Assembly: GCF_001921215.1 (NCBI RefSeq)
Contig: NZ_MSIF01000006.1
Location: 62,001-126,000 of the forward strand
DNA length: 64,000 nt
Source of the DNA: Actinophytocola xinjiangensis
GTDB lineage: Bacteria; Actinomycetota; Actinomycetes; Mycobacteriales; Pseudonocardiaceae
Direction of reading: 5' to 3'
The translations under genes and the position numbers were made by a program. The notes under the pieces are model-generated. The model was not told where the DNA came from, did not search any database, and saw only the letters and a list, made by a program, of their open reading frames with translations. This document shows positions 1 through 64,000 of this stretch, one piece after another; position 1 is the stretch's first letter; each line of letters opens with the position of its first letter.

Positions 1-1453
1 CCTCGTTACTCCAGCTCTCGTCTCCAGCCAGCTTCGCCAGCAAATGATCATCCAAACTGGAGTACACCCGAAGCCCAGCCGACTCCCAGTTGGCCTCGAC
101 AACCCCACCGAACTGCGGCCAGAACTCCTCATCCTCGATCACGACCAGACAGGCGAACTCGTAGTTCCCGCTGACCAGGTTGAACCCGAACCCGGTGCAC
201 TCCATCCGCAGCCGTGCCGGCGACGCTGTGAGCCACCGCATCGCCTCCGAGAGCCGACTCGAATGCATCGGCGCCGCCGCCCGCCGCCCGTCGGCGGTGC
301 TATCCAGCTCCGCCCTTCCGAACAGTTCCTCTTCCATCTCGCGAACCAACGTCGCCCCGATCCGAGCGTCCCCCGCGACGTCCGTCAACGGCTCATGGAA
401 CCCCTTCGGTATGACAGCCAGCCGTCCTGCCGCGTTCACCACCTGCCCTGACCGCTCCTGCACGAGCAACGCGTAGTCGGCCTCACCCCGGTAGGCGTCC
501 GCCGGCCGAGCGATGGCACACAGAGCGACAACGCCACCCGCGCAAAGCCGTCCATGCAGGTCAAGCACGGTTTCGACGTCGGGAAGGTACCGATCCCGCA
601 GGGGAAGGTCACCCCGCCCAATCGGCCGACCGTTGACCAGCGCGTCAGCCAGCTCCCGTTCCAACAGGTCCATGGTCAGCGCATACACACCGAAGGGCGC
701 AAGCCCGACGCTGCCCGAGATCACGCCGCCCCGAATGTCGACGTCCAGCAACCGATACAACGGCTCGTTCGTGATCCGTACCCCGAGCATCGCCGCCTCG
801 GTGAGCCGGTCCACCGCGTGTCCCCGCTCGATACGCCCGACGCTGTCCAACTCCACGTCAGCCAGCCCGATCCGGTCGGTGTCCGGACCAAGTGGGATGC
901 TCAGGTCCAGCCACTCCGCCCGGGTCAGCACGGATGTCGCCACCCGATGCCCGTCCACACTCGGTCTGTACAACAAGCCACCCGACGCAGCGTCGTAGTA
1001 GTCCGCCAGGGCGGCCGCAAGTCGGCTCCGCCTGACACCCCGTAGCCGCACTCCCCGATCTTGAACTTCGTCGAGGCTCAACCCGTCGACCAGCGCCGCG
1101 ACCTCCTCCCGGGTGGCCTCGGGAACCCAACCGCCAACCGTGTCCCCCGCTTCCTTCGGGACGAGCCCCGCGCCCTCCAGGTCGACTTCGTGATCATCGG
1201 TGGCGGAAGCAAGCAGCTCGTCCACCGTCACGCCCAACATGCGTTCAAGCAGGCGAGCGGTGGCCGGACGGACGGTTCCGAGCGGTCTTCCACCCGGGCC
1301 ACGCCCCGAGACCAGCCGCTGCAAGTGCCGCACACTGATCGTGCCCGGCTCCCCATGCTCCCGAGCGAACAACTCGACGGACTCGGCGAACTCTTCAACG
1401 GTCTGCCGCCGCTGCCAGATCAACTTCTCCAGCACGGTGCGAAACGTCCGCAT
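1..1453 (-). CDS. HTH regulator with degenerate Nudix-like C-terminal part (3' end outside window)
   Basis: The reverse strand is open from an ATG at 1453 to the window edge (484 codons), so the C-terminus is missing. A GGGGAGGGG ribosome site lies just upstream of the ATG. The first 90 residues (start MRTFRTVLEKLIWQRR) look like an XRE-type helix-turn-helix: a helical N-terminus, then SVRHLQRLVSGRG. Further on there is a REMEEELFGR stretch that resembles a Nudix box, but the upstream Glu and the box Gly are not where the consensus needs them, so enzyme activity is doubtful. It is divergent from the small genes that follow. Similar HTH proteins with an undefined C-terminal region are widespread in actinomycetes. 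Specific DNA target and ligand are unknown. Confidence 0.7.
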   Translation of the reverse strand, partial: MRTFRTVLEKLIWQRRQTVEEFAESVELFAREHGEPGTISVRHLQRLVSGRGPGGRPLGTVRPATARLLERMLGVTVDELLASATDDHEVDLEGAGLVPKEAGDTVGGWVPEATREEVAALVDGLSLDEVQDRGVRLRGVRRSRLAAALADYYDAASGGLLYRPSVDGHRVATSVLTRAEWLDLSIPLGPDTDRIGLADVELDSVGRIERGHAVDRLTEAAMLGVRITNEPLYRLLDVDIRGGVISGSVGLAPFGVYALTMDLLERELADALVNGRPIGRGDLPLRDRYLPDVETVLDLHGRLCAGGVVALCAIARPADAYRGEADYALLVQERSGQVVNAAGRLAVIPKGFHEPLTDVAGDARIGATLVREMEEELFGRAELDSTADGRRAAAPMHSSRLSEAMRWLTASPARLRMECTGFGFNLVSGNYEFACLVVIEDEEFWPQFGGVVEANWESAGLRVYSSLDDHLLAKLAGDESWSNE

Positions 1454-1616
1454 CAGGCCCCTCCCCGTCACCCGTCCATGGGTGTCGCGACATGTCGTGT
1501 CCATGTCGCACCAAGATCGTTGAGCTGATCCCAAGCTGATGACATGGTGATTTCAAGTGAAGCACAACAGTCACCGCAGGTCACAAGCCCACCCACGTCA
1601 CCAATCAGAGGCACCC

Positions 1617-1892
1617 ATGCCCAACGAACTGCCTCCCATCCCCTGCATCCCGCCCCCGGACCAGGCCGCCCACGACGACGGCGTACTCATGCACGACCTC
1701 ACCGTCCTCAACGCCAAGCTGAGCCGCTACGTCCTCCGCTTCCTCGACGCCGACTCCCAGCGAGCCACCCCAGACGCCCCAGCAGCAGAAATCGCCCTAG
1801 CCAACTGCCTCACCAACGCGGCCAACGCGCTCCGATCCCGAGCCTCCCGCCGAACCCCGCTCATCCCAGACAGCAGCCACCAGCCCCAGTAA
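1617..1892 (+). CDS. Small conserved hypothetical protein, 91 aa
   Basis: I chose the ATG at 1617 because AGAGG lies 6-10 bases upstream; an in-frame start at 1557 has no clear ribosome site. The predicted protein starts MPNELPPIPCIPPPDQ, has a proline-rich head and a helical middle (about residues 25-75) rich in Leu, Ala and Asn. No signal peptide, membrane segment or known catalytic motif is visible. It is the first of three closely spaced forward genes (1617-2824) that diverge from the HTH regulator at the left edge. The set looks like an actinomycete regulatory neighbourhood. Function unknown. Confidence 0.55.
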   Translation: MPNELPPIPCIPPPDQAAHDDGVLMHDLTVLNAKLSRYVLRFLDADSQRATPDAPAAEIALANCLTNAANALRSRASRRTPLIPDSSHQPQ

Positions 1893-1935
1893 CACCAACT
1901 CCCCTGCCCGCCTTCACACCAACAATCGGATCCGC

Positions 1936-2580
1936 ATGACCTCCCCTCGACCAATCTCCAACAACTCCCAACCGGACAACAGCCACATCATCGCTCCATA
2001 CGTCACCGCATGGAGCGAAGAAATGTTCACGCAAGCCAAGATAGTAAGAAGGCCGTCCGGTGGAATCGCCTACGCGGACGAGAAACTCACCGACCGAGAC
2101 AACAACGGCATCCTCTGGCCCCGAACGCCCCACCGCCCCGGCATCGGCCGCCCAGAATTCGGCGCCGTCCACCCCCTGCGCCAACGCCGCGCCATGCGCC
2201 GCCTCCTGTGCCAGGTCTGCGCAGGCCCTGCCGACCAAACCCCCGACGGCACCCTCTGGCTACTCCAAGATCACCGCGAAGACTGGCCAAACTGGCCAGA
2301 GAACATGGCCGTAACCGAACCCCCAGTCTGCCGAGACTGCGTAACCCTCTCCACCCGCCTCTGTCCCGCCCTACGCAAAGGCTCCGCAGTCATCCGCGCC
2401 CGACGATTCCCCATCGTCGGCGTCTACGGCGTTCTCCACACCCAGGACCCCACCCCGACCCCGGTAGGCACCGTAACCCTGTCCTTCGACAACTCCGCCG
2501 TCCGCTGGCTACGAGCCGGGGGCCTCGCCCGCGAACTACACGACTGCGCCATCCTCACCCCCGACGACCTCCACCGGTGA
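1936..2580 (+). CDS. Conserved hypothetical protein with two CxxC pairs, 214 aa
   Basis: Start ATG at 1936, in a short gap after the preceding small gene. The protein carries two Cys pairs, CQVC near residue 92 and CRDC near residue 132, plus a nearby LCPAL, the spacing expected of a zinc-ribbon or treble-clef site. The region before the first pair has a GRPEFGAVHPLRQRRAM run, and the C-terminus is mixed alpha/beta without membrane helices. Proteins of this shape, annotated only as hypothetical, are common in actinomycetes next to small HTH genes. The next gene starts 5 bases after its stop, so the two are probably cotranscribed. Zinc binding is inference from the Cys pattern; function unknown. 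Confidence 0.6.
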   Translation: MTSPRPISNNSQPDNSHIIAPYVTAWSEEMFTQAKIVRRPSGGIAYADEKLTDRDNNGILWPRTPHRPGIGRPEFGAVHPLRQRRAMRRLLCQVCAGPADQTPDGTLWLLQDHREDWPNWPENMAVTEPPVCRDCVTLSTRLCPALRKGSAVIRARRFPIVGVYGVLHTQDPTPTPVGTVTLSFDNSAVRWLRAGGLARELHDCAILTPDDLHR

Positions 2581-2584
2581 CCCC

Positions 2585-2824
2585 ATGCCAATGCTGAATC
2601 GCGAGGTAATCCGCGACTGGCTAGCCGAACACAATTGGTCGGTATCCAGACTGGCCGCCGAATGCAGCGCTCTCGGAGAAGACACCATCTCCGAAGGAAC
2701 TATGCGTAACGCCGTCAATGGCATCGACCCGATGCGCCCCGGTCGAATCCACGTAATCTCCCAAGTAACCGCCAAGTACGGCGATGGTATCCCTTACCAC
2801 CGACTCGCGATCAGTGCACCCTGA
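2585..2824 (+). CDS. Small HTH DNA-binding protein, 79 aa
   Basis: Starts ATG at 2585, 5 bases after the stop of the Cys-pair protein, so it belongs to the same transcript. The 79 residues are almost entirely one XRE/Cro-like helix-turn-helix: REVIRDWLAEHNWSVSRLA, a turn, then EGTMRNAVNGIDPMRPGR as the probable recognition region. No effector domain is visible. It could be the autoregulator of this small operon or act with the divergent regulator at 1-1453. After its stop the base composition turns AT-rich, which marks the edge of the next, probably acquired, segment. Confidence 0.6.
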   Translation: MPMLNREVIRDWLAEHNWSVSRLAAECSALGEDTISEGTMRNAVNGIDPMRPGRIHVISQVTAKYGDGIPYHRLAISAP

Positions 2825-3006
2825 GCATTGGTTTGACGACAATGCACATTCCGCCGAAATATAAGACCCTTTAGTGTCATTCTCACCGCATGCTCACACT
2901 GTCGGAATTATTTGGAATACAAAACCAGGCGCGGATTGCTATAAAGGCACCATGATGGTGGCCTGCCTGCAGCCGGGTCAGGCCATCTCACAGAGGAGTG
3001 GCGGAG

Positions 3007-4425
3007 TTAGTTAGAATCAGACTGTGGAGATCCGAGCAGGTATGCAGTGGCACTACCTCTTCTTGAGGGGTCGCGGTAGATCTGTCCAGCATCCATCATT
3101 TTCTCAAAAACCCGCTTCATCTTATTTTCGGAACCTTCGCCGGTCAACTCCCGAGCCTTCGAGTTATTAATCTCGCCATTGGCCATGAGATATTCCAGAA
3201 TCTGTTCCTCGTAAGATGCGAGGCGCTCATGTCGAATGCGCACGACCACCCTACTGTCATGCTCTTCAATTGATGGCGGCTTGAGTCCAATCTCTCGCAT
3301 TTTTTGAAACGCTGTGTTGAGCCCTTCTCCAACGTCCTTATTTGGTGGATCGGGGAACTTGTTGATCAGTCGTACAATCTTTCCGTTGCGCGCGAACTGT
3401 TCATCGAGCATATTCGCGGTAGTTATATGCCCGGGAAGCCTCCCTGGACTGTCGACCTCAATCCGGTTATCAAAGATACGAATCTGAACATCAGTTGCAA
3501 TTGAATAATCACGGTGAAGCACCGCATTAGTCACGATCTCATGCAATGTTTCCGGGGGATATGATACAGAAACAAGGCCGCCCGTAGTCTGCACTTGGCT
3601 TGATCCGACAATCTCTGCAACGGCATGCACGGCATCGCGAATCTGTTTTGTCAGTGGTCCTTCAATTGTGATCGGATTGCCATCCAACTGATCACGATAG
3701 CCCTCTTTGCTCGACGATTTATAGCGAAGAATCTTGATCGCTGATCGCTTCGGGAGAATCACCTGAGGCTCGTCGGCATAAAGCAGAACAGCTGCCACTG
3801 TTGGGCGGTCATTGATTATGAGGCGCTGGCTTCGGAGCCAAGGATCTGGTTCGGAAACTGGCACAGACTCGATCATAAACTCTGTGACCGTGAGAGAATC
3901 ACTGACGAGTGGAATGTCGACCGAGTCGAGTGGCATATCCTCGTAGGTCGCAAGACCCTTGTCGAGCTTGAGGCGCTCGATAGAGACGTGGTTCTGGAGC
4001 TTTACGGGCAATTTCTGCGCACTCGCCCGAATATAGATCCCGCCATCGGCGGTTTCGAGCATCTCCCGAGATTTTTCTATGATAATATGCAGCACGAAAC
4101 CGACGACACCTGCCCCCCTCAGGAATCGAATAGATGCTAGGTCATTACCTTCAAATAGATTGTGAAGTACCTGAACATGACCGTTTGCATCCTCGATCGT
4201 GTCAAATCCTCTCCATCGACGTTGAGATGCAACCTCATCAATTCCAACGTATATTTCACCGCCAGCGCTATTGCCGAATGCAGTGGCATGCACGGCAACC
4301 TTTGCTGGCATAATCTCGCGCGCCTTAATATCCTGGAAGTGATTTTCTTCCAGTAGTAAGAGCCTGCCGACTGTTTCAGCATCAACATCGACAATCCCGA
4401 GATCTCGGATCACTACCCACTCCAT
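3007..4425 (-). CDS. Schlafen AlbA_2-type ATP-binding protein (COG2865-like)
   Basis: The 472-residue protein shows an AlbA_2 (Schlafen-type) nucleic-acid-binding domain near residues 25-120: ENHFQDIKA, then AFGNSAGGEIYVGI. A middle domain leads to a GHKL-like ATPase region near residues 285-380, with HEIVTNAVLHRDYS as the N-box and EVDSPGRLPG following. The end is winged-helix-like (residues 405-465, ILEYLMANGEINNSKARELTG). This matches the family often annotated as ATP-binding or RecG-related transcriptional regulator. Start ATG at 4425 with only a weak ribosome site. Its codons are far more AT-rich than the high-GC neighbourhood, suggesting horizontal acquisition. Family members occur in regulatory and phage-defence settings; which applies here is not shown. 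Confidence 0.8.
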   Translation of the reverse strand: MEWVVIRDLGIVDVDAETVGRLLLLEENHFQDIKAREIMPAKVAVHATAFGNSAGGEIYVGIDEVASQRRWRGFDTIEDANGHVQVLHNLFEGNDLASIRFLRGAGVVGFVLHIIIEKSREMLETADGGIYIRASAQKLPVKLQNHVSIERLKLDKGLATYEDMPLDSVDIPLVSDSLTVTEFMIESVPVSEPDPWLRSQRLIINDRPTVAAVLLYADEPQVILPKRSAIKILRYKSSSKEGYRDQLDGNPITIEGPLTKQIRDAVHAVAEIVGSSQVQTTGGLVSVSYPPETLHEIVTNAVLHRDYSIATDVQIRIFDNRIEVDSPGRLPGHITTANMLDEQFARNGKIVRLINKFPDPPNKDVGEGLNTAFQKMREIGLKPPSIEEHDSRVVVRIRHERLASYEEQILEYLMANGEINNSKARELTGEGSENKMKRVFEKMMDAGQIYRDPSRRGSATAYLLGSPQSDSN

Positions 4426-5132
4426 TCATTTAGATCATTTCAGTAGAAATTTAGAAATACCGGGCCGCATTGCCTCATCCTATATCAAGGACGCGCGCAA
4501 CCTTCGTGAACGCTGTCCGCATACACTTGCTCAGACTGAGCTTGTCGATCAAACGTGACTCCAACTCGGTAGAGATTGATGATCTGTATTTCAGATCTCG
4601 GGACTTGCTACCTGGCCTGGAAGACCCGGAAGCACATTATACGGGACAATAGACGTAGGCATACTGCGACATGCCACTGGATGACACGTCGCGTTCGAAT
4701 AGTGATGGGCCAGGTTAGATGTCCTGTGCCACGACACGCCGAGCTTCGTATCCGGCTTGGGCGCGGTCTTCTTCGCGCGCGCCGAGCAGCCCATGTTTGC
4801 CCCGGTAGCTCCTGTGGACTCCTAGAGTCGGTTAACCCGTCTCGTCCCGATACTCCGGCGAACACCATTCCCAGCCGCAGGCCGAGCACCGATCGTTCCG
4901 GAAGGTAAACGTTCATTCGCCGCCGTACCCGCAGCGCACATGCCCCGCAGCGGGTAGGCACGCCTCGTGTCTTCGGCCCACGGATCCGAGCTTCCGACTC
5001 TTTCGGCCAGCCGTCAACCGCGCGTCGAACGCCGCCGCAACTGCGTCTCGGTGAACGCCCCACATCAACAGTCCCCGGACAACTCTGCGAAGAGTCCTCA
5101 TGTACGCCGGACCATCCCTTCTGTGGCGGTAA
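4426..5132 (+). other. Gene-poor spacer inside the AT-rich island
   Basis: About 700 bases between the two AT-rich genes. Several short open frames exist on both strands (for example a reverse frame across 4913-5194), but none has a convincing ribosome site or recognisable protein. Composition changes inside the spacer: AT-rich up to about 4660, then GC-rich until about 5060. This suggests a junction or a remnant of an older gene. I see no RNA gene, clear terminator or repeat. Confidence 0.4.
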
Positions 5133-6347
5133 CTATCCAATGCGCCACAAAATTTGAAAATTAGCATGCTTCTCTGAAACTGATCGCTTGGCACGCTCCA
5201 TCAAGCAATAGTCAAATGCCGCCATTTCGGATGGACAATTGGGGTCGAGTCGAAAGATTTCGCTCGCCGCCTGAACGACGCGCAATAGCTCAATCAGGTC
5301 CAGTATGTGCCACATGGAATCCGTTTCTCGGTGGTTTTGCCTGAAGAACTCAGAGCCAAATTCTGCGAGACCCTCGAGAAGGGAGAGGTCGGGCACCAGA
5401 ATGATTGCATGAGGAATCACATTCGATTCCAGTGGAAGGCGGTCGCCTTGTTCGTCTCGTATCTCCGCCCCCATGCGGATGCTTCTAATTGCACCTTTGA
5501 GCTGCTTGGCAGCTTTTCGGATATGCTTCGCCGTATCCGCACCGAGCTTGTCTCTACTGGGCAGGTTCGCCCTATTAAACACTGCAAGAGCTTTGGATTC
5601 GATCAAGAATAACCCTGACTTGTATGTCATAAGTAAATCTGTAAGTTCTCTTCTTTGGCCGTTTGTGTAGACTTGAGGACTATGGACCGATCCGGCGACG
5701 TGGAGGCTATCTACTAGCCATACGCCGACCTCCTCCTGCTGGCGCCCTTCATCTGTGGCAAAGAAAGAAGTTTTACTCCACGATTTATTATTTCGGAGAA
5801 CCATCACATCTACATCTCGCCAATCCGATGCAAAATGGGCTTCCATCGAACTTGACTGACCTGTCGCTACGCGATTCCCGCGGATGCGTTCTATCGCCGC
5901 TTCTGCAACCTGGTTGTCATTTTGACGCGCTGAATGGAGGCCGGTTTGTGACAGCAGTGTTTCGATATCTCCCGCCACTACCCGAAAGTTTTGTTCAGAG
6001 TGTGCGACAGGAATCGCCAATTCATTAAATATGATGACATCACAGCTATAGCCAGAGGACAATAGTCTTAACGCCTCCCTCTCTTCCGGCTTCTCTACTA
6101 GTGACCAAACGATTCCAGAATCGATCGGATCATCTTGCAGGTCGACCCAATAACCTAGCCATTCCTCGGCAACGCGAAATGTAGATATATGACAGTATTT
6201 CTTCTTAGTAAGGTATTTGAGGGCGAGCGTGCGCGCCTTAATTAAAAGCGTTGGTTTCGGGCCATCTTCATTCAATGTCACAGTTAAGCGTGCGACTTCC
6301 GGAGTGGAGAGAAACTCCTTCCGATGGTCATCGGAAAGCAAATACAC
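5133..6347 (-). CDS. Unknown protein with PD-(D/E)xK nuclease-like motif
   Basis: About 404 residues if translation starts at the GTG at 6347, which has AAAGGAAGAG about 7 bases upstream; the frame stays open to a TTG at 6392. I do not recognise the N-terminal 200 residues. Around residues 235-260 there is LTDLLMTYKSGLFLIESKAL: an Asp followed by a strand, then ExK, the pattern of PD-(D/E)xK nucleases. A helix with KHIRKAAKQLKGAIRSI follows, as in restriction-endonuclease folds where a Q/K-bearing helix completes the site. The composition is AT-rich like the AlbA-type gene downstream on the same strand. The nuclease call is inference from one motif; a role in defence is plausible but unproven. 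Confidence 0.55.
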   Translation of the reverse strand: MYLLSDDHRKEFLSTPEVARLTVTLNEDGPKPTLLIKARTLALKYLTKKKYCHISTFRVAEEWLGYWVDLQDDPIDSGIVWSLVEKPEEREALRLLSSGYSCDVIIFNELAIPVAHSEQNFRVVAGDIETLLSQTGLHSARQNDNQVAEAAIERIRGNRVATGQSSSMEAHFASDWRDVDVMVLRNNKSWSKTSFFATDEGRQQEEVGVWLVDSLHVAGSVHSPQVYTNGQRRELTDLLMTYKSGLFLIESKALAVFNRANLPSRDKLGADTAKHIRKAAKQLKGAIRSIRMGAEIRDEQGDRLPLESNVIPHAIILVPDLSLLEGLAEFGSEFFRQNHRETDSMWHILDLIELLRVVQAASEIFRLDPNCPSEMAAFDYCLMERAKRSVSEKHANFQILWRIG

Positions 6348-6735
6348 GATACTCTCTTCCTTTCGGCTGGTACGCCCATGCTGCGAAGGCAAGGATACGA
6401 CATGGCGTCCTTCGGACTAGTTAGGCGCACCGGCGCCTTAAGACACGCAAGGCGCGAGTTGTCGTTGTTGCGGGCCACCGAGGCGAACAGCCGCCCAACT
6501 ATGTTCTATCCAGGGCCGCGCCACACAGCCTCGGTGAGCCGCCTGACCGATCGTGGATCGTCCCCCAAGCTGGCAGCAGGGCTCGGGTGACCGTGTCCAG
6601 CTCTCGCGGACGCTTCATGGGTTGTGAGTCATGGGGGACCCGGGGTACAAGCCCTGGTCATGTCCCTAGATGCGAGGTACGGGAGTCCTCTCGCGTCGTA
6701 ACGTGCAAGAGCGAGGATCGTGGGTCGATCACACC
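6348..6735 (+). other. Intergenic junction, no gene recognised
   Basis: Roughly 390 bases between the nuclease-like gene and the recombinase relic. Short frames on both strands lack ribosome sites and recognisable products. Composition shifts here from AT-rich to GC-rich, so this is probably the right boundary of the acquired AT-rich patch. No tRNA-like fold, terminator or clear direct repeat was found by eye. Confidence 0.35.
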
Positions 6736-7440
6736 TCACCGGTTCAGCGAGCGACGGGTGAATAGTGTGCAAGTCCGGCCTCGGACACGTTCACTAACCA
6801 CACGCGGTGAGGCCGACACATACACGGCCTGTTCCTGGGGTTCGTACCGGAGCTGCAACCGCAAACTCTCGTAAAGCCTGGTCAGATCGTCCGGCGCGCC
6901 ACCCTTCAAGGTCGCGCCGACGTCGCCGAGTGAATCGACCATCGCGTACACCTCGGCATCGGTGAGCGCGTCAGTCCGGCCCACGGTCGCCAAGGTCGCC
7001 TGTACGGCTTCCCGTGCTGCTTGCGCGGCGTTGATCACCTCAACGAGAGCCGCCGGGTCAACACCCGCCGCGATAGCGGCTTGGTGCCGCCGCAACGCGG
7101 TCTCGACCTCCGCGAGCCGCTTCCTAGCAGCTTCGTACTCGACCGCTCCCCCACCACCGTCTTGGGATGCCACAAGTTCGGTGACCGTCCGGTCCACGTT
7201 GCTCCGGTCGAACAAGTCGCCCGATCCAGCCGTTCAACGGCTCCAGAAGATGGTCCTCCCGGAGGTTCACCGTTCGCGGATGATCAGCCAACGCCGCCGC
7301 GCCTGGCGCCAGAGTCCGTGCGATGCACCGGTAGTACACGTCTTTGCAGATGCTCGCGCCTTGCATCTTCCGCTGGCAGATCCCGCACCGCACCAGCCCA
7401 CGCAGCAGATACGGCCGTCGTCGCCATCGGCGGTGGTGGC
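6736..7440 (-). pseudogene. Large serine recombinase, C-terminal relic (copy 1)
   Basis: Two reading frames together give the C-terminal part of a large serine recombinase. The first piece (about 7440-7225) has the zinc beta-ribbon: RPYLLRGLVRCGICQRKMQG, then YYRC and HPRTVNLRED. After a one-base shift near 7220 the second frame (7215-6736) continues with LFDRSNVDRTV, the coiled-coil ARKRLAEVETALRRHQ and the conserved AAGVDPAALVEVINAA. The catalytic N-terminal domain is absent. The relic ends directly against the 3' end of iolA (stop at 7477). It resembles the relic at 59682-60614, which has nearly the same AGVDPAALVEVIN segment. It is a scar of a former integrated element. Confidence 0.85.
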
Positions 7441-7476
7441 TGGATCGCACCGGGCCAACCGCCGACTCGCCGTGCC

Positions 7477-8970
7477 TCAGGCGTGCGCGGGGAACCCCAG
7501 GTCGATCCCGTGGTGGAGTGGCCAGCGGGCGGTGACGGCCTTCGCTCTGGTGTAGAAGTGGACGCCCTGCGTGCCGTGTGCGTGGGTGTCGCCGAACAAG
7601 GAGTCCTTCCAGCCGCCGAACGAGTAGTAGGCCATGGGCACCGGGATCGGCACGTTGATGCCGACCATGCCGACGTGTACGCGCCGCTGGTACTCGCGTG
7701 CGGCGAGGCCGTCGCCGGTGTAGACGGCGGTGCCGTTGCCGTACGGGTTGGCGTTCACCAGTGCGATCGCCTCGTCGAGGGTGTCGACTCTCAGGACGGA
7801 GAGCACCGGGCCGAATATCTCGTCCGTGTAGATCGACATTCCGGTGCGGACGTGGTCGAACACGGTGGGCCCCACCCAGAACCCGTCGTGGCCGGATACG
7901 GCGTGTCCTCGGCCATCGACGACCAGGGTCGCGCCCGCCGCTTCGCCCGCGTCCACGTAGGACACGACGCGGTCCCGTGCGGCGGCGGTGACCAGGGGGC
8001 CCATCTGTGCCATCGGGTCGGTGCCGGGCAGCGTGCGCAACGACCGGGCGCGCTCGGCGATCCCGGCCACGAGGTCGTCCGCGATGTCGCCGACCGCGAC
8101 CACGGCCGAGATCGCCATGCAGCGTTCGCCCGCGCTGCCGAAGCCCGCCGACACCGCGGCGTCGGCGGCCTGGTCGAGGTCGGCGTCCGGCAGGACGACC
8201 ATGTGGTTCTTCGCGCCGCCCAACGCCTGGACCCGCTTGCCCGCCGCCGTGCCGCGGGCGTACACCTGCCTGGCGATCGGTGTGGAGCCGACGAACGAGA
8301 CCGCGGTCACGTCGGGGTGGTCGAGCAGCGCGTGCACGGCGGCCGCGTCGCCGTGCAGGACATTGAGCACCCCGTCGGGCAGTCCCGCCGCCGTGAACAG
8401 CTCGGCGAGCCGCACCGGGGCGGACGGGTCGCGTTCGGAAGGCTTGAGCACGAAGGCGTTGCCACACGCGACCGCGATCGGGAACATCCACATCGGCACC
8501 ATGACGGGGAAGTTGAACGGCGTGACGCCCGCGACGACACCCAGCGGGTGCCGGACCGAATAGGCGTCCACACCGCGGGAGACCTGCTCGGAGTGCTCAC
8601 CCTTGAGCAGGTGCGGAATGCCGCAGGCGAACTCGACGACCTCCAGGCCACGCTGCACCTCACCCGCGGCGTCGTCGAGTACCTTGCCGTGTTCGGCCGT
8701 GATCAGCTCGGCCAGCTCACGCCGGTGTTCGTGGAGCAACTGCCGGTAGGCGAACAGGACCCTGGTCCGCTGCGACAACGACGACTCCGCCCACCCGGCC
8801 GCGGCCTTGCCCGCCGACGCGACCGCCAGGTCCACATCGGACTGTCCGGCAAGCACGACCTCCTTGTGGGCGACACCGGTCGCGGGGTCGAACACCGGGG
8901 CGGTGCGGCCGGCCGTGCCGGGGGTCCGCGCACCGTCGATGTAGTGCGGCACGAGCTGTGGTGAGTTCAC
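7477..8970 (-). CDS. iolA: Methylmalonate-semialdehyde dehydrogenase (CoA-acylating)
   Basis: A 497-residue aldehyde dehydrogenase of the MmsA/IolA type. It catalyses the last step of inositol catabolism, NAD- and CoA-dependent conversion of malonate semialdehyde to acetyl-CoA, and can also act on methylmalonate semialdehyde from valine. Visible are the family segments GVTPFNFPVMVPMWMFP and LKPSERDPSAP, the cofactor loop SFVGSTPIA, and the catalytic Cys in GSAGERCMAIS near residue 284; CoA-acylating members lack the Glu general base of other ALDHs. GTG start at 8970 with GAAGGGA upstream. It follows the LacI regulator on the same strand after 28 bases, so the two are probably one transcript running away from the iolG operon. 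Confidence 0.92.
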   Translation of the reverse strand: MNSPQLVPHYIDGARTPGTAGRTAPVFDPATGVAHKEVVLAGQSDVDLAVASAGKAAAGWAESSLSQRTRVLFAYRQLLHEHRRELAELITAEHGKVLDDAAGEVQRGLEVVEFACGIPHLLKGEHSEQVSRGVDAYSVRHPLGVVAGVTPFNFPVMVPMWMFPIAVACGNAFVLKPSERDPSAPVRLAELFTAAGLPDGVLNVLHGDAAAVHALLDHPDVTAVSFVGSTPIARQVYARGTAAGKRVQALGGAKNHMVVLPDADLDQAADAAVSAGFGSAGERCMAISAVVAVGDIADDLVAGIAERARSLRTLPGTDPMAQMGPLVTAAARDRVVSYVDAGEAAGATLVVDGRGHAVSGHDGFWVGPTVFDHVRTGMSIYTDEIFGPVLSVLRVDTLDEAIALVNANPYGNGTAVYTGDGLAAREYQRRVHVGMVGINVPIPVPMAYYSFGGWKDSLFGDTHAHGTQGVHFYTRAKAVTARWPLHHGIDLGFPAHA

Positions 8971-8998
8971 GAGAACGTCCCTTCAGGGAGCAGTGTGG

Positions 8999-10000
8999 TC
9001 ATGGCGGCGGTGGTGCCGTCGTCGCGCGGACGACGAGGGTCGACTGGAGCAGGTGCCGTACCGGCTCGTCGCGTTCGCCGCGCACGCGTTCGAGCAGCGC
9101 CGCGACGGCCAGCCTGCCGACCTCAGCGCGGGGCTGATCGATCGTGGTGAGGGAGACGTGCCCCATGGCGGCCAGCGAGGTGTTGTCGTAGCCGACCACC
9201 GACACGTCCCGCGGCACCCGCAGGCCGATCTCCTCGAGCGCGGAGATCGCGCCGATGGCGTTGAAGTCGTTGCCGGCCAGGACCGCCGTGGGCGGGAGAC
9301 CACCGGACTCGCCCCAGACCTGGCGCACCGCCTTGGCGCCTGCCACGTCGGTGTGCTCGCTTGCCACGACGCGCGGGTCGAGCCCGTGCCGTCGCATCGC
9401 GGCCGTGTACCCCTGCCTGCGCGCGGTCGCGACCGACGCCCTGCCCCCGTCGAAGTGCGCGATCCTGGTGTGCCCGAGGCGGACCAGGTGGTCGACCGCC
9501 AGCGCCGCGCCGGTCGCGCCGTCGTCGTTGACGGTGTCGACCGAGGACAGCCTCGTGGTCCGGGACACCAGCACCAGCGGGCCCTGCCCACTGGCCTCGG
9601 TGATCGCCGCCGCGGACAGCACCGGCGAGAGCAGCACGATCCCGGCTGGCCGGAACGACAGCAGGCTGCGCAACGCCACCCGTTCCCGAACGGGACTGCG
9701 GCCACCGGTGTTGATCACCATCTCGAAGCCGGCGACCCGTGCGGCCGCGTCGATGCCCTCCACGACGTCGACGAAGAACGCGTTGCGCAGGTCGGAGACC
9801 ATGACGCCGAGCACGGTGGACGTGCGGCTGGCCAGCGATCGGGCCATCTGGTGCGGCGTGTAGCCGAGTTCGGCGGCGGCCGCGAGCACCGCGTCGCGCC
9901 GGAGGCTGCTCACGTTCGACGAGCCGCGCATCACCAGCGAGACGAGTGCTCGGGACACCCCCGCCAACTCCGCCACGTCCGTCATCGTCGGCCGGGCCAT
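8999..10000 (-). CDS. LacI-family regulator of the inositol cluster
   Basis: A 333-residue LacI-type repressor: N-terminal HTH (TMTDVAELAGVSRALVSLV), hinge helix region ending in HQMARSLASRTS, then a periplasmic-binding-protein-like ligand domain. I chose ATG at 10000 rather than 10036 because AGGAGG sits 5 bases upstream and LacI proteins start close to the HTH. The divergent intergenic region holds two strong palindromes containing AGAGCGCTCT, typical CG-centred LacI operators, so it very probably controls iolG-iolD and its own operon with iolA. A related site at 17878-17890 suggests it also controls the phytase. The inducer is probably an inositol pathway intermediate, which is inference. 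Confidence 0.88.
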   Translation of the reverse strand: MARPTMTDVAELAGVSRALVSLVMRGSSNVSSLRRDAVLAAAAELGYTPHQMARSLASRTSTVLGVMVSDLRNAFFVDVVEGIDAAARVAGFEMVINTGGRSPVRERVALRSLLSFRPAGIVLLSPVLSAAAITEASGQGPLVLVSRTTRLSSVDTVNDDGATGAALAVDHLVRLGHTRIAHFDGGRASVATARRQGYTAAMRRHGLDPRVVASEHTDVAGAKAVRQVWGESGGLPPTAVLAGNDFNAIGAISALEEIGLRVPRDVSVVGYDNTSLAAMGHVSLTTIDQPRAEVGRLAVAALLERVRGERDEPVRHLLQSTLVVRATTAPPPP

Positions 10001-10013
10001 CCAAACCTCCTGC

Positions 10014-10041
10014 TTGACACCGTGGAAACCCACCATACATC
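10014..10041 (+). promoter_or_regulatory. Probable iolG promoter
   Basis: TTGACA at 10014-10019 is followed after 16 bases by TACATC (10036-10041), a reasonable -35/-10 pair for the housekeeping sigma factor. It points toward iolG, and the LacI palindromes start immediately downstream, where a bound repressor would block initiation. Confidence 0.5.
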
Positions 10042-10042
10042 G

Positions 10043-10072
10043 TTAGAGCGCTCTAAAGAATAGAGCGCTCTA
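10043..10072 (+). promoter_or_regulatory. Double LacI-type operator
   Basis: Two palindromes lie between the divergent LacI gene and iolG: TTAGAGCGCTCTAA at 10043-10056 (perfect, 14 bases) and TAGAGCGCTCTA at 10061-10072 (perfect, 12 bases). Their centres are 17 bases apart. The central CG and the size fit LacI-family operators. The pair overlaps the expected transcription start of iolG. Confidence 0.85.
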
Positions 10073-10100
10073 ATCCTTCTCCTGGACGGAGATCGAACTG

Positions 10101-11099
10101 ATGCGTATCGGAGTGGCGGGCGTCGGCCGGGTCGGCGCCATGCACGTCGCACACCTCGCCCGAATGTCCACAGTCGACGAACTGGTGCTGTTCGACCCGG
10201 CCCCCGGCCGCGCGGCGACGGCGGCCGGGGACATCGGCGCACGCGCCACCGCGGACCTCGACGCGCTGCTCGCCGCGTGTGACGGCGTGCTGATCGCGAC
10301 GCCGACGGCGACGCACCCGGAGGTGGTTCGCCGTGCGCTCGCCGCGGGCGTGCCCGCCCTGTGCGAGAAACCGATCGCACGCTCCTACGAGGAGATGCAC
10401 GCGCTCGTCAGGGACATCGACGCGGCGGGCGTCGAGGTCGTGGTCGGGTTCCAGCGCAGGTTCGACCCGGCGGTGGCGGAGTTGCACCGCCGTGTCCGGT
10501 CCGGCGAGGTGGGTACGGTCTACCTCGCGCGGTCGACGGGTCAGGACGCGGCGCCGCCGGACTTCGGCTACCTGCCAGTCTCCGGCGGCATCTTCCACGA
10601 CCTGTTGATCCACGACCTGGACGCGGTGCCGTGGCTGGTCGGCGAACCGGTGGTCGAGGTGTACGCGGCCGGTTCGGTGCTGGTGCACGAGGCGTTCGCC
10701 GCCGAGGACGACGTCGACAACTGCGTGGTGGCACTCACCTTCGCAGGCGGTGCGCACGCGCTGCTGTCCGGTGGCAGGCACAACGGCGCGGGCTACGACC
10801 ACCGGCTGGAGGTGTTCGGCAGCAGGGACTCGCTGGCGGTTGGCGTGGACGCACATACCCCGTTGCGTTCCCTCGAACCGGGCATGCCCGCGCCGACGGC
10901 GCCCTACCAGGGCTTCCCCGAGCGGTTCCGGCGAGCGTACGAGAACGAGATGGCCGTGTTCGTGGACGTGGTCGCCGGACGTGCGGCGAATCCCTCCCCC
11001 GCCAGGGAGAGCCTGGTGAGCCAGCGGCTCGCGGACGCCTGCGACGCGTCCCGCCGCAGCGGCGCACCTGTCCGCGTCACCGAGGCGGTGCCCGCATGA
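10101..11099 (+). CDS. iolG: Inositol 2-dehydrogenase (Gfo/Idh/MocA family)
   Basis: A 332-residue NAD-dependent oxidoreductase that oxidises myo-inositol to scyllo-inosose (2-keto-myo-inositol), the entry step of the pathway. The Rossmann start is IGVAGVGRVGAMH; the EKP motif (ALCEKPIARS) and the HDLLIHDLDAVPWL segment supply the Lys and the Asp/His pair expected in inositol dehydrogenases. ATG at 10101 with GGAG about 11 bases upstream, right after the double operator. It opens a tightly coupled operon: its stop overlaps the iolE start in ATGA, and the same coupling repeats for the next genes down to iolD. Substrate choice among inositol isomers cannot be read from sequence; the operon context supports inositol. 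Confidence 0.9.
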   Translation: MRIGVAGVGRVGAMHVAHLARMSTVDELVLFDPAPGRAATAAGDIGARATADLDALLAACDGVLIATPTATHPEVVRRALAAGVPALCEKPIARSYEEMHALVRDIDAAGVEVVVGFQRRFDPAVAELHRRVRSGEVGTVYLARSTGQDAAPPDFGYLPVSGGIFHDLLIHDLDAVPWLVGEPVVEVYAAGSVLVHEAFAAEDDVDNCVVALTFAGGAHALLSGGRHNGAGYDHRLEVFGSRDSLAVGVDAHTPLRSLEPGMPAPTAPYQGFPERFRRAYENEMAVFVDVVAGRAANPSPARESLVSQRLADACDASRRSGAPVRVTEAVPA

Positions 11100-11956
11100 T
11101 GCGCGTGGCTGCCGCACCGATTTCCTGGGGTGTGTGCGAGGTGCCCGGCTGGGGCCGGGTGCTCGACCCGGACACGGTGCTCGACGAGATGGCGCGGCTC
11201 GGCATCACGGCCACGGAACTGGGCCCGCCGGGCTATCTGCCGGGGTCACCGGAGGAGCTGGCCTCGGCGTTACGCGGGCACGGGCTCGGGCTGGTCGGCG
11301 GGTTTCTCGCGGTGCCGCTGCACACCGGCGACCCGCGGCATCTGGCCGAGGCCGACCGGGTTGCGGCGCTGCTCGCCCGAGCGGGCGGCGACGTCCTGGT
11401 CCTCGCCGCCGCGACAGGGCTCGACGGCTACGACGAGCGGCCGGACCTGACCGACGACGAGTGGCGCACGCTGGTCGGCACGGCAGCACGGATCACGAGC
11501 CGCGCCGAGGCACACGGTCTGCGCACAGTGCTGCACCCGCACGTCGGCACGCACGTCGAACGGGCGCACGAGGTCGAACGCTTCCTCGCCGACTCGCCGC
11601 TGCCGCTGTGCCTGGACACCGGGCATCTGCTGATCGGCGGCGCGGACCCGGTCGAGGTCGCGAGGCGGTGGGCCACGCGCGTCGGGCACGTGCACCTCAA
11701 GGACGTCCGGCACGACGTGGCCGCCAGGGTGCGTTCCGGCGAACTGGGCTACACCCAGGCCGTACGAGAGGGCGTCTACGTGCCGCTCGGGGACGGCGAC
11801 GTGGACATCGCCGCGATCATCGGGCACCTCGACGCCGCCGGTTACGACGGCTGGTACGTGCTCGAACAGGACATCGCGCTGTCCGAGGACAGCCCCGTCG
11901 ACGGACCGCGCGAGGACGTGGCACGTAGCCTCGCGCACCTCGGAGTCCGGCCATGA
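11096..11956 (+). CDS. iolE: Inosose dehydratase-type TIM barrel protein
   Basis: A 286-residue sugar phosphate isomerase/epimerase-type TIM barrel. The N-terminus APISWGVCEVPGWG is typical of IolE, which removes water from scyllo-inosose to give the trihydroxycyclohexane-dione substrate of IolD. Likely metal ligands are in VLHPHVGTHVE, LCLDTGHLLIGG and HVHLKDV, and a late Glu in VLEQDI. The ATG at 11096 overlaps the iolG stop (ATGA), so I reject the much longer upstream extension of the frame, which runs through iolG. The stop overlaps iolC in the same way. IolH and IolI are related barrels; the APISWGV start and the gene order favour IolE. Confidence 0.85.
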   Translation: MMRVAAAPISWGVCEVPGWGRVLDPDTVLDEMARLGITATELGPPGYLPGSPEELASALRGHGLGLVGGFLAVPLHTGDPRHLAEADRVAALLARAGGDVLVLAAATGLDGYDERPDLTDDEWRTLVGTAARITSRAEAHGLRTVLHPHVGTHVERAHEVERFLADSPLPLCLDTGHLLIGGADPVEVARRWATRVGHVHLKDVRHDVAARVRSGELGYTQAVREGVYVPLGDGDVDIAAIIGHLDAAGYDGWYVLEQDIALSEDSPVDGPREDVARSLAHLGVRP

Positions 11957-12882
11957 GCCTCGAACTGCTCACCGTCGGCCGGGTGGGAGTGGACCTGTAC
12001 CCGACCCGGAGCGGCGTGCCACTGTCCCAAGCGGACACCTTCGCCAGATCGCTCGGCGGCACCGCGACCAACGTCGCGGTCGCCGCGGCCCGGCTCGGCC
12101 ACCGCACCGCCGTGCTCACCAAGGTAGGTCCGGACGGCTTCGGTGGCTACGTGCGCGACGCGCTGACCGGGTTCGGCGTCGCGGCCGAGTACGTCGGCAC
12201 CGCGCAGGACCTGCTGACCCCCGTGGTGTTCTGCGCACTGGACCCGCCGGAGGACCCGCCGCTGCTGTTCTACCGCCTGCCCACCGCACCCGACCTCACC
12301 CTCATCGAGGACGACGTGCCGTGGGACGTGGTGCGCGACGTGCCCGCGTTGTGGGTGACCGGCACCGGCATGAGCGCGGAACCGGCGCGCGGCACCCAGC
12401 GGGCCGTGCTGGAACACCGCGCCCGGCGCGCCCACACCGTGCTGGACCTGGACTACCGGCCGATGTTCTGGCCGGACCAGGACACCGCCAGGGCCGAGTA
12501 CCGGTGGCTGCTCGACCACGTCGGCGTCGTCGTCGGCAACCGGGCCGAGGTGGCCGTGGCCACGGGCACCGACGACCCCGAGGAAGCCGCGAACCGGTTG
12601 CTGGCGCACGGGGTGGAACTCGCCGTCGTCAAGAAGGGCGCCGACGGCGTGCTCGTCGCCACCGTCGACGGGACGTGGACGGTGCCGCCGCACCCCGTCG
12701 ACGTGGTGTGCGGGCTCGGCGCGGGCGACGCGTTCGGCGGCGCACTCGTGCACGGTCTGCTGTCAGGGTGGCCACCGGAGACGACCGCCCGGTACGCCAA
12801 CGTCGCGGGCGCGCTGGTCGCCGGACGCCTGGCCTGCGCGGACGCGATGCCGACCACCGCCGAACTCGAGGAGGCACTGTGA
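11953..12882 (+). CDS. iolC: 5-dehydro-2-deoxygluconokinase (PfkB family)
   Basis: A 309-residue ribokinase-like sugar kinase. It phosphorylates 2-deoxy-5-keto-D-gluconate at O6. Near residues 35-50 is the glycine-rich signature SLGGTATNVAVAAARLG; near residue 255 is CGLGAGDAFGGALVHG, whose GAGD holds the catalytic Asp and the anion hole. The start LELLTVGRVGVDLYP is typical for IolC. ATG at 11953 overlaps the iolE stop, and the TGA overlaps the GTG start of the aldolase, so translation is coupled. Length is normal for a single-domain IolC; some proteobacterial homologues are fused to a DUF2090 domain, which is absent here because a separate aldolase gene follows. Confidence 0.9.
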   Translation: MSLELLTVGRVGVDLYPTRSGVPLSQADTFARSLGGTATNVAVAAARLGHRTAVLTKVGPDGFGGYVRDALTGFGVAAEYVGTAQDLLTPVVFCALDPPEDPPLLFYRLPTAPDLTLIEDDVPWDVVRDVPALWVTGTGMSAEPARGTQRAVLEHRARRAHTVLDLDYRPMFWPDQDTARAEYRWLLDHVGVVVGNRAEVAVATGTDDPEEAANRLLAHGVELAVVKKGADGVLVATVDGTWTVPPHPVDVVCGLGAGDAFGGALVHGLLSGWPPETTARYANVAGALVAGRLACADAMPTTAELEEAL

Positions 12883-13769
12883 TCACCGACGGGCAGTGGG
12901 CCGACCTGTTGCACACGAGGGCGACCGAGCCGGGCGCGATCCGCGCGGCGTACGCGTCCCGGCGGCGCCGCGAGCGCCTGCTGACGGACGCGGGCACGCT
13001 GTTCCTCGTCGCCGCGGACCACCCGGCGCGCGGTGCGCTCGCCGTCGGCGACCGCCCGCTGGCCATGGCGGGCAGGCGTGACCTGCTGGACCGGCTGCTC
13101 GTCGCGCTCGCGAACCCGCACGTCGACGGCGTGCTCGCCACCCCGGACGTGGTCGAGGACCTGTTGCTGCTGGACGCGTTGCACGGCAAGGTGGTCATCG
13201 GCTCGATGAACCGCGGCGGGCTCGCGGGCGCGGGCTGGGAGATCGACGACCGGTTCACCGCCTACGACACCGCCGCGATCGCGGAGTACCGGCTCGACGG
13301 CGGGAAGATGCTGCTGCGCATCGTCGACGACGACCCTGGCACGGTGCCCACCCTGCGGGCGTGCGCCGACGCAGTGTCCGCCCTGGCGGACCGCGGGTTG
13401 CCCGCGCTGGTCGAGCCGCTCCCCTACCGGCGCGTCGACGGCACGCTCGTGCTGGGCAAGGACGCGGCGTCGCTCGCGCGGGCGATCACCGTCGCCTCGG
13501 GACTCGGCCGGACCTCGGCGTACACGTGGCTGAAGCTCCCCGCGCCCGAGGACCTCGCCGTGCTGGACGCCACGACCCTGCCCTGCCTGGTACTGGGCGG
13601 CGTGCCGTCCGGTGACACCGCGGCGGACCTCGCCGCATGGGGCACCGCGCTCACCCACCCGGTCGTGCGCGGTCTCGTGGTCGGCCGGACCCTGCTCTAC
13701 CCGCCGGGCGACGATGTCGCGGCGGCCGTGGCCGCGGCGGCGGACTTGTTCACGGCGGCGCGGTCATGA
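12879..13769 (+). CDS. Cgl0158-type aldolase barrel, probable deoxy-phosphogluconate aldolase of the iol pathway
   Basis: A 296-residue (beta/alpha)8 protein resembling the Cgl0158/deoxyribose-phosphate-aldolase-like proteins found in actinobacterial iol clusters. Features: LFLVAADHPARGALAVG near the N-terminus, VVIGSMNRGGLAG, GGKMLLRIVDDD with a Lys suited to Schiff-base chemistry, and YTWLKLPAP. Its position between iolC and iolB suggests it splits 6-phospho-5-dehydro-2-deoxygluconate into DHAP and malonate semialdehyde, replacing the IolJ aldolase; that role is inference from context. GTG start at 12879 overlaps the iolC TGA (GTGA); its own stop overlaps iolB (ATGA). Confidence 0.75.
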   Translation: MITDGQWADLLHTRATEPGAIRAAYASRRRRERLLTDAGTLFLVAADHPARGALAVGDRPLAMAGRRDLLDRLLVALANPHVDGVLATPDVVEDLLLLDALHGKVVIGSMNRGGLAGAGWEIDDRFTAYDTAAIAEYRLDGGKMLLRIVDDDPGTVPTLRACADAVSALADRGLPALVEPLPYRRVDGTLVLGKDAASLARAITVASGLGRTSAYTWLKLPAPEDLAVLDATTLPCLVLGGVPSGDTAADLAAWGTALTHPVVRGLVVGRTLLYPPGDDVAAAVAAAADLFTAARS

Positions 13770-14632
13770 CCGCCCTGCACCACCCGCGGGGAACGCTCGC
13801 GGACGGCGACGACCCGGTACTGCTGACGCCGGACCACGCGGGCTGGACCTACACGGGTCTGCGAGTGCTCACGGTCGCGGCAGGCGGCACCCGGACCGTG
13901 CGCACCGGCGAGTTCGAGGCGTTCGTACTGCCGTTGCGTGGTGGGTGCACGGTCGCGGTGGACGGCGAGTCCTTCGCGTTGCGCGGGCGGGGGTCGGTGT
14001 TCACACGGGTGACCGACTTCGCTTACGTGCCACGGGATGCAGAGGTGACCGTGCACAGCTGGGAGGGCTGCGAGCTGGCGTTGCCGATGGCGCGCTGCAC
14101 CCGCAGGATGGCGCCGAGGTACGGGCCGGCGGAGGACGTGCCCGTCGAGGTGCGGGGCGCGGGCAACGCCACCCGGCAGGTCACCAACTTCGGCGTGCCG
14201 GGGGTGTGGGACCACGCCGACAAGCTCAACGCCTGCGAGCTGATCACCCCCGACGGCAACTGGTCCTCGTACCCGCCGCACAAGCACGACGAGGCAAGCG
14301 AGTGCGAGGTCGTCAACGAGGAGATCTACTACTTCCGGATCGCGGGCCGTGACGGCTTCGGCCTGCACCGGACCTACACCGCAGACGGGGCCATCGACGT
14401 GGACACCGCGGTGCGGGACGGCGACGTCTTCCTGATACCGCGCGGGTTCCACGGTCCGTGCGTCGCCGCGCCCGGCTACCCGATGTACTACCTGAACGTG
14501 CTCGCCGGCCCGGGCCCCGAGCGGTCCATGGCGTTCTGCGACGACCCCGCGCACAGCTGGGTCCGCGACACCTGGGCAGGCCAGGAACAGGACCCGCGCT
14601 GCCCGGTCACCACCGCGGAAGGACGGACATGA
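13766..14632 (+). CDS. iolB: 5-deoxy-glucuronate isomerase
   Basis: A 288-residue double-cupin isomerase (KduI/IolB family). It converts 5-deoxyglucuronate to 2-deoxy-5-keto-gluconate. The metal site is visible in SSYPPHKHDEASECEVVNEE (two His and a Glu), followed by IYYFRI. A later GFHGPCVAAPGYPMYYLNV supplies another His and the family-typical tail. ATG at 13766 lies in the ATGA overlap with the aldolase; a start further upstream would run through that gene and is rejected. The stop overlaps iolD. Length matches the family. Confidence 0.92.
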   Translation: MTALHHPRGTLADGDDPVLLTPDHAGWTYTGLRVLTVAAGGTRTVRTGEFEAFVLPLRGGCTVAVDGESFALRGRGSVFTRVTDFAYVPRDAEVTVHSWEGCELALPMARCTRRMAPRYGPAEDVPVEVRGAGNATRQVTNFGVPGVWDHADKLNACELITPDGNWSSYPPHKHDEASECEVVNEEIYYFRIAGRDGFGLHRTYTADGAIDVDTAVRDGDVFLIPRGFHGPCVAAPGYPMYYLNVLAGPGPERSMAFCDDPAHSWVRDTWAGQEQDPRCPVTTAEGRT

Positions 14633-16470
14633 GACTCACCACCGCACAGGCACTGGTCCGCTGGCTCATCGCCCAGCGCACCGAACTCACCGACGGCAGC
14701 GAAGCACCGCTGTTCCCTGCCGTGTGGGCGATCTTCGGGCACGGCAACGTCCTCGGCATCGGCACCGCGCTGGAGGAACAGCGCGACCGCATCCCGGTGT
14801 GGCGCGGGCACAACGAGCAGGGCATGGCGCTCGCCGCGGTCGGGTACGCCAAGGCCACACACCGCCGCCAGGTCGGCGTCGTCACCTCGTCGGTGGGGCC
14901 CGGCGCGACGAACATGGTCACCGCGGCCGGGGTCGCGCACGCCAACCGGCTGCCGCTGCTGTTGCTGCCCGGCGACACGTTCGCGAGCCGCGCACCGGAT
15001 CCGGTGCTGCAGCAGGTCGAGCACTTCCACGATCCGGGCGGCTCGGTGAACGACGCGTTCCGGGCGGTGTCCCGGTACTTCGACCGGATCACCCGGCCGG
15101 AACAACTCCTCGCCACCCTGCCCCAGGTCGCGCGCGTGCTCACCGACCCGGCGGACTGCGGCCCGGTCACCCTCGCGCTGCCGCAGGACGTCCAGGCGGA
15201 GACGTTCGACTTCCCCGGCGCCCTGTTCGAACCGGTGTCGCACCGGCCACTCCGGACCCGGCCGGACACGGACGCGCTCGTGGCCGCGGCCGCGGTGCTG
15301 GAGTCCGCCATGCGGCCGCTCATGGTGCTCGGCGGTGGCGTGCGGTACTCGGACGCGGCCGCCGAGGCGCTGCGGTTCGCCGAGGCGCACGGCATCCCGC
15401 TCGCCGAGACCACCGCCGGCCGCACCCTGGTGCCGCACGACCACCCCCTGTACGCGGGGCCGCTCGGCGTCACCGGGTCCGCGTCGGCGAACGCGCTGGC
15501 CGCCGAGGCCGACGTGGTGCTGGCGGTGGGCACGCGACTGCAGGACTTCACCACGGCGTCGTGGACGGTGTTCGCACCGAACGTCCGGGTGGTCACGGTG
15601 AACGCGGCACGGTTCGACGCGGTGAAACACGGCGCGCTGGCGGTGGTCGGCGACGCGCGGGCGGCACTGTCCGAACTGGACTGTGCGCTGCGGGTGACCC
15701 CGGCGTGGCGGACACGGGCCCGCGCAGAACTGTCCGCATGGGACAGTCAGGTCGACGGGTTGCGCTCGGCGGCCACCGAGCTGCCGACCTACGCGCAGGT
15801 GGTCGGCGCGGTGAACGAGGCGTCCGGTCCCGAGGACTACGTGATGACCGCGTCCGGTGGCCTGCCCGGCGAACTGGCCGGCGGGTGGCGTGCGACCGGA
15901 ACATCCACAATGGACATCGAGTACGGCTTCTCCTGCATGGGTTACGAGCTGGCCGGTGCGTGGGGCGCCGCCATGGCACGACCCGGCGGCGTGGTGACCA
16001 CACTGCTCGGCGACGGCTCCTACCTGATGCTCAACGCTGAACTGTACTCCGCGGCGTTCGCCGGGCACGGCTTCGTCGCGATCGTCTGCGACAACGACGG
16101 GTACGCCGTGATCGAACGCCTCCAGAACGGGCAGGGCGGCGCCTCGTACAACAACATGTACGAGACCTGCCGCACCACCGTGACGCGGCCCCCGCGCGTC
16201 GACTTCGCCGCACACGCCGCCGCACAGGGGTGCGCCGTGTTCACCGCCACCACCGTCGACGACCTGCGTGCCGCCTACGCCAAGGCCCGTGCGGCGGCCA
16301 CCGACCGCCCCGCCGTCGTGGTGGTCCGCACGGCCCCGTCGTCGTGGACCGAGGCGGGTGCGTGGTGGGAGGTCGGTGTCCCGGAGGTGAGCCACCGCGA
16401 CGAGGTCCGCTCCGCCAGGACGCGACTCACGGCCGGGAAGGCCGGGCAGTTGCGCTACCTCGCACCCTAG
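14629..16470 (+). CDS. iolD: 3D-(3,5/4)-trihydroxycyclohexane-1,2-dione acylhydrolase (ThDP-dependent)
   Basis: A 613-residue thiamine-diphosphate enzyme of the acetolactate-synthase fold that opens the cyclohexane ring to give 5-deoxyglucuronate. Seen in order: N-terminal PYR domain with the catalytic Glu in RGHNEQGMALAAVGYAKA and the SSVGPGATNMVTAAGVAHAN loop; a central domain near residues 210-340; and the C-terminal PP domain with the GDGSYLMLNAEL cofactor motif followed by DNDGYAVIERLQ. ATG at 14629 overlaps the iolB stop. It is the last gene of the iolG operon; a strong hairpin follows 5 bases after its stop. Confidence 0.93.
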   Translation: MRLTTAQALVRWLIAQRTELTDGSEAPLFPAVWAIFGHGNVLGIGTALEEQRDRIPVWRGHNEQGMALAAVGYAKATHRRQVGVVTSSVGPGATNMVTAAGVAHANRLPLLLLPGDTFASRAPDPVLQQVEHFHDPGGSVNDAFRAVSRYFDRITRPEQLLATLPQVARVLTDPADCGPVTLALPQDVQAETFDFPGALFEPVSHRPLRTRPDTDALVAAAAVLESAMRPLMVLGGGVRYSDAAAEALRFAEAHGIPLAETTAGRTLVPHDHPLYAGPLGVTGSASANALAAEADVVLAVGTRLQDFTTASWTVFAPNVRVVTVNAARFDAVKHGALAVVGDARAALSELDCALRVTPAWRTRARAELSAWDSQVDGLRSAATELPTYAQVVGAVNEASGPEDYVMTASGGLPGELAGGWRATGTSTMDIEYGFSCMGYELAGAWGAAMARPGGVVTTLLGDGSYLMLNAELYSAAFAGHGFVAIVCDNDGYAVIERLQNGQGGASYNNMYETCRTTVTRPPRVDFAAHAAAQGCAVFTATTVDDLRAAYAKARAAATDRPAVVVVRTAPSSWTEAGAWWEVGVPEVSHRDEVRSARTRLTAGKAGQLRYLAP

Positions 16471-16475
16471 CCACC

Positions 16476-16527
16476 GCACAAGGGAATGCTCCGGCACGAA
16501 CACTCGTGCCGGAGCATTCCGTTGTGC
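16476..16527. terminator. Bidirectional terminator between iolD and phytase
   Basis: An inverted repeat with two 24-base arms (16476-16499 and 16504-16527) around the loop ACAC. The arms pair throughout except for one G-G mismatch at 16482/16521. It fills the whole gap between the stop of iolD and the stop of the convergent phytase gene, so it probably ends both transcripts. Confidence 0.9.
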
Positions 16528-16528
16528 G

Positions 16529-17872
16529 TCAGTCGCGCGGGTGCCAGCCCTCGGTGTCGATCCTCAGGTCGGCCGGGAAGGCGGTGGCGACGCTCTCCCA
16601 GGGCACGTACTTGAAGTTCGTGCCCTCGCGGACCTCACCGTTCTCGTCAACCTCGTGTGGTGTGTTGTCGCCGTCCTGCACGAGCATCACTCCCTTGCGG
16701 AACTGGGCGACCGGCACGTTGGTGACGAAGAAGCTGTCGGTGTTCTGGGTGCCGTCGACAGCGGGCCCGTCACCGATCCGGAACTGGCCGAGATGCCGGT
16801 TGCCCGGCACCCGGTCGTAGACGGCGTAGGTGCTGTCGCCCTGACTGGACGCGATCAGGTACCCCTTGCGGTCGGCCCGGTGGTAGATCGACAGGCCCTC
16901 CACGTCGGCGCTCAGGTGCGTGCCGCCGTAACCGGGGTCCGGCCCCGCGACGCACTCGTCGGCCACCGGGTCGTAGGTGCCGGGCACACCGAACTCCCTG
17001 ACCTTGTCGATCAGGACCGGCGCGAACGACCGCAGGTCCGCGTTGGCACGCCAGATGCCCACGCCTTCCTGGGAGATGTAGACCAGTCCGCGTTCCTCGT
17101 CGACGACCATGCCCTCAGCGTGCGGTTCCTCGCCGGGATCGGTGCACGGGGTCCACGAGGTGCCGTCCGGCAGCGTGAAGGAGTCGGGCAGCGCCGCGCG
17201 GCGCACGAGCCGGTAGCCGACCGTGCCGTCGCTGTTCGGGGTGAGCCGGAACAGGGCCAGGTCCGTGCGGTCGGAGCGGGTGACGATGACGTACACGGTG
17301 CCACTGTCGGACTTCCACGTGGTCAGGCCGTAGGCGGTGTTCTGCTCGTTCACCTCGTCCTGGTTGGCGGAGAACAGGTACGGAGCGTCGGACGCGGTGA
17401 TGTCGGTGACCGGGTCGTCACGGTTCTCCGCCGCGTCCTCGTCGATCCTGAAGATGTGCAGCTTGTCGAGTCCCCGGTCGCTCACCACGGCGATGTCCTC
17501 GTCGTGGTCGTCGATCGGCACGTCGTAGAGCACGTCGAGGTTGTTGAGCCTGCCGCCCTCGTCACCGGGCCGCGGCGGTGGGGCAGGCTCGACGTGCTGC
17601 ACGACGGCGCCGTGCATGTCGAACACGGTCATGCCCGCCTCTTTCTCGGCGCCGAGAACGAGGCTGTCGTCGGTGTCGTCGGGGTGGATCCACACCTCCG
17701 GGTCGTCGGAGTCGACATTGCCGCCCGCGTCGTCGTTGAACGTGGCCGGTGTCTCCACGGTGGGGACGGCGGTCGGCAGCGTGGCGCCGCCGGCCACCGG
17801 TCCTAAGTGGACAACCAGCGCGGGCAGTGTGACGGCGAGAGCCGCCGAGAACATCCTGACTTCTTTGCGCAT
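16529..17872 (-). CDS. Secreted beta-propeller phytase
   Basis: About 447 residues. It begins with a basic n-region (MRKEVR), a hydrophobic core (FSAALAVTLPALVVHLG) and an AGGAT cleavage region, so it is exported. The mature part fits the beta-propeller (BPP) phytase family: DSDDPEVWIHPDDTDDSLVL with the acidic calcium/phosphate ligands, GLDKLHIFRID, EGMVVDEERGLVYISQE and DVEGLSIY. BPP phytases remove phosphate from calcium phytate outside the cell. The ATG at 17872 is preferred; a TTG at 17890 would lie inside the operator. It is last in the pit-DUF47-gntR-phytase direction and convergent with iolD. The LacI-like palindrome at 17878-17890 overlaps its ribosome site. Confidence 0.85.
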   Translation of the reverse strand: MRKEVRMFSAALAVTLPALVVHLGPVAGGATLPTAVPTVETPATFNDDAGGNVDSDDPEVWIHPDDTDDSLVLGAEKEAGMTVFDMHGAVVQHVEPAPPPRPGDEGGRLNNLDVLYDVPIDDHDEDIAVVSDRGLDKLHIFRIDEDAAENRDDPVTDITASDAPYLFSANQDEVNEQNTAYGLTTWKSDSGTVYVIVTRSDRTDLALFRLTPNSDGTVGYRLVRRAALPDSFTLPDGTSWTPCTDPGEEPHAEGMVVDEERGLVYISQEGVGIWRANADLRSFAPVLIDKVREFGVPGTYDPVADECVAGPDPGYGGTHLSADVEGLSIYHRADRKGYLIASSQGDSTYAVYDRVPGNRHLGQFRIGDGPAVDGTQNTDSFFVTNVPVAQFRKGVMLVQDGDNTPHEVDENGEVREGTNFKYVPWESVATAFPADLRIDTEGWHPRD

Positions 17873-17877
17873 GACAG

Positions 17878-17890
17878 TAGAGCGCTCCAA
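17878..17890 (-). promoter_or_regulatory. LacI-type operator copy in front of the phytase
   Basis: TAGAGCGCTCCAA differs from the perfect TAGAGCGCTCTAA of the iolG operator in one base. It starts 6 bases before the phytase ATG and includes GGAGCG on the coding strand, the likely ribosome site. A bound repressor would cover the start region and could couple phytase expression to inositol catabolism. Confidence 0.75.
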
Positions 17891-17945
17891 TCTTTGTCGT
17901 GAAACAATTCTGGAACTTCTGGGTGTACTGGAAACGAACCGCTTC

Positions 17946-18686
17946 CTACGGGTTCGTGGCGCTCATGTGGATGGTGTAGAGCGAGGCGCGGTAGAGGTCC
18001 CTGCCGTACTCCACCGGCCTGCCGGAGGTGTCGTGCGCGGTGCGTTCGACGGTGAGCAGCGTCGCGTCCCGCTCCTCGTCGAGCAGACTCGCCTCGGCGG
18101 CCGTCGCCTTGCGCGCGCCGACCAGCTGGTCGATCGACCGTACCGCGCTCCCGAGATCGCGCAGGATCTGGTACAGCCCACGGTCGGCGAGTTCGTCCTC
18201 GGTGACGCCGAGGTCGGCTCGCAGGTAGTTGCGCAGGATGGCGAGCGGCTCCCCGTCGGCAAACCGGAGCCTGCGGATCGACAGGACGTCGGCCCCCATC
18301 GGCACGGCCAGCGCGTCGGCCACCTCGGCCGCCGCGGGCACCACCTCGTAGGACAGCACCCGCGTGCTCGGCTTCCGCCCGGACCGCTCAAGGTCCTCGT
18401 AGAGACTGGTCAGCTGGGTCATCCTGCGCACCCTGGTGCTGACCACCGTCGTGCCGATCCCCCGTTTGCGGCTGAGCAGCCCCTGGTCCACGAGGAGCTG
18501 CATGGCCTGGCGCACCGTCGGCCGGGACAGGCCAAGCTGCGCGGCCACCTCCATCTCGTTGTCCAGCCGGTGCCCCGGCTCGAGCCTGCCGGACTCGATG
18601 AGCTCACGGATCCGTGCGGCCATCTGGAAGTACAACGGGACCGGGCTCATCCGGTCGATCTTCACCAAGTCGCTGAGCGCGGTCAC
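17946..18686 (-). CDS. GntR-family regulator with UTRA domain
   Basis: A 246-residue HutC/FarR-type regulator. Residues 12-80 form the winged helix (PLYFQMAARIRELIESGRL, NEMEVAAQLGLSRPTVRQAM, LLSRKRGIGTTVV). Residues 95-240 form the UTRA ligand domain (VLSIRRLRFADGEPLAILRN, VERTAHDTSGRPVEYGRDLY). Starts with GTG at 18686. It lies between the DUF47/Pit pair and the phytase on the same strand, facing the ABC importer operon across the pit gene. TATGTC/GACATA elements in the pit-ABC intergenic region are candidate operators. UTRA domains usually bind small metabolites such as sugar phosphates; the ligand here is unknown. Confidence 0.85.
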   Translation of the reverse strand: MTALSDLVKIDRMSPVPLYFQMAARIRELIESGRLEPGHRLDNEMEVAAQLGLSRPTVRQAMQLLVDQGLLSRKRGIGTTVVSTRVRRMTQLTSLYEDLERSGRKPSTRVLSYEVVPAAAEVADALAVPMGADVLSIRRLRFADGEPLAILRNYLRADLGVTEDELADRGLYQILRDLGSAVRSIDQLVGARKATAAEASLLDEERDATLLTVERTAHDTSGRPVEYGRDLYRASLYTIHMSATNP

Positions 18687-18770
18687 CAGGGCCTCCCGTG
18701 CCCGGCAACGGTTGCCGGGCGGCTGTCCGAAATCTAGTGCAGTTGTGCGAACGTCCTGACAAGCACGGGT

Positions 18771-19409
18771 TCAGTGGCCCCGTTTCTGCATCGCGTCGGA
18801 CAACGTCGCCGCGCTTTCGGCGAGCCGCAGGCCGACGATGTCCAGGCGTCTGAGCAGTTCGCGACGCTTGAGCATCTCGCTGGACAGCTCCCCGTCGAAC
18901 AACGCGGCGACCGAGTTCTGATAGTGCTGTCGTACGCGGGCGGCGCACTTGCGTGCCGCCAGAACACTGTCGATCACCGCGCCGGGCGCGGGGATGAGCT
19001 GGTCCATTCCCCGGCGCAGATGGGTGAGCCCGTCGGCGACGGCGAGCACGGCCTCGGTGTCGGCCGGGTCGGGCGTCGCCTGGTAGAGGTCGTTCTCCCG
19101 CACGAAGTCGCGCACGTTGTCGAGCACGTCGTCGACCGACCGGGACAGCCGGTAGAGGTCCTCGCGGTCGATCGGCGTGGTCAGCGCCGAGGAGATCTCC
19201 GAGATCAGGCGCACCCGCAGCGCGTCACCGGCGTGCTCGGCCTCGACCATGCCCGCGCGGGCCTGTGCGGGCGCCAACTCACCCGCCGTCATCCGCGCCG
19301 CGAGCCGGACGCCGTGCACCGTCGCGTCCAGCTGTTCGGCCAGCACCTCGACCGCACGCCGCTGCGCCCGCCCGGTCAGGTCGGCGAACATCCGCCGCAC
19401 TCCCGTCAC
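18771..19409 (-). CDS. DUF47 PhoU-like partner of Pit
   Basis: A 212-residue all-helical protein of the DUF47/PhoU-like group. Characteristic segments are AEHAGDALRVRLISEISSAL near residues 65-85, ALTTPIDREDLYRLSRSVDDVLDNVRDF and a C-terminal RRELLRRLDIVGLRLAESAATL. These proteins are encoded with Pit-type phosphate transporters and are thought to modulate them. GTG at 19409 overlaps the pit stop (GTGA), confirming cotranscription and translational coupling. The open frame extends much further upstream through pit, but that part is only the other frame of pit. It is cytoplasmic, with no membrane helices. Confidence 0.85.
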   Translation of the reverse strand: MTGVRRMFADLTGRAQRRAVEVLAEQLDATVHGVRLAARMTAGELAPAQARAGMVEAEHAGDALRVRLISEISSALTTPIDREDLYRLSRSVDDVLDNVRDFVRENDLYQATPDPADTEAVLAVADGLTHLRRGMDQLIPAPGAVIDSVLAARKCAARVRQHYQNSVAALFDGELSSEMLKRRELLRRLDIVGLRLAESAATLSDAMQKRGH

Positions 19410-20428
19410 GCCACGCCGTTCCACAGCATCACCCCTTCCAGACCGAGCCCCACGAGGAACCCGGCGCCGAAACCCGCGGGCAGCGTGACCACCCACGCGA
19501 CGAACATCGGCACGCTGAACTGCCAGCGAACGCGCGTGCGGCCCTGTGTCAGCGCCGCACCGACCAGGCCGCCCGCGGTGGACTGCGTCATGCTCACTGG
19601 CATCCCGAACATGCTCGAACCCAGCACGGCGACCGAGGAGGCCACCTCGGCGGACACCACGTGCCACGGCCGGGCGGCCACCAGCGCGGTGGTGGCGCCG
19701 CGGCCGATCCGGCGCAGGCTCACGACCGAACCCACGGTGAACACGACCCCGATCGCGAGCGAGATCCATCCGATCGGCACCGCAGCCGCGTACCCGAGCG
19801 CGGTGGTCGTCGCGGTCATGGCGACCGCCACGACCGCGAACATCTTCTGACCGTCGTTGGCCGCGTAGGCCAGGCACTGTCCGGTGAACGCGAGCACCTG
19901 CGCCACCCGCACCCGCGCGGGCATCGACGCGGTGCCGGGTATCCGGCGTGCGGCGAGGCCGAGCAGGTACCCGACGAGCACCCCGCAGAACGGCGCGGCG
20001 ACCCCGACGGCCAGCACGACCGCGAGCTGGCGCCACGCGGGTGTCGCACCGAGTCCCAGTGCCGCACCGGACAGCGCCCCGAGCAACGCCAGGGTGATGC
20101 TGGTCGGGATGCCCCGTGCGGTCAGGTGCAGCACGAGTCCGGTCGCCGCGCCCACTCCCGCCAGGAACACCAGGTCAGCGTGTCCCTCCGGGTCGGCGAA
20201 CAGCCGGTCGGTGAACGTCCTCGCGACCGCGAGACCGAACAGCATCGGCGCGGCGGCCACAGCGGCCCCGAGCACCAGGAGCACCGCGACGCGCGCCCTG
20301 GCACGGTGCGCGACGGCGACGACGAGCAGCGCGCCGCCGTCGTTGGCCCCGCACAGGAACACGAACGCGGTGGCAACGCAGAGCAGGCTCACCGGCAGCA
20401 ACACCAGACCACCCGCCTTCCGTCGCAT
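19406..20428 (-). CDS. pit: PiT-family inorganic phosphate transporter
   Basis: A 340-residue integral membrane protein with around ten hydrophobic helices and the two PiT half-signatures: FLCGANDGGALL near residue 25 and CLAYAANDGQKMFAV in the second half. PiT proteins are low-affinity phosphate carriers driven by the proton gradient and move metal-phosphate complexes. ATG at 20428 with CCTGACATAT upstream on the coding strand. It is the first gene of the leftward set pit-DUF47-gntR-phytase. Its place beside a secreted phytase suggests it takes up the phosphate that enzyme releases. Length is short for the family but both halves are complete. Confidence 0.88.
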   Translation of the reverse strand: MRRKAGGLVLLPVSLLCVATAFVFLCGANDGGALLVVAVAHRARARVAVLLVLGAAVAAAPMLFGLAVARTFTDRLFADPEGHADLVFLAGVGAATGLVLHLTARGIPTSITLALLGALSGAALGLGATPAWRQLAVVLAVGVAAPFCGVLVGYLLGLAARRIPGTASMPARVRVAQVLAFTGQCLAYAANDGQKMFAVVAVAMTATTTALGYAAAVPIGWISLAIGVVFTVGSVVSLRRIGRGATTALVAARPWHVVSAEVASSVAVLGSSMFGMPVSMTQSTAGGLVGAALTQGRTRVRWQFSVPMFVAWVVTLPAGFGAGFLVGLGLEGVMLWNGVA

Positions 20429-20532
20429 ATGTCAGGACAAAGTATGTCAGAGGGAAGTTCTACCAGCACAGTCGCTCCAGAGGAAGCCCCCGATCTCCAC
20501 TTTCACGACAGTATGTCTTGACATATGCGACG
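20421..20532. promoter_or_regulatory. Divergent pit/ABC control region with inverted TATGTC elements
   Basis: A perfect 13-base inverted repeat frames the region: CGTCGCATATGTC at 20421-20433, including the pit start codon, and its complement GACATATGCGACG at 20520-20532. Inside are a second TATGTC at 20444-20449 and a compact palindrome TATGTCTTGACATA at 20512-20525. The half-site TATGTC thus occurs four times in about 100 bases between two divergent operons. A GntR-type dimer is the obvious candidate, since gntR lies in the same leftward set. Assignment of the protein is inference. Confidence 0.6.
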
Positions 20533-20636
20533 CCGGTGGGCAATCGTTCAGCCCCGAGGCCCGCCGGTGAGCCGGGCCACAGGTCATGACGGCACACAGC
20601 CCCCCGGCGATCAGCCGGACATGCGCAGGAGGTCCC

Positions 20637-21821
20637 ATGCCCAGGTCGTCCATCCCGGTCCACAGAAGGTGGTTGACCGCGTTCGCCGGGCTCGCGCTCG
20701 CGGTCGCGGCGTGCGCGCCGGGCCCCGCCGAGACAGGCGCCGGAGCCGAGAGCGCCGCGCTGCCCGCACCGGTCATCGACCGCGACATCGACCTCGACAA
20801 GTTGGTCGCCGCGGCCAAGAAGGAAGGGTCGGTGACCGTCTACGACTCCTCCGGCGACATCGTGGAGGTGGCCAAGGCGTTCACCGACAAGTACGGGATC
20901 CCGGCGACGGGCGTGAAATCCGACGTCGGCGAGACCCAGGAGAAGCTGACCCGCGAATACCAGTCCGGCAACACCACCATCGACATGGCGCTCTACGAGA
21001 GTGGTCCGTCCCTGGTCGGCGAACTGCTCCCGCAGAAGGTCGTCTACACCTACCTCCCCGGCGACCTGATCGATGACGTCCCCGACGCGAACCGCAATCC
21101 GCTGACCGTGTTGTCGAAGGCGATGGTGTGGGTCTACAACCCCTCGGTCTTCCCGGAAGGCTGCCCGGTCGACAACATCTGGGACGTCACCACGCCGGAG
21201 TGGAGCGGCAAGACGCTCATGCAGGACCCGCTGGGCAAGCCGTACCTCATCGAGTGGTTCAACCAGATGGCGAGCGGCTACGACAAGCAGTTGCGTGCGG
21301 AGTACGAGGAGAACTTCGGCAAGCCGCTGGACACCTCCGCCGAGTCCGCCGCCCACGAGTGGGTGGCCGGGTTCGCCGGGAACAGCCCCGTGCTCACCAG
21401 CGCCGACGACGACGTCTCCGCCGCGGTCGCCGCACCCAACCAGACCGAGCCACGGCTGGGCTTCCTGTCCATCGCGAAGTTCCGCGACGTGAAGAACAAG
21501 GGCTACAAGATGGCGGTCTGCGACGACATGGCGCCGTTCGTCGGCTTCCAGTACCCCAAGTTCGGGGCGATCGCGACCCGCGCGGCACACCCCAACGCCG
21601 CCAAGCTCTTCATGCACTTCGTGCTGACCGAGGAAGGCATCTCCCCCGAGATGCACGCGGGCGGCATCTCCGGCAACTCGGCGGTGCCCGTGTCGAAGAA
21701 CAACCCCCCGGGGCTCGACGACTGGGACGCGCAGCTCGTGTCGTTCGACCGCACCGAGTTGCTGAGCGACTTCCGCAACATCGAGCCGATGCAGGACCAC
21801 TGGCGGCTGAGCAAGGGCTGA
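20637..21821 (+). CDS. ABC importer substrate-binding lipoprotein (Fe3+/hexose-phosphate-like family)
   Basis: A 394-residue extracellular solute-binding protein. ATG at 20637 is chosen because AGGAGG lies 5 bases upstream and the product then starts with a lipoprotein signal (RRWLTAFAGLALAVAAC, Cys as anchor). The mature protein begins IDLDKLVAAAKKEGSVTVYD, typical of the FbpA/AfuA/2-aminoethylphosphonate cluster of binding proteins, with GKTLMQDPLGKPYLIEW in the middle. AfuA-type members bind sugar phosphates rather than iron. The operon encodes permease, ATPase and three putative phosphatases and sits beside a phytase and inositol genes. An inositol phosphate or sugar phosphate is therefore a better guess than iron. 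The substrate is not readable from sequence alone. Confidence 0.8.
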   Translation: MPRSSIPVHRRWLTAFAGLALAVAACAPGPAETGAGAESAALPAPVIDRDIDLDKLVAAAKKEGSVTVYDSSGDIVEVAKAFTDKYGIPATGVKSDVGETQEKLTREYQSGNTTIDMALYESGPSLVGELLPQKVVYTYLPGDLIDDVPDANRNPLTVLSKAMVWVYNPSVFPEGCPVDNIWDVTTPEWSGKTLMQDPLGKPYLIEWFNQMASGYDKQLRAEYEENFGKPLDTSAESAAHEWVAGFAGNSPVLTSADDDVSAAVAAPNQTEPRLGFLSIAKFRDVKNKGYKMAVCDDMAPFVGFQYPKFGAIATRAAHPNAAKLFMHFVLTEEGISPEMHAGGISGNSAVPVSKNNPPGLDDWDAQLVSFDRTELLSDFRNIEPMQDHWRLSKG

Positions 21822-21851
21822 CGGCCCTCAGCACGGCGAGAAAGGCCGGCC

Positions 21852-23708
21852 ATGACCCGGACACTCCGCGGCACCGAGGTGGATCCGCCTCCTGAGAAAC
21901 CACCCGCACGCACCGGGCGCGGGGCGCGACTGCGCTACCGGCTCGGTGTCGCCCGGCGCGAACCGACGCTGTTCCTCGGCATCGGACTCGTGCTCGTGTT
22001 GCTGTACCTGGTGATCGCCCCACTGGTGTCGATCATCTCGGACGGTTTCGCCGTCCACTTCGGCGACGACTTCAAGGCAGGGCAACCGGTGGGCGCGCTC
22101 ACCGGCTACTACCTGTGGCGGGTCTTCCGCTCGCCGGTGAGCACCGAGTTGTTCTGGCAGCCACTGGTCAACACACTCATCGTCGCGGTCGGCGTGACGG
22201 CCGTGGCGCTCGTGCTCGGTGGCTTCGCGGCGTTCCTGCTGACCCGAACGGACGTCAAGGGGCGCAAGGCACTCGCGAACGCGTTGGTCGTGCCGTACAT
22301 GCTGCCGTCGTGGACGTTCGCGCTGGCCTGGCTCGCGTTGTTCAAGAACGGGCGATCCGGCGGCCAGGTCGGGCTGCTGCAGGCGTGGGGTGTCAACACC
22401 CCGGACTGGCTGGCCTACGGCGCGGTACCGATCGTCATCTGCCTGGGGTTGCACTACTTCCCGTTCGTCCTGTTGTTGTTCGGCAACGCACTGCGCAGAC
22501 TGGACGCGCAACTGGAGGACTCGGCGCGCATCCTCGGCGCGTCCCGGGGAACCGTGCTGCGCAGGATCACACTGCCGCTGATGTTGCCGTCGCTGTCGTC
22601 GTCGACGCTGCTCGTGTTCGGGCGCATCCTCGGCACGTTCGGCACGCCCTACATCCTCGGCCTGCCGGTCGACTTCAACCTGCTGTCCACCTCCCTGTTC
22701 TCCGCCGTGCGCAGCGGGCAGCAGGGCGTCACGGCGGTCCTCGCCACCGTGATCGTGATGATCGGCGTCGCGATGGTCCTGTTCGACGCCCGGTTGGTGC
22801 GCCAGACCCGCAGGTTCGTCACCGTCGGCGCGAAGGGCGCGATGGAACGCACCATCGCGCTCGGCCGCTGGGCCGGGCTCGCCGCCACCGGCGCGTGGAC
22901 GCTGTTCGCGCTCTCGGTCGTGGTGCCGGTGGCGACGCTCGCCCTGACGACGGTCACCATCACACCCGGGGTGTTCAGCGCGGACAACTTCACCCTCGCG
23001 TTCTGGACCGCCGAACACCTCCCCGGCGCACCCGGCTTCCCGCACGGGGTCCTGCGCGGCACCGAACTGTGGTCGGCGGCGTGGAACAGCGTGCGTATCG
23101 TCGGCATGGCCGCGCTGATCTGCGGCCTCGCGGGGTTGTTGATCGGCTACGTCGTGGTGCGGGCCGACCGGTCCCCGATCGCGAAAGTGCTGCGGCAGGT
23201 CAGCTTCCTGCCGTACCTGGTGCCGGGCATCGCGTTCGCGGCGGCGTTCCTGTCGCTGTTCGCCGTGCAGCGCGGGCCGATCCCCGCCCTGTACGGATCG
23301 ATCGCCCTGCTCGTGGTGACACTGGCGGTGACGCACCTGCCGTACTCGTCCCGGTCCGGGATCAGTGCCATGACCCAGCTCGGCCGGGAACCGGAAGAGG
23401 CCGCGCAGATGGCGGGCGCGCGGTGGCTGACCCGCATCCGGCGTGTCGTCGTGCCGATCCAGCGCGGGCCGCTGATCACCGGGATCGTCCTGCCCTTCGT
23501 GTCGGGCATCAAGGAACTGAGCATCGTCATCATGCTCACCACCGGCGGCACCCAGCTGCTCACCACGTTGTCGATCAACCTGGTCGACTACGCCTACGCG
23601 CAGATGGCCAACGCCGTGATCCTCATCATCGCGGTGCTCAGCTTCACCATCACCTACCTGACCCAGCGGCTCACCCGGACCAGCCTCGCGTCCGGCCTCG
23701 GAGGTTGA
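21852..23708 (+). CDS. ABC importer permease with two fused membrane domains
   Basis: A 618-residue membrane protein with about twelve helices arranged as two halves. Each half has an EAA coupling loop: EDSARILGASRGTVLRRITL near residue 225 and EEAAQMAGARWLTRIRRVVV near residue 515. Such fused permeases belong to the FbpB/AfuB/aminoethylphosphonate group, so no second permease gene is needed. ATG at 21852 lies 30 bases after the binding-protein stop, and the ATPase follows after 7 bases. The N-terminal 30 residues are cytoplasmic and rich in Pro/Arg. Confidence 0.88.
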   Translation: MTRTLRGTEVDPPPEKPPARTGRGARLRYRLGVARREPTLFLGIGLVLVLLYLVIAPLVSIISDGFAVHFGDDFKAGQPVGALTGYYLWRVFRSPVSTELFWQPLVNTLIVAVGVTAVALVLGGFAAFLLTRTDVKGRKALANALVVPYMLPSWTFALAWLALFKNGRSGGQVGLLQAWGVNTPDWLAYGAVPIVICLGLHYFPFVLLLFGNALRRLDAQLEDSARILGASRGTVLRRITLPLMLPSLSSSTLLVFGRILGTFGTPYILGLPVDFNLLSTSLFSAVRSGQQGVTAVLATVIVMIGVAMVLFDARLVRQTRRFVTVGAKGAMERTIALGRWAGLAATGAWTLFALSVVVPVATLALTTVTITPGVFSADNFTLAFWTAEHLPGAPGFPHGVLRGTELWSAAWNSVRIVGMAALICGLAGLLIGYVVVRADRSPIAKVLRQVSFLPYLVPGIAFAAAFLSLFAVQRGPIPALYGSIALLVVTLAVTHLPYSSRSGISAMTQLGREPEEAAQMAGARWLTRIRRVVVPIQRGPLITGIVLPFVSGIKELSIVIMLTTGGTQLLTTLSINLVDYAYAQMANAVILIIAVLSFTITYLTQRLTRTSLASGLGG

Positions 23709-23715
23709 CGACACG

Positions 23716-24825
23716 ATGGCATCCACGGCACCCACCATCTCGCTCAAGGGCGTCACCAAGAGCTACGGCACCGGACCACTCGCCGTGGACAACCTCGACC
23801 TCGTCATGCCCGCCCGGTCGTTCACGTGCCTGCTCGGCCCGTCCGGCTGCGGCAAGACGACGACGCTGCGGATGATCGCCGGGCTGGAGAACCTCACTGA
23901 CGGCACCATCACCATCGGCGACCGGATCGTGGACTCGGTGCCGGACGGGGTGTTCGTGCCGCCCGAGAAACGCGGCATGGGCCTGGTGTTCCAGAACTAC
24001 GCGCTGTGGCCGCACCTCACGGTCCGCGCCAACGTCGAGTTCGGACTCCGGATCCGCAAGGTGGCCGCGGCGGAACGCAGGAAGGTGGTCGACGACGCGC
24101 TCGCGACGATGCAGATCGGCTGGGCCGCCGACCGGTACCCGTCGCAGTTGTCCGGCGGGCAGCAGCAACGCGTTTCGCTGGCCAGGATGCTCGCCGTCAA
24201 ACCCGAGGTGCTGCTCCTCGACGAACCACTGTCCAATCTGGACGCACGGCTGCGGCTGGAGATGCGGGCGGAGCTCAAACGGCTGCACGAGGAGACCGGC
24301 CACACCGTCGTCTTCGTGACGCACGACCAACTGGAGGCGATGACCATGGCCACGCACGTGGCGGTCATGAAAGACGGTGTGCTGCAACAACTCGCGGCGC
24401 CACTGGAGGTGTACCACCGACCCGCCAACACGTTCGTCGCGGAATTCGTCGGCAGTCCGCCCATGAACCTGATCGACACGACGACCGCGATCGGTGCACA
24501 GGCGTGCGCATACCTGCGGCCGGCCGGTGATGTCGCGACCGTCGGCGTCCGGCCGGAACACGTCCGCGTTGTCACCGGACCGGCGCCGGACGACGCGTTC
24601 ACGTTCGACGCGACCGTAAAGGCGGTACTGCCGACCGGCTCGTCCTGGACGGTGTCGGTGCTCACCGGTGACACCGAGATCTACCTGGTGTCGACCGAAC
24701 CAGTCGCGGCACGCGGCGGGGAGACACTGCGCTGTGCCGTCGCGGCGGGCAGCCTGCACACCTTCGGCAAGGACGGCGCGCGGCTCGCCGGGGACAACGC
24801 CATGGAGACCGAATGGGCGCGCTGA
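23716..24825 (+). CDS. ABC importer ATP-binding protein
   Basis: A 369-residue ATPase of the MalK/FbpC/PotA class. Walker A LGPSGCGKTTTLRMIAGLE is near residue 42, the Q-loop region GLVFQNYALWPHLTV near residue 92, signature LSGGQQQRVSLARML near residue 145, Walker B and D-loop VLLLDEPLSNLDA near residue 165, and the switch His in VVFVTHDQLEAM. A TOBE-like domain follows (residues 270-365, with VRPEHVRVV). ATG at 23716 after a 7-base gap. Its last 13 bases overlap the start of the HAD gene, so the phosphatases are translated with the importer. Confidence 0.9.
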   Translation: MASTAPTISLKGVTKSYGTGPLAVDNLDLVMPARSFTCLLGPSGCGKTTTLRMIAGLENLTDGTITIGDRIVDSVPDGVFVPPEKRGMGLVFQNYALWPHLTVRANVEFGLRIRKVAAAERRKVVDDALATMQIGWAADRYPSQLSGGQQQRVSLARMLAVKPEVLLLDEPLSNLDARLRLEMRAELKRLHEETGHTVVFVTHDQLEAMTMATHVAVMKDGVLQQLAAPLEVYHRPANTFVAEFVGSPPMNLIDTTTAIGAQACAYLRPAGDVATVGVRPEHVRVVTGPAPDDAFTFDATVKAVLPTGSSWTVSVLTGDTEIYLVSTEPVAARGGETLRCAVAAGSLHTFGKDGARLAGDNAMETEWAR

Positions 24826-25595
24826 CCCCGCCGCGCGCGCTGCTGCTCGACTTCGGCGGCGTCGTCGTGACCACGACCGGGAAGCCCGACTGGCCGGACC
24901 GGCTCGCGCTCGAGATCACCGCGCGCCTGAACCTGGTCCCCGGCAACGAACTGTCGACCACCCAGGTCGCGACCGACATCCGCAACGGCGCCGAGGCCGA
25001 CGCACGCTGGAAGGACGCGATGTCCCGGCCCGCCGAGCCGAGGGAGCTGACACACCGCGAGTTCTGGGCCGACTTCGTGGCCGCGGACTGGCCTGCCTCG
25101 GCGCGTGCATGGGTCACCGCGGAGGCCACGGCGCTGTGCCGGCGGATGGGCGAACTGCGCCAGCACCGGGAGTTCCGCCCCGGCCTCGTGTCGCTGCTCG
25201 ACGCCGCCCACCAGCGCGACGTGCCCGTCGGCGTGGTCAGCAACGCGCTCAGCGGCACGGTGCACCGCGACCACATCGACCGGGGTGGGCTCGGCGACCG
25301 CTTCGCCGTGCAGGTCTACAGCGACGAAGTCGGCATCCGCAAACCCAACCCGCGCATCATCGACCTGGCCGCGACGGCGCTCGGCGTGCCGACGAGCGCC
25401 GTCTGGTACGTCGGCGACAACTACGACCGCGACGTGTTGTGCGCACGGCGCGCGGGTGCGGGCGCGGCGATCCTGATCGAGGACAAGAGCACGTTCTGTC
25501 CGCCGTACCCGCCGCAAGTGGCACCCGACGCACAACTGCCAAACCTGACCGAGCTGTGCCGCCTGCTCGCCGACGCCTGCGGAGGACGACCGTGA
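24813..25595 (+). CDS. HAD-superfamily hydrolase, subfamily IA-like
   Basis: A 260-residue haloacid-dehalogenase-fold protein. Motif I is LLLDFGGVVV: the nucleophile Asp is present but the usual Asp two residues on is Gly, a variant seen in some HAD-IA groups. Motif II is VGVVSNALSG, motif III the Lys in VGIRKPNPR, motif IV VWYVGDNYDRD. A helical cap lies between motifs I and II. Start ATG at 24813 inside the last codons of the ABC ATPase; its stop overlaps the next gene (GTGA). Being locked to an importer suggests it acts on the imported compound, perhaps a phosphate ester; the motif I change makes ordinary phosphatase action less certain. Confidence 0.75.
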   Translation: MGALTPPRALLLDFGGVVVTTTGKPDWPDRLALEITARLNLVPGNELSTTQVATDIRNGAEADARWKDAMSRPAEPRELTHREFWADFVAADWPASARAWVTAEATALCRRMGELRQHREFRPGLVSLLDAAHQRDVPVGVVSNALSGTVHRDHIDRGGLGDRFAVQVYSDEVGIRKPNPRIIDLAATALGVPTSAVWYVGDNYDRDVLCARRAGAGAAILIEDKSTFCPPYPPQVAPDAQLPNLTELCRLLADACGGRP

Positions 25596-26404
25596 CCGAA
25601 CTCGACGATCTCGCACGCCGCCTGGCCGACGTCGGGGTCGCGGCCGCCACCGCGGTGGCGGAACCGTTGCGCGAAGCGTTCCGCACGGGCGTCACCGTGG
25701 ACTACAAGCGCGACCACCACGACCCGGTGACCGTCCACGACAGACGGGCCGAGGAACAGATCCGCGAACACCTGACCACCGCGGTGCCGGACAGCGTCGT
25801 CGTCGGTGAGGAGACCGGCGCGTCGGGCGCGGGGCGGGTCCGCTGGTATGTCGACCCGATCGACGGCACCGCGAACTTCGCCGCCGGACTCGCGTTCTTC
25901 TGCACGTCGATCGGCGCGGTCGTCGACGACGTGATCGTCGCGGGCGCGATCGTCGACCCCGTCGGCGGCACCGTGTTCCGCGCCGACACCACCTCGTCGA
26001 CGTGTAACGGCCAACCGTTGCGCGCGGCCGGGGTCACCGACGAGGAACGCGCGTTGCTGATCACCGGCTACCCGAACGCCCGCGACATCGCCCGCGACGG
26101 CGAGCAGGGACTCGCGCGCTATGCCGAGCTGGTGACGAGCTTCGCCACGGTGCGCAGACCCGGCAGTTCGGCCCTTTCGATCGCGCACGTGGCCGCGGGC
26201 TGGGCCGACGCCGCGCTCGGCACTTCCGTAAGCGCATGGGACATCTGCGCCGCACAGCTCATCCTCACCGGGGCCGGTGGCGTGTACGTCCCGTTCGGCG
26301 GGGACGGCGGCTGGGACCAGCCGGCCTACCTCGCGCACAGCCGAGACCTGAAGCCGATGGCGCTAAGCCGTTTCGTCGAGCGGCACCAGGGCGGTACCGC
26401 GTGA
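25592..26404 (+). CDS. Inositol-monophosphatase-family enzyme
   Basis: A 270-residue magnesium-dependent phosphatase of the IMPase/SuhB/CysQ family. The metal-site motifs are complete: VVVGEETGA (Glu of motif A), WYVDPIDGTANFAAG (DPIDGT) and SAWDICAAQLI (WD near the C-terminus). It hydrolyses a phosphomonoester in the cytoplasm; the family includes inositol monophosphatases, sugar bisphosphatases and PAP phosphatases. GTG at 25592 overlaps the preceding stop. Its place between two HAD genes behind an ABC importer, next to a complete inositol pathway, makes inositol phosphate the most economical substrate. That is inference. Confidence 0.88.
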   Translation: MTELDDLARRLADVGVAAATAVAEPLREAFRTGVTVDYKRDHHDPVTVHDRRAEEQIREHLTTAVPDSVVVGEETGASGAGRVRWYVDPIDGTANFAAGLAFFCTSIGAVVDDVIVAGAIVDPVGGTVFRADTTSSTCNGQPLRAAGVTDEERALLITGYPNARDIARDGEQGLARYAELVTSFATVRRPGSSALSIAHVAAGWADAALGTSVSAWDICAAQLILTGAGGVYVPFGGDGGWDQPAYLAHSRDLKPMALSRFVERHQGGTA

Positions 26405-27198
26405 CCGGCTCGGCGTTCGACTGGCTGGTCACCGATCTCGACGGGACGCTGGTCGACCGGCAGATGCGCATCGTGCCGCGCAACGCCAGGGCGCTGGCCA
26501 GGTTCCGCGAGGCGGGAGGCACGGTGGTGATCGCGACCGGCCGCAACGAGGAGTCCGCGGGCCGTTACCACGCCGAACTCGGCCTTGACACGCCGATGAT
26601 CCTCTACAACGGCGCCCGCGTCGTCGCCCCGGCCACCGGCGAACGCCTGCTCGACCTGGACCTGGGCGACACGTGGCCGTTGCTCGCCGGGTCGGTGATC
26701 CCGGCGCTGCCCGCCGGCGTCGGTGCCGTCGGGTTCAGCGGCCACGCGGCCTACGTGCTGCGCGACGCCCCAGCACTGGTGGACTACGCACGCCGCGACG
26801 GCATCGCACTGTCCGACGCACCCGTGTCGGGCCCGGTCACCAAGATCATGTTGATCACACCGACCCCGGGGATGGACAGCCTGACCGACCTGGTCCGGGT
26901 CCAGGCCCCGGACGTTCGGCTACTGCAGTCGGAGAGCACCTACCTCGAGGTGCTGCCACGGCACGCTGGCAAGGGCGCCGCGCTGCGCTTTCTGGCCGCA
27001 CGCAACGGGATTCCCCTGCACCGCGTGGCCGCCATCGGTGACAACCCGAACGACCTCGACATGCTCCTGGCCGCGGGCCTCGGCGCCGCCGTCGGCGACG
27101 GCCACCCGTCGGTCCGCGACAGTGCGGACATGGTCATGTCCCCCTGCGCGGACGGCGCGGTCGCGGACCTGGTCGACCACATGCTCGCCGGCACGTGA
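26401..27198 (+). CDS. HAD-superfamily phosphatase, Cof/IIB type
   Basis: A 265-residue HAD-IIB protein. Motif I is VTDLDGTLV with both Asp residues, motif II VVIATGRNEES, the Lys of motif III in GKGAALRFLAARNG, and motif IV AAIGDNPNDLDMLLAAG. The C2 cap between motifs II and III is typical of Cof-type sugar-phosphate phosphatases. GTG at 26401 overlaps the IMPase stop, so it is the last gene of the importer operon. Immediately after its stop the recombinase relic begins. Likely role: cytoplasmic removal of phosphate from the imported compound, complementing the IMPase-family enzyme. Confidence 0.85.
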   Translation: MTGSAFDWLVTDLDGTLVDRQMRIVPRNARALARFREAGGTVVIATGRNEESAGRYHAELGLDTPMILYNGARVVAPATGERLLDLDLGDTWPLLAGSVIPALPAGVGAVGFSGHAAYVLRDAPALVDYARRDGIALSDAPVSGPVTKIMLITPTPGMDSLTDLVRVQAPDVRLLQSESTYLEVLPRHAGKGAALRFLAARNGIPLHRVAAIGDNPNDLDMLLAAGLGAAVGDGHPSVRDSADMVMSPCADGAVADLVDHMLAGT

Positions 27199-27289
27199 AC
27201 TCGGTACGCCTGTCGAGGCCGGGTATGCGGTGCGCGCCAGTCGGTACGGGGCGAGACGCGTCTACGAACCCGGCCTTCTCGGTCCTGCC

Positions 27290-27945
27290 GCTGAACTCGA
27301 TGCCGCCACAGCGGCAGTAACGCGCTCCCCTGCTCTGCTGGCCGGGCATCCGCCGACCACACAACCCGCAGTGCAGCAAACCCCGCAGCACATACCGGTG
27401 CCGGGTGCGACGCCGCTCGCGAGTGTTCCGGCCCGCGCCCTTTCGCGGCCATGACCTGCTGAACCCGTTCGAACATGTCAGTGTCGATCAACGGCTCGTG
27501 CACCACGTCACCAGACCAGACCCACACCGCAGCGTCGTTGTGACGCATCCTGCTCACATGGCCCAGCGCCACATCATCGACATCGACATCGACATCGACA
27601 TCGATGAGGACCTCATCCTTACGTTGCTTGTTCCACACCTGCCGACCGGTACAGCGGGGATTGACCAGCATGGTGCGAACCGCGCCCTTGGACCACGCAA
27701 CACCCCTCCGATGCGGGTTCCGTCGCCGATCATGAGCCAACGGCGAAGGAACATCGTCACGGGTAAGCGCCTCAGCGATCGCGAAAATGCCCCGCCCGGA
27801 CACGTACTCCCTCCACGCTGGTCTGCGCGGCCATCGCCGAGCGAACCCGGATCTTGATCCTGTTCCTCTCCCCCTTGCACATGCCACCAAAGACCGACAT
27901 GACCAGATCGTGCGCCTCGGACTCGGGATCCACGGCACCACCGGA
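27290..27945 (-). pseudogene. Large serine recombinase relic (copy 2)
   Basis: Three reverse frames carry successive pieces of a large serine recombinase. About 27945-27840: DPESEAHDLVMSVFGGMCKG then ERNRIKIRVRSAMAAQ, the end of the catalytic domain. About 27810-27440: GRGIFAIAEALTRDDVPSP, GAVRTMLVNPRCTGRQVWNK and HEPLIDTDMFERVQQVMAAK, the recombinase domain. About 27391-27300: LRGLLHCGLCGRRMPG, the zinc ribbon start. At least two shifts separate the pieces and the first 130 residues are missing. It has the same orientation as the relic at 6736-7440. Its sequence is only distantly like copies 1 and 3. Confidence 0.8.
27575..27604. repeat. (CATCGA)5 tandem repeat
   Basis: Five perfect tandem copies of CATCGA inside the recombinase relic. 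On the reverse strand they encode alternating Val-Asp where intact recombinases have a single short linker after the conserved Trp-Asn-Lys motif. It looks like replication slippage in a gene no longer under selection. Confidence 0.8.
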
Positions 27946-28003
27946 CGGTTGCCGGCCGCCGGACCGTGGTAATCCGGGAGCGGTGCCGGACGGGGAGGCC
28001 GTG

Positions 28004-28650
28004 GTGACCATTCGGGTTCTGCTGGTCGATGACCACTAGGTCGTGCGCCGGGGCATCTCCGACCTGCTGGGGCACGAGACAGACCTCGAGGTCGTCGGCG
28101 AGGCCGCCTCGGTGGCCGAGGCGTTGGTCCGCGCACCGCAGGTGGAGCCCGACGTGGCGGTCCTGGACGTACGGATGCCCGACGGCTCGGGCATCGAGCT
28201 GTGCCGGGAGCTGCGCTCCCGCATGCCCCACCTGAACTGCCTGATGCTCACCTCCTACGCCGACGACGACGCCCTCTTCGGGGCGATCCTGGCCGGCGCG
28301 TCCGGCTTCGTGCTCAAACAGATACTCGGGATGGACCTGGTCAACGCCGTCCGAGTGGTCGGCTCCGGCGGCTCGCTGCTCGACCCGAAACCACCGCCTC
28401 GCTGATGAACCGCATCCGACGTGAACGCGAGACGCGCGACCCACTGGCGGTACTCACCGAGCAGGAACGGGCAGTGTTCGACCTCATCGGACAGGGAATG
28501 ACCAACCGCAAGATCGGTGAGCAACTCTTCCTGGCCGAGAAGACCGTGAAGAACTACGTCTCCCGCCTGCTCAACAAGCTGGGTATGCAACGCCGCACCC
28601 AGGCCGCCGTGCTCGCCGCCGAACTCCGCGCCAAGAAAGGTGACGGTTGA
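28004..28650 (+). pseudogene. DevR/DosR-like NarL-family response regulator, disrupted
   Basis: GTG at 28004 with GGGGAGG 5-12 bases upstream begins TIRVLLVDDH, but the next codon is TAG (28037-28039). The frame then continues [20 protein letters not shown], with the phospho-acceptor in [13 protein letters not shown], the Lys in ASGFVLKQI, and ends at a TGA at 28403 because a base is missing near 28390. The other frame supplies [52 protein letters not shown]: a LuxR-type HTH close to that of DevR/DosR. Without the two lesions it would be a normal regulator of about 215 residues. It lies at the head of a dormancy-type gene set whose sensor kinase (43555-45279) is intact. Partial expression from the GTG at 28043 would lack the first Asp pair. 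Confidence 0.88.
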
Positions 28651-28671
28651 ACCCGCCCAGGCATCTGTGAT

Positions 28672-28684
28672 GGGACAAGGTCCC
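28672..28684. promoter_or_regulatory. DevR-like box before the universal stress gene
   Basis: GGGACAAGGTCCC is a perfect inverted repeat of five bases around AAG, 119 bases upstream of the universal stress protein start. It resembles the core of the DosR box (GGGAC, short spacer, GTCCC) and similar elements elsewhere in this island. Confidence 0.6.
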
Positions 28685-28802
28685 GGCCTCACCGGGCCCA
28701 ACGACCGTGTCCGGCGCGGTCACGGACGAGAAGGATGGGACACGGCGGCGAGCGTCGCACCCGTGCAGGCAGCGGACGAACAACGACCACGGAGTGAGCG
28801 AG

Positions 28803-29267
28803 ATGGCCTGTCAGGAGAACGGAATCGTGGTCGGCGTGGACGGTTCCTCGGCCAGCATCGCCGCCCTGCGATGGGCGATCGCCCGCGCGAGGGTTGAGCG
28901 GTGTCCGGTCACGGCCGTCGAAGTACGTTCCCCGGAGCACTACCTGCCGGGCACCTCCTACATGCTGGCGCCCTATGGCACCGCTCCCCCGGCTCAGCGG
29001 CGTACGCGTCGACTCGACGCGACCGTCGCCGCGGTGACCGCGACCGAGCCCGGGAGTCCAGCAGTCACCCAGATCGACGTCGAGGGTGCGCCGGAGATCG
29101 AGCTGGTCCGGATCGCCAGCAACGGAACCATGCTCGTTCTGGGCCACAACCCGCACGGCCGCCTCGTCGAGGCCTTGCTCGGACGGGTCGCCAGCGGATG
29201 TCTGCGCCGGGCCACCCGGCCCGTCGTCCTGGTGCCGGTCGACCAGTCCGTTCACGAGTCCTGTTGA
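28803..29267 (+). CDS. Universal stress protein (single domain)
   Basis: A 154-residue UspA-fold protein. The N-terminal strand IVVGVDGSSASIAALRWA and the C-terminal MLVLGHNPHGRLVEALLGRV, then VVLVPV, give the nucleotide-binding pattern G-x2-G-x9-G. In this copy the small-residue loop is slightly altered (GHNPHG). ATG at 28803 with GGAG upstream. A DevR-like palindrome lies in front. In actinobacteria such proteins are classic members of DevR/DosR regulons and bind ATP or cAMP; the exact role is usually unknown. Confidence 0.82.
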   Translation: MACQENGIVVGVDGSSASIAALRWAIARARVERCPVTAVEVRSPEHYLPGTSYMLAPYGTAPPAQRRTRRLDATVAAVTATEPGSPAVTQIDVEGAPEIELVRIASNGTMLVLGHNPHGRLVEALLGRVASGCLRRATRPVVLVPVDQSVHESC

Positions 29268-29314
29268 CCGTCTCATCGACGTTGCTCCGGCTGCCGTGGT
29301 GCGACGCCACGCGG

Positions 29315-30035
29315 TCATCCGGGGGCATGCGGCCTGGCCCGACCGCGCAGCGGGCCCGCACGCAGTGACAGGAACGCCAGGCCGCCCACCGGGGTGGGCA
29401 ACCAGAAGTTCACCAGGCGCCACGTGAGTACGGTGAGGATCGCCTCGCCGTGGGGTGTTCCCGCGCCTGGTGTCAACGGAATCGCACCGGCGATGTTGGC
29501 CAGACCGTAGGCGGCGAACACCCGGTCGGGGGCGATCAGATGGTCGAACGCGGCGACCAACACCCACACGCGGCGGCATCGAACAGCCAGTTGAGCGCCG
29601 CCCAGGTCATCGCCCCGGCGAGAGTCCGCCGGTTCTCGCTCAGCCTCCGCAACTGCTCGGCGAACCGACGGACCTGGGCCACCGCCCGTTCCGCGTCGAG
29701 CCGAGAGACCCTGACTGCCAGCGCCCGCACCCGCGACGCGGTCCACCGCTGCTCTCGATGCAATGCGAACACCACCGCCCCCGCCACCAAGAGCATGACC
29801 AGCCCGGCGGTTGCGGCGACGGTGAACCCGGGCCCACGCCACCTTAGGAGACCAGCGCCGCCGCCTCCGGGACCACCACCAACAGGAACACCGGCAGCCA
29901 CACCTGGCCCACCAGACCCACCGAGCGCCTGATCCCGCTCAGTTGTTGCACGATCACGTACTCGATGGCGGGCGCCAGAACGACGACGTTCGCCCCACGG
30001 GTCAGCCCGCGCGGACGTCGGCCGGCGGTTGTCAC
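29315..30035 (-). pseudogene. YbhN/LPG-synthase-TM-like membrane protein, frameshifted
   Basis: Starts with GTG at 30035, overlapping the alcohol dehydrogenase stop, and reads [20 protein letters not shown] and LVGQVWLPVFLLVVVPEAAA until a stop at 29844. Other frames then continue the same kind of protein: FTVAATAGLVMLLVAGAVVF, RRTLAGAMTWAALNWLFDAA, VFAAYGLANIAGAIPLTPG and RLVNFWLPTPVGGLAFLSLR. The conserved PLTPGG(L)G turn of the YbhN/UPF0104 family is interrupted by a shift at about 29465. At least three lesions separate the pieces. Intact members are membrane proteins related to the flippase part of lysyl-phosphatidylglycerol synthase. Not functional as read. Confidence 0.75.
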
Positions 30036-31003
30036 GGAACCAGGACAGCCGCGCCGTGGACCCTGTCGGCCGCCAGGTCGGCCAGCGCACGGTCGGCTTC
30101 GGCGAGCGGATACGGCGTGGTCGCGACCGTCAGCCGATGTCTCTGGGCGAAAGCGAGGAACTCCCGACCGTCCACCCTCGTGTTCGCAGTGACGCTACGT
30201 AGCTGACGTTCGTAGAACAGCTCCCGTTCGTAGTTCAGCGGCGGGACGTCGGTCAGGTGGATGCCCGCGACGGCGAGCGTGCCGCCCCGGTCGAGTGCGG
30301 CGAGGGCCGGCGGCACCAGGTCACCGACCGGTGCGAACAGGATCGCCGAGTCCAGGGACTCCGGCGGTTCGTCGGCCGCACCCCCGGCGGAGGCGGCTCC
30401 CAGGTCGATGGCCAGCGTGCGGGCGCGTTCGTCGCGCGTCAGGACGTGCACGACGGCGCCGCGCGCCAACGCGACCTGCATGGCCAGGTGCGCGCTCGCC
30501 CCGAAACCGTAGATGCCCAGACGCCCCCCGGCGGGCAGGTCCGCCCGCGCCAGCGCCCGGTACCCGATGATGCCCGCGCACAGCAACGGCGCCAGCTCAA
30601 CGTCGGTGTAGCCGGACGGTAGCTGGTAGGCGTAGGCGGCGGGCACCGTCGTGTACTCGGCGTAGCCTCCGTCGGCGTCCCACCCGGTGTAGATCGACCG
30701 AGGGCACAGGTTCTCCGCACCCCGGCGGCAGTACCGGCACTCGCCACACGTACCCCGCAACCACGCGATACCCACCCGCTGACCGAGCGCACCACCCGCG
30801 ACGACCTCACCGACCACCTCATGCCCCGGAACGACCCCGGCCCGGTGCGCCGGCAGGTCCTCGTCGACGACGTGCAGGTCGGTCCGGCACACGCCGCACG
30901 CCAGCACCCGGACGAGCAGTTCACCCGGCTCCGGGCCGGCCAGCGGCTCGTCCAGCAAGGTCATCCGTCCCGGCCCGGCCGTACGCCAGACCCGGGTCGT
31001 CAT
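30032..31003 (-). CDS. Zinc-dependent alcohol dehydrogenase
   Basis: A 323-residue medium-chain dehydrogenase. Catalytic zinc ligands appear as [14 protein letters not shown] (Cys), [10 protein letters not shown] (His-Glu) and, later, [12 protein letters not shown] (Cys). The structural zinc loop has four Cys in [17 protein letters not shown]. The nucleotide fold is [19 protein letters not shown], an altered GxGxxG. ATG at 31003. Its stop overlaps the start of the broken YbhN-like gene. Similar dehydrogenases occur in DevR-type stress clusters, where they may recycle NADH under low oxygen. Substrate unknown. Confidence 0.87.
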
Positions 31004-31138
31004 CGCGGCGTCACTCGTCGACCTTCACCTCGATCCTCCGGCGGGCCGATGCCCGCGCCCTACCACGGCCACCCTCTCCCACGGGAGCGGCGCCCGCCAC
31101 ACGACGATCCACCCCATGGTCACGCCGCTGAAACCTCA

Positions 31139-31270
31139 GTCGTCCCGGATCACCGCCATCGGGCACAACGCGTGGTCCAGCAGGTACTGACTGGTCGACC
31201 CGAGCAGCAAGCCGCGGAACGCGTCGTGTCGCCGCCGGGTGACGACGACCAGTTGCGCACCGCGCGAGAA
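31139..31270 (-). pseudogene. C-terminal fragment of a universal stress protein
   Basis: The last 43 codons of a UspA protein remain: FSRGAQLVVVTRRRHDAFRG, LLLGSTSQYLLDHALCPMAV and IRDD before the stop at 31139. It matches the end of the two-domain protein at 51822-52718 almost residue for residue (GAQLVVVARRPHDAFRSLVL). No start or upstream part exists; the sequence changes abruptly at about 31270. Confidence 0.8.
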
Positions 31271-32117
31271 CCGGGTTCATGCGCGGATCGCGGGCAGGTT
31301 CACCCGGTCTGAGCCCCGTGCCAGTCGACCGGACCCGCCCGACTACGACCCCGACACCGGCACGCCACCGTGGATGCTCGGGGCCACCGTCAACCACGAG
31401 CCCGACGGCCTTCCGACACCCGGCGCCGACCGTGACGACGTCACCGACCGCGATGACGAGGACGCCGTGGACAGCCCCGTGGTCATCGCCCTCGGTCGCC
31501 AGGCGCACCTGCCGGTGACCGTGACCAACACCAGCGACTCCGACGCGACGCTCGCCGGATGGATCGGCCTGGACCACGACGGGGAGCTCACCGACGACGA
31601 GCGCCGGACCGCGGTCGTCCCGGCGAGTTCGGGCACGAGCACCGTCACGCTCTCCTTTCCCGAAGCGCAGCGGACAGGCGAAACGTACGCGCGCCTGCGC
31701 ATCATGCCCACCGTCGACGAGTCGCCCTCCCCGGTCGGCCGCACGACAACGGAACCACCTCCTACATCGAACCGATCCTGTCGTGGTCCGGCCCCCTGGC
31801 GCCCGGCGAGACCGTCACGGTGACCTACACCATGACCGTCAACGACCCCGACCAGGGCGACCACGTCCTGCACAACACGGTGCTGGGGCCACCCGAATCC
31901 AACTGCGCCCCCACCGACGAGCCGCCGCGGGACTGCCGTACCACCACCCGCGTCCGCCACACCCCACCTCCGCCACCCACGCCCGCAGCCCAGCCCTCTC
32001 CCGGGGGGACTGGCGACCACCGGCAGCACACCTCTCGTTCCGCTCGGCATCGCCCTGCTGCTCCTCCTCGCCGGCTCGACGGCGGTGATCGCCGCGCGGC
32101 GTGATCGCAGAATCTGA
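31271..32117 (+). pseudogene. LAxTG-anchored surface protein remnant
   Basis: Three forward segments in two frames. The first (to about 31735) has PVTVTNTSDSDATLAGWIGL, DHDGELTDDE and ETYARLRIMP, a GEVED-like Ig domain of bacterial surface proteins. The second has TTSYIEPILSWSGPLAPGET and VTVTYTMTVNDPDQGDHVLH, a DUF11-like repeat. The third, in the first frame again, ends with LATTG, a hydrophobic helix (LVPLGIALLLLLAG) and the basic tail ARRDRRI: a class E-type sortase signal. Frameshifts near 31740 and 32000 and the absent N-terminus make it a pseudogene. Confidence 0.7.
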
Positions 32118-32306
32118 CTGGTGGCGCGAGGGGCCGGCCGGCCCTGGGCTTGGTTCGTCCCGGGCGATGCGGTTCACCCACCTGCTCCGCTGTTCTCCTG
32201 GCACGCGCGCCCGGTCGGACGCTGGCGATGGCCGGGGTGCGTCGTGCCTGTTCAACGGCTTGTTAGCCTCGTCGCCACGGTTCGCCGCACGGAGGAAGGT
32301 GACAGC

Positions 32307-35177
32307 ATGATGACCTCCTACCGCGCGGGCTCAACGATCGTCTCGCCCAGTCTCGTCGGGCGCGCCGCCGAACTGCGTGCGCTGGTGGACGTGCTCGCCG
32401 CGCCCCCGGCCGTGGCCGTGGTGGTGGGTGAGGCCGGCATCGGCAAGAGTCGTCTGGTCGCCGAACTCTCCCGTCACCTCACCGGCCGGCAGGTGATCCG
32501 CGGCTGGTGTCGCCGGATCCGCGAACCGTTCCCCCTCGGCCCGGTTATCGACGCGGTCCGCTCGCTCGGCGAGGACCTCTCCGGCGCCCGACTGTCCCCG
32601 GTGGTCGGCACGCTGCGACCGCTGCTGCCCGAACTCGAGCACCTGCTGCCGCCCCGGCCCGATCCGCTCGACGACCGGGCGGCCGACCGGCACCGCCTCT
32701 TCCGTGGCCTGGTCGAGCTGCTGGCGGCGCCCGGCCCGACCGTGCTCGTCATCGAGGACCTGCACTGGGTCGACGAGCTGACCGTCGACTTCCTCAGCTA
32801 CCTGATCACCGACCCGCCACCCGGCCTGTCGGTGGTACTCACCTACCGCGCCGAGGAGATCGACCCGCAGGTGCGTGCGCTCACCGCCGTCGCGCCCCAC
32901 AGCGGCGGCCGGATCGCGATCGACCTTGCCCCGCTCGACGCGGACCAGACCGGTGAACTGGCGGCCGCCGTGCTGGGCACCGACGCCGTCTCCGCCGAGT
33001 TCGCCGACTACCTCTGCGCGCGGGCCGCCGGCCTGCCCTTCGCCATCGAGGAATTGCTCGCCCTGCTGCGCACCAAGAACCTGCTGGTGCGCTCGCCCAG
33101 CGGCTGGGCAAGACGGGAGATCGAGGAACTGAACGTGCCGTTGCGGGTCCGTGACTCGGTGCTCGACCGGCTGGCCGGGCTGGCGCGGGACACCCGCACC
33201 GTGATTCAGGCGGCCGCTGTCCTACAGGGACCGGTGCCGGCCTCGGTGCTGGTCGCCACCGCCGGGGTCGCGCCCACCGCGCTCGGCCCGGCCCTGGCAT
33301 GCGGGCTGCTTACCGAGACAACGGACGCGGCGCCGGCAACCCTGCCGGAAACGGTCGCCTTCCGTCATCCACTCGCCGCCCAGGCGATCTATGAGGACTT
33401 GTCTGGTGAGACCCGCCGGGAATTACACAGCCATGCTGCCGCCGCGCTGGACACGCTACGGCCGGTCCCGCTCGGTCAGCTCGCCCACCACCTGCGCCTC
33501 GCCGGGCGGACCGGGGAATGGGCCACGGTCGCCGAACGGGCGGCGGTCCAGGCGATCGAGCTCGGCGATGACGCTGAGGCGGCCCGGCTTCTGCGTGAGG
33601 TGCTGACCACCGCGCTGCTGGCGTCGGAGCCCAGGGGTCGGGTCGCGGCTCTGTTCGCGCAGGTCGCCTCGGAGGCCTACGTCGGCCCCGAAGCGTTCGA
33701 CCTGGTCGCGCCAGTGCTCGAGCAGGACATTCCGGTACCGGTCCGCGGTGAGCTGCGCTTCCGTGGTGCCCTGCTGCTCAACCAGTTGAGCCAGGACAGC
33801 ATCCGGGTCTTCGACCTGTTGATCAGTGCGTCCGAGGACCTTGACCACCGCCCCGACCTCAAGGCCTGGGCCCTGGCCTGCCTCGGCGCCCCGCTCGCAC
33901 CCGGGCTGCCGCTCGCCGAGCGCGTCGGTCACCTCAGCCAGGCCCGTGCCCTGCTCGACGAGGTCGACGACCGGGTGTTCGAGGTCTTCCTCCTGGGCAA
34001 GATCGGCTCGTTCCTCGCGCCGACCGGGCATCCCAGCTGGCGGGACGTGACGGAGCGGATGGTGGCCCGCGCCAGGAGCGCCCCGGCCAGCCGCCGTGAA
34101 CTCGGCGCCTACAACTCCGCCACCGTCGCGTGCTGCGTTCTCGGCGACCACGCGACGGCCCGCCTTTTACTCGATCAGGCAGGACCGGCGGTGGCCCGCA
34201 GCGAGAGCCCGCGGATGGAGTTGCGCTACGAGGCGGCCAGGGTGCTGCACGACTACTGCACCGGTGCGTGGACGGATCTACGGGCCCGGGCGCGGACAGC
34301 CTACGACGGGCTGGACCTGGACGTCTGCACCCGCCATGACGTCGAAGCGGTGGTCATCTGCCTGGACGTCGCCCAGGGCGGGCTGAAACCGGGGCGCGGT
34401 GGGCTCGGCGCGGCCGCTCGGCGCTGGGCGGGCATCGGCGTCGACCAGAGCGCGATCGTGTTCGGGGCGCTCGCGCGCGCGGCGGTCGCCCGCGACGACA
34501 CCGAGGGTGCGCTGGCCTGCGTCGATCACCTGCTGGCTGAGGCACGCGCCAGGGACCTGTGGGCCCCGGTGGGGCAGGCGCTGCCGGCGTTGGCCGCCGC
34601 GCTGATCCACGCCGGCCGCGCCGCCGAAGCCGACGAACTGGTCGACACGTTCGCTGACAAGGTACGGGGCATGGACGTCCCGTTGGCACCCGCCGCCGTG
34701 GGACACGCACGTGGCCTGCTCACCGGGTCGTCGGCTGACCTGCTGGCCGCTGCGGAGTCCTACGGGGCGCTCGCCCACCCGTATCTGGCCGCGCAGGCGC
34801 GTGAGTCGGCGGCCGAGGTGTTGCTCACCACTGGCGGTCCTACCACCGCCGGCCCGCACCTGGCCGCGGCGATCTCGACCTACCAGCGGTTGGGCGCCCG
34901 CGCCGACGAGAACCGGGCGAGCGGCCTCGCGCGGCGGAACGGGATCTCCGTGCCGGCCCGCCACCGCGGCGGCCAAGGCGGCTACGGTGGCGCGCTCTCG
35001 CCCCGCGAACGGGAGGTCGCCGCACTCGCGGCCGGCGGGCGGACCAACAAGGAGATCGCGGCGACGCTGCACGTGTCCACCAAGACCGTCGACAAGCATC
35101 TGAGCGCCACCCTGCGCAAGCTCGGCCTGCGTTCCCGGGTCGAACTGGCCCGCCGGAATGGGGAATCTTACCCATAG
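32307..35177 (+). CDS. LuxR-family ATP-binding regulator (LAL type)
   Basis: A 956-residue regulator. Residues 12-300 form an AAA/STAND ATPase: LVGRAAELRALVDVLAA, Walker A VVVGEAGIGKSRLVAEL near residue 42, Walker B VLVIEDLHWVDELTVDF near residue 150. A long helical TPR-like middle follows, and residues 895-956 are the LuxR HTH (LSPREREVAALAAGGRTNKE, then VSTKTVDKHLSATLRKLGL). ATG at 32307 with GGAGGAAGG 8 bases upstream. LAL proteins are transcription activators that bind ATP and an effector. It lies inside the stress island with no evident partner; the nearby secreted protease is a possible target. Confidence 0.9.
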   Translation: MMTSYRAGSTIVSPSLVGRAAELRALVDVLAAPPAVAVVVGEAGIGKSRLVAELSRHLTGRQVIRGWCRRIREPFPLGPVIDAVRSLGEDLSGARLSPVVGTLRPLLPELEHLLPPRPDPLDDRAADRHRLFRGLVELLAAPGPTVLVIEDLHWVDELTVDFLSYLITDPPPGLSVVLTYRAEEIDPQVRALTAVAPHSGGRIAIDLAPLDADQTGELAAAVLGTDAVSAEFADYLCARAAGLPFAIEELLALLRTKNLLVRSPSGWARREIEELNVPLRVRDSVLDRLAGLARDTRTVIQAAAVLQGPVPASVLVATAGVAPTALGPALACGLLTETTDAAPATLPETVAFRHPLAAQAIYEDLSGETRRELHSHAAAALDTLRPVPLGQLAHHLRLAGRTGEWATVAERAAVQAIELGDDAEAARLLREVLTTALLASEPRGRVAALFAQVASEAYVGPEAFDLVAPVLEQDIPVPVRGELRFRGALLLNQLSQDSIRVFDLLISASEDLDHRPDLKAWALACLGAPLAPGLPLAERVGHLSQARALLDEVDDRVFEVFLLGKIGSFLAPTGHPSWRDVTERMVARARSAPASRRELGAYNSATVACCVLGDHATARLLLDQAGPAVARSESPRMELRYEAARVLHDYCTGAWTDLRARARTAYDGLDLDVCTRHDVEAVVICLDVAQGGLKPGRGGLGAAARRWAGIGVDQSAIVFGALARAAVARDDTEGALACVDHLLAEARARDLWAPVGQALPALAAALIHAGRAAEADELVDTFADKVRGMDVPLAPAAVGHARGLLTGSSADLLAAAESYGALAHPYLAAQARESAAEVLLTTGGPTTAGPHLAAAISTYQRLGARADENRASGLARRNGISVPARHRGGQGGYGGALSPREREVAALAAGGRTNKEIAATLHVSTKTVDKHLSATLRKLGLRSRVELARRNGESYP

Positions 35178-35209
35178 CGGTTGGCCGCCGGTTCCCGAAC
35201 ACTCACCCC

Positions 35210-35365
35210 GTGCGCGGATCCGATGTGGACGATCAGGACACCGAGCCCGGGGACACCGAGCCCCAGGACACCAGCGGCCAGCCCGCCGCACCGGCGGACG
35301 GGCAGTCGGACGACGACGGTAACGACGTCGGTAACGACCTCGAGGACGGTTGGGTCCAGGTGTGA
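35210..35365 (+). CDS. Possible small acidic protein, 51 aa (doubtful)
   Basis: GTG at 35210 opens a 51-residue frame very rich in Asp, Gly and Pro (DDQDTEPGDTEPQDTSGQP, then DGQSDDDGNDVGNDLEDGW), ending 38 bases before the protease start. There is no good ribosome site, and the frame lies between the LAL regulator and the protease. It could be a small peptide, the leftover tail of a lost gene, or chance. Confidence 0.25.
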   Translation: MRGSDVDDQDTEPGDTEPQDTSGQPAAPADGQSDDDGNDVGNDLEDGWVQV

Positions 35366-35403
35366 CGCGCACCGTGAGAACAACCGACTCGAAAGGCGAA
35401 TCC

Positions 35404-38400
35404 GTGCGCGTACACAGACCTCGACAATGGGTGCCACCCTTACGGAGAGCGGGCCGGCGCCACCGCACCCTGGTGGGCTCGGCGCTGCTGGCAGCGGCGG
35501 CCTCGGTGGCGCTGGCGGTGCCCGCGATCGGCCAGCCACCACAGGCGACGGCCGCGCCGGACACCCCGGCCGGCGACCCGCCTGCACCCGTGGCGATCGA
35601 CGGACTGGCGCCCGGTTCGCACACGGTCACCCTCGTCACCGGAGACCGGTTGCGGCTCGACGGCGCGGGCGGCCGGTTCACCGTCTCGTTCGAACACCTG
35701 GCGCCGCGTCCGGCCGGGCAGCAGGCCACCACGGTCACGGTGACCAGCGTCGGCGACACCGTCCACGCCATCCCCGGAGACGTCGCCGACGCGGTGGCCG
35801 CCGGGCGGGTGGACAGGCGCCTGTTCGACCTCGGCTACCTCGCCGAGCACGACCTGACCGACGCCGACGCCGCGACCTGGCCACTGATCGTGCGCTACGA
35901 CCGGAAGCGTGCGTTCTCGACCGCGCGGGCACTGCCCGCCAGCGACGCGACGCTCTCGCTGGAGAGCATCGACGGCGCGGCGCTCAGCGTGCCCCGCACC
36001 GGTGCCGACAGGTTCTGGGCCGCCGTGCGCGGCGGCACGCCGACCACCCTGGCGGCCGGCCTCGAGAACGTGTGGCTGGACGCGGACGCCGAACTGTCCC
36101 TGGACGTGAGTGTGCCGCTGGTCGGCGCGCCGCGGGCCTGGAAGTCCGGGTTCGACGGCACGGGGGTGACGGTCGCCGTGCTGGACTCCGGCGCCGACCT
36201 CGACCACCCCGACCTCGCCGGGCAGATCGCCGAGAGCAAGTCGTTCATCCCCGGCAGGACCGTGACCGACGAACACGGGCACGGCACGCACGTGGCCACC
36301 ACCATCGCCGGCACCGGGGCGGCGTCCGGCGGCAAGTACCGGGGTGTGGCACCGGGGGCCAAGCTGATGGTCGGGCGGGTCTGCGAACTCACGAGCTGCC
36401 CGAACTCGGCGATCCTCGAAGGAATGGAGTGGGCCGCGTCCAGCGGCGCCGACGTGGTGTCGCTGAGCCTGGGCGGTGACCCGTCCGACGGCCTCGACCC
36501 GCTCAGCCTCGCGGTCGACCGGCTCACCGCGTCCAGCGGCGCACTGTTCGTCGTCGCCGCCGGCAACACCGGTCCCGGGGCGTCCACCGTCGCCAGCCCC
36601 GCGACCGCGACCTCGGCGCTGGCCGTCGCCGCGACCACCAAGGACGACGCGGTCGCCGAGTTCTCCAGCCGGGGCCCGAGGCTGGGCGGTGGGCTCAAGC
36701 CCGACCTGGCCGCACCGGGCGTGGGCATCGTCGCCGGGCGTGCCGCCGGTACGTCCATGGGCGCGCCGGTCGACGAGCACTACACCGCCGCGGACGGGAC
36801 CTCGATGGCGACGCCGCACGTGTCCGGTGCCGCCGCGATCCTCGCCCAGCGGCACCCCGACTGGCCGGCGGAGCGGCTCAAGGCCGGGCTGATGAGCGCC
36901 AGCGCGAAGGTCGACGGTTCGGTCTACGAGGTCGGGGCGGGCCGGCTGGACGTGGCGAAGGCCGTCCTCCAGCAGGTGACGACCACGACGCCGTCGGTGG
37001 ACTTGGGGCAGACGACCTCCGGTCAGGACACGGGAGCGGTCAGCCGCGAGGTTGGCTTCGCCAACCTCGGCGACGCCCCGGTCACCCTGCGGTTGACCAG
37101 GGAACTGGGCCGGGTGGGCGGCGAGCCCGTCGCCGCCGACCGCTTCACCGGCGAGGACACGGTGACCGTGCCTCCGGGCGGGTCCGCGACCGCGACCGTC
37201 GCCCTCGACCCCGCGGGCCTTGCCGACGGCCACTACTCCGGCGCGGTGACCGCCACCGACGAGGCCAGCGGCGAGACGCTGACCGTCCCGGTCGGGATGG
37301 ACCGCCAGCCGCCGAGGTACGAGGTGACCATCACTGTGATCGGCTCCGACGGCGAGCCGGTGTGCTGCGCCACCCCGAGCATGATGGCGGTCGACGTTCC
37401 GAATGTCACCACCATCCTCCCCCAGCCGACCGGCCAGGGGACGTACCGGGCCTCGGTGCTGGCCGGCACCTACAGCGTGACCAGCTACCTCCACTTCACC
37501 GACCCCGTCGACGGCCGACGCACCGTGGCGTTGCTGGTCAGACCGGAGTTCGAGGTCAGCGGGCCGACCACGGTCGAACTCGACGTGCGGGACGCGCGGG
37601 AGGTCACGATGCGCACGCCACGACCCAGCGTGCCCTACGGCCAGACCCTCACCACCACCCGCAGCGTCTGGAACGGCCTGATCGGCACGATGACCCAGCT
37701 GGGCGGCTACGACTTCGGTCAGTACCGGGTGTTGGCCACGCCGACCGAGCGGGTGCGTAGCGGGTTGTTCGACCTCACCGTCTCCCGGATGCTGGCCAAT
37801 CCCCAGATCACCATGACGGTCGACGGCCGTGACGGGTTCAGCCTCGATCTGCTGCACCGCGGTTATGCCGACCGGGGTGACCGGGTGTACGGCGACCACT
37901 GGCTGCCCTGGGCGGCGACCAACAGGAAGGTCGAGTTGGTCGACGCCGGCTTCGGCACCCCGGACGACCTCTCCGGCAAGGATCTGCGTGGCAAGCTCGC
38001 CGTGCTGCGGTGGGGCGACGACCGCCCCGAACTCGACGCCGGGGGACCGAACGGCCGGCCCAACAACGCGATCTGGACCGACCGGGTGCAGGCGCTGCGG
38101 GACGCGGGCGCGATCGGCTACCTCGCGGTGTCCAGCCCGCCGGCGGGCTGGGAGGACGACCTCGCGTCCGGCACTCCGGTCAACACCGTCGGTATCGCCC
38201 CGAACAGCCCGGACACGATCACCCTGCCCGAGGCGCAGCTGGACCGTGACCAGGGCGGGAAACTGCTGGACATGCTCGCGCGTGGACCCGTGTCGGTTCG
38301 GCTGACCGTCGACCCGAACGTCAACTACACCTACCAGCTGTACATGAACCACAGCCAACAGGTGCCGAGGTCGATGGCCCTCACCGTCGGGCAACGCGAC

Positions 38401-39411
38401 CTCGCCCAGGTCGACGCCAGCTACCACGGCGCCGAGCGGTTCGTGTTCCGTTCGCTGCTCGGCGCGTTCACGCCCGGCCAGATGGTCAGCGGCGCCAGCA
38501 CGCTGCACAGCGTCGGACCGGTCACCCGCACGGACTACTACGGTCCGGTCGACGGCCGGGTCGTGCTCGGTCGCAGCCGGGAGCCCGAGGGCGCGCTCGG
38601 GTGGAACGCGTACACCGCCTACCCGAGGGTCGAACGCACCCAGGAGCGCTGGTTCACGCCGGTGACCACCGTCGGCACCAACGACCTCGGCGACGCCTGG
38701 GCCGCGCACGACCCACGCGCACCCCGGCCGTGGTATCTGTGCACGATGTGCCGCGAGGGCGACGTGCTGTGGCCGCTGTGGTTCGAGAGCGTGGGATCCA
38801 GCTACGTGGGTCCGCCACGCAACGGCGGCACCCGGCTGTACCGGGAGGGTGGCGAGGAGATCGCGCTCACCCCGATCCCGGAGGGCGCCAACGTCCCCGG
38901 CTACCGGCTGCCCGAGCAGAGCGGCTGGTACCGGCTCACCCACGAGGCGCCCGGCAAGCGGACGACCTGGCGGTTCCACTCGGCCACGCCAACGGAGGAC
39001 AACTGGATGCCGGGCGCCCCATGCGTGCAGGACTACCGGGGACAGGACAGCACCTGCGTCCAGGAGCCGGTGATCTTCCTCAGCTACGACCTCGGCCGGT
39101 CACTGCGACTGGACAACACGGTCAGCGCTGGCGGGCGACACGAGTTCACCGTGTCCGCCAAGCACGGCACGACTCCCAGCCCCCTGCCGAGGATCGCCGG
39201 CATGCGTGTGTGGACCAGCACCGACGACGGCGCGACCTGGCAAGGCGCCGATGTCGACCGTGGCCGGGACGGTGAGTTCACCGTGCGGACGAGCTACCCA
39301 CGCGGGGCGTCGGCCACCGGCGGGGTGAGCCTCAAGGTCGAGGCCTGGGACAGCGCCGGCAACCGCGTCGAACAGGTTCTCGACCGAGCGTTCGTCCTGG
39401 CGGCGAGGTAG
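35404..39411 (+). CDS. Secreted S8 (subtilisin-type) serine protease
   Basis: About 1335 residues from the GTG at 35404; GAAAGGCGA lies upstream and a Tat/Sec-like signal follows (basic RPRQWVPPLRRAGRRHR, then LVGSALLAAAASVALAVPAI). A propeptide runs to about residue 235. The catalytic triad is clear: Asp in VAVLDSGADLDHPDL near residue 262, His in DEHGHGTHVATTIAG near residue 292, Ser in DGTSMATPHVSGAAAIL near residue 467, and oxyanion Asn in VVAAGNTGPG. The long C-terminal half contains Ig-like and a PA-like segment (LRGKLAVLRWGDDRPELD) and no anchor, so it is probably released. Large actinomycete subtilisins of this shape are common. Confidence 0.9.
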   Translation: MRVHRPRQWVPPLRRAGRRHRTLVGSALLAAAASVALAVPAIGQPPQATAAPDTPAGDPPAPVAIDGLAPGSHTVTLVTGDRLRLDGAGGRFTVSFEHLAPRPAGQQATTVTVTSVGDTVHAIPGDVADAVAAGRVDRRLFDLGYLAEHDLTDADAATWPLIVRYDRKRAFSTARALPASDATLSLESIDGAALSVPRTGADRFWAAVRGGTPTTLAAGLENVWLDADAELSLDVSVPLVGAPRAWKSGFDGTGVTVAVLDSGADLDHPDLAGQIAESKSFIPGRTVTDEHGHGTHVATTIAGTGAASGGKYRGVAPGAKLMVGRVCELTSCPNSAILEGMEWAASSGADVVSLSLGGDPSDGLDPLSLAVDRLTASSGALFVVAAGNTGPGASTVASPATATSALAVAATTKDDAVAEFSSRGPRLGGGLKPDLAAPGVGIVAGRAAGTSMGAPVDEHYTAADGTSMATPHVSGAAAILAQRHPDWPAERLKAGLMSASAKVDGSVYEVGAGRLDVAKAVLQQVTTTTPSVDLGQTTSGQDTGAVSREVGFANLGDAPVTLRLTRELGRVGGEPVAADRFTGEDTVTVPPGGSATATVALDPAGLADGHYSGAVTATDEASGETLTVPVGMDRQPPRYEVTITVIGSDGEPVCCATPSMMAVDVPNVTTILPQPTGQGTYRASVLAGTYSVTSYLHFTDPVDGRRTVALLVRPEFEVSGPTTVELDVRDAREVTMRTPRPSVPYGQTLTTTRSVWNGLIGTMTQLGGYDFGQYRVLATPTERVRSGLFDLTVSRMLANPQITMTVDGRDGFSLDLLHRGYADRGDRVYGDHWLPWAATNRKVELVDAGFGTPDDLSGKDLRGKLAVLRWGDDRPELDAGGPNGRPNNAIWTDRVQALRDAGAIGYLAVSSPPAGWEDDLASGTPVNTVGIAPNSPDTITLPEAQLDRDQGGKLLDMLARGPVSVRLTVDPNVNYTYQLYMNHSQQVPRSMALTVGQRDLAQVDASYHGAERFVFRSLLGAFTPGQMVSGASTLHSVGPVTRTDYYGPVDGRVVLGRSREPEGALGWNAYTAYPRVERTQERWFTPVTTVGTNDLGDAWAAHDPRAPRPWYLCTMCREGDVLWPLWFESVGSSYVGPPRNGGTRLYREGGEEIALTPIPEGANVPGYRLPEQSGWYRLTHEAPGKRTTWRFHSATPTEDNWMPGAPCVQDYRGQDSTCVQEPVIFLSYDLGRSLRLDNTVSAGGRHEFTVSAKHGTTPSPLPRIAGMRVWTSTDDGATWQGADVDRGRDGEFTVRTSYPRGASATGGVSLKVEAWDSAGNRVEQVLDRAFVLAAR

Positions 39412-39422
39412 TCGACCGGTGG

Positions 39423-39456
39423 GGGCCGGTGGCACCATCACAGATGTCACCGGCCC
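39423..39456. terminator. Probable terminator after the S8 protease
   Basis: GGGCCGGTG (39423-39431) pairs with CACCGGCCC (39448-39456) across a 16-base loop, starting 12 bases after the protease stop. There is no T tract, as usual for high-GC actinomycetes. Confidence 0.55.
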
Positions 39457-39586
39457 TCACTGCCTCGGCATGCGCCGCGCCAGCACGTCCGTGCGAGGGT
39501 GTCATGGACGATTCGGGCGAGAGACCACGTCGGCGGCACAGATACGTCAACGGTAAGATCCGCTGCCGAGGAAGTGTCGGGCGCGG

Positions 39587-39865
39587 TCAACCAGCACGAC
39601 GCTCGACCGGCCAGGACGACCGGGTGGCCCGGCGCGCCCGGCGCTCGTCGCGTTCACGGCCGAACCACAGATAGGCGATCGGTCCGACGAAGTTCACCGT
39701 GATCGCTGCAGCCCACAAGGGTTTGCGGCCGTGCACCATCTCTTGTGGACGGCGGGCCAAATCGATCCAGGCGATGGCAGCGAGAGCGAGCTGCACCCCG
39801 CCCGCCGCCAGGAAACCCCGTTGCTGGGCCGGTGTCAGGTCCCGCCACCGTTCGTGCTTGGTCAT
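39587..39865 (-). CDS. PLDc_N-type small membrane protein
   Basis: A 92-residue protein with two hydrophobic segments (GVQLALAAIAWIDLARRP and LWAAAITVNFVGPIAYLWFG) separated by a short loop containing KPLWAA. This is the N-terminal domain of cardiolipin-synthase-like phospholipase D proteins found alone, a frequent small protein in actinobacteria. ATG at 39865 with AAAGGAACGGAG immediately upstream. It lies at the end of the leftward hsp20-Rv1733c-ATPase set. Role unknown. Confidence 0.75.
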   Translation of the reverse strand: MTKHERWRDLTPAQQRGFLAAGGVQLALAAIAWIDLARRPQEMVHGRKPLWAAAITVNFVGPIAYLWFGRERDERRARRATRSSWPVERRAG

Positions 39866-39888
39866 CTCCGTTCCTTTCACCGTTCGCG

Positions 39889-41534
39889 CTAGGCGAGCGC
39901 GAAGTAACTTTCCTCCTCCTGGGCGAGGTGCAGGGCGAGCAGGGCGTCCAGGCCGTACAGGGTGGCGCGCAGGTCGGTCACCTGGTCGGCGGCCAACGGC
40001 CCGCGCAGGTGTCTGCCAAGTCTGGCGACGAGTCGCTCGATCTCGACGTGGCCCCGGCTCATCGGCGCGATCCCGAGTGGGCCGCCGACCATCGGCGCGA
40101 CCGCCGGATACAGTTCGTTCTCCTCGGCCCGCTCGTGCGGCAGCACACGGTCGACGAGCACGCCGTGGGCGGCGCGCACGATCGTCTCCCCCCTCCGGGG
40201 TGAGCCCGGTGGACAGCGCGTCCGCCGCCTGCCGGACGGCGGCGCGGGCGTCGACGAGTCCGGTGTGTTCCTCGCGGAACCGGTCGAGCAGCGCGCGAGT
40301 GCGCGCCGGGACCGGCAGGCGCCGGGCACCCCGAGCGCGCGCAGGGCGTTGCCGACGGCAAGCACGTCGATCAGTTCCTGGACGAGCGCACCAACGGCGG
40401 GGGCCGGCAGGCCCGCCGCCGCGGTGGCGGCCAGTACGTGCGGCGACCCTGTTCCACCGCGGCGGCCGGGCGCAGCGCCTCCCGCGCGACCACGCCCGGC
40501 GCGGTGACGGTCTGGACGACCTGGGGACGTCCGACGGTCAGCGTGCCGGTCTTGTCGAGCACCACGGTGTTCACCCCGCCCAGCCGTTCCAGTACCGCCC
40601 CGTCCTTGACCACCACCCCACGGCGCGACGTCGCCGACATTCCGGCCGTGATCGCCGCGGGTACCGCGAGCAGCAGCGGGCACGGCGTCGCGGTCACCAG
40701 GACCGCCACGGCCCGCACCGGATCGCCCGACCACCACCACGCTCCCCCGGCGAGCAGCAGCGCCGCTGGTACCAGCAGCCGTGCGAAGTGGTCCGCGATC
40801 CGAACCACCGGAGCCGTGTCGGCCAGCGCGGCCCCCGCGAGCCGCACGATCCCGGCATAGGCGCTGTCGGCCGCGGCGCGCACCGCGCGCAGCGTCACGA
40901 CCGCCCCGGCGTCACACACCCCGCTGCGGACGAGTTGGTCGCGGCCGCGCGACACCGGCAACGACTCGCCGGTGAGCGCGGACTCGTCGAACACCCCTGG
41001 TTCGGTCAACCGTCCGTCGACCGCGACCACCTCCCCCGGTCGCACCACCACCAGGTCTCCGACCTCGACGCTGTCGGCGGGCACGGACACGACCTGGTCC
41101 CCGTGCCGGACCCGGGCGGTGCGGGGAGCCCGCGCCAGCAGCTCATCGAGGTCCCGGTGTGCCCGCCGCCTGGCATAACCCTCGAGCGCCTGTCCGGTGG
41201 CCAGCATCAACGCCACCAGTGCCCCCGCCAGGTACTCCCCGACGAGCAGGGTTCCCGCGAGGCTCACCGTGGCGAGCACGTCGGTGCCGAACCGCCGGGC
41301 CCGCAGGTCGCGCACCACGAGCTGGAACGAATAGCCGAGGGCGATCAGCGTCGCCACGGGCCAGGCCGTCGGCCACACCACGCCCAGCCCCGTTGCCACC
41401 GCGAGCACGGCCAACAGCAGTACCTGCGTCCGGAACGAGTCCACCACGGCCAGGCGCGCCGGCCGGCCCCGCACGGGACCGACACCGGCTCCGGAGGCCG
41501 GTGGGATCACGCGTTCCTGACGATGGTGAACCAT
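39889..41534 (-). pseudogene. Heavy-metal P-type ATPase with C-terminal hemerythrin domain, internally deleted
   Basis: ATG at 41534 (GGAGGA upstream) begins a P1B-type ATPase: membrane helices, DESALTGESLPVSRG, the TATPCPLLLAVPAA metal-site helix and VLDKTGTLTVG. After AAAVEQG the reading frame shifts at about 40450. The other frame continues HVLAATAAAGLPAPAVGALV then QELIDVLAVGNALRAL, which is already the last membrane helix region. The nucleotide-binding and hinge parts, some 250 residues, are missing. A further shift leads to a hemerythrin-like tail with HGVLVDRVLPHERAEENELY and LHLAQEEESYFALA. The parent was probably a metal ATPase fused to a hemerythrin domain. Confidence 0.8.
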
Positions 41535-41561
41535 CTGGGTTCCTCCAGGTCGCCGGTCATG

Positions 41562-42140
41562 TCACCGGAACTGGTTACGCCACTTCGGTTCGACGCGTTC
41601 CCACTCCTCCTGCCACGCGCGGAGGCAGCCCCTGTCGAGCAGGCGCACGGCCGCCAGGCCCACCAGTGCCACCAGGCCGGTCGCGCTCAACCACCCCGTC
41701 ACGGCGACGAACACTCCCGCGACCAGCGCCTGCTCACCGTTGATCGGGCCGACGACCGGACTGTTTTGCTCGTCGAGCCAGACGACGACCTTGTCGCCGG
41801 CCCGGGTACCTCGGTCGACGGGCGCCTGCCCGGTGTGGATGGTCCCGTCGGTGTCGCGCCAGCGCGCCGTGACCCAGACCCCCGATCCGAGCGGCTCGGA
41901 CTGGTACGGGCCGACTCCCAACGTGTCTTCCGTGGACACGGCGACGACGCGATGCCAGGTCCGGGTCTGCTGTTCTCCCTTGGCCACCAGGTTGTCGTGG
42001 ACGACGGACCCGAGCCCGGCCATGACCGGGACCACCAGCAGCGCCAAGACCACGGCGGCGACCCGGATCGCCGTCCGCATACGGTCCTGCGGCCGGGCCA
42101 TCGGCCCACGACCTGGTTGCGGCCACGACGACCCGGACAC
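41562..42140 (-). CDS. Rv1733c-family membrane protein
   Basis: A 192-residue protein of the Rv1733c family, whose mycobacterial namesake is a DosR-regulated membrane antigen. Segment RTAIRVAAVVLALLVVPVMA is the first membrane helix, followed by an extracytoplasmic domain with RTWHRVVAVSTED, VWVTARWRDTDGTIHTGQAP and GDKVVVWLDEQ, then the second helix ALVAGVFVAVTGWLSATGLV and a basic-aromatic tail. GTG at 42140 fits the family N-terminus (PQPGRGP before the helix). It follows hsp20 after 7 bases on the same strand, so the pair is one transcript. Confidence 0.82.
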   Translation of the reverse strand: MSGSSWPQPGRGPMARPQDRMRTAIRVAAVVLALLVVPVMAGLGSVVHDNLVAKGEQQTRTWHRVVAVSTEDTLGVGPYQSEPLGSGVWVTARWRDTDGTIHTGQAPVDRGTRAGDKVVVWLDEQNSPVVGPINGEQALVAGVFVAVTGWLSATGLVALVGLAAVRLLDRGCLRAWQEEWERVEPKWRNQFR

Positions 42141-42147
42141 GAGCAGG

Positions 42148-42543
42148 TCACTTGGTCGTCGTCACCGCGACCTCGCGGCCCTCCGGCGACCGCAGGGGCA
42201 CCTTCACCTCAAGGATGCCCGCGTTGTAGTGCGCCGCGACCTCGTCGGTCCGCGCGCCGTCCGGTAGCCGGACAGTCCTGGCGAACTTGCCGTAGGTGAA
42301 CTCGGTGTGGTCGGTGTCGTGCTGTTCGAGGGTCCGCTCCGCCGTGATGACCAGATCGTTGCCCCGCACGGAAATGTGAATGTCCTTCTCCGGATCCATG
42401 CCGGGAAGTTCCGCGCGCAGCACGTAGTCGCCGTCGTCACGGTAGCCCTCGACGCGGACCGGATGGTGGTCGGTGAACGGCCAGGCCTCCAGCATCCGTG
42501 CGAAGTCCGGGAAGACCAGTGAACGGGGGATCAGGCTCGTCAT
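42148..42543 (-). CDS. Hsp20/alpha-crystallin small heat shock protein
   Basis: A 131-residue small chaperone. The alpha-crystallin domain covers residues 30-125: VRVEGYRDDGDYVLRAELPG near the start, DIHISVRGNDLVITAERT in the middle and the conserved GILEVKVPL near the end. ATG at 42543 with GAGGAGAG upstream. Such Hsp20 proteins (HspX/Acr in Mycobacterium) are among the strongest DosR targets and hold unfolding proteins during hypoxic stasis. It heads the leftward set hsp20-Rv1733c-(metal ATPase relic)-PLDc_N. A GGGACCTTCGGCC box lies in the shared promoter region with the divergent gene at 42686. Confidence 0.9.
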   Translation of the reverse strand: MTSLIPRSLVFPDFARMLEAWPFTDHHPVRVEGYRDDGDYVLRAELPGMDPEKDIHISVRGNDLVITAERTLEQHDTDHTEFTYGKFARTVRLPDGARTDEVAAHYNAGILEVKVPLRSPEGREVAVTTTK

Positions 42544-42624
42544 GGTGTTCTCTCCTCTCGGTTCGGCACCTCCAGCCAAGCCGGGAGACCCTTCTCCGCC
42601 CAGTGGCGTTCGTCGTCTCGCGCC

Positions 42625-42637
42625 GGGACCTTCGGCC
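42625..42637. promoter_or_regulatory. DevR-like box between hsp20 and the GyrI-DUF302 gene
   Basis: GGGACCTTCGGCC, an approximate inverted repeat, sits 82 bases from the hsp20 start and 49 bases from the divergent start at 42686, so it could serve both. The same 13 bases recur at 48824-48836 and, inverted, at 48792-48804. Confidence 0.6.
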
Positions 42638-42685
42638 GTGTGCGGGCCGACCGACCTGGCGGACAGTGGTGGCGAGGAGGCTCTG

Positions 42686-45330
<2,645 letters not shown>

Positions 45331-45362
45331 TCACGGTAATAGTCGGATTCCGGAATGGCACG

Positions 45363-45980
45363 TCATCGCCGCTCACCGTTCGACGCGACGGTGTCGGCCC
45401 GCACGACGCCGGGAACTGCCTCGGCGAGCACCTTGGCGACGTGCCGGTCGGTGTCGTCATCGAACGTGTCACTGATGGTGACCACCCCGTCGTGGACCTC
45501 GACCTGCCAGCGACCCGTTCCGCCGTAGACCTCCAGCCGCCGGCGCACGTCCGTGGCGATCGTGTCGTCCTCGCGGGCGATCGTGCGGACGATGTCGCGC
45601 CGGGTGACGATGCCGACGAGCCGCGAGCCGTCGACCACGGGAGTGGTGCGCTGGTGGGTCTCGAGCAGGGTGGCAGCCAGGTCCGCGACGTCCGTGCCGG
45701 GTTCCACGGCGACGGCGGGGCTGGACATGACCTCACCGACCGTGGTGCTGACCGGACCGTCGGCCGAGGGCGGATGGACGCTGATGTGGGCACGGGGGTC
45801 ACTGGGCACCCGGTCGCGGACCAGATCGGCCTCGGTGACCATGCCGACGAGGTGCTCGTCGGAGTCCACCACCGGCAACCCGCTGAACCCGTACTCGGCG
45901 AGCAGCGCCGCGGCCTTCTTGATCCTGGTCTCCGGCACCACCGCGATCACCGGGCTGGTCATGATGTCTCGGGCACGCAT
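45363..45980 (-). CDS. CBS-pair protein with BON domain
   Basis: A 205-residue protein. Two CBS domains (MRARDIMTSPVIAVVPETRI and VGEVMSSPAVAVEPGTDVAD) form a Bateman module that usually senses adenine nucleotides; a BON domain follows (residues 145-200, GRWQVEVHDGVVTISDTFDD). ATG at 45980 with AGGAGGAGA upstream, 33 bases after the stop of the Pat gene, and it is followed by devS after 83 bases. The DosR-regulated hypoxic response protein Hrp1 of Mycobacterium has only the CBS pair; the BON extension is common in larger actinobacteria. Similar to the gene at 49605-50186. Confidence 0.87.
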   Translation of the reverse strand: MRARDIMTSPVIAVVPETRIKKAAALLAEYGFSGLPVVDSDEHLVGMVTEADLVRDRVPSDPRAHISVHPPSADGPVSTTVGEVMSSPAVAVEPGTDVADLAATLLETHQRTTPVVDGSRLVGIVTRRDIVRTIAREDDTIATDVRRRLEVYGGTGRWQVEVHDGVVTISDTFDDDTDRHVAKVLAEAVPGVVRADTVASNGERR

Positions 45981-46012
45981 GTCTCCTCCTTCCAGGGGCC
46001 AGGTGCGGTTCG

Positions 46013-48682
46013 TCAGGTACGCAACCCGCGCAGAAGTGGGTCGACGGGTTCACGCGGTGCCAGTCGCACACGCGCGTCCAGTACCTGGCACCCGGCCTGA
46101 CTGACGACGACAGGGTTGAGGTCCAGTTCGGTCACCTCCGGGAGAGCATCGGCCAGACAGCTGGTTCTGGTCAGGATGTCGACGAGACCATTGGTCGGCA
46201 GCGGTCCGAACAGGGTTTTCGAGCAGCGCAGTCCGTGCACCATGCGGTCGGCGTCGACCTCGGTCACCGGGGTGAGGCGAGCGACCCGGTCGGCGATCAG
46301 GTCGGTGTCGGTGCCGCCGAGGCCGAACACGACCAGCGGGCCGAACACCTCGTCGGAGCTGACCCCCACGATCAGCTCGCGGCCCGGCTCGACCATGGGT
46401 TGGACCGTCACGCCTCGCAGTCGCTTACCGAACCGCCCGGCGAACGTGGCGAACGCGTCCCGCACGGCTGACTCGTCCCGCAGATCCACGAGCACCCCGC
46501 CGGCCCGGCTCTTGTGCAGTACGCCGGTGACGATCGCCTTGAGCACCACCGGGCCGCCGAGCTCCGCCTGGACCGCGGCTGCCTGCCCGGCGGTGCCGGC
46601 CTCCACCGTCGACACCGTGGGAACGCCGAACAGGCCGAGCAGGCGCACGGTGGCCGCCGGTCCCAGCCAGCCGCCGCCCGGGGAGGCGGTGAGGAACTCC
46701 CGAACCAGTGTCGTGGCCTCGGCGAGCCGGGCGGGGTCGGGGGTGAGCACCGCACCGGACCGTGCTCGCCGCCAGGTGGCATAGCGGGTGACCCGACCGA
46801 GCACCGCCGAGGCAGCGGCCGGATCGGCATAGCTGGCCGTCGCCGGAGGGCCACCGCCGGTGGCGACCAGGGCGGTCACGGTCTCCAGCTGGCCGGGCCG
46901 GGCCACCAGCACCGGTTTCGTCCGGTCGGCGGCGATTCCGGCCACGGCGGTGAACGGATCGCCGAGCGCGGTCGGCACCCCGGTGACGAGCACCGCGTCG
47001 ATGTCCTGGTCGGCGAGCAGGACCCGCAGACAGGAGCCGAGGACCTCGGCGGACACGCCGGCGGTGGTATCGACCGGGTTCGCGACGCTGGCCTGCGCCG
47101 GCAGCAACGCCGCCAACCGCTCGCGGGTTCCTTCCCCAGGTGCGGGCAGCCGAAGTCCGGCGCGCACGCACGCGTCGGCGGCGAGCACCCCCGCACCCCC
47201 GGCGTTGCTGAGGATCACCACCCGGTCACCGGCCGGGAGCGGCTGCCAGGCCAGCGCGGCCAGCGTGTCGACGACCTCACTGATCGCGTCCAGGGCGATC
47301 ACCCCGGCCTGCTCGAACAACGCGTCCCTGGTCACCGTCGGGGTCGCCGCCGCCGCGGTGTGTGACTCCGCGGCGGCCTGCGCCTCGTCGCTGGCCGCCG
47401 ACCGCACGGCGAGCACGGGTGTCGTGTGGGCCAGCCCCTGGGCGAGCCGGCTGAACTTGCGCGGGTTGCCGAAGGACTCGAGGTAGAGCACGGCGGCCGA
47501 GGTGTTCGGATCGTGACGCCACCACAACAGCAGGTCGTTGCCGCTGACGTCGTACTTGTCGCCGGTGGACACCACCGTCGACACGCCGAGTCCCAGGTGG
47601 CGCAGCGACTCGATCAGCGCGATGCCCACGCCCCCGGACTGGGTGACCACACCAACCGTGCCGCGCGGCACGTGTCCCCTGGTGAAGGTGGCGTCGAGCC
47701 GGACGCCAGGGCCGGTGTTGACCACCCCGACGCAGTTGGGCCCGACCAGCCGCATGCCGTGCCGGCGCACCGAAGCCAGGATCCGCGCCGCCAACGGCGT
47801 TCCGGACAGTCCGGCCGAGACGACCACCACGGCCCGGACACCGCGACGCCCGCACTGCTCCACCACCTCCGGTACCGCCCCGGCCGGCACGCACACCACC
47901 GCCAGTTCCACCGGGGTGGGCAGCTCCGCCACCGACGGCCAGCACGCGACGCCCGCGATCCGGTCGGCATGGGGGTTCACCGCTACGAGCGTCCCGGTGA
48001 AGTCGCCGTCGAGAAGGTTGCGCAGCACCGCGTGTCCGACCGAGCCCGGCCGGCGTCCCGCCCCCACGACGGCCACCGACGCCGGGCACAGCACCGAAGC
48101 CAGGCTGGCGACGTCGGAGACCCGGTCGCGCTCGTCCACCGCGGCGGCGTACCGCTCATCGGTGCGCAGGGAGATCTCCACGTGCCGTTCCGGTCCCTCC
48201 TCGGTCATCCGGTACGGCAGACCGGCATCACGGAAGACCTGGATCATGCGGCGGTTCTCCGCCAGGACCTCGGCCACGAACCGCACCACCCCGTGCCGGC
48301 GCGCGATCGAGGCGAGATGCTCCAGCAGCAGCGTGCCAAGCCCTCGGGCCTGCACGGCACCGTCGACCACCATGGCGACCTCGGCGCTGGTCCGGTCGGC
48401 GAGCACCTCGTAGTTCGCCACGCCGATCAGCCTGCCGCCCAGGTAGCCACCCAGCGCGGCGTTGCGGTCGTCGGTCCCCCTGCTGACCAGGCCGGCGACC
48501 GAGTTCAGCGTGGAGTCCGCCGCGGCACCGAAGAACCGCAGGTAACGGTCCTCGCCGGACAGTCGACGGTGAAGTTCCCGCACGGCTTCGGTGTCAGCGG
48601 TATCCAACTCGCGCAACGACACGATCCGCCCGTCGGTCAGCACGGCGTGTACACCACTGTCCCGTGCTCCCGTCACGATCAT
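46013..48682 (-). CDS. Pat-type protein acetyltransferase (GNAT plus NDP-forming acyl-CoA synthetase domains)
   Basis: An 889-residue fusion. ATG at 48682 follows GAAGGAC; the frame stays open upstream but without a coding look. Residues 15-170 are a GNAT domain (IVSLRELDTADTEAVRELHR, GLGTLLLEHLASIARRHGVV). Residues 190-650 are CoA-binding and ligase-like (VAVVGAGRRPGSVGHAVLRN, GVVTQSGGVGIALIES). The end is an ATP-grasp part (GGPVVLKAIVTGVLHKSRAG). This is the reverse of the PatZ order, where GNAT is C-terminal, and matches other actinobacterial PatA proteins. It probably acetylates lysines of enzymes such as acetyl-CoA synthetase. Leads the transcript Pat-CBS-devS. Confidence 0.85.
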   Translation of the reverse strand: MIVTGARDSGVHAVLTDGRIVSLRELDTADTEAVRELHRRLSGEDRYLRFFGAAADSTLNSVAGLVSRGTDDRNAALGGYLGGRLIGVANYEVLADRTSAEVAMVVDGAVQARGLGTLLLEHLASIARRHGVVRFVAEVLAENRRMIQVFRDAGLPYRMTEEGPERHVEISLRTDERYAAAVDERDRVSDVASLASVLCPASVAVVGAGRRPGSVGHAVLRNLLDGDFTGTLVAVNPHADRIAGVACWPSVAELPTPVELAVVCVPAGAVPEVVEQCGRRGVRAVVVVSAGLSGTPLAARILASVRRHGMRLVGPNCVGVVNTGPGVRLDATFTRGHVPRGTVGVVTQSGGVGIALIESLRHLGLGVSTVVSTGDKYDVSGNDLLLWWRHDPNTSAAVLYLESFGNPRKFSRLAQGLAHTTPVLAVRSAASDEAQAAAESHTAAAATPTVTRDALFEQAGVIALDAISEVVDTLAALAWQPLPAGDRVVILSNAGGAGVLAADACVRAGLRLPAPGEGTRERLAALLPAQASVANPVDTTAGVSAEVLGSCLRVLLADQDIDAVLVTGVPTALGDPFTAVAGIAADRTKPVLVARPGQLETVTALVATGGGPPATASYADPAAASAVLGRVTRYATWRRARSGAVLTPDPARLAEATTLVREFLTASPGGGWLGPAATVRLLGLFGVPTVSTVEAGTAGQAAAVQAELGGPVVLKAIVTGVLHKSRAGGVLVDLRDESAVRDAFATFAGRFGKRLRGVTVQPMVEPGRELIVGVSSDEVFGPLVVFGLGGTDTDLIADRVARLTPVTEVDADRMVHGLRCSKTLFGPLPTNGLVDILTRTSCLADALPEVTELDLNPVVVSQAGCQVLDARVRLAPREPVDPLLRGLRT

Positions 48683-48791
48683 CGCGAGTCCTTCGATGTC
48701 TGGTCGTCGACGCCGGTCAGCCGTCTGTTCATCCTGAAGTCTTTCCCACCCACGGCCCCGCGCGGCAGAGCACCAGGCACTCGCCGGCTCC

Positions 48792-48836
48792 GCCGAAGGT
48801 CCCCGCCGTTGGCCCTCAACCCGGGGACCTTCGGCC
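48792..48836. promoter_or_regulatory. Two inverted DevR-like boxes upstream of Pat
   Basis: GCCGAAGGTCCCC at 48792-48804 is the reverse complement of GGGGACCTTCGGC, which begins at 48823; GGGACCTTCGGCC is at 48824-48836. The pair faces both the Pat-CBS-devS operon and the rightward small genes at 49139. Confidence 0.65.
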
Positions 48837-49010
48837 GTTGCCCGCGAGCGATACCGGTCACCGGCTGTCGCTCGTACTCCCACCCACCGCGGCCGGCCTC
48901 CAGCGCACCCACCCCGTCACGGTCGATCGTCTCGAACGGAGAAACCGGGAACACACGCTGCCCCAGGTAGGCCGGGAGGATGGCCGCAGTGCCGAAGGAG
49001 ACCGCTTCCC

Positions 49011-49025
49011 GGGACCAAGGTCACC
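49011..49025. promoter_or_regulatory. DevR-like box upstream of the 51-aa gene
   Basis: GGGACCAAGGTCACC, an imperfect inverted repeat close to the GGGAC-GTCCC core, lies 114 bases before the small gene at 49139. Confidence 0.5.
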
Positions 49026-49138
49026 CGTGACCCGCACGAGGCCGTTGGTCATCGGGATCGAGGGCACAACTGCCCTGTGACTCCGCTCTGGCGCGGTCCA
49101 CCCTGAACAGGGTGAGCTGACGTACAGGAGAGGACACC

Positions 49139-49294
49139 ATGTCGGTCCGTGTCAACGACATCGCAGAACCGGCGTCGCTGGTGATCCTGATGCGGCACGA
49201 CTCCACCTACCGGCCGTGGACCATCGTCCACGGCCACACCAACGACCAGAACCTGCTCGACAGGCCTGATGGCGCGAACCCTGTGACCAGATGA
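49139..49294 (+). CDS. Small hypothetical protein, 51 aa
   Basis: ATG at 49139 with AGGAGAGG 5 bases upstream, an excellent ribosome site. The 51 residues (start MSVRVNDIAEPASLVILMRH, end DGANPVTR) have no membrane segment. The gene ends 24 bases before the DUF1876 gene, so the two are probably cotranscribed. I do not recognise a family. The strong ribosome site, the DevR-like box upstream and the operon position make it a likely real gene of the dormancy island. Confidence 0.6.
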   Translation: MSVRVNDIAEPASLVILMRHDSTYRPWTIVHGHTNDQNLLDRPDGANPVTR

Positions 49295-49317
49295 CGTGAC
49301 CGGAGGAGGCCGCAACC

Positions 49318-49587
49318 ATGTCCACAGCGAAACGCTGGACGATCAACATCAGTATCGACGAGCACGAGGCCAGGACCCGAGCGACGGCCAGGCTGGACAA
49401 CCAGGATCGGACCGGGCTCACCGGTGTCGGCCTGGCCAGGCTCAACCCGGCGGACGCCAACGTGCCCGAGATCGGTGACGAACTCGCCGTCGCCCGCGCG
49501 CTCGCCGATCTGGCACACCAACTCCTGGACACCACGTCCGCCGACATCGAGGAGATCACCAGCCGGACGGCCCACCTCACCCACTGA
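49318..49587 (+). CDS. DUF1876 (dsRBD-fold) dormancy protein
   Basis: An 89-residue protein of the DUF1876 family, to which the DosR-regulated Rv1738 and Rv2632c belong. The family start [20 protein letters not shown] is followed by [20 protein letters not shown] and the C-terminal helix [23 protein letters not shown] at 49318 with GGAGGAGG about 8 bases upstream. Rv1738 folds like ribosome hibernation factors, so a role in translation shut-down is possible. Convergent with the CBS gene at 49605 with only 17 bases between. Confidence 0.85.
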
Positions 49588-49604
49588 GAACCCGCCAGTC
49601 GCGT

Positions 49605-50186
49605 TCAGTCGTCCCAGGTCAGCGGCGTTGGCTCGGTGGCAATGAGTTCCACCGAGCACACGCCCGGCACGGTCCGGGCCAGCGCGCCGATGACGTCGCG
49701 TTCCGCGATGTCGGCGAAATCGCCCTCGATGGTGGTCGCGCCGTTGGTGACCTCCAATGACCAGCGCCGGCGGCTACCGGCATAGTCGTCGAGCAGATGG
49801 CGCAGCTCGGCCTTGACGACGTCGTCGTCGCGCACCACCGTGCGAATCAGGTCGTGCTTGGTCACCACCCCGATCAACAACCCTTCCTCCACGACCGGCA
49901 GGTTGCGCAGATGACCGGCGAGCATCCGCTCGGCGATCACCCGGACGTCGGTCGCCGGCCCCACCACCTCGACCGGGCTGGTCATGACCTCGGTCACCAG
50001 CCGGTCCTGACCCGGTTCGATGCGCAGCGCGTCGGACTCGCTGAAGATCCCGACGACCCCGCCGCCGTCATCGACCACCGGAAGCGCCGAGAACGGGTGC
50101 TCGGCGAGGACGGCGGCGGCCTCCCGAACGCCGGTGCGAGTGTCGACACTCACCACCGGCCGGCTCATGACATCCCGTGCACGCAT
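49605..50186 (-). CDS. CBS-pair protein with BON domain (second copy)
   Basis: A 193-residue paralogue of the protein at 45363-45980: CBS domains MRARDVMSRPVVSVDTRTGV and VTEVMTSPVEVVGPATDVRV, then a BON part (RRRWSLEVTNGATTIEGDFA). ATG at 50186 with GAGGAGG 6 bases upstream. The frame is open further upstream, but that stretch is the other frame of the universal stress gene. It follows that gene by 17 bases, so the two form one transcript running left. Confidence 0.85.
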   Translation of the reverse strand: MRARDVMSRPVVSVDTRTGVREAAAVLAEHPFSALPVVDDGGGVVGIFSESDALRIEPGQDRLVTEVMTSPVEVVGPATDVRVIAERMLAGHLRNLPVVEEGLLIGVVTKHDLIRTVVRDDDVVKAELRHLLDDYAGSRRRWSLEVTNGATTIEGDFADIAERDVIGALARTVPGVCSVELIATEPTPLTWDD

Positions 50187-50203
50187 CGTTCCTCCTCGTG
50201 TGT

Positions 50204-50599
50204 TCACGACCGCCTCGATCGGGCGACCACGACCGGACAGGCGCTGTGGTGGATGAGGGTCCGGCCCACCGAACCGAACAGGGTGGCGGTCGGCCGTCGC
50301 CGGCCACGGGAACCGAGGACGAGCAACGCCGACTCGTACGACAGGCGGGCGAGTGTCTCGCCCGGACACGCCGATACGGCGTACCGCCCGGCACGGTCGA
50401 GCACGCAGTGGGCCGTCGCGGGCAGGTCGGCCACGCCAGAACGCACGTAGGTGTCCGGAACAGGGTGCGGTGGCACCGCGGCCACCAGGCGTAGCCGCGC
50501 GCCACGGGAGACCGCCTCGGTCGCCGCCCACCGCACCATCGGCTCCCGCCGCTCCCCAGGAGACACCCCGGCGACCACCACATGCTGTTCGTCGTTCAT
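50204..50599 (-). CDS. Small universal stress protein
   Basis: A 131-residue UspA-fold protein; ATG at 50599 with GGAGACG upstream gives MNDEQHVVVAGVSPGERREP. The nucleotide loop is LLVLGSRGRRRPTATLFGSV, followed by the last strand CPVVVAR. It matches the pattern G-x2-G-x9-G only loosely (SRGRRRPTATLFGS). The following CBS/BON gene is 17 bases away on the same strand. The DevR-like box at 50711 lies between it and the divergent Acg-type pseudogene. Confidence 0.75.
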   Translation of the reverse strand: MNDEQHVVVAGVSPGERREPMVRWAATEAVSRGARLRLVAAVPPHPVPDTYVRSGVADLPATAHCVLDRAGRYAVSACPGETLARLSYESALLVLGSRGRRRPTATLFGSVGRTLIHHSACPVVVARSRRS

Positions 50600-50710
50600 C
50601 ACGTCTCCGTTCACGCCAGGCACCTGCCTCCACTCTTCCGACCGGCGGGTCGTCCCGACAGCGTCGACATTCCCCATCTGGCAGGGCATTTCGTCCCGCA
50701 GGACAACGGC

Positions 50711-50724
50711 GGGTCCTTGGTCAC
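50711..50724. promoter_or_regulatory. DevR-like box between the Usp and Acg genes
   Basis: GGGTCCTTGGTCAC is the reverse complement of GTGACCAAGGACCC, closely similar to GGGACCAAGGTCAC at 49011. It lies between divergent dormancy genes, 112 bases from the Usp start and 61 bases from the Acg start. Confidence 0.5.
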
Positions 50725-50784
50725 GCCCGGGTAGGAACAACGGCACTTCCCGCGCCGGGTGGACGAGCGGCGACCGTGGAAGTC

Positions 50785-51796
50785 GTGAACACGCACATGC
50801 CGGACCAGCAGACGGTGCTCAGTGCCATCGAGTTGGCCAACCGCGCGCCCTCGGTGCACACACCCAACCGTGGCACTGGCTGATCGGCACCACGTCGATC
50901 CACCTGATGGCCGACCTGACCCGCCGGGTGCCCGTGACCGACGCCGACGGCCGCGACCTGCTGCTCAGCTGTGGCGCCGCTCTCGACCACCTCCGCGTCG
51001 CGTTCGCGGCGTGCGGGTGGCTGGCGGCGTTCCACCACCTGCCCAACGCCGTCAACCCGAACACCTCGCCGCGGTGGAACTGGTCGCGCGCACTCCGTCC
51101 GAGGAGGACATCGCCCTCGCGGCCGCCATCCCGAAGCGACGCACCGACCGGCGACGATTCACGTCGTGGCCGGTGCCGCGCGGACATCTCGACCTCATGG
51201 TCGACCGCGCCGCGGAGGCCGGTGCCCTGCTCATCCCGGTCGTCGGGCAACTCACCCGACTGCGGCTGACGACCGCGATCGACCAGGCCGCCCTGCGCCA
51301 GCAGGAGGACCCCGAGTACCAGGCCGAGATCGCGGGCTGGAGCGGACGTGGTCGGCTCGCCGAGGACGGGGTCATGGCCGGCAGCGCCCAGCCCGCGGGG
51401 CGCGTCCACGGCGACACCGCGATGCGTACCTTCTCCGGCGGCACCCTGCCCGATGCGCGGACCGCCCGGGACGAACCGGACGGCGGCCAACTGCTGGTGG
51501 TGGCGACCCTGGCCGACAATCCCACAGCGATCCTGCGAGCCGGTGAGGCCGCCAGCATCGCCCTGCTCACCGCCACCGGCCGAGGGATGGCGACCTGTCC
51601 GCTGTCGCAGCCGTTCGAGATCGCCGACACCCGCGCCATCCGCGACGAGGTGCTCGACGGCGCGGCCCACCCGCACCTGATCCTGCGCACCGGCTGGCTG
51701 CCCGTCTCGACACCACCGCCACCACGCAGCCCTCGCCGCCAACTCATGGACACCGTCGACCACATGCCCGCCGCCTGGCCACCACGGCCGAGGTGA
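50785..51796 (+). pseudogene. Acg-type nitroreductase, frameshifted
   Basis: GTG at 50785 (or ATG at 50797) begins MPDQQTVLSAIELANRAPSV, then a shift near 50870 breaks the conserved HNTQPW motif. The next frame carries QPWHWLIGTTSIHLMADLTR and DGRDLLLSCGAALDHLRVAF. A missing base near 51050 moves the reading to a third frame with LAAVELVARTPSEEDIALAA, RRTDRRRFTSWPVPRGHLDL and GMATCPLSQPFEI up to the stop at 51796. Restoring both bases would give an Acg-family FMN nitroreductase of about 335 residues, a typical DosR target. The intact relative at 52729-53577 is shorter. Confidence 0.85.
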
Positions 51797-51819
51797 CAGC
51801 GGCCGTGGTGGCCAGGCGG
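51771..51819. terminator. Perfect 20-bp hairpin at the Acg/Usp convergence
   Basis: Arms 51771-51790 and 51800-51819 pair perfectly over 20 bases around a 9-base loop. The left arm lies inside the last codons of the Acg pseudogene and the right arm ends 3 bases before the stop of the convergent universal stress gene, so it can end both transcripts. Confidence 0.85.
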
Positions 51820-51821
51820 TC

Positions 51822-52718
51822 TCAGGGCCCGTTGCGGATGACCGCGATCGGGCACAGCGCGTGGTGGAGCAGGTACATGCTGGTGGACCCGAGTACCAGG
51901 CTGCGGAACGCGTCGTGGGGGCGCCGGGCCACGACCACCAGTTGGGCGCCGTGGGAGAACCCGCGCAGTGCCCTGCCCGGCCGGTCGTGCACGACCTCGT
52001 GACGCACCCGCACGCCCGGATACTTCTCCTGCCAGCCCGACAGACACTCGGTGAGCGCCTCCAGCGCGCGGTGCCGATGTTCCTCCAGGTCGACGCCTTC
52101 GATCTGGTCGACGTCCGCCGCGTCCAACAGCGACTCGACCCACGCGTGCACGGCGACCAGTTCACCGCCCCCGGCGGCTGCCTCGGAGAACGCGTAGTCG
52201 ATCGCGGAGTCGTTGACGTGGTTGAGATCCACGCCGAGGACAACCGGACCGGAGTCGTTGGGCGCCTCGTCGACACCCGCTCCCCGGACGACCACCACCG
52301 GGCAGTCGGCCTGTCCCGCCACGGCCACCGTGGTGCAACCGACCAGCAGGCCGGTCAGCGCGCTGAGCCCGCGCGTGCCGAGCACGACCACCGACGCCGA
52401 CGCCGACTCCCGCAGCAGCAGTCTCGACGCCGGCCCAGCCCGGAACACGACCTCGATCGGTGGGTGCGGTTCGTTCTCGGTGGCGACCTCGCGTGCCCGG
52501 GCGATCCAGCGCCGGCCCTCCTCCCGTGCCCTGTCCAGCATCGACTCCCGCACCAACGCCCTGGAGGGATAGTCCAAGGGCAACTGGTAGGCGTGCACGA
52601 GTCGCACGGGCACCGAGTCACGCAGAGCGACGCGGGTGGCCCAGCGCACCGCCTGCAAGGCTGACGCGGAGCCGTTGACACCGACCACGACGGCCATCGG
52701 ATTGTGCGATGTGGACAT
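51822..52718 (-). CDS. Two-domain universal stress protein
   Basis: A 298-residue protein with two UspA domains. The first (residues 8-145) has VVVGVNGSASALQAVRWATR and VVLGTRGLSALTGLLVGCTT; the second (residues 155-298) has VVLGVDLNHVNDSAIDYAFS and LVVVARRPHDAFRSLVLGST, ending CPIAVIRNGP. The first domain shows the ATP-binding G-x2-G-x9-G pattern. Start ATG at 52718, 10 bases after the Acg-like stop, so it is the third gene of CBS-Acg-Usp. Its 3' part has a close fragmentary copy at 31139-31270. Confidence 0.88.
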   Translation of the reverse strand: MSTSHNPMAVVVGVNGSASALQAVRWATRVALRDSVPVRLVHAYQLPLDYPSRALVRESMLDRAREEGRRWIARAREVATENEPHPPIEVVFRAGPASRLLLRESASASVVVLGTRGLSALTGLLVGCTTVAVAGQADCPVVVVRGAGVDEAPNDSGPVVLGVDLNHVNDSAIDYAFSEAAAGGGELVAVHAWVESLLDAADVDQIEGVDLEEHRHRALEALTECLSGWQEKYPGVRVRHEVVHDRPGRALRGFSHGAQLVVVARRPHDAFRSLVLGSTSMYLLHHALCPIAVIRNGP

Positions 52719-52728
52719 CGGACGCTCC

Positions 52729-53577
52729 CTAGTCCTTGGGGGTACCGAGCCGCAGAACGGCCTGCGGGAACCCGGGAAGGTTCAGGCCCTCGACGAGTCC
52801 GGAGCGGACCTCGGGGAGCCGAAGTGGGTTGGTGATGACCGCGCAGGTGAACCCGGCGGCGGTCGCGGTGAGCCAAGCGTTCTGCACGGCGACCCCGGCT
52901 CGGAGGTGGTCCACCGGCCCGTCGTCAGGAGTCTCGGCGACCAGCAGTGCCTCCGTGCGCGGACTGGTCCGCGCTGCGGAGGCACCGGGAGCCGTGTCAC
53001 GCTCCAGCACCGAGGCGAGGACCGGAACCTCGTCGTCGCGGACCGGACGCAGCCGCACGCCGTCGGTGCCGGAGGACTCGACCAACCGTTCGCGCGTGGT
53101 GGCACTGACCGCGTTCCTCCCCGACGACCAGCCGTCGGCCCGGACGAAGATGGCCGAGTACCGGGACAGTTCGGACTCCGTGGGCGACCGCCGGCGACGC
53201 ACGGTGACCCGGGCGAGTTCGCCCGCCGGGCCGGGGCGCAGGACGGTCTCCGGGACCCAGCCGAGGATCCGTGTGGCCAGCCGCAGATTCTGCAGAGCGG
53301 CGCCGCAGCGGACCAACCGGTCACGACCGGGCACCCCCGGCTGCCCCGGCTGCCCCGGCGCGTCGACGCGCTCGAGCAGCGAGACCGCGCGCGTCCGCTC
53401 GCCGTCGCCGCTGTGGAACTCCAACGTCCACGGGCGCGTACCGTCGATCGATGGCACCTGCCGCACCGCACCCGTGATCACTTCGAGTTCGTCCGGTGTC
53501 CACTCGGTGGCATCCGTCGCACCATCATCGAGGCCGGCCGCTCTGCGGTCGGGCGCGGAAGCCGTCGCGTCGCTCAT
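52729..53577 (-). CDS. Acg-like nitroreductase-family protein
   Basis: A 282-residue relative of Acg/Rv3131-type FMN proteins. Segments: LEVITGAVRQVPSIDGTRPW near residue 35, LVRCGAALQNLRLATRILGW, RLVESSGTDGVRLRPV, then HLRAGVAVQNAWLTATAAGF. The family motif around TxPW is kept (TRPWTLEF), but several flavin-contact residues are changed, so catalysis is uncertain. ATG at 53577 overlaps the stop of the CBS protein. In Mycobacterium, Acg proteins are among the DosR set and may sequester flavin. Confidence 0.75.
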   Translation of the reverse strand: MSDATASAPDRRAAGLDDGATDATEWTPDELEVITGAVRQVPSIDGTRPWTLEFHSGDGERTRAVSLLERVDAPGQPGQPGVPGRDRLVRCGAALQNLRLATRILGWVPETVLRPGPAGELARVTVRRRRSPTESELSRYSAIFVRADGWSSGRNAVSATTRERLVESSGTDGVRLRPVRDDEVPVLASVLERDTAPGASAARTSPRTEALLVAETPDDGPVDHLRAGVAVQNAWLTATAAGFTCAVITNPLRLPEVRSGLVEGLNLPGFPQAVLRLGTPKD

Positions 53578-54182
53578 GGACCGCTCCGCACCATGTCGTC
53601 GATCGATGCCGACCGCAGGAGTGCGCCGAGCACGTCCCTGCGCGACACGACACCGACCAGCACACCTCTCGGGTCGACCACGTACAGCCGCCGAACGCCC
53701 TTGCGCACCAGCAGCCGAATCGCGGCGGTCACCGACTGGTCCTCACCGATCGTCACCACCGGGGTGGTCATCAGGTCACGTGCGGTGAGTCCGCCGTCCC
53801 GGTCCCGCCGGTGCCAGCCACGCCGGTGGTCGCCGGCGGCGGCCAGGTCCGCCTCGGACACCACACCGACCGGCCGGTAGGCGTTGTCGACCACCGGCAC
53901 ACCACTGATCCCGTACCCGGTCATCAGGGCCTGGAGTTCCCGGGCCGTGGTGCTCACCCTGGCCGTGACGACCTCGGTGGTCATCAGGGACGCCACCGCG
54001 GAGGAGGCCGGCGCGTGCCCACCGGACCCCGTGGTCCGGTGGGGGCCGCCCCGCTGCTGGTGCTCGTCACGGTAGGCAGCGGCACTGATCAACCGCTCCA
54101 CGGTGCTGGCGCCGGGGACCCCGGCCCGCCCCGCGAGATCGGCGCGCGCTTCCTTGGCCATGCGATAGCTCTCGTCTGACAT
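53574..54182 (-). CDS. CBS-pair protein with N-terminal helical extension
   Basis: A 202-residue protein. The first 60 residues are polar and helical (MSDESYRMAKEARADLAGRA); the Bateman pair follows with VASLMTTEVVTARVSTTARE, VGVVSEADLAAAGDH, LTARDLMTTPVVTIGEDQSV and VGVVSRRDVLGALLR. There is no BON domain, unlike the other two CBS genes. ATG at 54182; the stop overlaps the Acg-like start (ATGA). It leads the operon CBS-Acg-Usp (54182-51822). A DevR-like element is located about 70 bases upstream. Confidence 0.85.
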   Translation of the reverse strand: MSDESYRMAKEARADLAGRAGVPGASTVERLISAAAYRDEHQQRGGPHRTTGSGGHAPASSAVASLMTTEVVTARVSTTARELQALMTGYGISGVPVVDNAYRPVGVVSEADLAAAGDHRRGWHRRDRDGGLTARDLMTTPVVTIGEDQSVTAAIRLLVRKGVRRLYVVDPRGVLVGVVSRRDVLGALLRSASIDDMVRSGP

Positions 54183-54246
54183 CGTGCGCACCTCCCGGAT
54201 CAAGCAGACCAGGCCACCCCCGCACCCCACAGCGGCACGACGTCCC

Positions 54247-56748
54247 TCATGAACGGGACCTAGGACTCCCACCGGCGACCGGATCGCCGCCGAGCTTCCT
54301 GGTGCGTAGCACGAGGCGCCGCAACTCGTCGGCGCCCCACACCACCACCGGGAAGACCGCCAGGACCGCGAGGTGCCCGGCCGGGGGTGGTGCCGTGCCG
54401 AACACCTCGCGCAGCGGTGGCAGGGTCACCACCATCGCGGCGAAGGCGACCTCGAAGACGATCCCCCACAGCAGCATCGGTTGCTCAGCGGTCCGATCGC
54501 GCGCAGGGAGGCGTACCGGGTGCGGGCCGCGAAGGCGGTACCGACCTGACAGGCGACGATGCGGAGGAAGGTCATGGTGGTGGCCTGTACCCAGATGTCG
54601 TGCAGCGGGGTGCCCACACCGGTCGGCGCTCCCAGGTACCAGCCACCGGAAAGCAGGGTCACGAAGTAGCCGGCGACCACCAGGACCGCGGAGATGCCCC
54701 CGAGGAATCCCCAGCCGCGGATCAACATCTGGCGGTCGACCACGTTCTCGTTCCGGCGGCGGGGTGGCCGGTTCATCAACCCCAGCTCGGCGGGTACGTG
54801 GCCGAGTGCGAGCGCCGGAAGGGTCTCGGTGCCGAGGTCGATGGCCAGGATCTGGAGGACGGTCAGCGGGAGCGGGATGCCACCGCCCGACAAGGCGAAC
54901 ACCAGGAACGGGACCACCTCGGGAGTGAGGTGGGCGAAGATGTAGAGAATGAACTTGCGGACGTTGTCGTAGACCTGCCGCCCGGACTTCACGGCGGTGA
55001 CGATGGTGGCGAAATTGTCGTCGGTGAGCACCATGGTCGCCGCCTCGCGCGCGACATCGGTGCCCGCCACCCCCATGGCCACCCCGATGTCCGCGCGCCG
55101 CAGCGCCAGGGCGTCGTTGACCCCGGTCCCCGGTCATGGCGACGACGTTGTCCTGGGCACGCAGCGCGTCGGCGACCCGCAGCTTCACCTCCGGTGAGCT
55201 GCGGGCGAAGATGAGCTCCTGCCCGCCGCGAAGCAGTTCGTCCAGCGCGGCCTCGCTCATGGACTCCAGTTCGGCGCCGGTGAGCACGGCGGTGCTTTCC
55301 CTGGCGATGCCCACCTGGTGGGCGATCTCGGTCGCGGTCAGGGCGTGGTCGCCGGTCACGAGGATCAGCCGGATACCCGCCGCGTGACACGTGGCCACCG
55401 CACCGGCGACCTCCGGTCTCGGCGGATCGAACATGGCCGCGAGGCCGAGCAGGGCGAGATCCCGCTCGGCGGCCGCACGCCGCTCAGGCACCGGTTCGGC
55501 GTCGGTGAGCGTTCGCTGGGCGACGGCCAGTACCCGAAGGCCGCGTTCGGCGTAGCCCGCGATCACCGAGGTGATCCCGGACCGGTCCACCTCGGTCAGC
55601 GGCCGCGAGCCCGTGCCGGTGGCGACAGCCGTGGTGAGCGCGAGCACCTACTCCGGTGCTCCCTTGACGTTGATCACCCGGCGCTCACCGTCCTGGTCCA
55701 CGGTGGACATCAGACGGCGCGCGGGGTCGAAGTGGAACTGGCGCAGGCGTCGCCGCGCACGTCGGGACGGGGAGACGTCGGTACCCAGCGTCGCCGACGC
55801 CCGCAGCAGCGCCACCTCGGTGGGGTCGCCGGTCGCCGACCCGGGATCGTCGACACTGAGTTCAGCGTTGGAACACGCCGCCATCGACGCCGCGAGCGCG
55901 GACAGGGTGGGGTCGCCGAGGCGCGCACCGTCCGGGCTCGTCGGGCCGGACGCCGTCCACAGGTCGGTGACCCGCATCCGGTTCTGGGTCAACGCGGCGA
56001 TCAGCCACGCCACCCGCTTGGCCTGACGCTCCAGTGGACTCTCGTCCCGGCCGACCCGCTGGGACAGCGCGGCGATGCGACCCAGTTCGGTGCGCATCCC
56101 GGTGGCGAACACCAGTGCCCGCGCCTGGCCGCTGGTACAGGAGGTTCCGCTGAACAGCAGATCCCGCGCGGTCAACAGCGTACCGCCCACATCGGTCAAC
56201 TCGGCCGAGCGGAACGCGGGAAGCGACTCCCCCGTCAACGTCGACAGGTCCACCTCGATCCCACCGGACAGCAACCGCGCGTCCGCCGAGACCCGATCAC
56301 CCTCCTCGACGACCAGAATGTCACCCGGCACCAGGTCCCGGGCCTGGACCGTCCTCCGTTCACCGTCGCGGATCACCGTGGCCCGCGCAGGCAGATAGGC
56401 CGCCAACGCCTCAACGGCACGCTCCGCCTGCTGTTCCTGCACAAACGCCAGCACCGCGTTCAACACGATCACCGCGACGATCGCCAGCCCGAGCACCACA
56501 GTGCCGGACAGAACAGCAAGGGCAGCCGCCAGCCACAGCAGCAGAGCGAGAGGATGGGTGAACTGGCCCAACAGCTGCCGTGGCCAGTCCCAGCCGGCCC
56601 GGCGTACCAGCTCGTTCGGGCCATGCACCTCCAGACGTCGGGTGACCTCGCGCTCCGACAGACCTTCCGGCCGGGCGCGCAGGTCCCGAAGCAGCCGCTC
56701 CAGCGGCTCACGGGAATCACCGGTTTCGAGTCCAGGATCCGCTGTCAC
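54247..56748 (-). pseudogene. PacL-type cation P-type ATPase, degraded
   Basis: The first frame (56748-55648) starts like a calcium/cation P2-type ATPase: [34 protein letters not shown] and [20 protein letters not shown]. It then jumps from AKRVAWLIA directly to LTQNRMRV, so membrane helices 3-4 and the phosphorylated Asp of DKTGTLT are missing. A TAG follows GAPE at 55648. The second frame reads [20 protein letters not shown]; an extra base near 55130 spoils TGDGVND, and the third frame reads [20 protein letters not shown] then [20 protein letters not shown]. Another shift occurs near 54485. Transport is impossible as read. Confidence 0.88.
54255..54270. promoter_or_regulatory. DevR-like box upstream of the CBS-Acg-Usp operon
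   Basis: GGGACCTAGGACTCCC is an imperfect inverted repeat with the GGGAC and (A)CTCCC arms. It overlaps the tail of the degraded ATPase and lies 73 bases before the CBS start at 54182. Confidence 0.45.
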
Positions 56749-56784
56749 CGGGCCAGGGTCCCAACGTCGACGTGGGACCGGCCA

Positions 56785-56797
56785 GGGACCAACGACC
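56785..56797. promoter_or_regulatory. DevR-like box upstream of the degraded ATPase
   Basis: GGGACCAACGACC, with another GGGACC 11 bases before it (56774), lies 37 bases upstream of the ATPase start. The element is weaker than those at 28672 and 48824. Confidence 0.4.
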
Positions 56798-57105
56798 GCA
56801 GGTCGCCGGCAGAGGTCCCGAACACGCCCAGTACGTCAGGTCACCGGCCAAGGGAAACCAGGCGGCCGCGCGCGCTTCTCGGCGGGAGGCCGTCTGGGTC
56901 CGGAGAGTGCTTGGAGGTTGCCGCCGTGCTCACGGTGCTTGGTCGGCGAGCACATCGATGGTGCCAACGCGGTGACCTCGGCGTTCTGCCGGAACCATCG
57001 TAACCCCATCACCGCTTGACGAAACCAGGTCAGTGCCCTGCTGTTCTTGCGAGTACCGGGTCGACGGCGTTCGGTATGCAGTAGTGAGCTAGGTCACTGT
57101 TGAGG

Positions 57106-57120
57106 TTGACCTCAGGTCAA
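57106..57120. promoter_or_regulatory. Perfect palindrome, probable MerR operator
   Basis: TTGACCTCAGGTCAA pairs perfectly in seven-base arms around one C. An overlapping TGAGGTTGACCTCA (57101-57114) is also self-complementary except for its middle two bases. It lies 70 bases before the serine hydrolase start, next to a MerR regulator gene. Dyads with this look are typical of MerR-family promoters. Confidence 0.6.
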
Positions 57121-57189
57121 GGTGCACGCTCGTCCCAGCGGCACGACATACCGCGATCTGGGAAGCATTGATGCGAAGGAGCAACCGCC

Positions 57190-58329
57190 ATGTCCACCAC
57201 GAACCCCACCACCACCGCAGCCCGGCAGGATCGCCCGGAACTGCAGAAGGTGATTGAGGAGATCGTTGATTCCGGTTTCACCGGGGTGACGCTGCGCGTG
57301 CGCGATGAGCGGGGCGACTGGGTCGGCAGCGCCGGGGTCGCCGAATTGGGCAGTACCGCGAAGCCGCCTGTCGACGGCCATGTCCGGATCGCCAGCAACA
57401 CCAAGACCTTCGTCGCGACCCTGGTGCTGCAACTGGTGGCCGAGGGCGAGGTCGACCTGGACGCCCCGGTAGCCGGCTACCTGCCCGAGTTCGGGCTCGA
57501 CGGGCGGATCACGGTGCGGATGCTGTTGCAGCACACTAGCGGGCTGTTCAACTTCACCGGCGAGGTCTACGAGGACGGGTCGGTCGTGCACGGTGTCTCC
57601 GTGCCCTACGGCGTCGCGGGCAGGGAGTGGGTGGACAAGCGGTTCCACACCTACCAGCTGGAGGAGCTGGTCCGGCTGGCGTTGTCCAAGCCACCGCGGT
57701 TCGCGCCGGGGACGGGCTGGAGCTACTCCAACACCAACTACGTGCTGGCCAGGCTGCTGATCGAGAAGGTCACCGGCCACCGGCTGGCCGAGGAGATGCG
57801 GTCGCGAATCCTGGGGCCGCTCGGCCTGTCGGGAACGGTGGTGCCGGACGCCTCGCCGGAGATCCCCGAGCCGCACGCCCACGCCTATTACCGCTACGAG
57901 GACGACGGCCTGCAGAAGACGATCGACATCACCCGCTACAACCCGTCCTGGGTCTCCACCGGTGGCGACATGATCTCGACCACCGAGGATCTGGCCACGT
58001 TCATCTCCGCGTTGCTGGGCGGTGAGCTCCTTCCCGCCGGACTGCTGGCCGAGATGTGCACGCCGCGGCCGACGGGAATCCCGAAGATGAGCTACGGCCT
58101 GGGGGTGTTCGTGCAGGAAACTGACCGCGGCGGCACGATCATCACGCACAACGGCGGCCAGACCGGCCACGTGGCACTGATGTACAGCACGCCCGACGGC
58201 AGCAGGATCCTGACCGCCGCACTGAACTACGTGGACGACGCCGAACTGTCCACCGCCGCGGCGATGGCGAACGCCCAGCAGCGGCTCGTCAACGAGGTGT
58301 TCTGCGGCCAGCCGGCGGGGTGTGTGTAG
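57190..58329 (+). CDS. Class C beta-lactamase-related serine hydrolase
   Basis: A 379-residue member of the beta-lactamase/DD-peptidase/esterase family. The nucleophile motif SxxK is SNTK near residue 69 (IASNTKTFVATLVLQL), the Tyr motif is YSN near residue 178 (GWSYSNTNYVLARLLIE), and the third motif is HNGG near residue 319 (IITHNGGQTGHVALM). ATG at 57190 with AAGGAG about 8 bases upstream. No signal peptide is visible, so it is probably cytoplasmic and may be an esterase or peptidase rather than an antibiotic resistance enzyme. The MerR gene follows after 33 bases. Confidence 0.87.
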   Translation: MSTTNPTTTAARQDRPELQKVIEEIVDSGFTGVTLRVRDERGDWVGSAGVAELGSTAKPPVDGHVRIASNTKTFVATLVLQLVAEGEVDLDAPVAGYLPEFGLDGRITVRMLLQHTSGLFNFTGEVYEDGSVVHGVSVPYGVAGREWVDKRFHTYQLEELVRLALSKPPRFAPGTGWSYSNTNYVLARLLIEKVTGHRLAEEMRSRILGPLGLSGTVVPDASPEIPEPHAHAYYRYEDDGLQKTIDITRYNPSWVSTGGDMISTTEDLATFISALLGGELLPAGLLAEMCTPRPTGIPKMSYGLGVFVQETDRGGTIITHNGGQTGHVALMYSTPDGSRILTAALNYVDDAELSTAAAMANAQQRLVNEVFCGQPAGCV

Positions 58330-58362
58330 TCACCGGGCTCGAGCACAAGGCAGGCTGAGCAG

Positions 58363-59139
58363 ATGAGGCACGGGGTCACGATCGGGCAAGCGGCGGCATT
58401 CGTCGGCGTCACGGTGAAGACGGTGCGGCACTATCACAAGCTTGGCCTGGTCGAGGAACCGGAACGCGACAGCTCCGGCTACCGTCGGTACGGGTCGGCG
58501 GAGTTGTTGCGGCTGGTCCAGGTCAGGACGCTGGCCACCGCCGGCGTACCGCTGGCCGAGATCGGATCTTTGCTCGACGCCGACGCCGAGCAGTTCGCCG
58601 CCGCTCTCGCCGCCGCCGAGCGGCGGCTGACCGACCGGATCACGGACCTGATCGCGCAACGCGACACCCTGCAGCGGCTTGCCGACGGTGACCAAGCCCT
58701 GCTGCCCGACCGTGCCTGCGCGATCCTGGACCGCATGTCCACTCTCGGCTTCAGCCCCGACTACGTGGGAGCCCAACGCGAGGCCTTGGTGCTGACCCGT
58801 GCCCTGGTGCCGAACAGCTTCGACAACCTCCTGGCCCAGCTGGAACACCGGCTCGAGGATCCCGGGTACGTCGATCTGACCAAGCGCGCTTCGGCGGCCG
58901 AGACCTGGGAACAGGACGACCCGAGGATTGAAGAACTCGCGACCGCCATCGCCGACCACTACCTCGCCAACCCCACACTGCTGGGCAACCCCACCGGCCT
59001 GCGTACCTGGACCAACGCCGCCACCCAGTACACGCTGATCAACAACCACCGGGAGGACCAAGCACCGATCTCAGCCCGGCTCACCGCGCTCACCGAGATG
59101 AAACTCCGCTCCGCGGGCATACCCATCCCACGCCAGTGA
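58363..59139 (+). CDS. MerR-family transcriptional regulator
   Basis: A 258-residue regulator. Residues 5-75 are the MerR winged helix: VTIGQAAAFVGVTVKTVRHY, HKLGLVEEPERDSSGYRRYG and TLATAGVPLAEIGSLL. A helical dimer region follows (ALAAAERRLTDRITDLIAQR), and the C-terminal 130 residues form an effector part without known Cys metal ligands. It resembles the TipA/BmrR-like single-ligand class. ATG at 58363. The palindrome at 57106 suggests control of the upstream hydrolase and itself. Confidence 0.88.
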   Translation: MRHGVTIGQAAAFVGVTVKTVRHYHKLGLVEEPERDSSGYRRYGSAELLRLVQVRTLATAGVPLAEIGSLLDADAEQFAAALAAAERRLTDRITDLIAQRDTLQRLADGDQALLPDRACAILDRMSTLGFSPDYVGAQREALVLTRALVPNSFDNLLAQLEHRLEDPGYVDLTKRASAAETWEQDDPRIEELATAIADHYLANPTLLGNPTGLRTWTNAATQYTLINNHREDQAPISARLTALTEMKLRSAGIPIPRQ

Positions 59140-59290
59140 TGGGCACCTCGCAGCACAGTGGCCCACCCCAACGAAGACCGTCGACCGATCAGCGCTGGAA
59201 ACCAAGCTCTCCAGCCTCGACAAGGCACGTCAGCACCACACGAGGGGTTTGGGGGCTTTCCCGTGATCGGTGTTTCCGGCGTGTCGATCA

Positions 59291-59450
59291 GTAGGTTTCG
59301 ACTCCCGGCCAGCGGTCACCGAACGTGATGGCGAAGGCGTTGAGTACGGGTTTCCAGTGCATCGTCCATCGGCGCGGCCTGTGCCGGCGGGGTCCAGGCC
59401 GCGGGTCACAAGATACAGGCACTTCATCGCTGCCTGTTCGGTCGGGAAGT
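59291..59450 (-). mobile_element. IS256-type transposase tail (copy A)
   Basis: The reverse strand reads the last residues of a mutator-type (IS256) transposase: AAMKCLYLVTRGLDPAGTGR in one frame, then after a shift WTMHWKPVLNAFAITFGDRW and PGVETY before a stop near 59291. It matches the tail at 61866-62165 over about 160 bases with scattered changes. Nothing upstream of it is recognisable, so only a fragment survives. The rest of the 59140-59680 gap has no gene that I can support. Confidence 0.8.
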
Positions 59451-59681
59451 GCCCGCGGTGTATTTCTTCCCCTATTCCTCGTCGAGTGTGTCCAGTACCG
59501 CTAACTGTTACCGGCCAGTTCGACGATCAGGCTCTCAAAGCCATCGCAGAGATCGCCACCTGGACTGCCCGACCATGAACACCCACCCACCTGTCAGTAC
59601 CGTCCTACAACCACCTGACCAGCGCGTCCAGCGACACACGCTCGACACATCGTCACAGAAGCCGCAGGTCAACCGCACAGG

Positions 59682-60614
59682 TCAGTCTGGGGACGTGGGG
59701 CTGCTCGGTCCTCGGACACGCACACTATTCACCCGCATCGAAATCTCAGCGGTGAATGTCTCCGGCTCATACAGAACCTGCAGGTCAGCCCCTGCGTACA
59801 GCTCTGCGAGCCCCTCCCCTGCCGCGTCGTTGAGCTTGGCCGCGACGTTGCCCAGCATGTCGATCCGCGCGTACACCTCCGCCGCGTCCATCAGGTCCGA
59901 AGGTGGCGCGTTGTCGACCTCGGCCTGAGCCACCACGCGCTCGGCGTGCGCGCCGTTGATCACCTCAACCAACGCCGCCGGATCCACGCCGGCTGTGATC
60001 GCCGCTTGATACTTCCTGAGTCGGCGCTCGGCATCCGCCAGCCGCTTCCGAGCCGCCTCTCCCCCGTCCCGTCTCTGCGACGCACCCTCCCAGGAGGCCA
60101 CGAGAGCGGCCACCGCGCGATCCACATTGTCACGGTCGAACAGCTCCGCGAACCATCCATTCACGGCGTCCCGGATCGTGTCCTCACGCAGATACACGGC
60201 CGGCGGATGCTGAGCCAGAACAGGTGATTCCGGCGCGAGCGTGCGCGCGGGGCAGCGGTAGTACATGGCGTGCTTGCGTGGACTGCCCTCCACCTTCCGC
60301 GAGCACACCGCGCACCTGATGCGGCCTCGGAACAAGTACGGCCGCTTCACCGGCCGCCCCGTTCGCTCGGTCTTCCGCGCCGTCCGCAACCCGCCCGCCG
60401 CCTTCGATCGGCGCAGCAACTGAGCTTGGGTGAAATCCTCAACCGAGATGATCTCCGGATGAGCCGGCCGCCGTGACCGGACGACCCGGTCCGGTGTGGA
60501 GCGTCGGAACCGCACCACATGCCCGGCAGCGACGTCCTCCGGGTCCATCAGGACTTCGCGCTTGGTCCACCGCCCGAACACCGCATAGCCGGTATAACGC
60601 GGGTTCTCCAGCAC
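59682..60614 (-). pseudogene. Large serine recombinase, C-terminal half (copy 3)
   Basis: An open frame of 310 codons without the catalytic domain: LENPRYTGYAVFGRWTKREV, HPEIISVEDFTQAQLLRRSK, the zinc beta-ribbon RPYLFRGRIRCAVCSRKVEG with YYRCPARTLAP, then DRDNVDRAVAALVASWEGAS, the coiled-coil RLADAERRLRKYQAAITAG and VDPAALVEVINGAHAERVVA. It is close to copy 1 (6736-7440), but without the frameshift. Upstream the sequence switches to a P450-like start in another frame, so the recombinase is truncated by a junction. Not functional as an integrase. Confidence 0.85.
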
Positions 60615-60735
60615 CGACCTGCTCGCCCGCGCGCAACCGGGCCAACAACGCGCGCGGGTCGCCCTCCAGTTCCGCCAGGGTGGCCGACGCGCCGACCGGA
60701 AACGTCACTGGATCTGGACGGTGGGCACCGGCCAC
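60615..60735 (-). pseudogene. Cytochrome P450 N-terminal fragment
   Basis: From a GTG at 60735 the frame reads VTFPVGASATLAELEGDPRA then LLARLRAGE, the typical beginning of an actinobacterial cytochrome P450 (PVGA, LxELExDPHPLLARLR). The homology stops at about 60630, exactly where the recombinase frame begins. Only about 38 residues survive, without helix I, the ExxR or the heme Cys. Confidence 0.5.
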
Positions 60736-60910
60736 CGGATGACCGAACTACGCGCGGTGGCCGGACTGCTGGACGTGGAGCTGATCGTGATGGTGTGACC
60801 TTGAGTGTCCATGTCCTTTCGCCGAGTGACCTCAAGTGGTATAAACCAATCGGGAACCATGTGAAACGTGCCCCGGGCCCGGCAGGCCGGGTCCTGAGGG
60901 AAGGACGTCC

Positions 60911-61759
60911 ATGACACGCTCACGACATTCGCGCCGGACCATCTGGGTAGCCGGGCTCGTCCTCGCAATCAGCGCCGGGACGCCATCGGTCGCCGAGCAG
61001 GAGCCCGCCCCGGTAAGCGACGTCGGGGTGCAAGCCATCCGCAACACGTTCAACGTCGATTTCAACCGATGGGCCGCCGGTCCGTACTCACGGTCGGAGG
61101 CGGCCGAGGACTTCGGCAACGTGTCCGACATGAACGAGGCTCGCTCCATGATCAGCGGGGGCAGGTTCCGCGCCACGCTGGAACCTGGCCTGCTCAGCGG
61201 GGCGGGCGGCAACCTCTGGTCGGTCGACGTCACCGACGGCACCGAATACGAGATGCGCTACACCATCAACTTCCACAGCCAGTTCGACTGGAGCCGCGGC
61301 GGCAAGGTCGGCTGGGGTTTCTCCGTCGGTGACGGCGCGTCAGGCTGCGTCAAGGCCAACGGAAACGGCGGCAGCCTGCGACTCATGTGGTACACCAACG
61401 ACTCCGGGCGGACCTACTTCCAGCCCTATCTCTACCACGCGGGAATGCCGTCGAACTGCGGCGACACCTTCGGCAAGACCTACCCCTCATCAGGGTCGAT
61501 CCAGCGCCAGACGAACTACGCGGTCACCATGCGGATCAAGAGCAACACCGGCACCAGCCGAAACGGCCACGCCCTGGTCATGATCAACGGCACCACCGTA
61601 CTCGACACCCCCGTTCAGTGGACCTCCAACGACGTCAAGCGCCAGATCAGGAACATCTGGTCACACTCGTTCCGCGGTGGCAGCCAGGACTACTGGACAT
61701 CGGACACCGTTGGCTACATCTACTACGACGACTTCTCCATCAGGCACATCGCCTCCTAG
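60911..61759 (+). CDS. Secreted polysaccharide lyase-like protein (PL14-like)
   Basis: A 282-residue protein with a signal peptide (RSRHSRRTIWVAGLVLAISA, cleavage near SVAEQ). The mature part looks like a beta-jelly-roll: LWSVDVTDGTEYEMRYTINF, FDWSRGGKVGWGFSVGDG, SLRLMWYTNDSGRTYFQPYL, then GYIYYDDFSIRH at the end. The YxMxYxxxF...FDWSRGGK pattern and the YYDDFSIR end recall polysaccharide lyase family 14 and related lyases. Catalytic residues cannot be assigned with certainty. ATG at 60911. It stands alone between transposase fragments with intact codons, so it may be a cargo gene. Confidence 0.7.
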   Translation: MTRSRHSRRTIWVAGLVLAISAGTPSVAEQEPAPVSDVGVQAIRNTFNVDFNRWAAGPYSRSEAAEDFGNVSDMNEARSMISGGRFRATLEPGLLSGAGGNLWSVDVTDGTEYEMRYTINFHSQFDWSRGGKVGWGFSVGDGASGCVKANGNGGSLRLMWYTNDSGRTYFQPYLYHAGMPSNCGDTFGKTYPSSGSIQRQTNYAVTMRIKSNTGTSRNGHALVMINGTTVLDTPVQWTSNDVKRQIRNIWSHSFRGGSQDYWTSDTVGYIYYDDFSIRHIAS

Positions 61760-61865
61760 ACGTGTCCAGCCGCCACGTCGTCCGGATCAAGCAGCGTCTC
61801 ACCGCCCGAAGACCGCGTACTCGGTGTAGCGCGGGTCCCATGATCGGTGGTTACGGCGTTGTTGA

Positions 61866-62165
61866 TCAGTAGGTCTCGGCTCCCGGCCAGCGGTCACCGA
61901 CCGTGATGGCGAACGCGTTGATCACGGACGTCCACCGCATCGTCCACCTGGCGCGGCCCGTCCCGGTTGGGTCCAGGCCGCGGGTCACAAGATGCAGACA
62001 CTTCATCGCGGCCTGCTCGGTCGGGAAATGCCCTCGAGCACGGATCGCCCGGCGATAGCGCGCGTTCAACGACTCGATCGCATTCGTCGAGCAGATCATC
62101 GGCCGGATCTCGACGTCGTAGTCGAGGAACGGAGTGAATTCTTCCCAGGCATTACGCCAGACAAC
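61866..62165 (-). mobile_element. IS256-type transposase tail (copy B)
   Basis: The reverse strand reads VVWRNAWEEFTPFLDYDVEI, STNAIESLNARYRRAIRARG, HFPTEQAAMKCLHLVTRGLD and ends INAFAITVGDRWPGAETY with a stop at 61866. This is the conserved C-terminal third of IS256-family transposases, including the region of the catalytic Glu (NAIESLN). It begins abruptly just before the GNAT gene at 62184. The same tail, more damaged, is at 59291-59450 in the same orientation. Confidence 0.88.
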
Positions 62166-62183
62166 AACGTGGGCCTGACCAGA

Positions 62184-62657
62184 TCAGATCGAGATCTGGA
62201 AGACGGCACGGTCCTTGCCAGGTCCCTTGAAGTTGGCGATGACGGGGACCCCGTTGACGATGCGATCGCCGCCGGCGTTGGAGAAGCCCATCGATTCCCA
62301 CGCGGCTTGTGCGGCCGCGTTCTCCGGTTCAGAGGTGAGGTATATCCGTGTGCAGTTCCAGGCGGTTGCCTGCTCTCGGACGTGGCCGATCAGCGACTGG
62401 GCGATGCCGGCGCGGCGGTGGTCGGGATGGGTCATGACGTCCTGGATGTAGACCTCGTTCGGGGCGTCCTGGCTGCGGAAAGCGATAGCCGCTCCGGCGA
62501 GTTCATCGTTGATGACGGCGGTGGGGCATGTGGAGGAGAAGAGGGTGGCGTAGAGCCAGTAGTCGGAGGCGGTACGGGCCCTGACGTAGGGTGCGCCGAG
62601 GTCCATGAGCGCGAGGATCTGTGGGATGAGGTCAATGCGCAGCGGCGTGATCTTCAT
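62184..62657 (-). CDS. GNAT-family N-acetyltransferase
   Basis: A 157-residue single-domain acetyltransferase. The acetyl-CoA site shows as VMTHPDHRRAGIAQSLIGHV near residue 75 and the later strand-helix RIYLTSEPENAAAQAAWESM with GF, typical of GNAT folds. ATG at 62657; the preceding open frame overlaps it by 4 bases. Substrate unknown. The gene is intact although it touches the transposase fragment. Confidence 0.85.
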   Translation of the reverse strand: MKITPLRIDLIPQILALMDLGAPYVRARTASDYWLYATLFSSTCPTAVINDELAGAAIAFRSQDAPNEVYIQDVMTHPDHRRAGIAQSLIGHVREQATAWNCTRIYLTSEPENAAAQAAWESMGFSNAGGDRIVNGVPVIANFKGPGKDRAVFQISI

Positions 62658-62992
62658 GGTGCTCCTGGGGTCGTATCGCGGACGAGGTTGGTGAGGTGGC
62701 GGACGACATCGCTGGGATCAACGGCGTCGGAGACGCTGCGGCCGACGACAAGGATAGGTGGGAAGAGCTCTGCGTCGTGCTCGCCGCAACGATTCACCGG
62801 CCCCACGCGGCATGGCCCGGTAACGGCAGCCCATGAACTCGACTCGGCGATCGGCGAGAGACGGACACACCGACGGGCGCCCGGGAGCGGTACCGCGCTC
62901 ACAAGCTGAACCATCACTCTCTGTGCCAAATATGACTCCTCGTAACAGTGAACTCCGGGAACCTTGGCCCGCCCGACGGCCCAGCACGTCAC
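62654..62992 (-). CDS. Unrecognised frame overlapping the GNAT start
   Basis: A 112-codon frame from a GTG at 62992 whose TGA overlaps the GNAT ATG, the arrangement of coupled genes. The C-terminal part (HDAELFPPILVVGRSVSDAV, then DPSDVVRHLTNLVRDTTPGA) looks like real protein; the first half is Cys/Arg-rich and less convincing. It may be the tail of a longer gene cut off upstream rather than a complete gene. No family recognised. Confidence 0.35.
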   Translation of the reverse strand: MTCWAVGRAKVPGVHCYEESYLAQRVMVQLVSAVPLPGARRCVRLSPIAESSSWAAVTGPCRVGPVNRCGEHDAELFPPILVVGRSVSDAVDPSDVVRHLTNLVRDTTPGAP

Positions 62993-63156
62993 CGGCAGCG
63001 CACCGACGGCGATCGCGTTTGTGTCAGTGTGCGCGAAGACCGGTGTCGCGCCGAGCCGGGGAGAGCTCGTCGACCCTGAATCTGTTCGCGTCGCCGAAGA
63101 GCTAGCGGCACTCCAAGCTCAGCCGATGCAAGGATGCACCTGCCCGTGACCTCAGC

Positions 63157-64000
63157 TCAGGGCAGACGCCACAGCGTGATCCCGTCGTCGGTGTACGTTG
63201 CGAGGGTCGCGCCGTCCGGGCTGAACGCGAGGCGTGGCGTGTCGACGTGGTTCGGCATCGTCGTGACCGTCCGCCAGGTGCCGGTGTCCCACAGCCGGAT
63301 AGTCCCGTCCTCGGCCGCGCTGGCCAGCAGCTTGTCCTCCGGCGCGAACGCCACCGCGCTCACCGGGCCGCTGTGCCCGGTGAGGGTCGTGACGACGTCC
63401 CCGGACGGCAGGGCGCGGATCTGGATGTCGCCGTTGCCCTGGCCGATGGCAGCCACGGTGCTCGCCGGGTCGATCGCGACCGAATTCGCGTAGTCCTCGG
63501 TCTCCATGGTGGTGACCGGAGTCCACGTCGCACTGTCCCAGTAGGTCAGCACCGAGGACGAGTACGAGCTGGTGAGGAAGTGCCCGTCCGGTGCGGCCAG
63601 GACACTGTCGTCCTGGTTGGGGGCGATGGGGTGCTCACCCGCGGGGGCGCCGGTGGCGGCGTTCCACAGTCGGAAGGCGGTCTCGGTCTTGGTGACAACC
63701 AGCTTGCTGTCCAGCGTGAACGTCCCACCCCCGCTGACGTCGGGCAACGGGAACTCAGCTGACGACACGGTTTCCGGGTCGCGGAGCAGCACGGTGCCGT
63801 CCCCGCCGTTGTCCACCACGATGCTGCGCCCGTCGGGGCTGATCGTCATGCCCAGCACGGACGTGTCGAACCCGATCGTCTTCGCCACGTCGTTCCTGTC
63901 GACGTCGATCAGGTGCAGCGATGGCGGCTGGTACGTGGTGACCACGAGGTACTTGCCGTCGGCGCGATAGGCCAGCCCGGTCGGGCTGCCCTCGACGGGA
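63157..64000 (-). CDS. WD40-repeat protein (5' part outside window)
   Basis: The reverse strand is open from the right edge to the stop at 63157, giving the last 280 residues of a beta-propeller protein. Repeats of about 42 residues are visible, for example SVLGMTISPDGRSIVVDNGG, SGPVSAVAFAPEDKLLASAA followed by EDGTIRLWDT, then RLAFSPDGATLATYTDDG. Such C-terminal propellers in actinomycetes are usually attached to a kinase, NB-ARC ATPase or protease-like domain that lies beyond the window. It probably mediates protein contacts. Confidence 0.85.
   Translation of the reverse strand, partial: PVEGSPTGLAYRADGKYLVVTTYQPPSLHLIDVDRNDVAKTIGFDTSVLGMTISPDGRSIVVDNGGDGTVLLRDPETVSSAEFPLPDVSGGGTFTLDSKLVVTKTETAFRLWNAATGAPAGEHPIAPNQDDSVLAAPDGHFLTSSYSSSVLTYWDSATWTPVTTMETEDYANSVAIDPASTVAAIGQGNGDIQIRALPSGDVVTTLTGHSGPVSAVAFAPEDKLLASAAEDGTIRLWDTGTWRTVTTMPNHVDTPRLAFSPDGATLATYTDDGITLWRLP

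Follow-up and report, generated by a model that had tools for sequence, protein, structure and literature searches.

A probable phytate-use gene island in Actinophytocola xinjiangensis with a putative importer of inositol phosphates

Phytate is the main phosphorus store of plants and a major reserve of organic phosphorus. Beta-propeller phytases probably digest it only in part, their activity being expected to end at InsP3 (PMC5773496). Among described importers, AfuABC, formerly regarded as an importer of iron, carries hexose phosphates, and AfuA, its binding protein, holds the ligand through His205, Asp206 and Glu229 (PMC4546632, accessible part), and P5PA imports vitamin B6 phosphates (PMC8427247, accessible part). 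Clusters of iol genes for inositol catabolism have also been surveyed; within the accessible part of that survey no linked phytase or importer is named, and the term 'abc transporter' has 0 occurrences (PMC9430895). In searches of the open-licence literature, no paper's title or opening lines of abstract described a phytase-importer cluster or an inositol phosphate importer, although a description elsewhere is possible.

The locus considered here occupies positions 7477-27198 of a 64,000-nucleotide stretch (the window) of contig NZ_MSIF01000006.1 from Actinophytocola xinjiangensis. An earlier note on this DNA had listed its parts, and profile assignments (Pfam, TIGR) place every one of them within the interval: a full iol pathway, a beta-propeller phytase, a Pit-DUF47 pair, an ABC importer, two HAD proteins and an IMPase-type phosphatase. 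A GntR/UTRA regulator (17946-18686, minus strand; PF07702, PF00392) is an additional island gene that the note's text lacked. In line with the note, which saw no conventional inositol permease in the island, no MFS or other sugar-permease family matched any of the 18 island proteins, and the profile search likewise returned no phosphonate enzyme among them.

Compared with the described systems, the island has the same complete iol set as the surveyed clusters (PMC9430895, accessible part). Its importer shares with AfuABC the broad binding-protein fold and ABC type, AfuA being a top profile match, but differs in gene company, which here consists of phytase, IMPase and iol genes. The P5PA structure 6wce appears among the Foldseek matches of the modelled island binding protein; unlike P5PA, the island importer shows no link to vitamin B6 genes. 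Six of eight stand-alone actinomycete phytases (L109-L116) are 45-50% identical to the island phytase, yet the importer lies beside none of them. The GntR regulator can be likened, by title alone, to SCO6974, reportedly a GntR-type repressor of myo-inositol catabolism in Streptomyces coelicolor, with which it shares its family and the company of inositol genes.

The available data are best explained by a two-module phytate-use system whose importer carries lower inositol phosphates, a reading to which we assign a probability of roughly 0.6. Specifically, the extracellular phytase would strip phosphates from phytate and halt at lower inositol phosphates, typically InsP3, which a lipoprotein-dependent ABC importer would bring into the cell. 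There, HAD, IMPase and Cof-HAD phosphatases, presumably in that order, would take off the remaining phosphates, and free inositol would enter the iol pathway. Pit-DUF47 would balance phosphate, possibly by releasing the surplus. In this scheme, a LacI repressor would govern the iol operon and the phytase, and a GntR repressor the divergent importer/pit promoter; both the pairing of regulators with sites and their inducers are putative. Gene content, conserved clustering, both operators and phosphatases that lack a visible signal sequence are the elements read from the sequence itself. The dedicated phytate-use system that the earlier note proposed is supported by the clustering and the shared operator and changes in two respects: the cargo is more likely inositol phosphates, and Pit may vent phosphate instead of harvesting it.

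The catabolic module is complete, as had been claimed. It comprises iolA, a methylmalonate-semialdehyde dehydrogenase (7477-8970, minus strand; TIGR01722, 721 bits against a cut-off of 448.5), and, on the plus strand, an iolG-like inositol dehydrogenase of the GFO/IDH/MocA type (10101-11099; PF01408, PF22725), which at 277.7 bits falls below the cut-off of 355 for equivalog TIGR04380, followed by iolE (11096-11956; PF01261, 97.8 bits), the PfkB kinase iolC (11953-12882; PF00294), a Cgl0159-like aldolase that would fill the iolJ role (12879-13769; PF22649, 370 bits), iolB (13766-14632; PF04962, 269.8 bits) and iolD (14629-16470; TIGR04377, 822 bits, over the cut-off). The genome has another iol set, located on other contigs, so the island is not its sole iol pathway, and this separate operon carries an ordinary sugar-type ABC importer (Peripla_BP_4/BPD_transp_2). 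The iolD and phytase genes converge on a perfect inverted-repeat hairpin (16489-16514), which may serve both as a two-way terminator.

The phytase (16529-17872, minus strand; PF02333, 166.5 bits against a cut-off of 21) has a signal-like N-terminus, and its best PDB match is the 3-phytase 3amr (E 2.4e-39). It carries DDPxxW and NNxD, the metal-site motifs of beta-propeller phytases, at residues 62 and 116. Its open frame extends to a TTG at 17890, which falls within an operator, so that the start is probably the ATG at 17872 or 17854. The operator in question is the one that had been described as common to iolG and the phytase, and it proved to be so: when as many as 3 mismatches to TTAGAGCGCTCTAA are allowed, the 64 kb contain three sites, of which two precede iolG (10043-10056, 0 mismatches; 10060-10073, 1 mismatch) and the third precedes the phytase (17877-17890, 2 mismatches), against a mean of 0.27 sites in shuffled sequence, where 1 of 100 shuffles reaches three. 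A LacI-family regulator (8999-10036, minus strand; PF00356, PF13377) adjoins iolG. The same type of operator precedes the phytase in two relatives, and in the nearest, L010, all 14 letters of the 17877-17890 site are identical.

A second, GntR-type operator marks the pit/binding-protein promoter, with copies at 20428-20441 (matrix score 23.7, rank 2) and 20512-20525 (28.0, rank 1), the latter containing a TTGACA that is possibly a -35 box. An independent matrix adds weak sites before the phytase (17889-17910; 6.5 bits, window rank 4) and before gntR (18746-18767; 5.2 bits, rank 6), and the matrix scan gave none before the window's iolG (rank 388). Among the 18 closest relatives, 17 have this operator at promoters of the cluster, and in relatives the iol genes and the phytase bear the same operator. 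The 14-mer is not enriched over the genome as a whole: with 2 mismatches or fewer allowed, a whole-genome scan returned 6 rows and its control 5, the pit/binding-protein sites being the best rows of the scan.

The importer itself, encoded on the plus strand, consists of a substrate-binding lipoprotein (20637-21821; PF13416), a fused two-domain permease (21852-23708; PF00528 in two stretches) and an ATPase with a TOBE domain (23716-24825; PF00005, PF08402). The open frame of the binding protein begins at 20586; its start is probably 20637, because AGGAGG precedes and a lipobox follows that position. Three phosphatases complete the operon on the same strand: a HAD-IA phosphatase-like protein (24813-25595; PF00702, 64.7 bits), a member of the inositol monophosphatase family by profile and catalytic motifs (25592-26404; PF00459, 172.8 bits; GEE, DPIDGTANF and WD) and a Cof-type HAD phosphatase (26401-27198; PF08282, 140.5 bits; DLDGT and GDNPND). 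None has a visible signal sequence, and they look cytoplasmic. On the minus strand, the divergent Pit-type carrier (19406-20428; PF01384, 102.7 bits, against 284.8 for the genome's other Pit copy) is accompanied by its PhoU-like DUF47 partner (18771-19409; PF01865, 33.5 bits, cut-off 24.4).

The association extends beyond this genome. Importer loci were picked by the binding protein alone, giving 78 loci, 18 closest and 60 more distant, with neighbours called at 80 bits (60 for DUF47) in the former and 50 bits in the latter; at the distant loci annotated proteins served as queries, since antisense ORFs blurred the grouping of unassigned neighbour ORFs. All but one of the closest loci (17 of 18) place a phytase no more than 10 kb from the importer, as compared to any phytase in 10 of 395 other sampled genomes of the phylum, so the co-occurrence that the note had asked about is not at background frequency. 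Binomial figures, which presuppose independence, are given no weight here because the loci are not independent of one another. Six further actinomycete loci (L036, L043, L052, L056, L060, L078; binding proteins 38-46% identical) have no phytase near the importer, which brings the count for actinomycete loci in this set to 17 of 24, and a beta-propeller phytase is likewise missing from the surroundings of the importer at most proteobacterial loci. A dedicated phytase lineage is not supported: in a tree of 26 rows, the 17 island rows, which include the window's phytase, are not one clade and require 4 label changes. A length filter removed the phytase of L012 from this tree, and L024 has none. 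Genes for iol lie near the importer at 14 of those 18 closest loci, with IolB elsewhere in the other four genomes; L010 has no iol gene within 10 kb. At the 60 distant loci, an IMPase gene stands beside 58, a DSP-like phosphatase beside 51 and a Na/Pi-PhoU carrier beside 27, but iolD beside only 4; for comparison, the whole 9.5 Mb genome studied here contains 5 IMPase genes.

Partly dephosphorylated inositol phosphates, and not inositol, are the probable cargo of the importer, because the phosphatases look cytoplasmic and an IMPase gene is kept at 58 of 60 distant loci, because the family profile of the binding protein best matches glucose-6-phosphate binders (8x1a, 46.1 bits; 4r72, 38.4 bits), and because the genome's other iol operon already has a sugar-type importer. 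Weighing against this reading are the many kinds of phosphoester that IMPase and HAD enzymes accept, the lead of iron and metal-citrate binders in single-sequence and fold searches, the six actinomycete and most proteobacterial loci that lack a phytase near the importer, the scatter of the island phytases over the tree and the distance of iol genes from the importer in L010. The alternative implied by the earlier note, in which the phytase and other secreted phosphatases strip phytate fully outside and the importer takes up free inositol, would fit the linkage to iol genes and the lack of other permease families in the island. It is rendered improbable by the same observations on phosphatases, distant loci and the second iol operon, and by a binding-protein family of the ferric/phosphoester type in place of the usual sugar type. 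Somewhat less improbable, though still unlikely, is another phosphoester or phosphonate such as hexose phosphate, glycerophosphoinositol or 2-aminoethylphosphonate (2-AEP), with phytase adjacency reflecting general phosphorus scavenging. The nearest solved relatives do bind glucose 6-phosphate, the 2-AEP models PhnU2 and PhnT2 find matches in the permease and the ATPase, and the GntR protein resembles the phosphonate regulator PhnF; yet these scores (151.4 of 593.25, 306.5 of 457.7 and 129.7 of 156.8 bits) are all below the NCBIfam curated cut-offs, phosphonate enzymes had no match in the island, and in relatives the iol genes share an operator with the phytase. AfuA's His205 and Asp206 lie outside the stretches aligned with the binding-protein profile and Glu229 lies in a low-scoring one, so that on present evidence no shared ligand identity follows.

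Phytate is an iron chelator, and the importer might instead take up ferric iron, perhaps bound to phytate or its products, within an iron-phytate system. Single-sequence and Foldseek searches with the binding protein (structure model pLDDT 86.2) rank ferric and metal-citrate binders first, and some importer relatives are annotated as iron permeases. Ferric-iron binders of the FbpA type hold iron with a tyrosine pair, but the tyrosine stretch of one such binder, 1xvx, aligns, weakly (i-Evalue 1), with a stretch that lacks the pair and holds invariant Lys298 and Arg300. Together with the profile ranking, the phosphatase linkage at distant loci and the precedent of AfuABC, likewise once mistaken for an iron importer (PMC4546632, accessible part), this makes iron a very unlikely cargo. 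Least credible of all is that an iol operon came to lie next to unrelated genes of phosphorus metabolism by chance: the two modules are separable, as in L010, and iol clusters occur in 48% of Actinobacteria species (PMC9430895, accessible part), but the linkage and the operators are seen again in other genera, with differing gene orders, and the LacI-type operator is common to iolG and the phytase.

If the inositol phosphate reading is true, a co-regulated phytase, importer and set of cytoplasmic phosphatases would explain how some soil bacteria use both the phosphate and the carbon of phytate. A function open to experiment would likewise be at hand for an ABC importer family that is partly annotated as iron transport and whose members are common on Rhizobiaceae plasmids. 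More tentatively, and at somewhat less than even odds, this may be the first recognised family of bacterial inositol (poly)phosphate importers, reaching from actinomycetes to rhizobia, including the megaplasmid pSymB of Sinorhizobium meliloti. In actinomycetes, InsP3 would then be handed off from the phytase to the importer, three cytoplasmic phosphatases would take off its three phosphates, and the surplus phosphate would be vented by Pit-DUF47, whose place a Na/Pi-PhoU carrier takes in many rhizobia.

The window spans C56:62001-126000 of a host assembly of 9.5 Mb and 72 contigs. Its island at positions 7477-27198 holds 18 genes and is organized as two modules. In the left module the minus strand encodes iolA and a LacI regulator, and the plus strand iolG-iolE-iolC-iolJ-iolB-iolD, with overlapping gene ends. 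In the right module the minus-strand genes are the phytase, a GntR/UTRA regulator, DUF47 and Pit; SBP-permease-ATPase-HAD-IMPase-HAD runs divergently from Pit on the plus strand, SBP denoting the substrate-binding lipoprotein of the importer. Inspection by eye reveals beta-propeller motifs and a signal-like start in the phytase and a lipobox in the SBP, with no visible signal sequence at the starts of HAD, IMPase and Cof-HAD. In the nearest relative, Amycolatopsis jejuensis (L010), the iol module is not adjacent to the importer module; its phytase is closest to the island enzyme in a phytase tree that does not recover a single clade of island phytases. Left of the island, G+C drops to 53-56% at window 2001-6000, possibly a mobile or foreign stretch, in which ORF 3007-4425 carries Schlafen AlbA_2 and RecG-like C-terminal domains. 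Elsewhere in the window, a P-type cation ATPase (54426-56748) seems split over separate open frames, its N-terminal part lying at 55648-56748 (Pfam) and a C-terminal-looking part at 54426-55082 (by eye).

Relatives were selected with the SBP alone, which is rare near home: among other genomes, matches at E<=1e-20, of ~30% identity, occur in 2 of 248 from the same order and in 1 of 395 from the phylum sample. A 12-row SBP alignment, scanned against a species-genome collection, gave 202 confirmed relatives, of which the best 80, representing 78 distinct loci, were kept. The 18 closest loci among these best 80 of 202 (L010-L027; SBPs 48-76% identical in the best segment) all belong to actinomycetes, namely Amycolatopsis, Streptomyces, Micromonospora, Actinomadura, Microbispora, Streptosporangium, Nonomuraea and Microtetraspora, and, coming mostly from one family, are not independent. 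Within the fetched stretches of up to 10 kb either side of the SBP, a phytase is present in 17 of the 18, the exception being L024 on a contig of 6.5 kb, versus 10 of 395 other phylum-sample genomes with any phytase. The joint presence noted earlier is above background. SBP and permease are both absent beside the phytase at the eight of those ten background loci that were fetched, some of which show weak LacI or ATPase-like matches.

The other neighbors at the 18 loci are DUF47 (15), permease (15), Pit (14), GntR (13), ATPase (10), HAD (9), IMPase (9) and Cof-HAD (8), some misses falling past contig or flank ends; HAD is found in all 18 genomes, several times just outside the fetched edge. At least one of iolG/E/C/J/B/D lies in 14 of 18 loci, iolA and LacI in one each, and IolB is encoded elsewhere in the genomes of all four loci without neighboring iol genes. 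Gene order differs between genera, which speaks for selection on the gene set itself. Six further actinomycete loci among the 78 (L036, L043, L052, L056, L060 and L078) lack the phytase, bringing its presence to 17 of the 24 actinomycete importer loci examined. At L048, L061, L070 (Marinomonas) and L078 (Microbacterium), the importer has several iol genes as neighbors and no beta-propeller phytase.

The operators point to divided control. As the earlier note had proposed, iolG and the phytase share an operator: two copies of the LacI-type palindrome precede iolG and a single copy, with two mismatches, lies immediately ahead of the phytase, and no other position in the 64-kb window comes within three mismatches. 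An identical 14 letters precede the phytase of A. jejuensis, and a tandem pair precedes the phytase-lacI pair of Actinomadura nitritigenes (L013); the palindrome was not found in the remaining 16 closest loci. Genome-wide in the host, at two mismatches, it occurs at 8 places versus 3 for a control pattern, one of them just before a second iolG (L123), beside a second lacI 66% identical to that of the island. Two further such palindromes on host contig C6 (L124, 4400 and 4472) lie 72 bases apart, with no island homologues nearby.

The 18 closest loci (342 kb) contain 43 copies of the GntR-type core TGTCNNGACA versus 4.25 expected (maximum 7 in 20 simulations); the 60 more distant loci contain 11 versus 15-21 in 5 simulations, and the eight stand-alone phytase loci one. 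Of the 43 copies, 42 are close to the 5' ends of cluster genes and are spread over 17 of the 18 loci, at distances that are rough owing to the use of stop-to-stop frames; copies are near the SBP in 16 loci, others precede phytase, iolG, gntR or pit, and L024 (6.5 kb) has none. The window's 3 matches versus 1.29 expected are not a striking count. A matrix built from the 18 loci, with the window left out, gives its two highest scores in the window to the two sites in the pit/SBP promoter and ranks weak sites before the phytase and gntR fourth and sixth, with none at the window's iolG. Gene company suggests that GntR binds this predicted operator. Since the predicted operators sit at those promoters, LacI likely controls iol and phytase in the host, and GntR the importer and pit.

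The cargo of the importer is a less direct question. The SBP structure model (pLDDT 86.2) shares its fold with ferric, metal-citrate and sugar-phosphate binders, and ferric or metal-citrate binders rank first both in Foldseek and in a single-sequence search, which counts against an inositol-phosphate cargo. Some permeases of L006-L009 and L028-L087 are annotated as iron transport. The SBP family profile, by contrast, ranks the G6P binder VcA0625 (8x1a, 46.1 bits) and AfuA (4r72, 38.4 bits) first, at modest scores, with the next at 35.5; AfuABC is reported to have been labelled an iron importer formerly (PMC4546632). Across 33 SBPs, four basic residues never vary: K111, R123, K298 and R300.

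The company of the importer also bears on this choice. The IMPase and HAD families are both broad. The 60 distant loci (L028-L087), from Rhizobiaceae, Devosia, Aminobacter, Marinomonas, Vreelandella and others plus six actinomycetes, include IMPase in 58, LacI in 56, DSP-like phosphatase in 51, metallophosphoesterase in 40, Na/Pi-PhoU carrier in 27, HAD in 17, iolD in 4 and phytase in 1. With 5 IMPase genes in the 9.5-Mb host genome, this IMPase linkage is above background, among loci that are related. SBP matches extend to 158 plasmid records, the four inspected, including S. meliloti pSymB, sharing the same layout; two or three SBPs per permease are often seen in these plasmids, L006-L009 and L028-L087. 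In addition, the host has a second iol operon (L123:4376-12092, contig C72) of lacI, iolG, iolE, importer genes and iolD, with iolC, J and B of this set on contig C3 (L107). Its importer comprises a Peripla_BP_4 SBP, a BPD_transp_2 permease and an ABC_tran ATPase, a familiar layout for free inositol. The island was said to have no conventional inositol permease, and indeed this importer type is missing there, with a phosphoester-like importer in its place. Based on phosphatase company, family profile and the separate L123 importer, lower inositol phosphates are the most likely candidate cargo.

Each protein family in the island is already known; searches of open-licence papers found neither the conserved co-regulated combination nor the proposed inositol-phosphate importer. 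If lower inositol phosphates are imported, presumably cytoplasmic phosphatases would finish their dephosphorylation, and Pit might plausibly, as a guess, export phosphate when the carbon source carries it.
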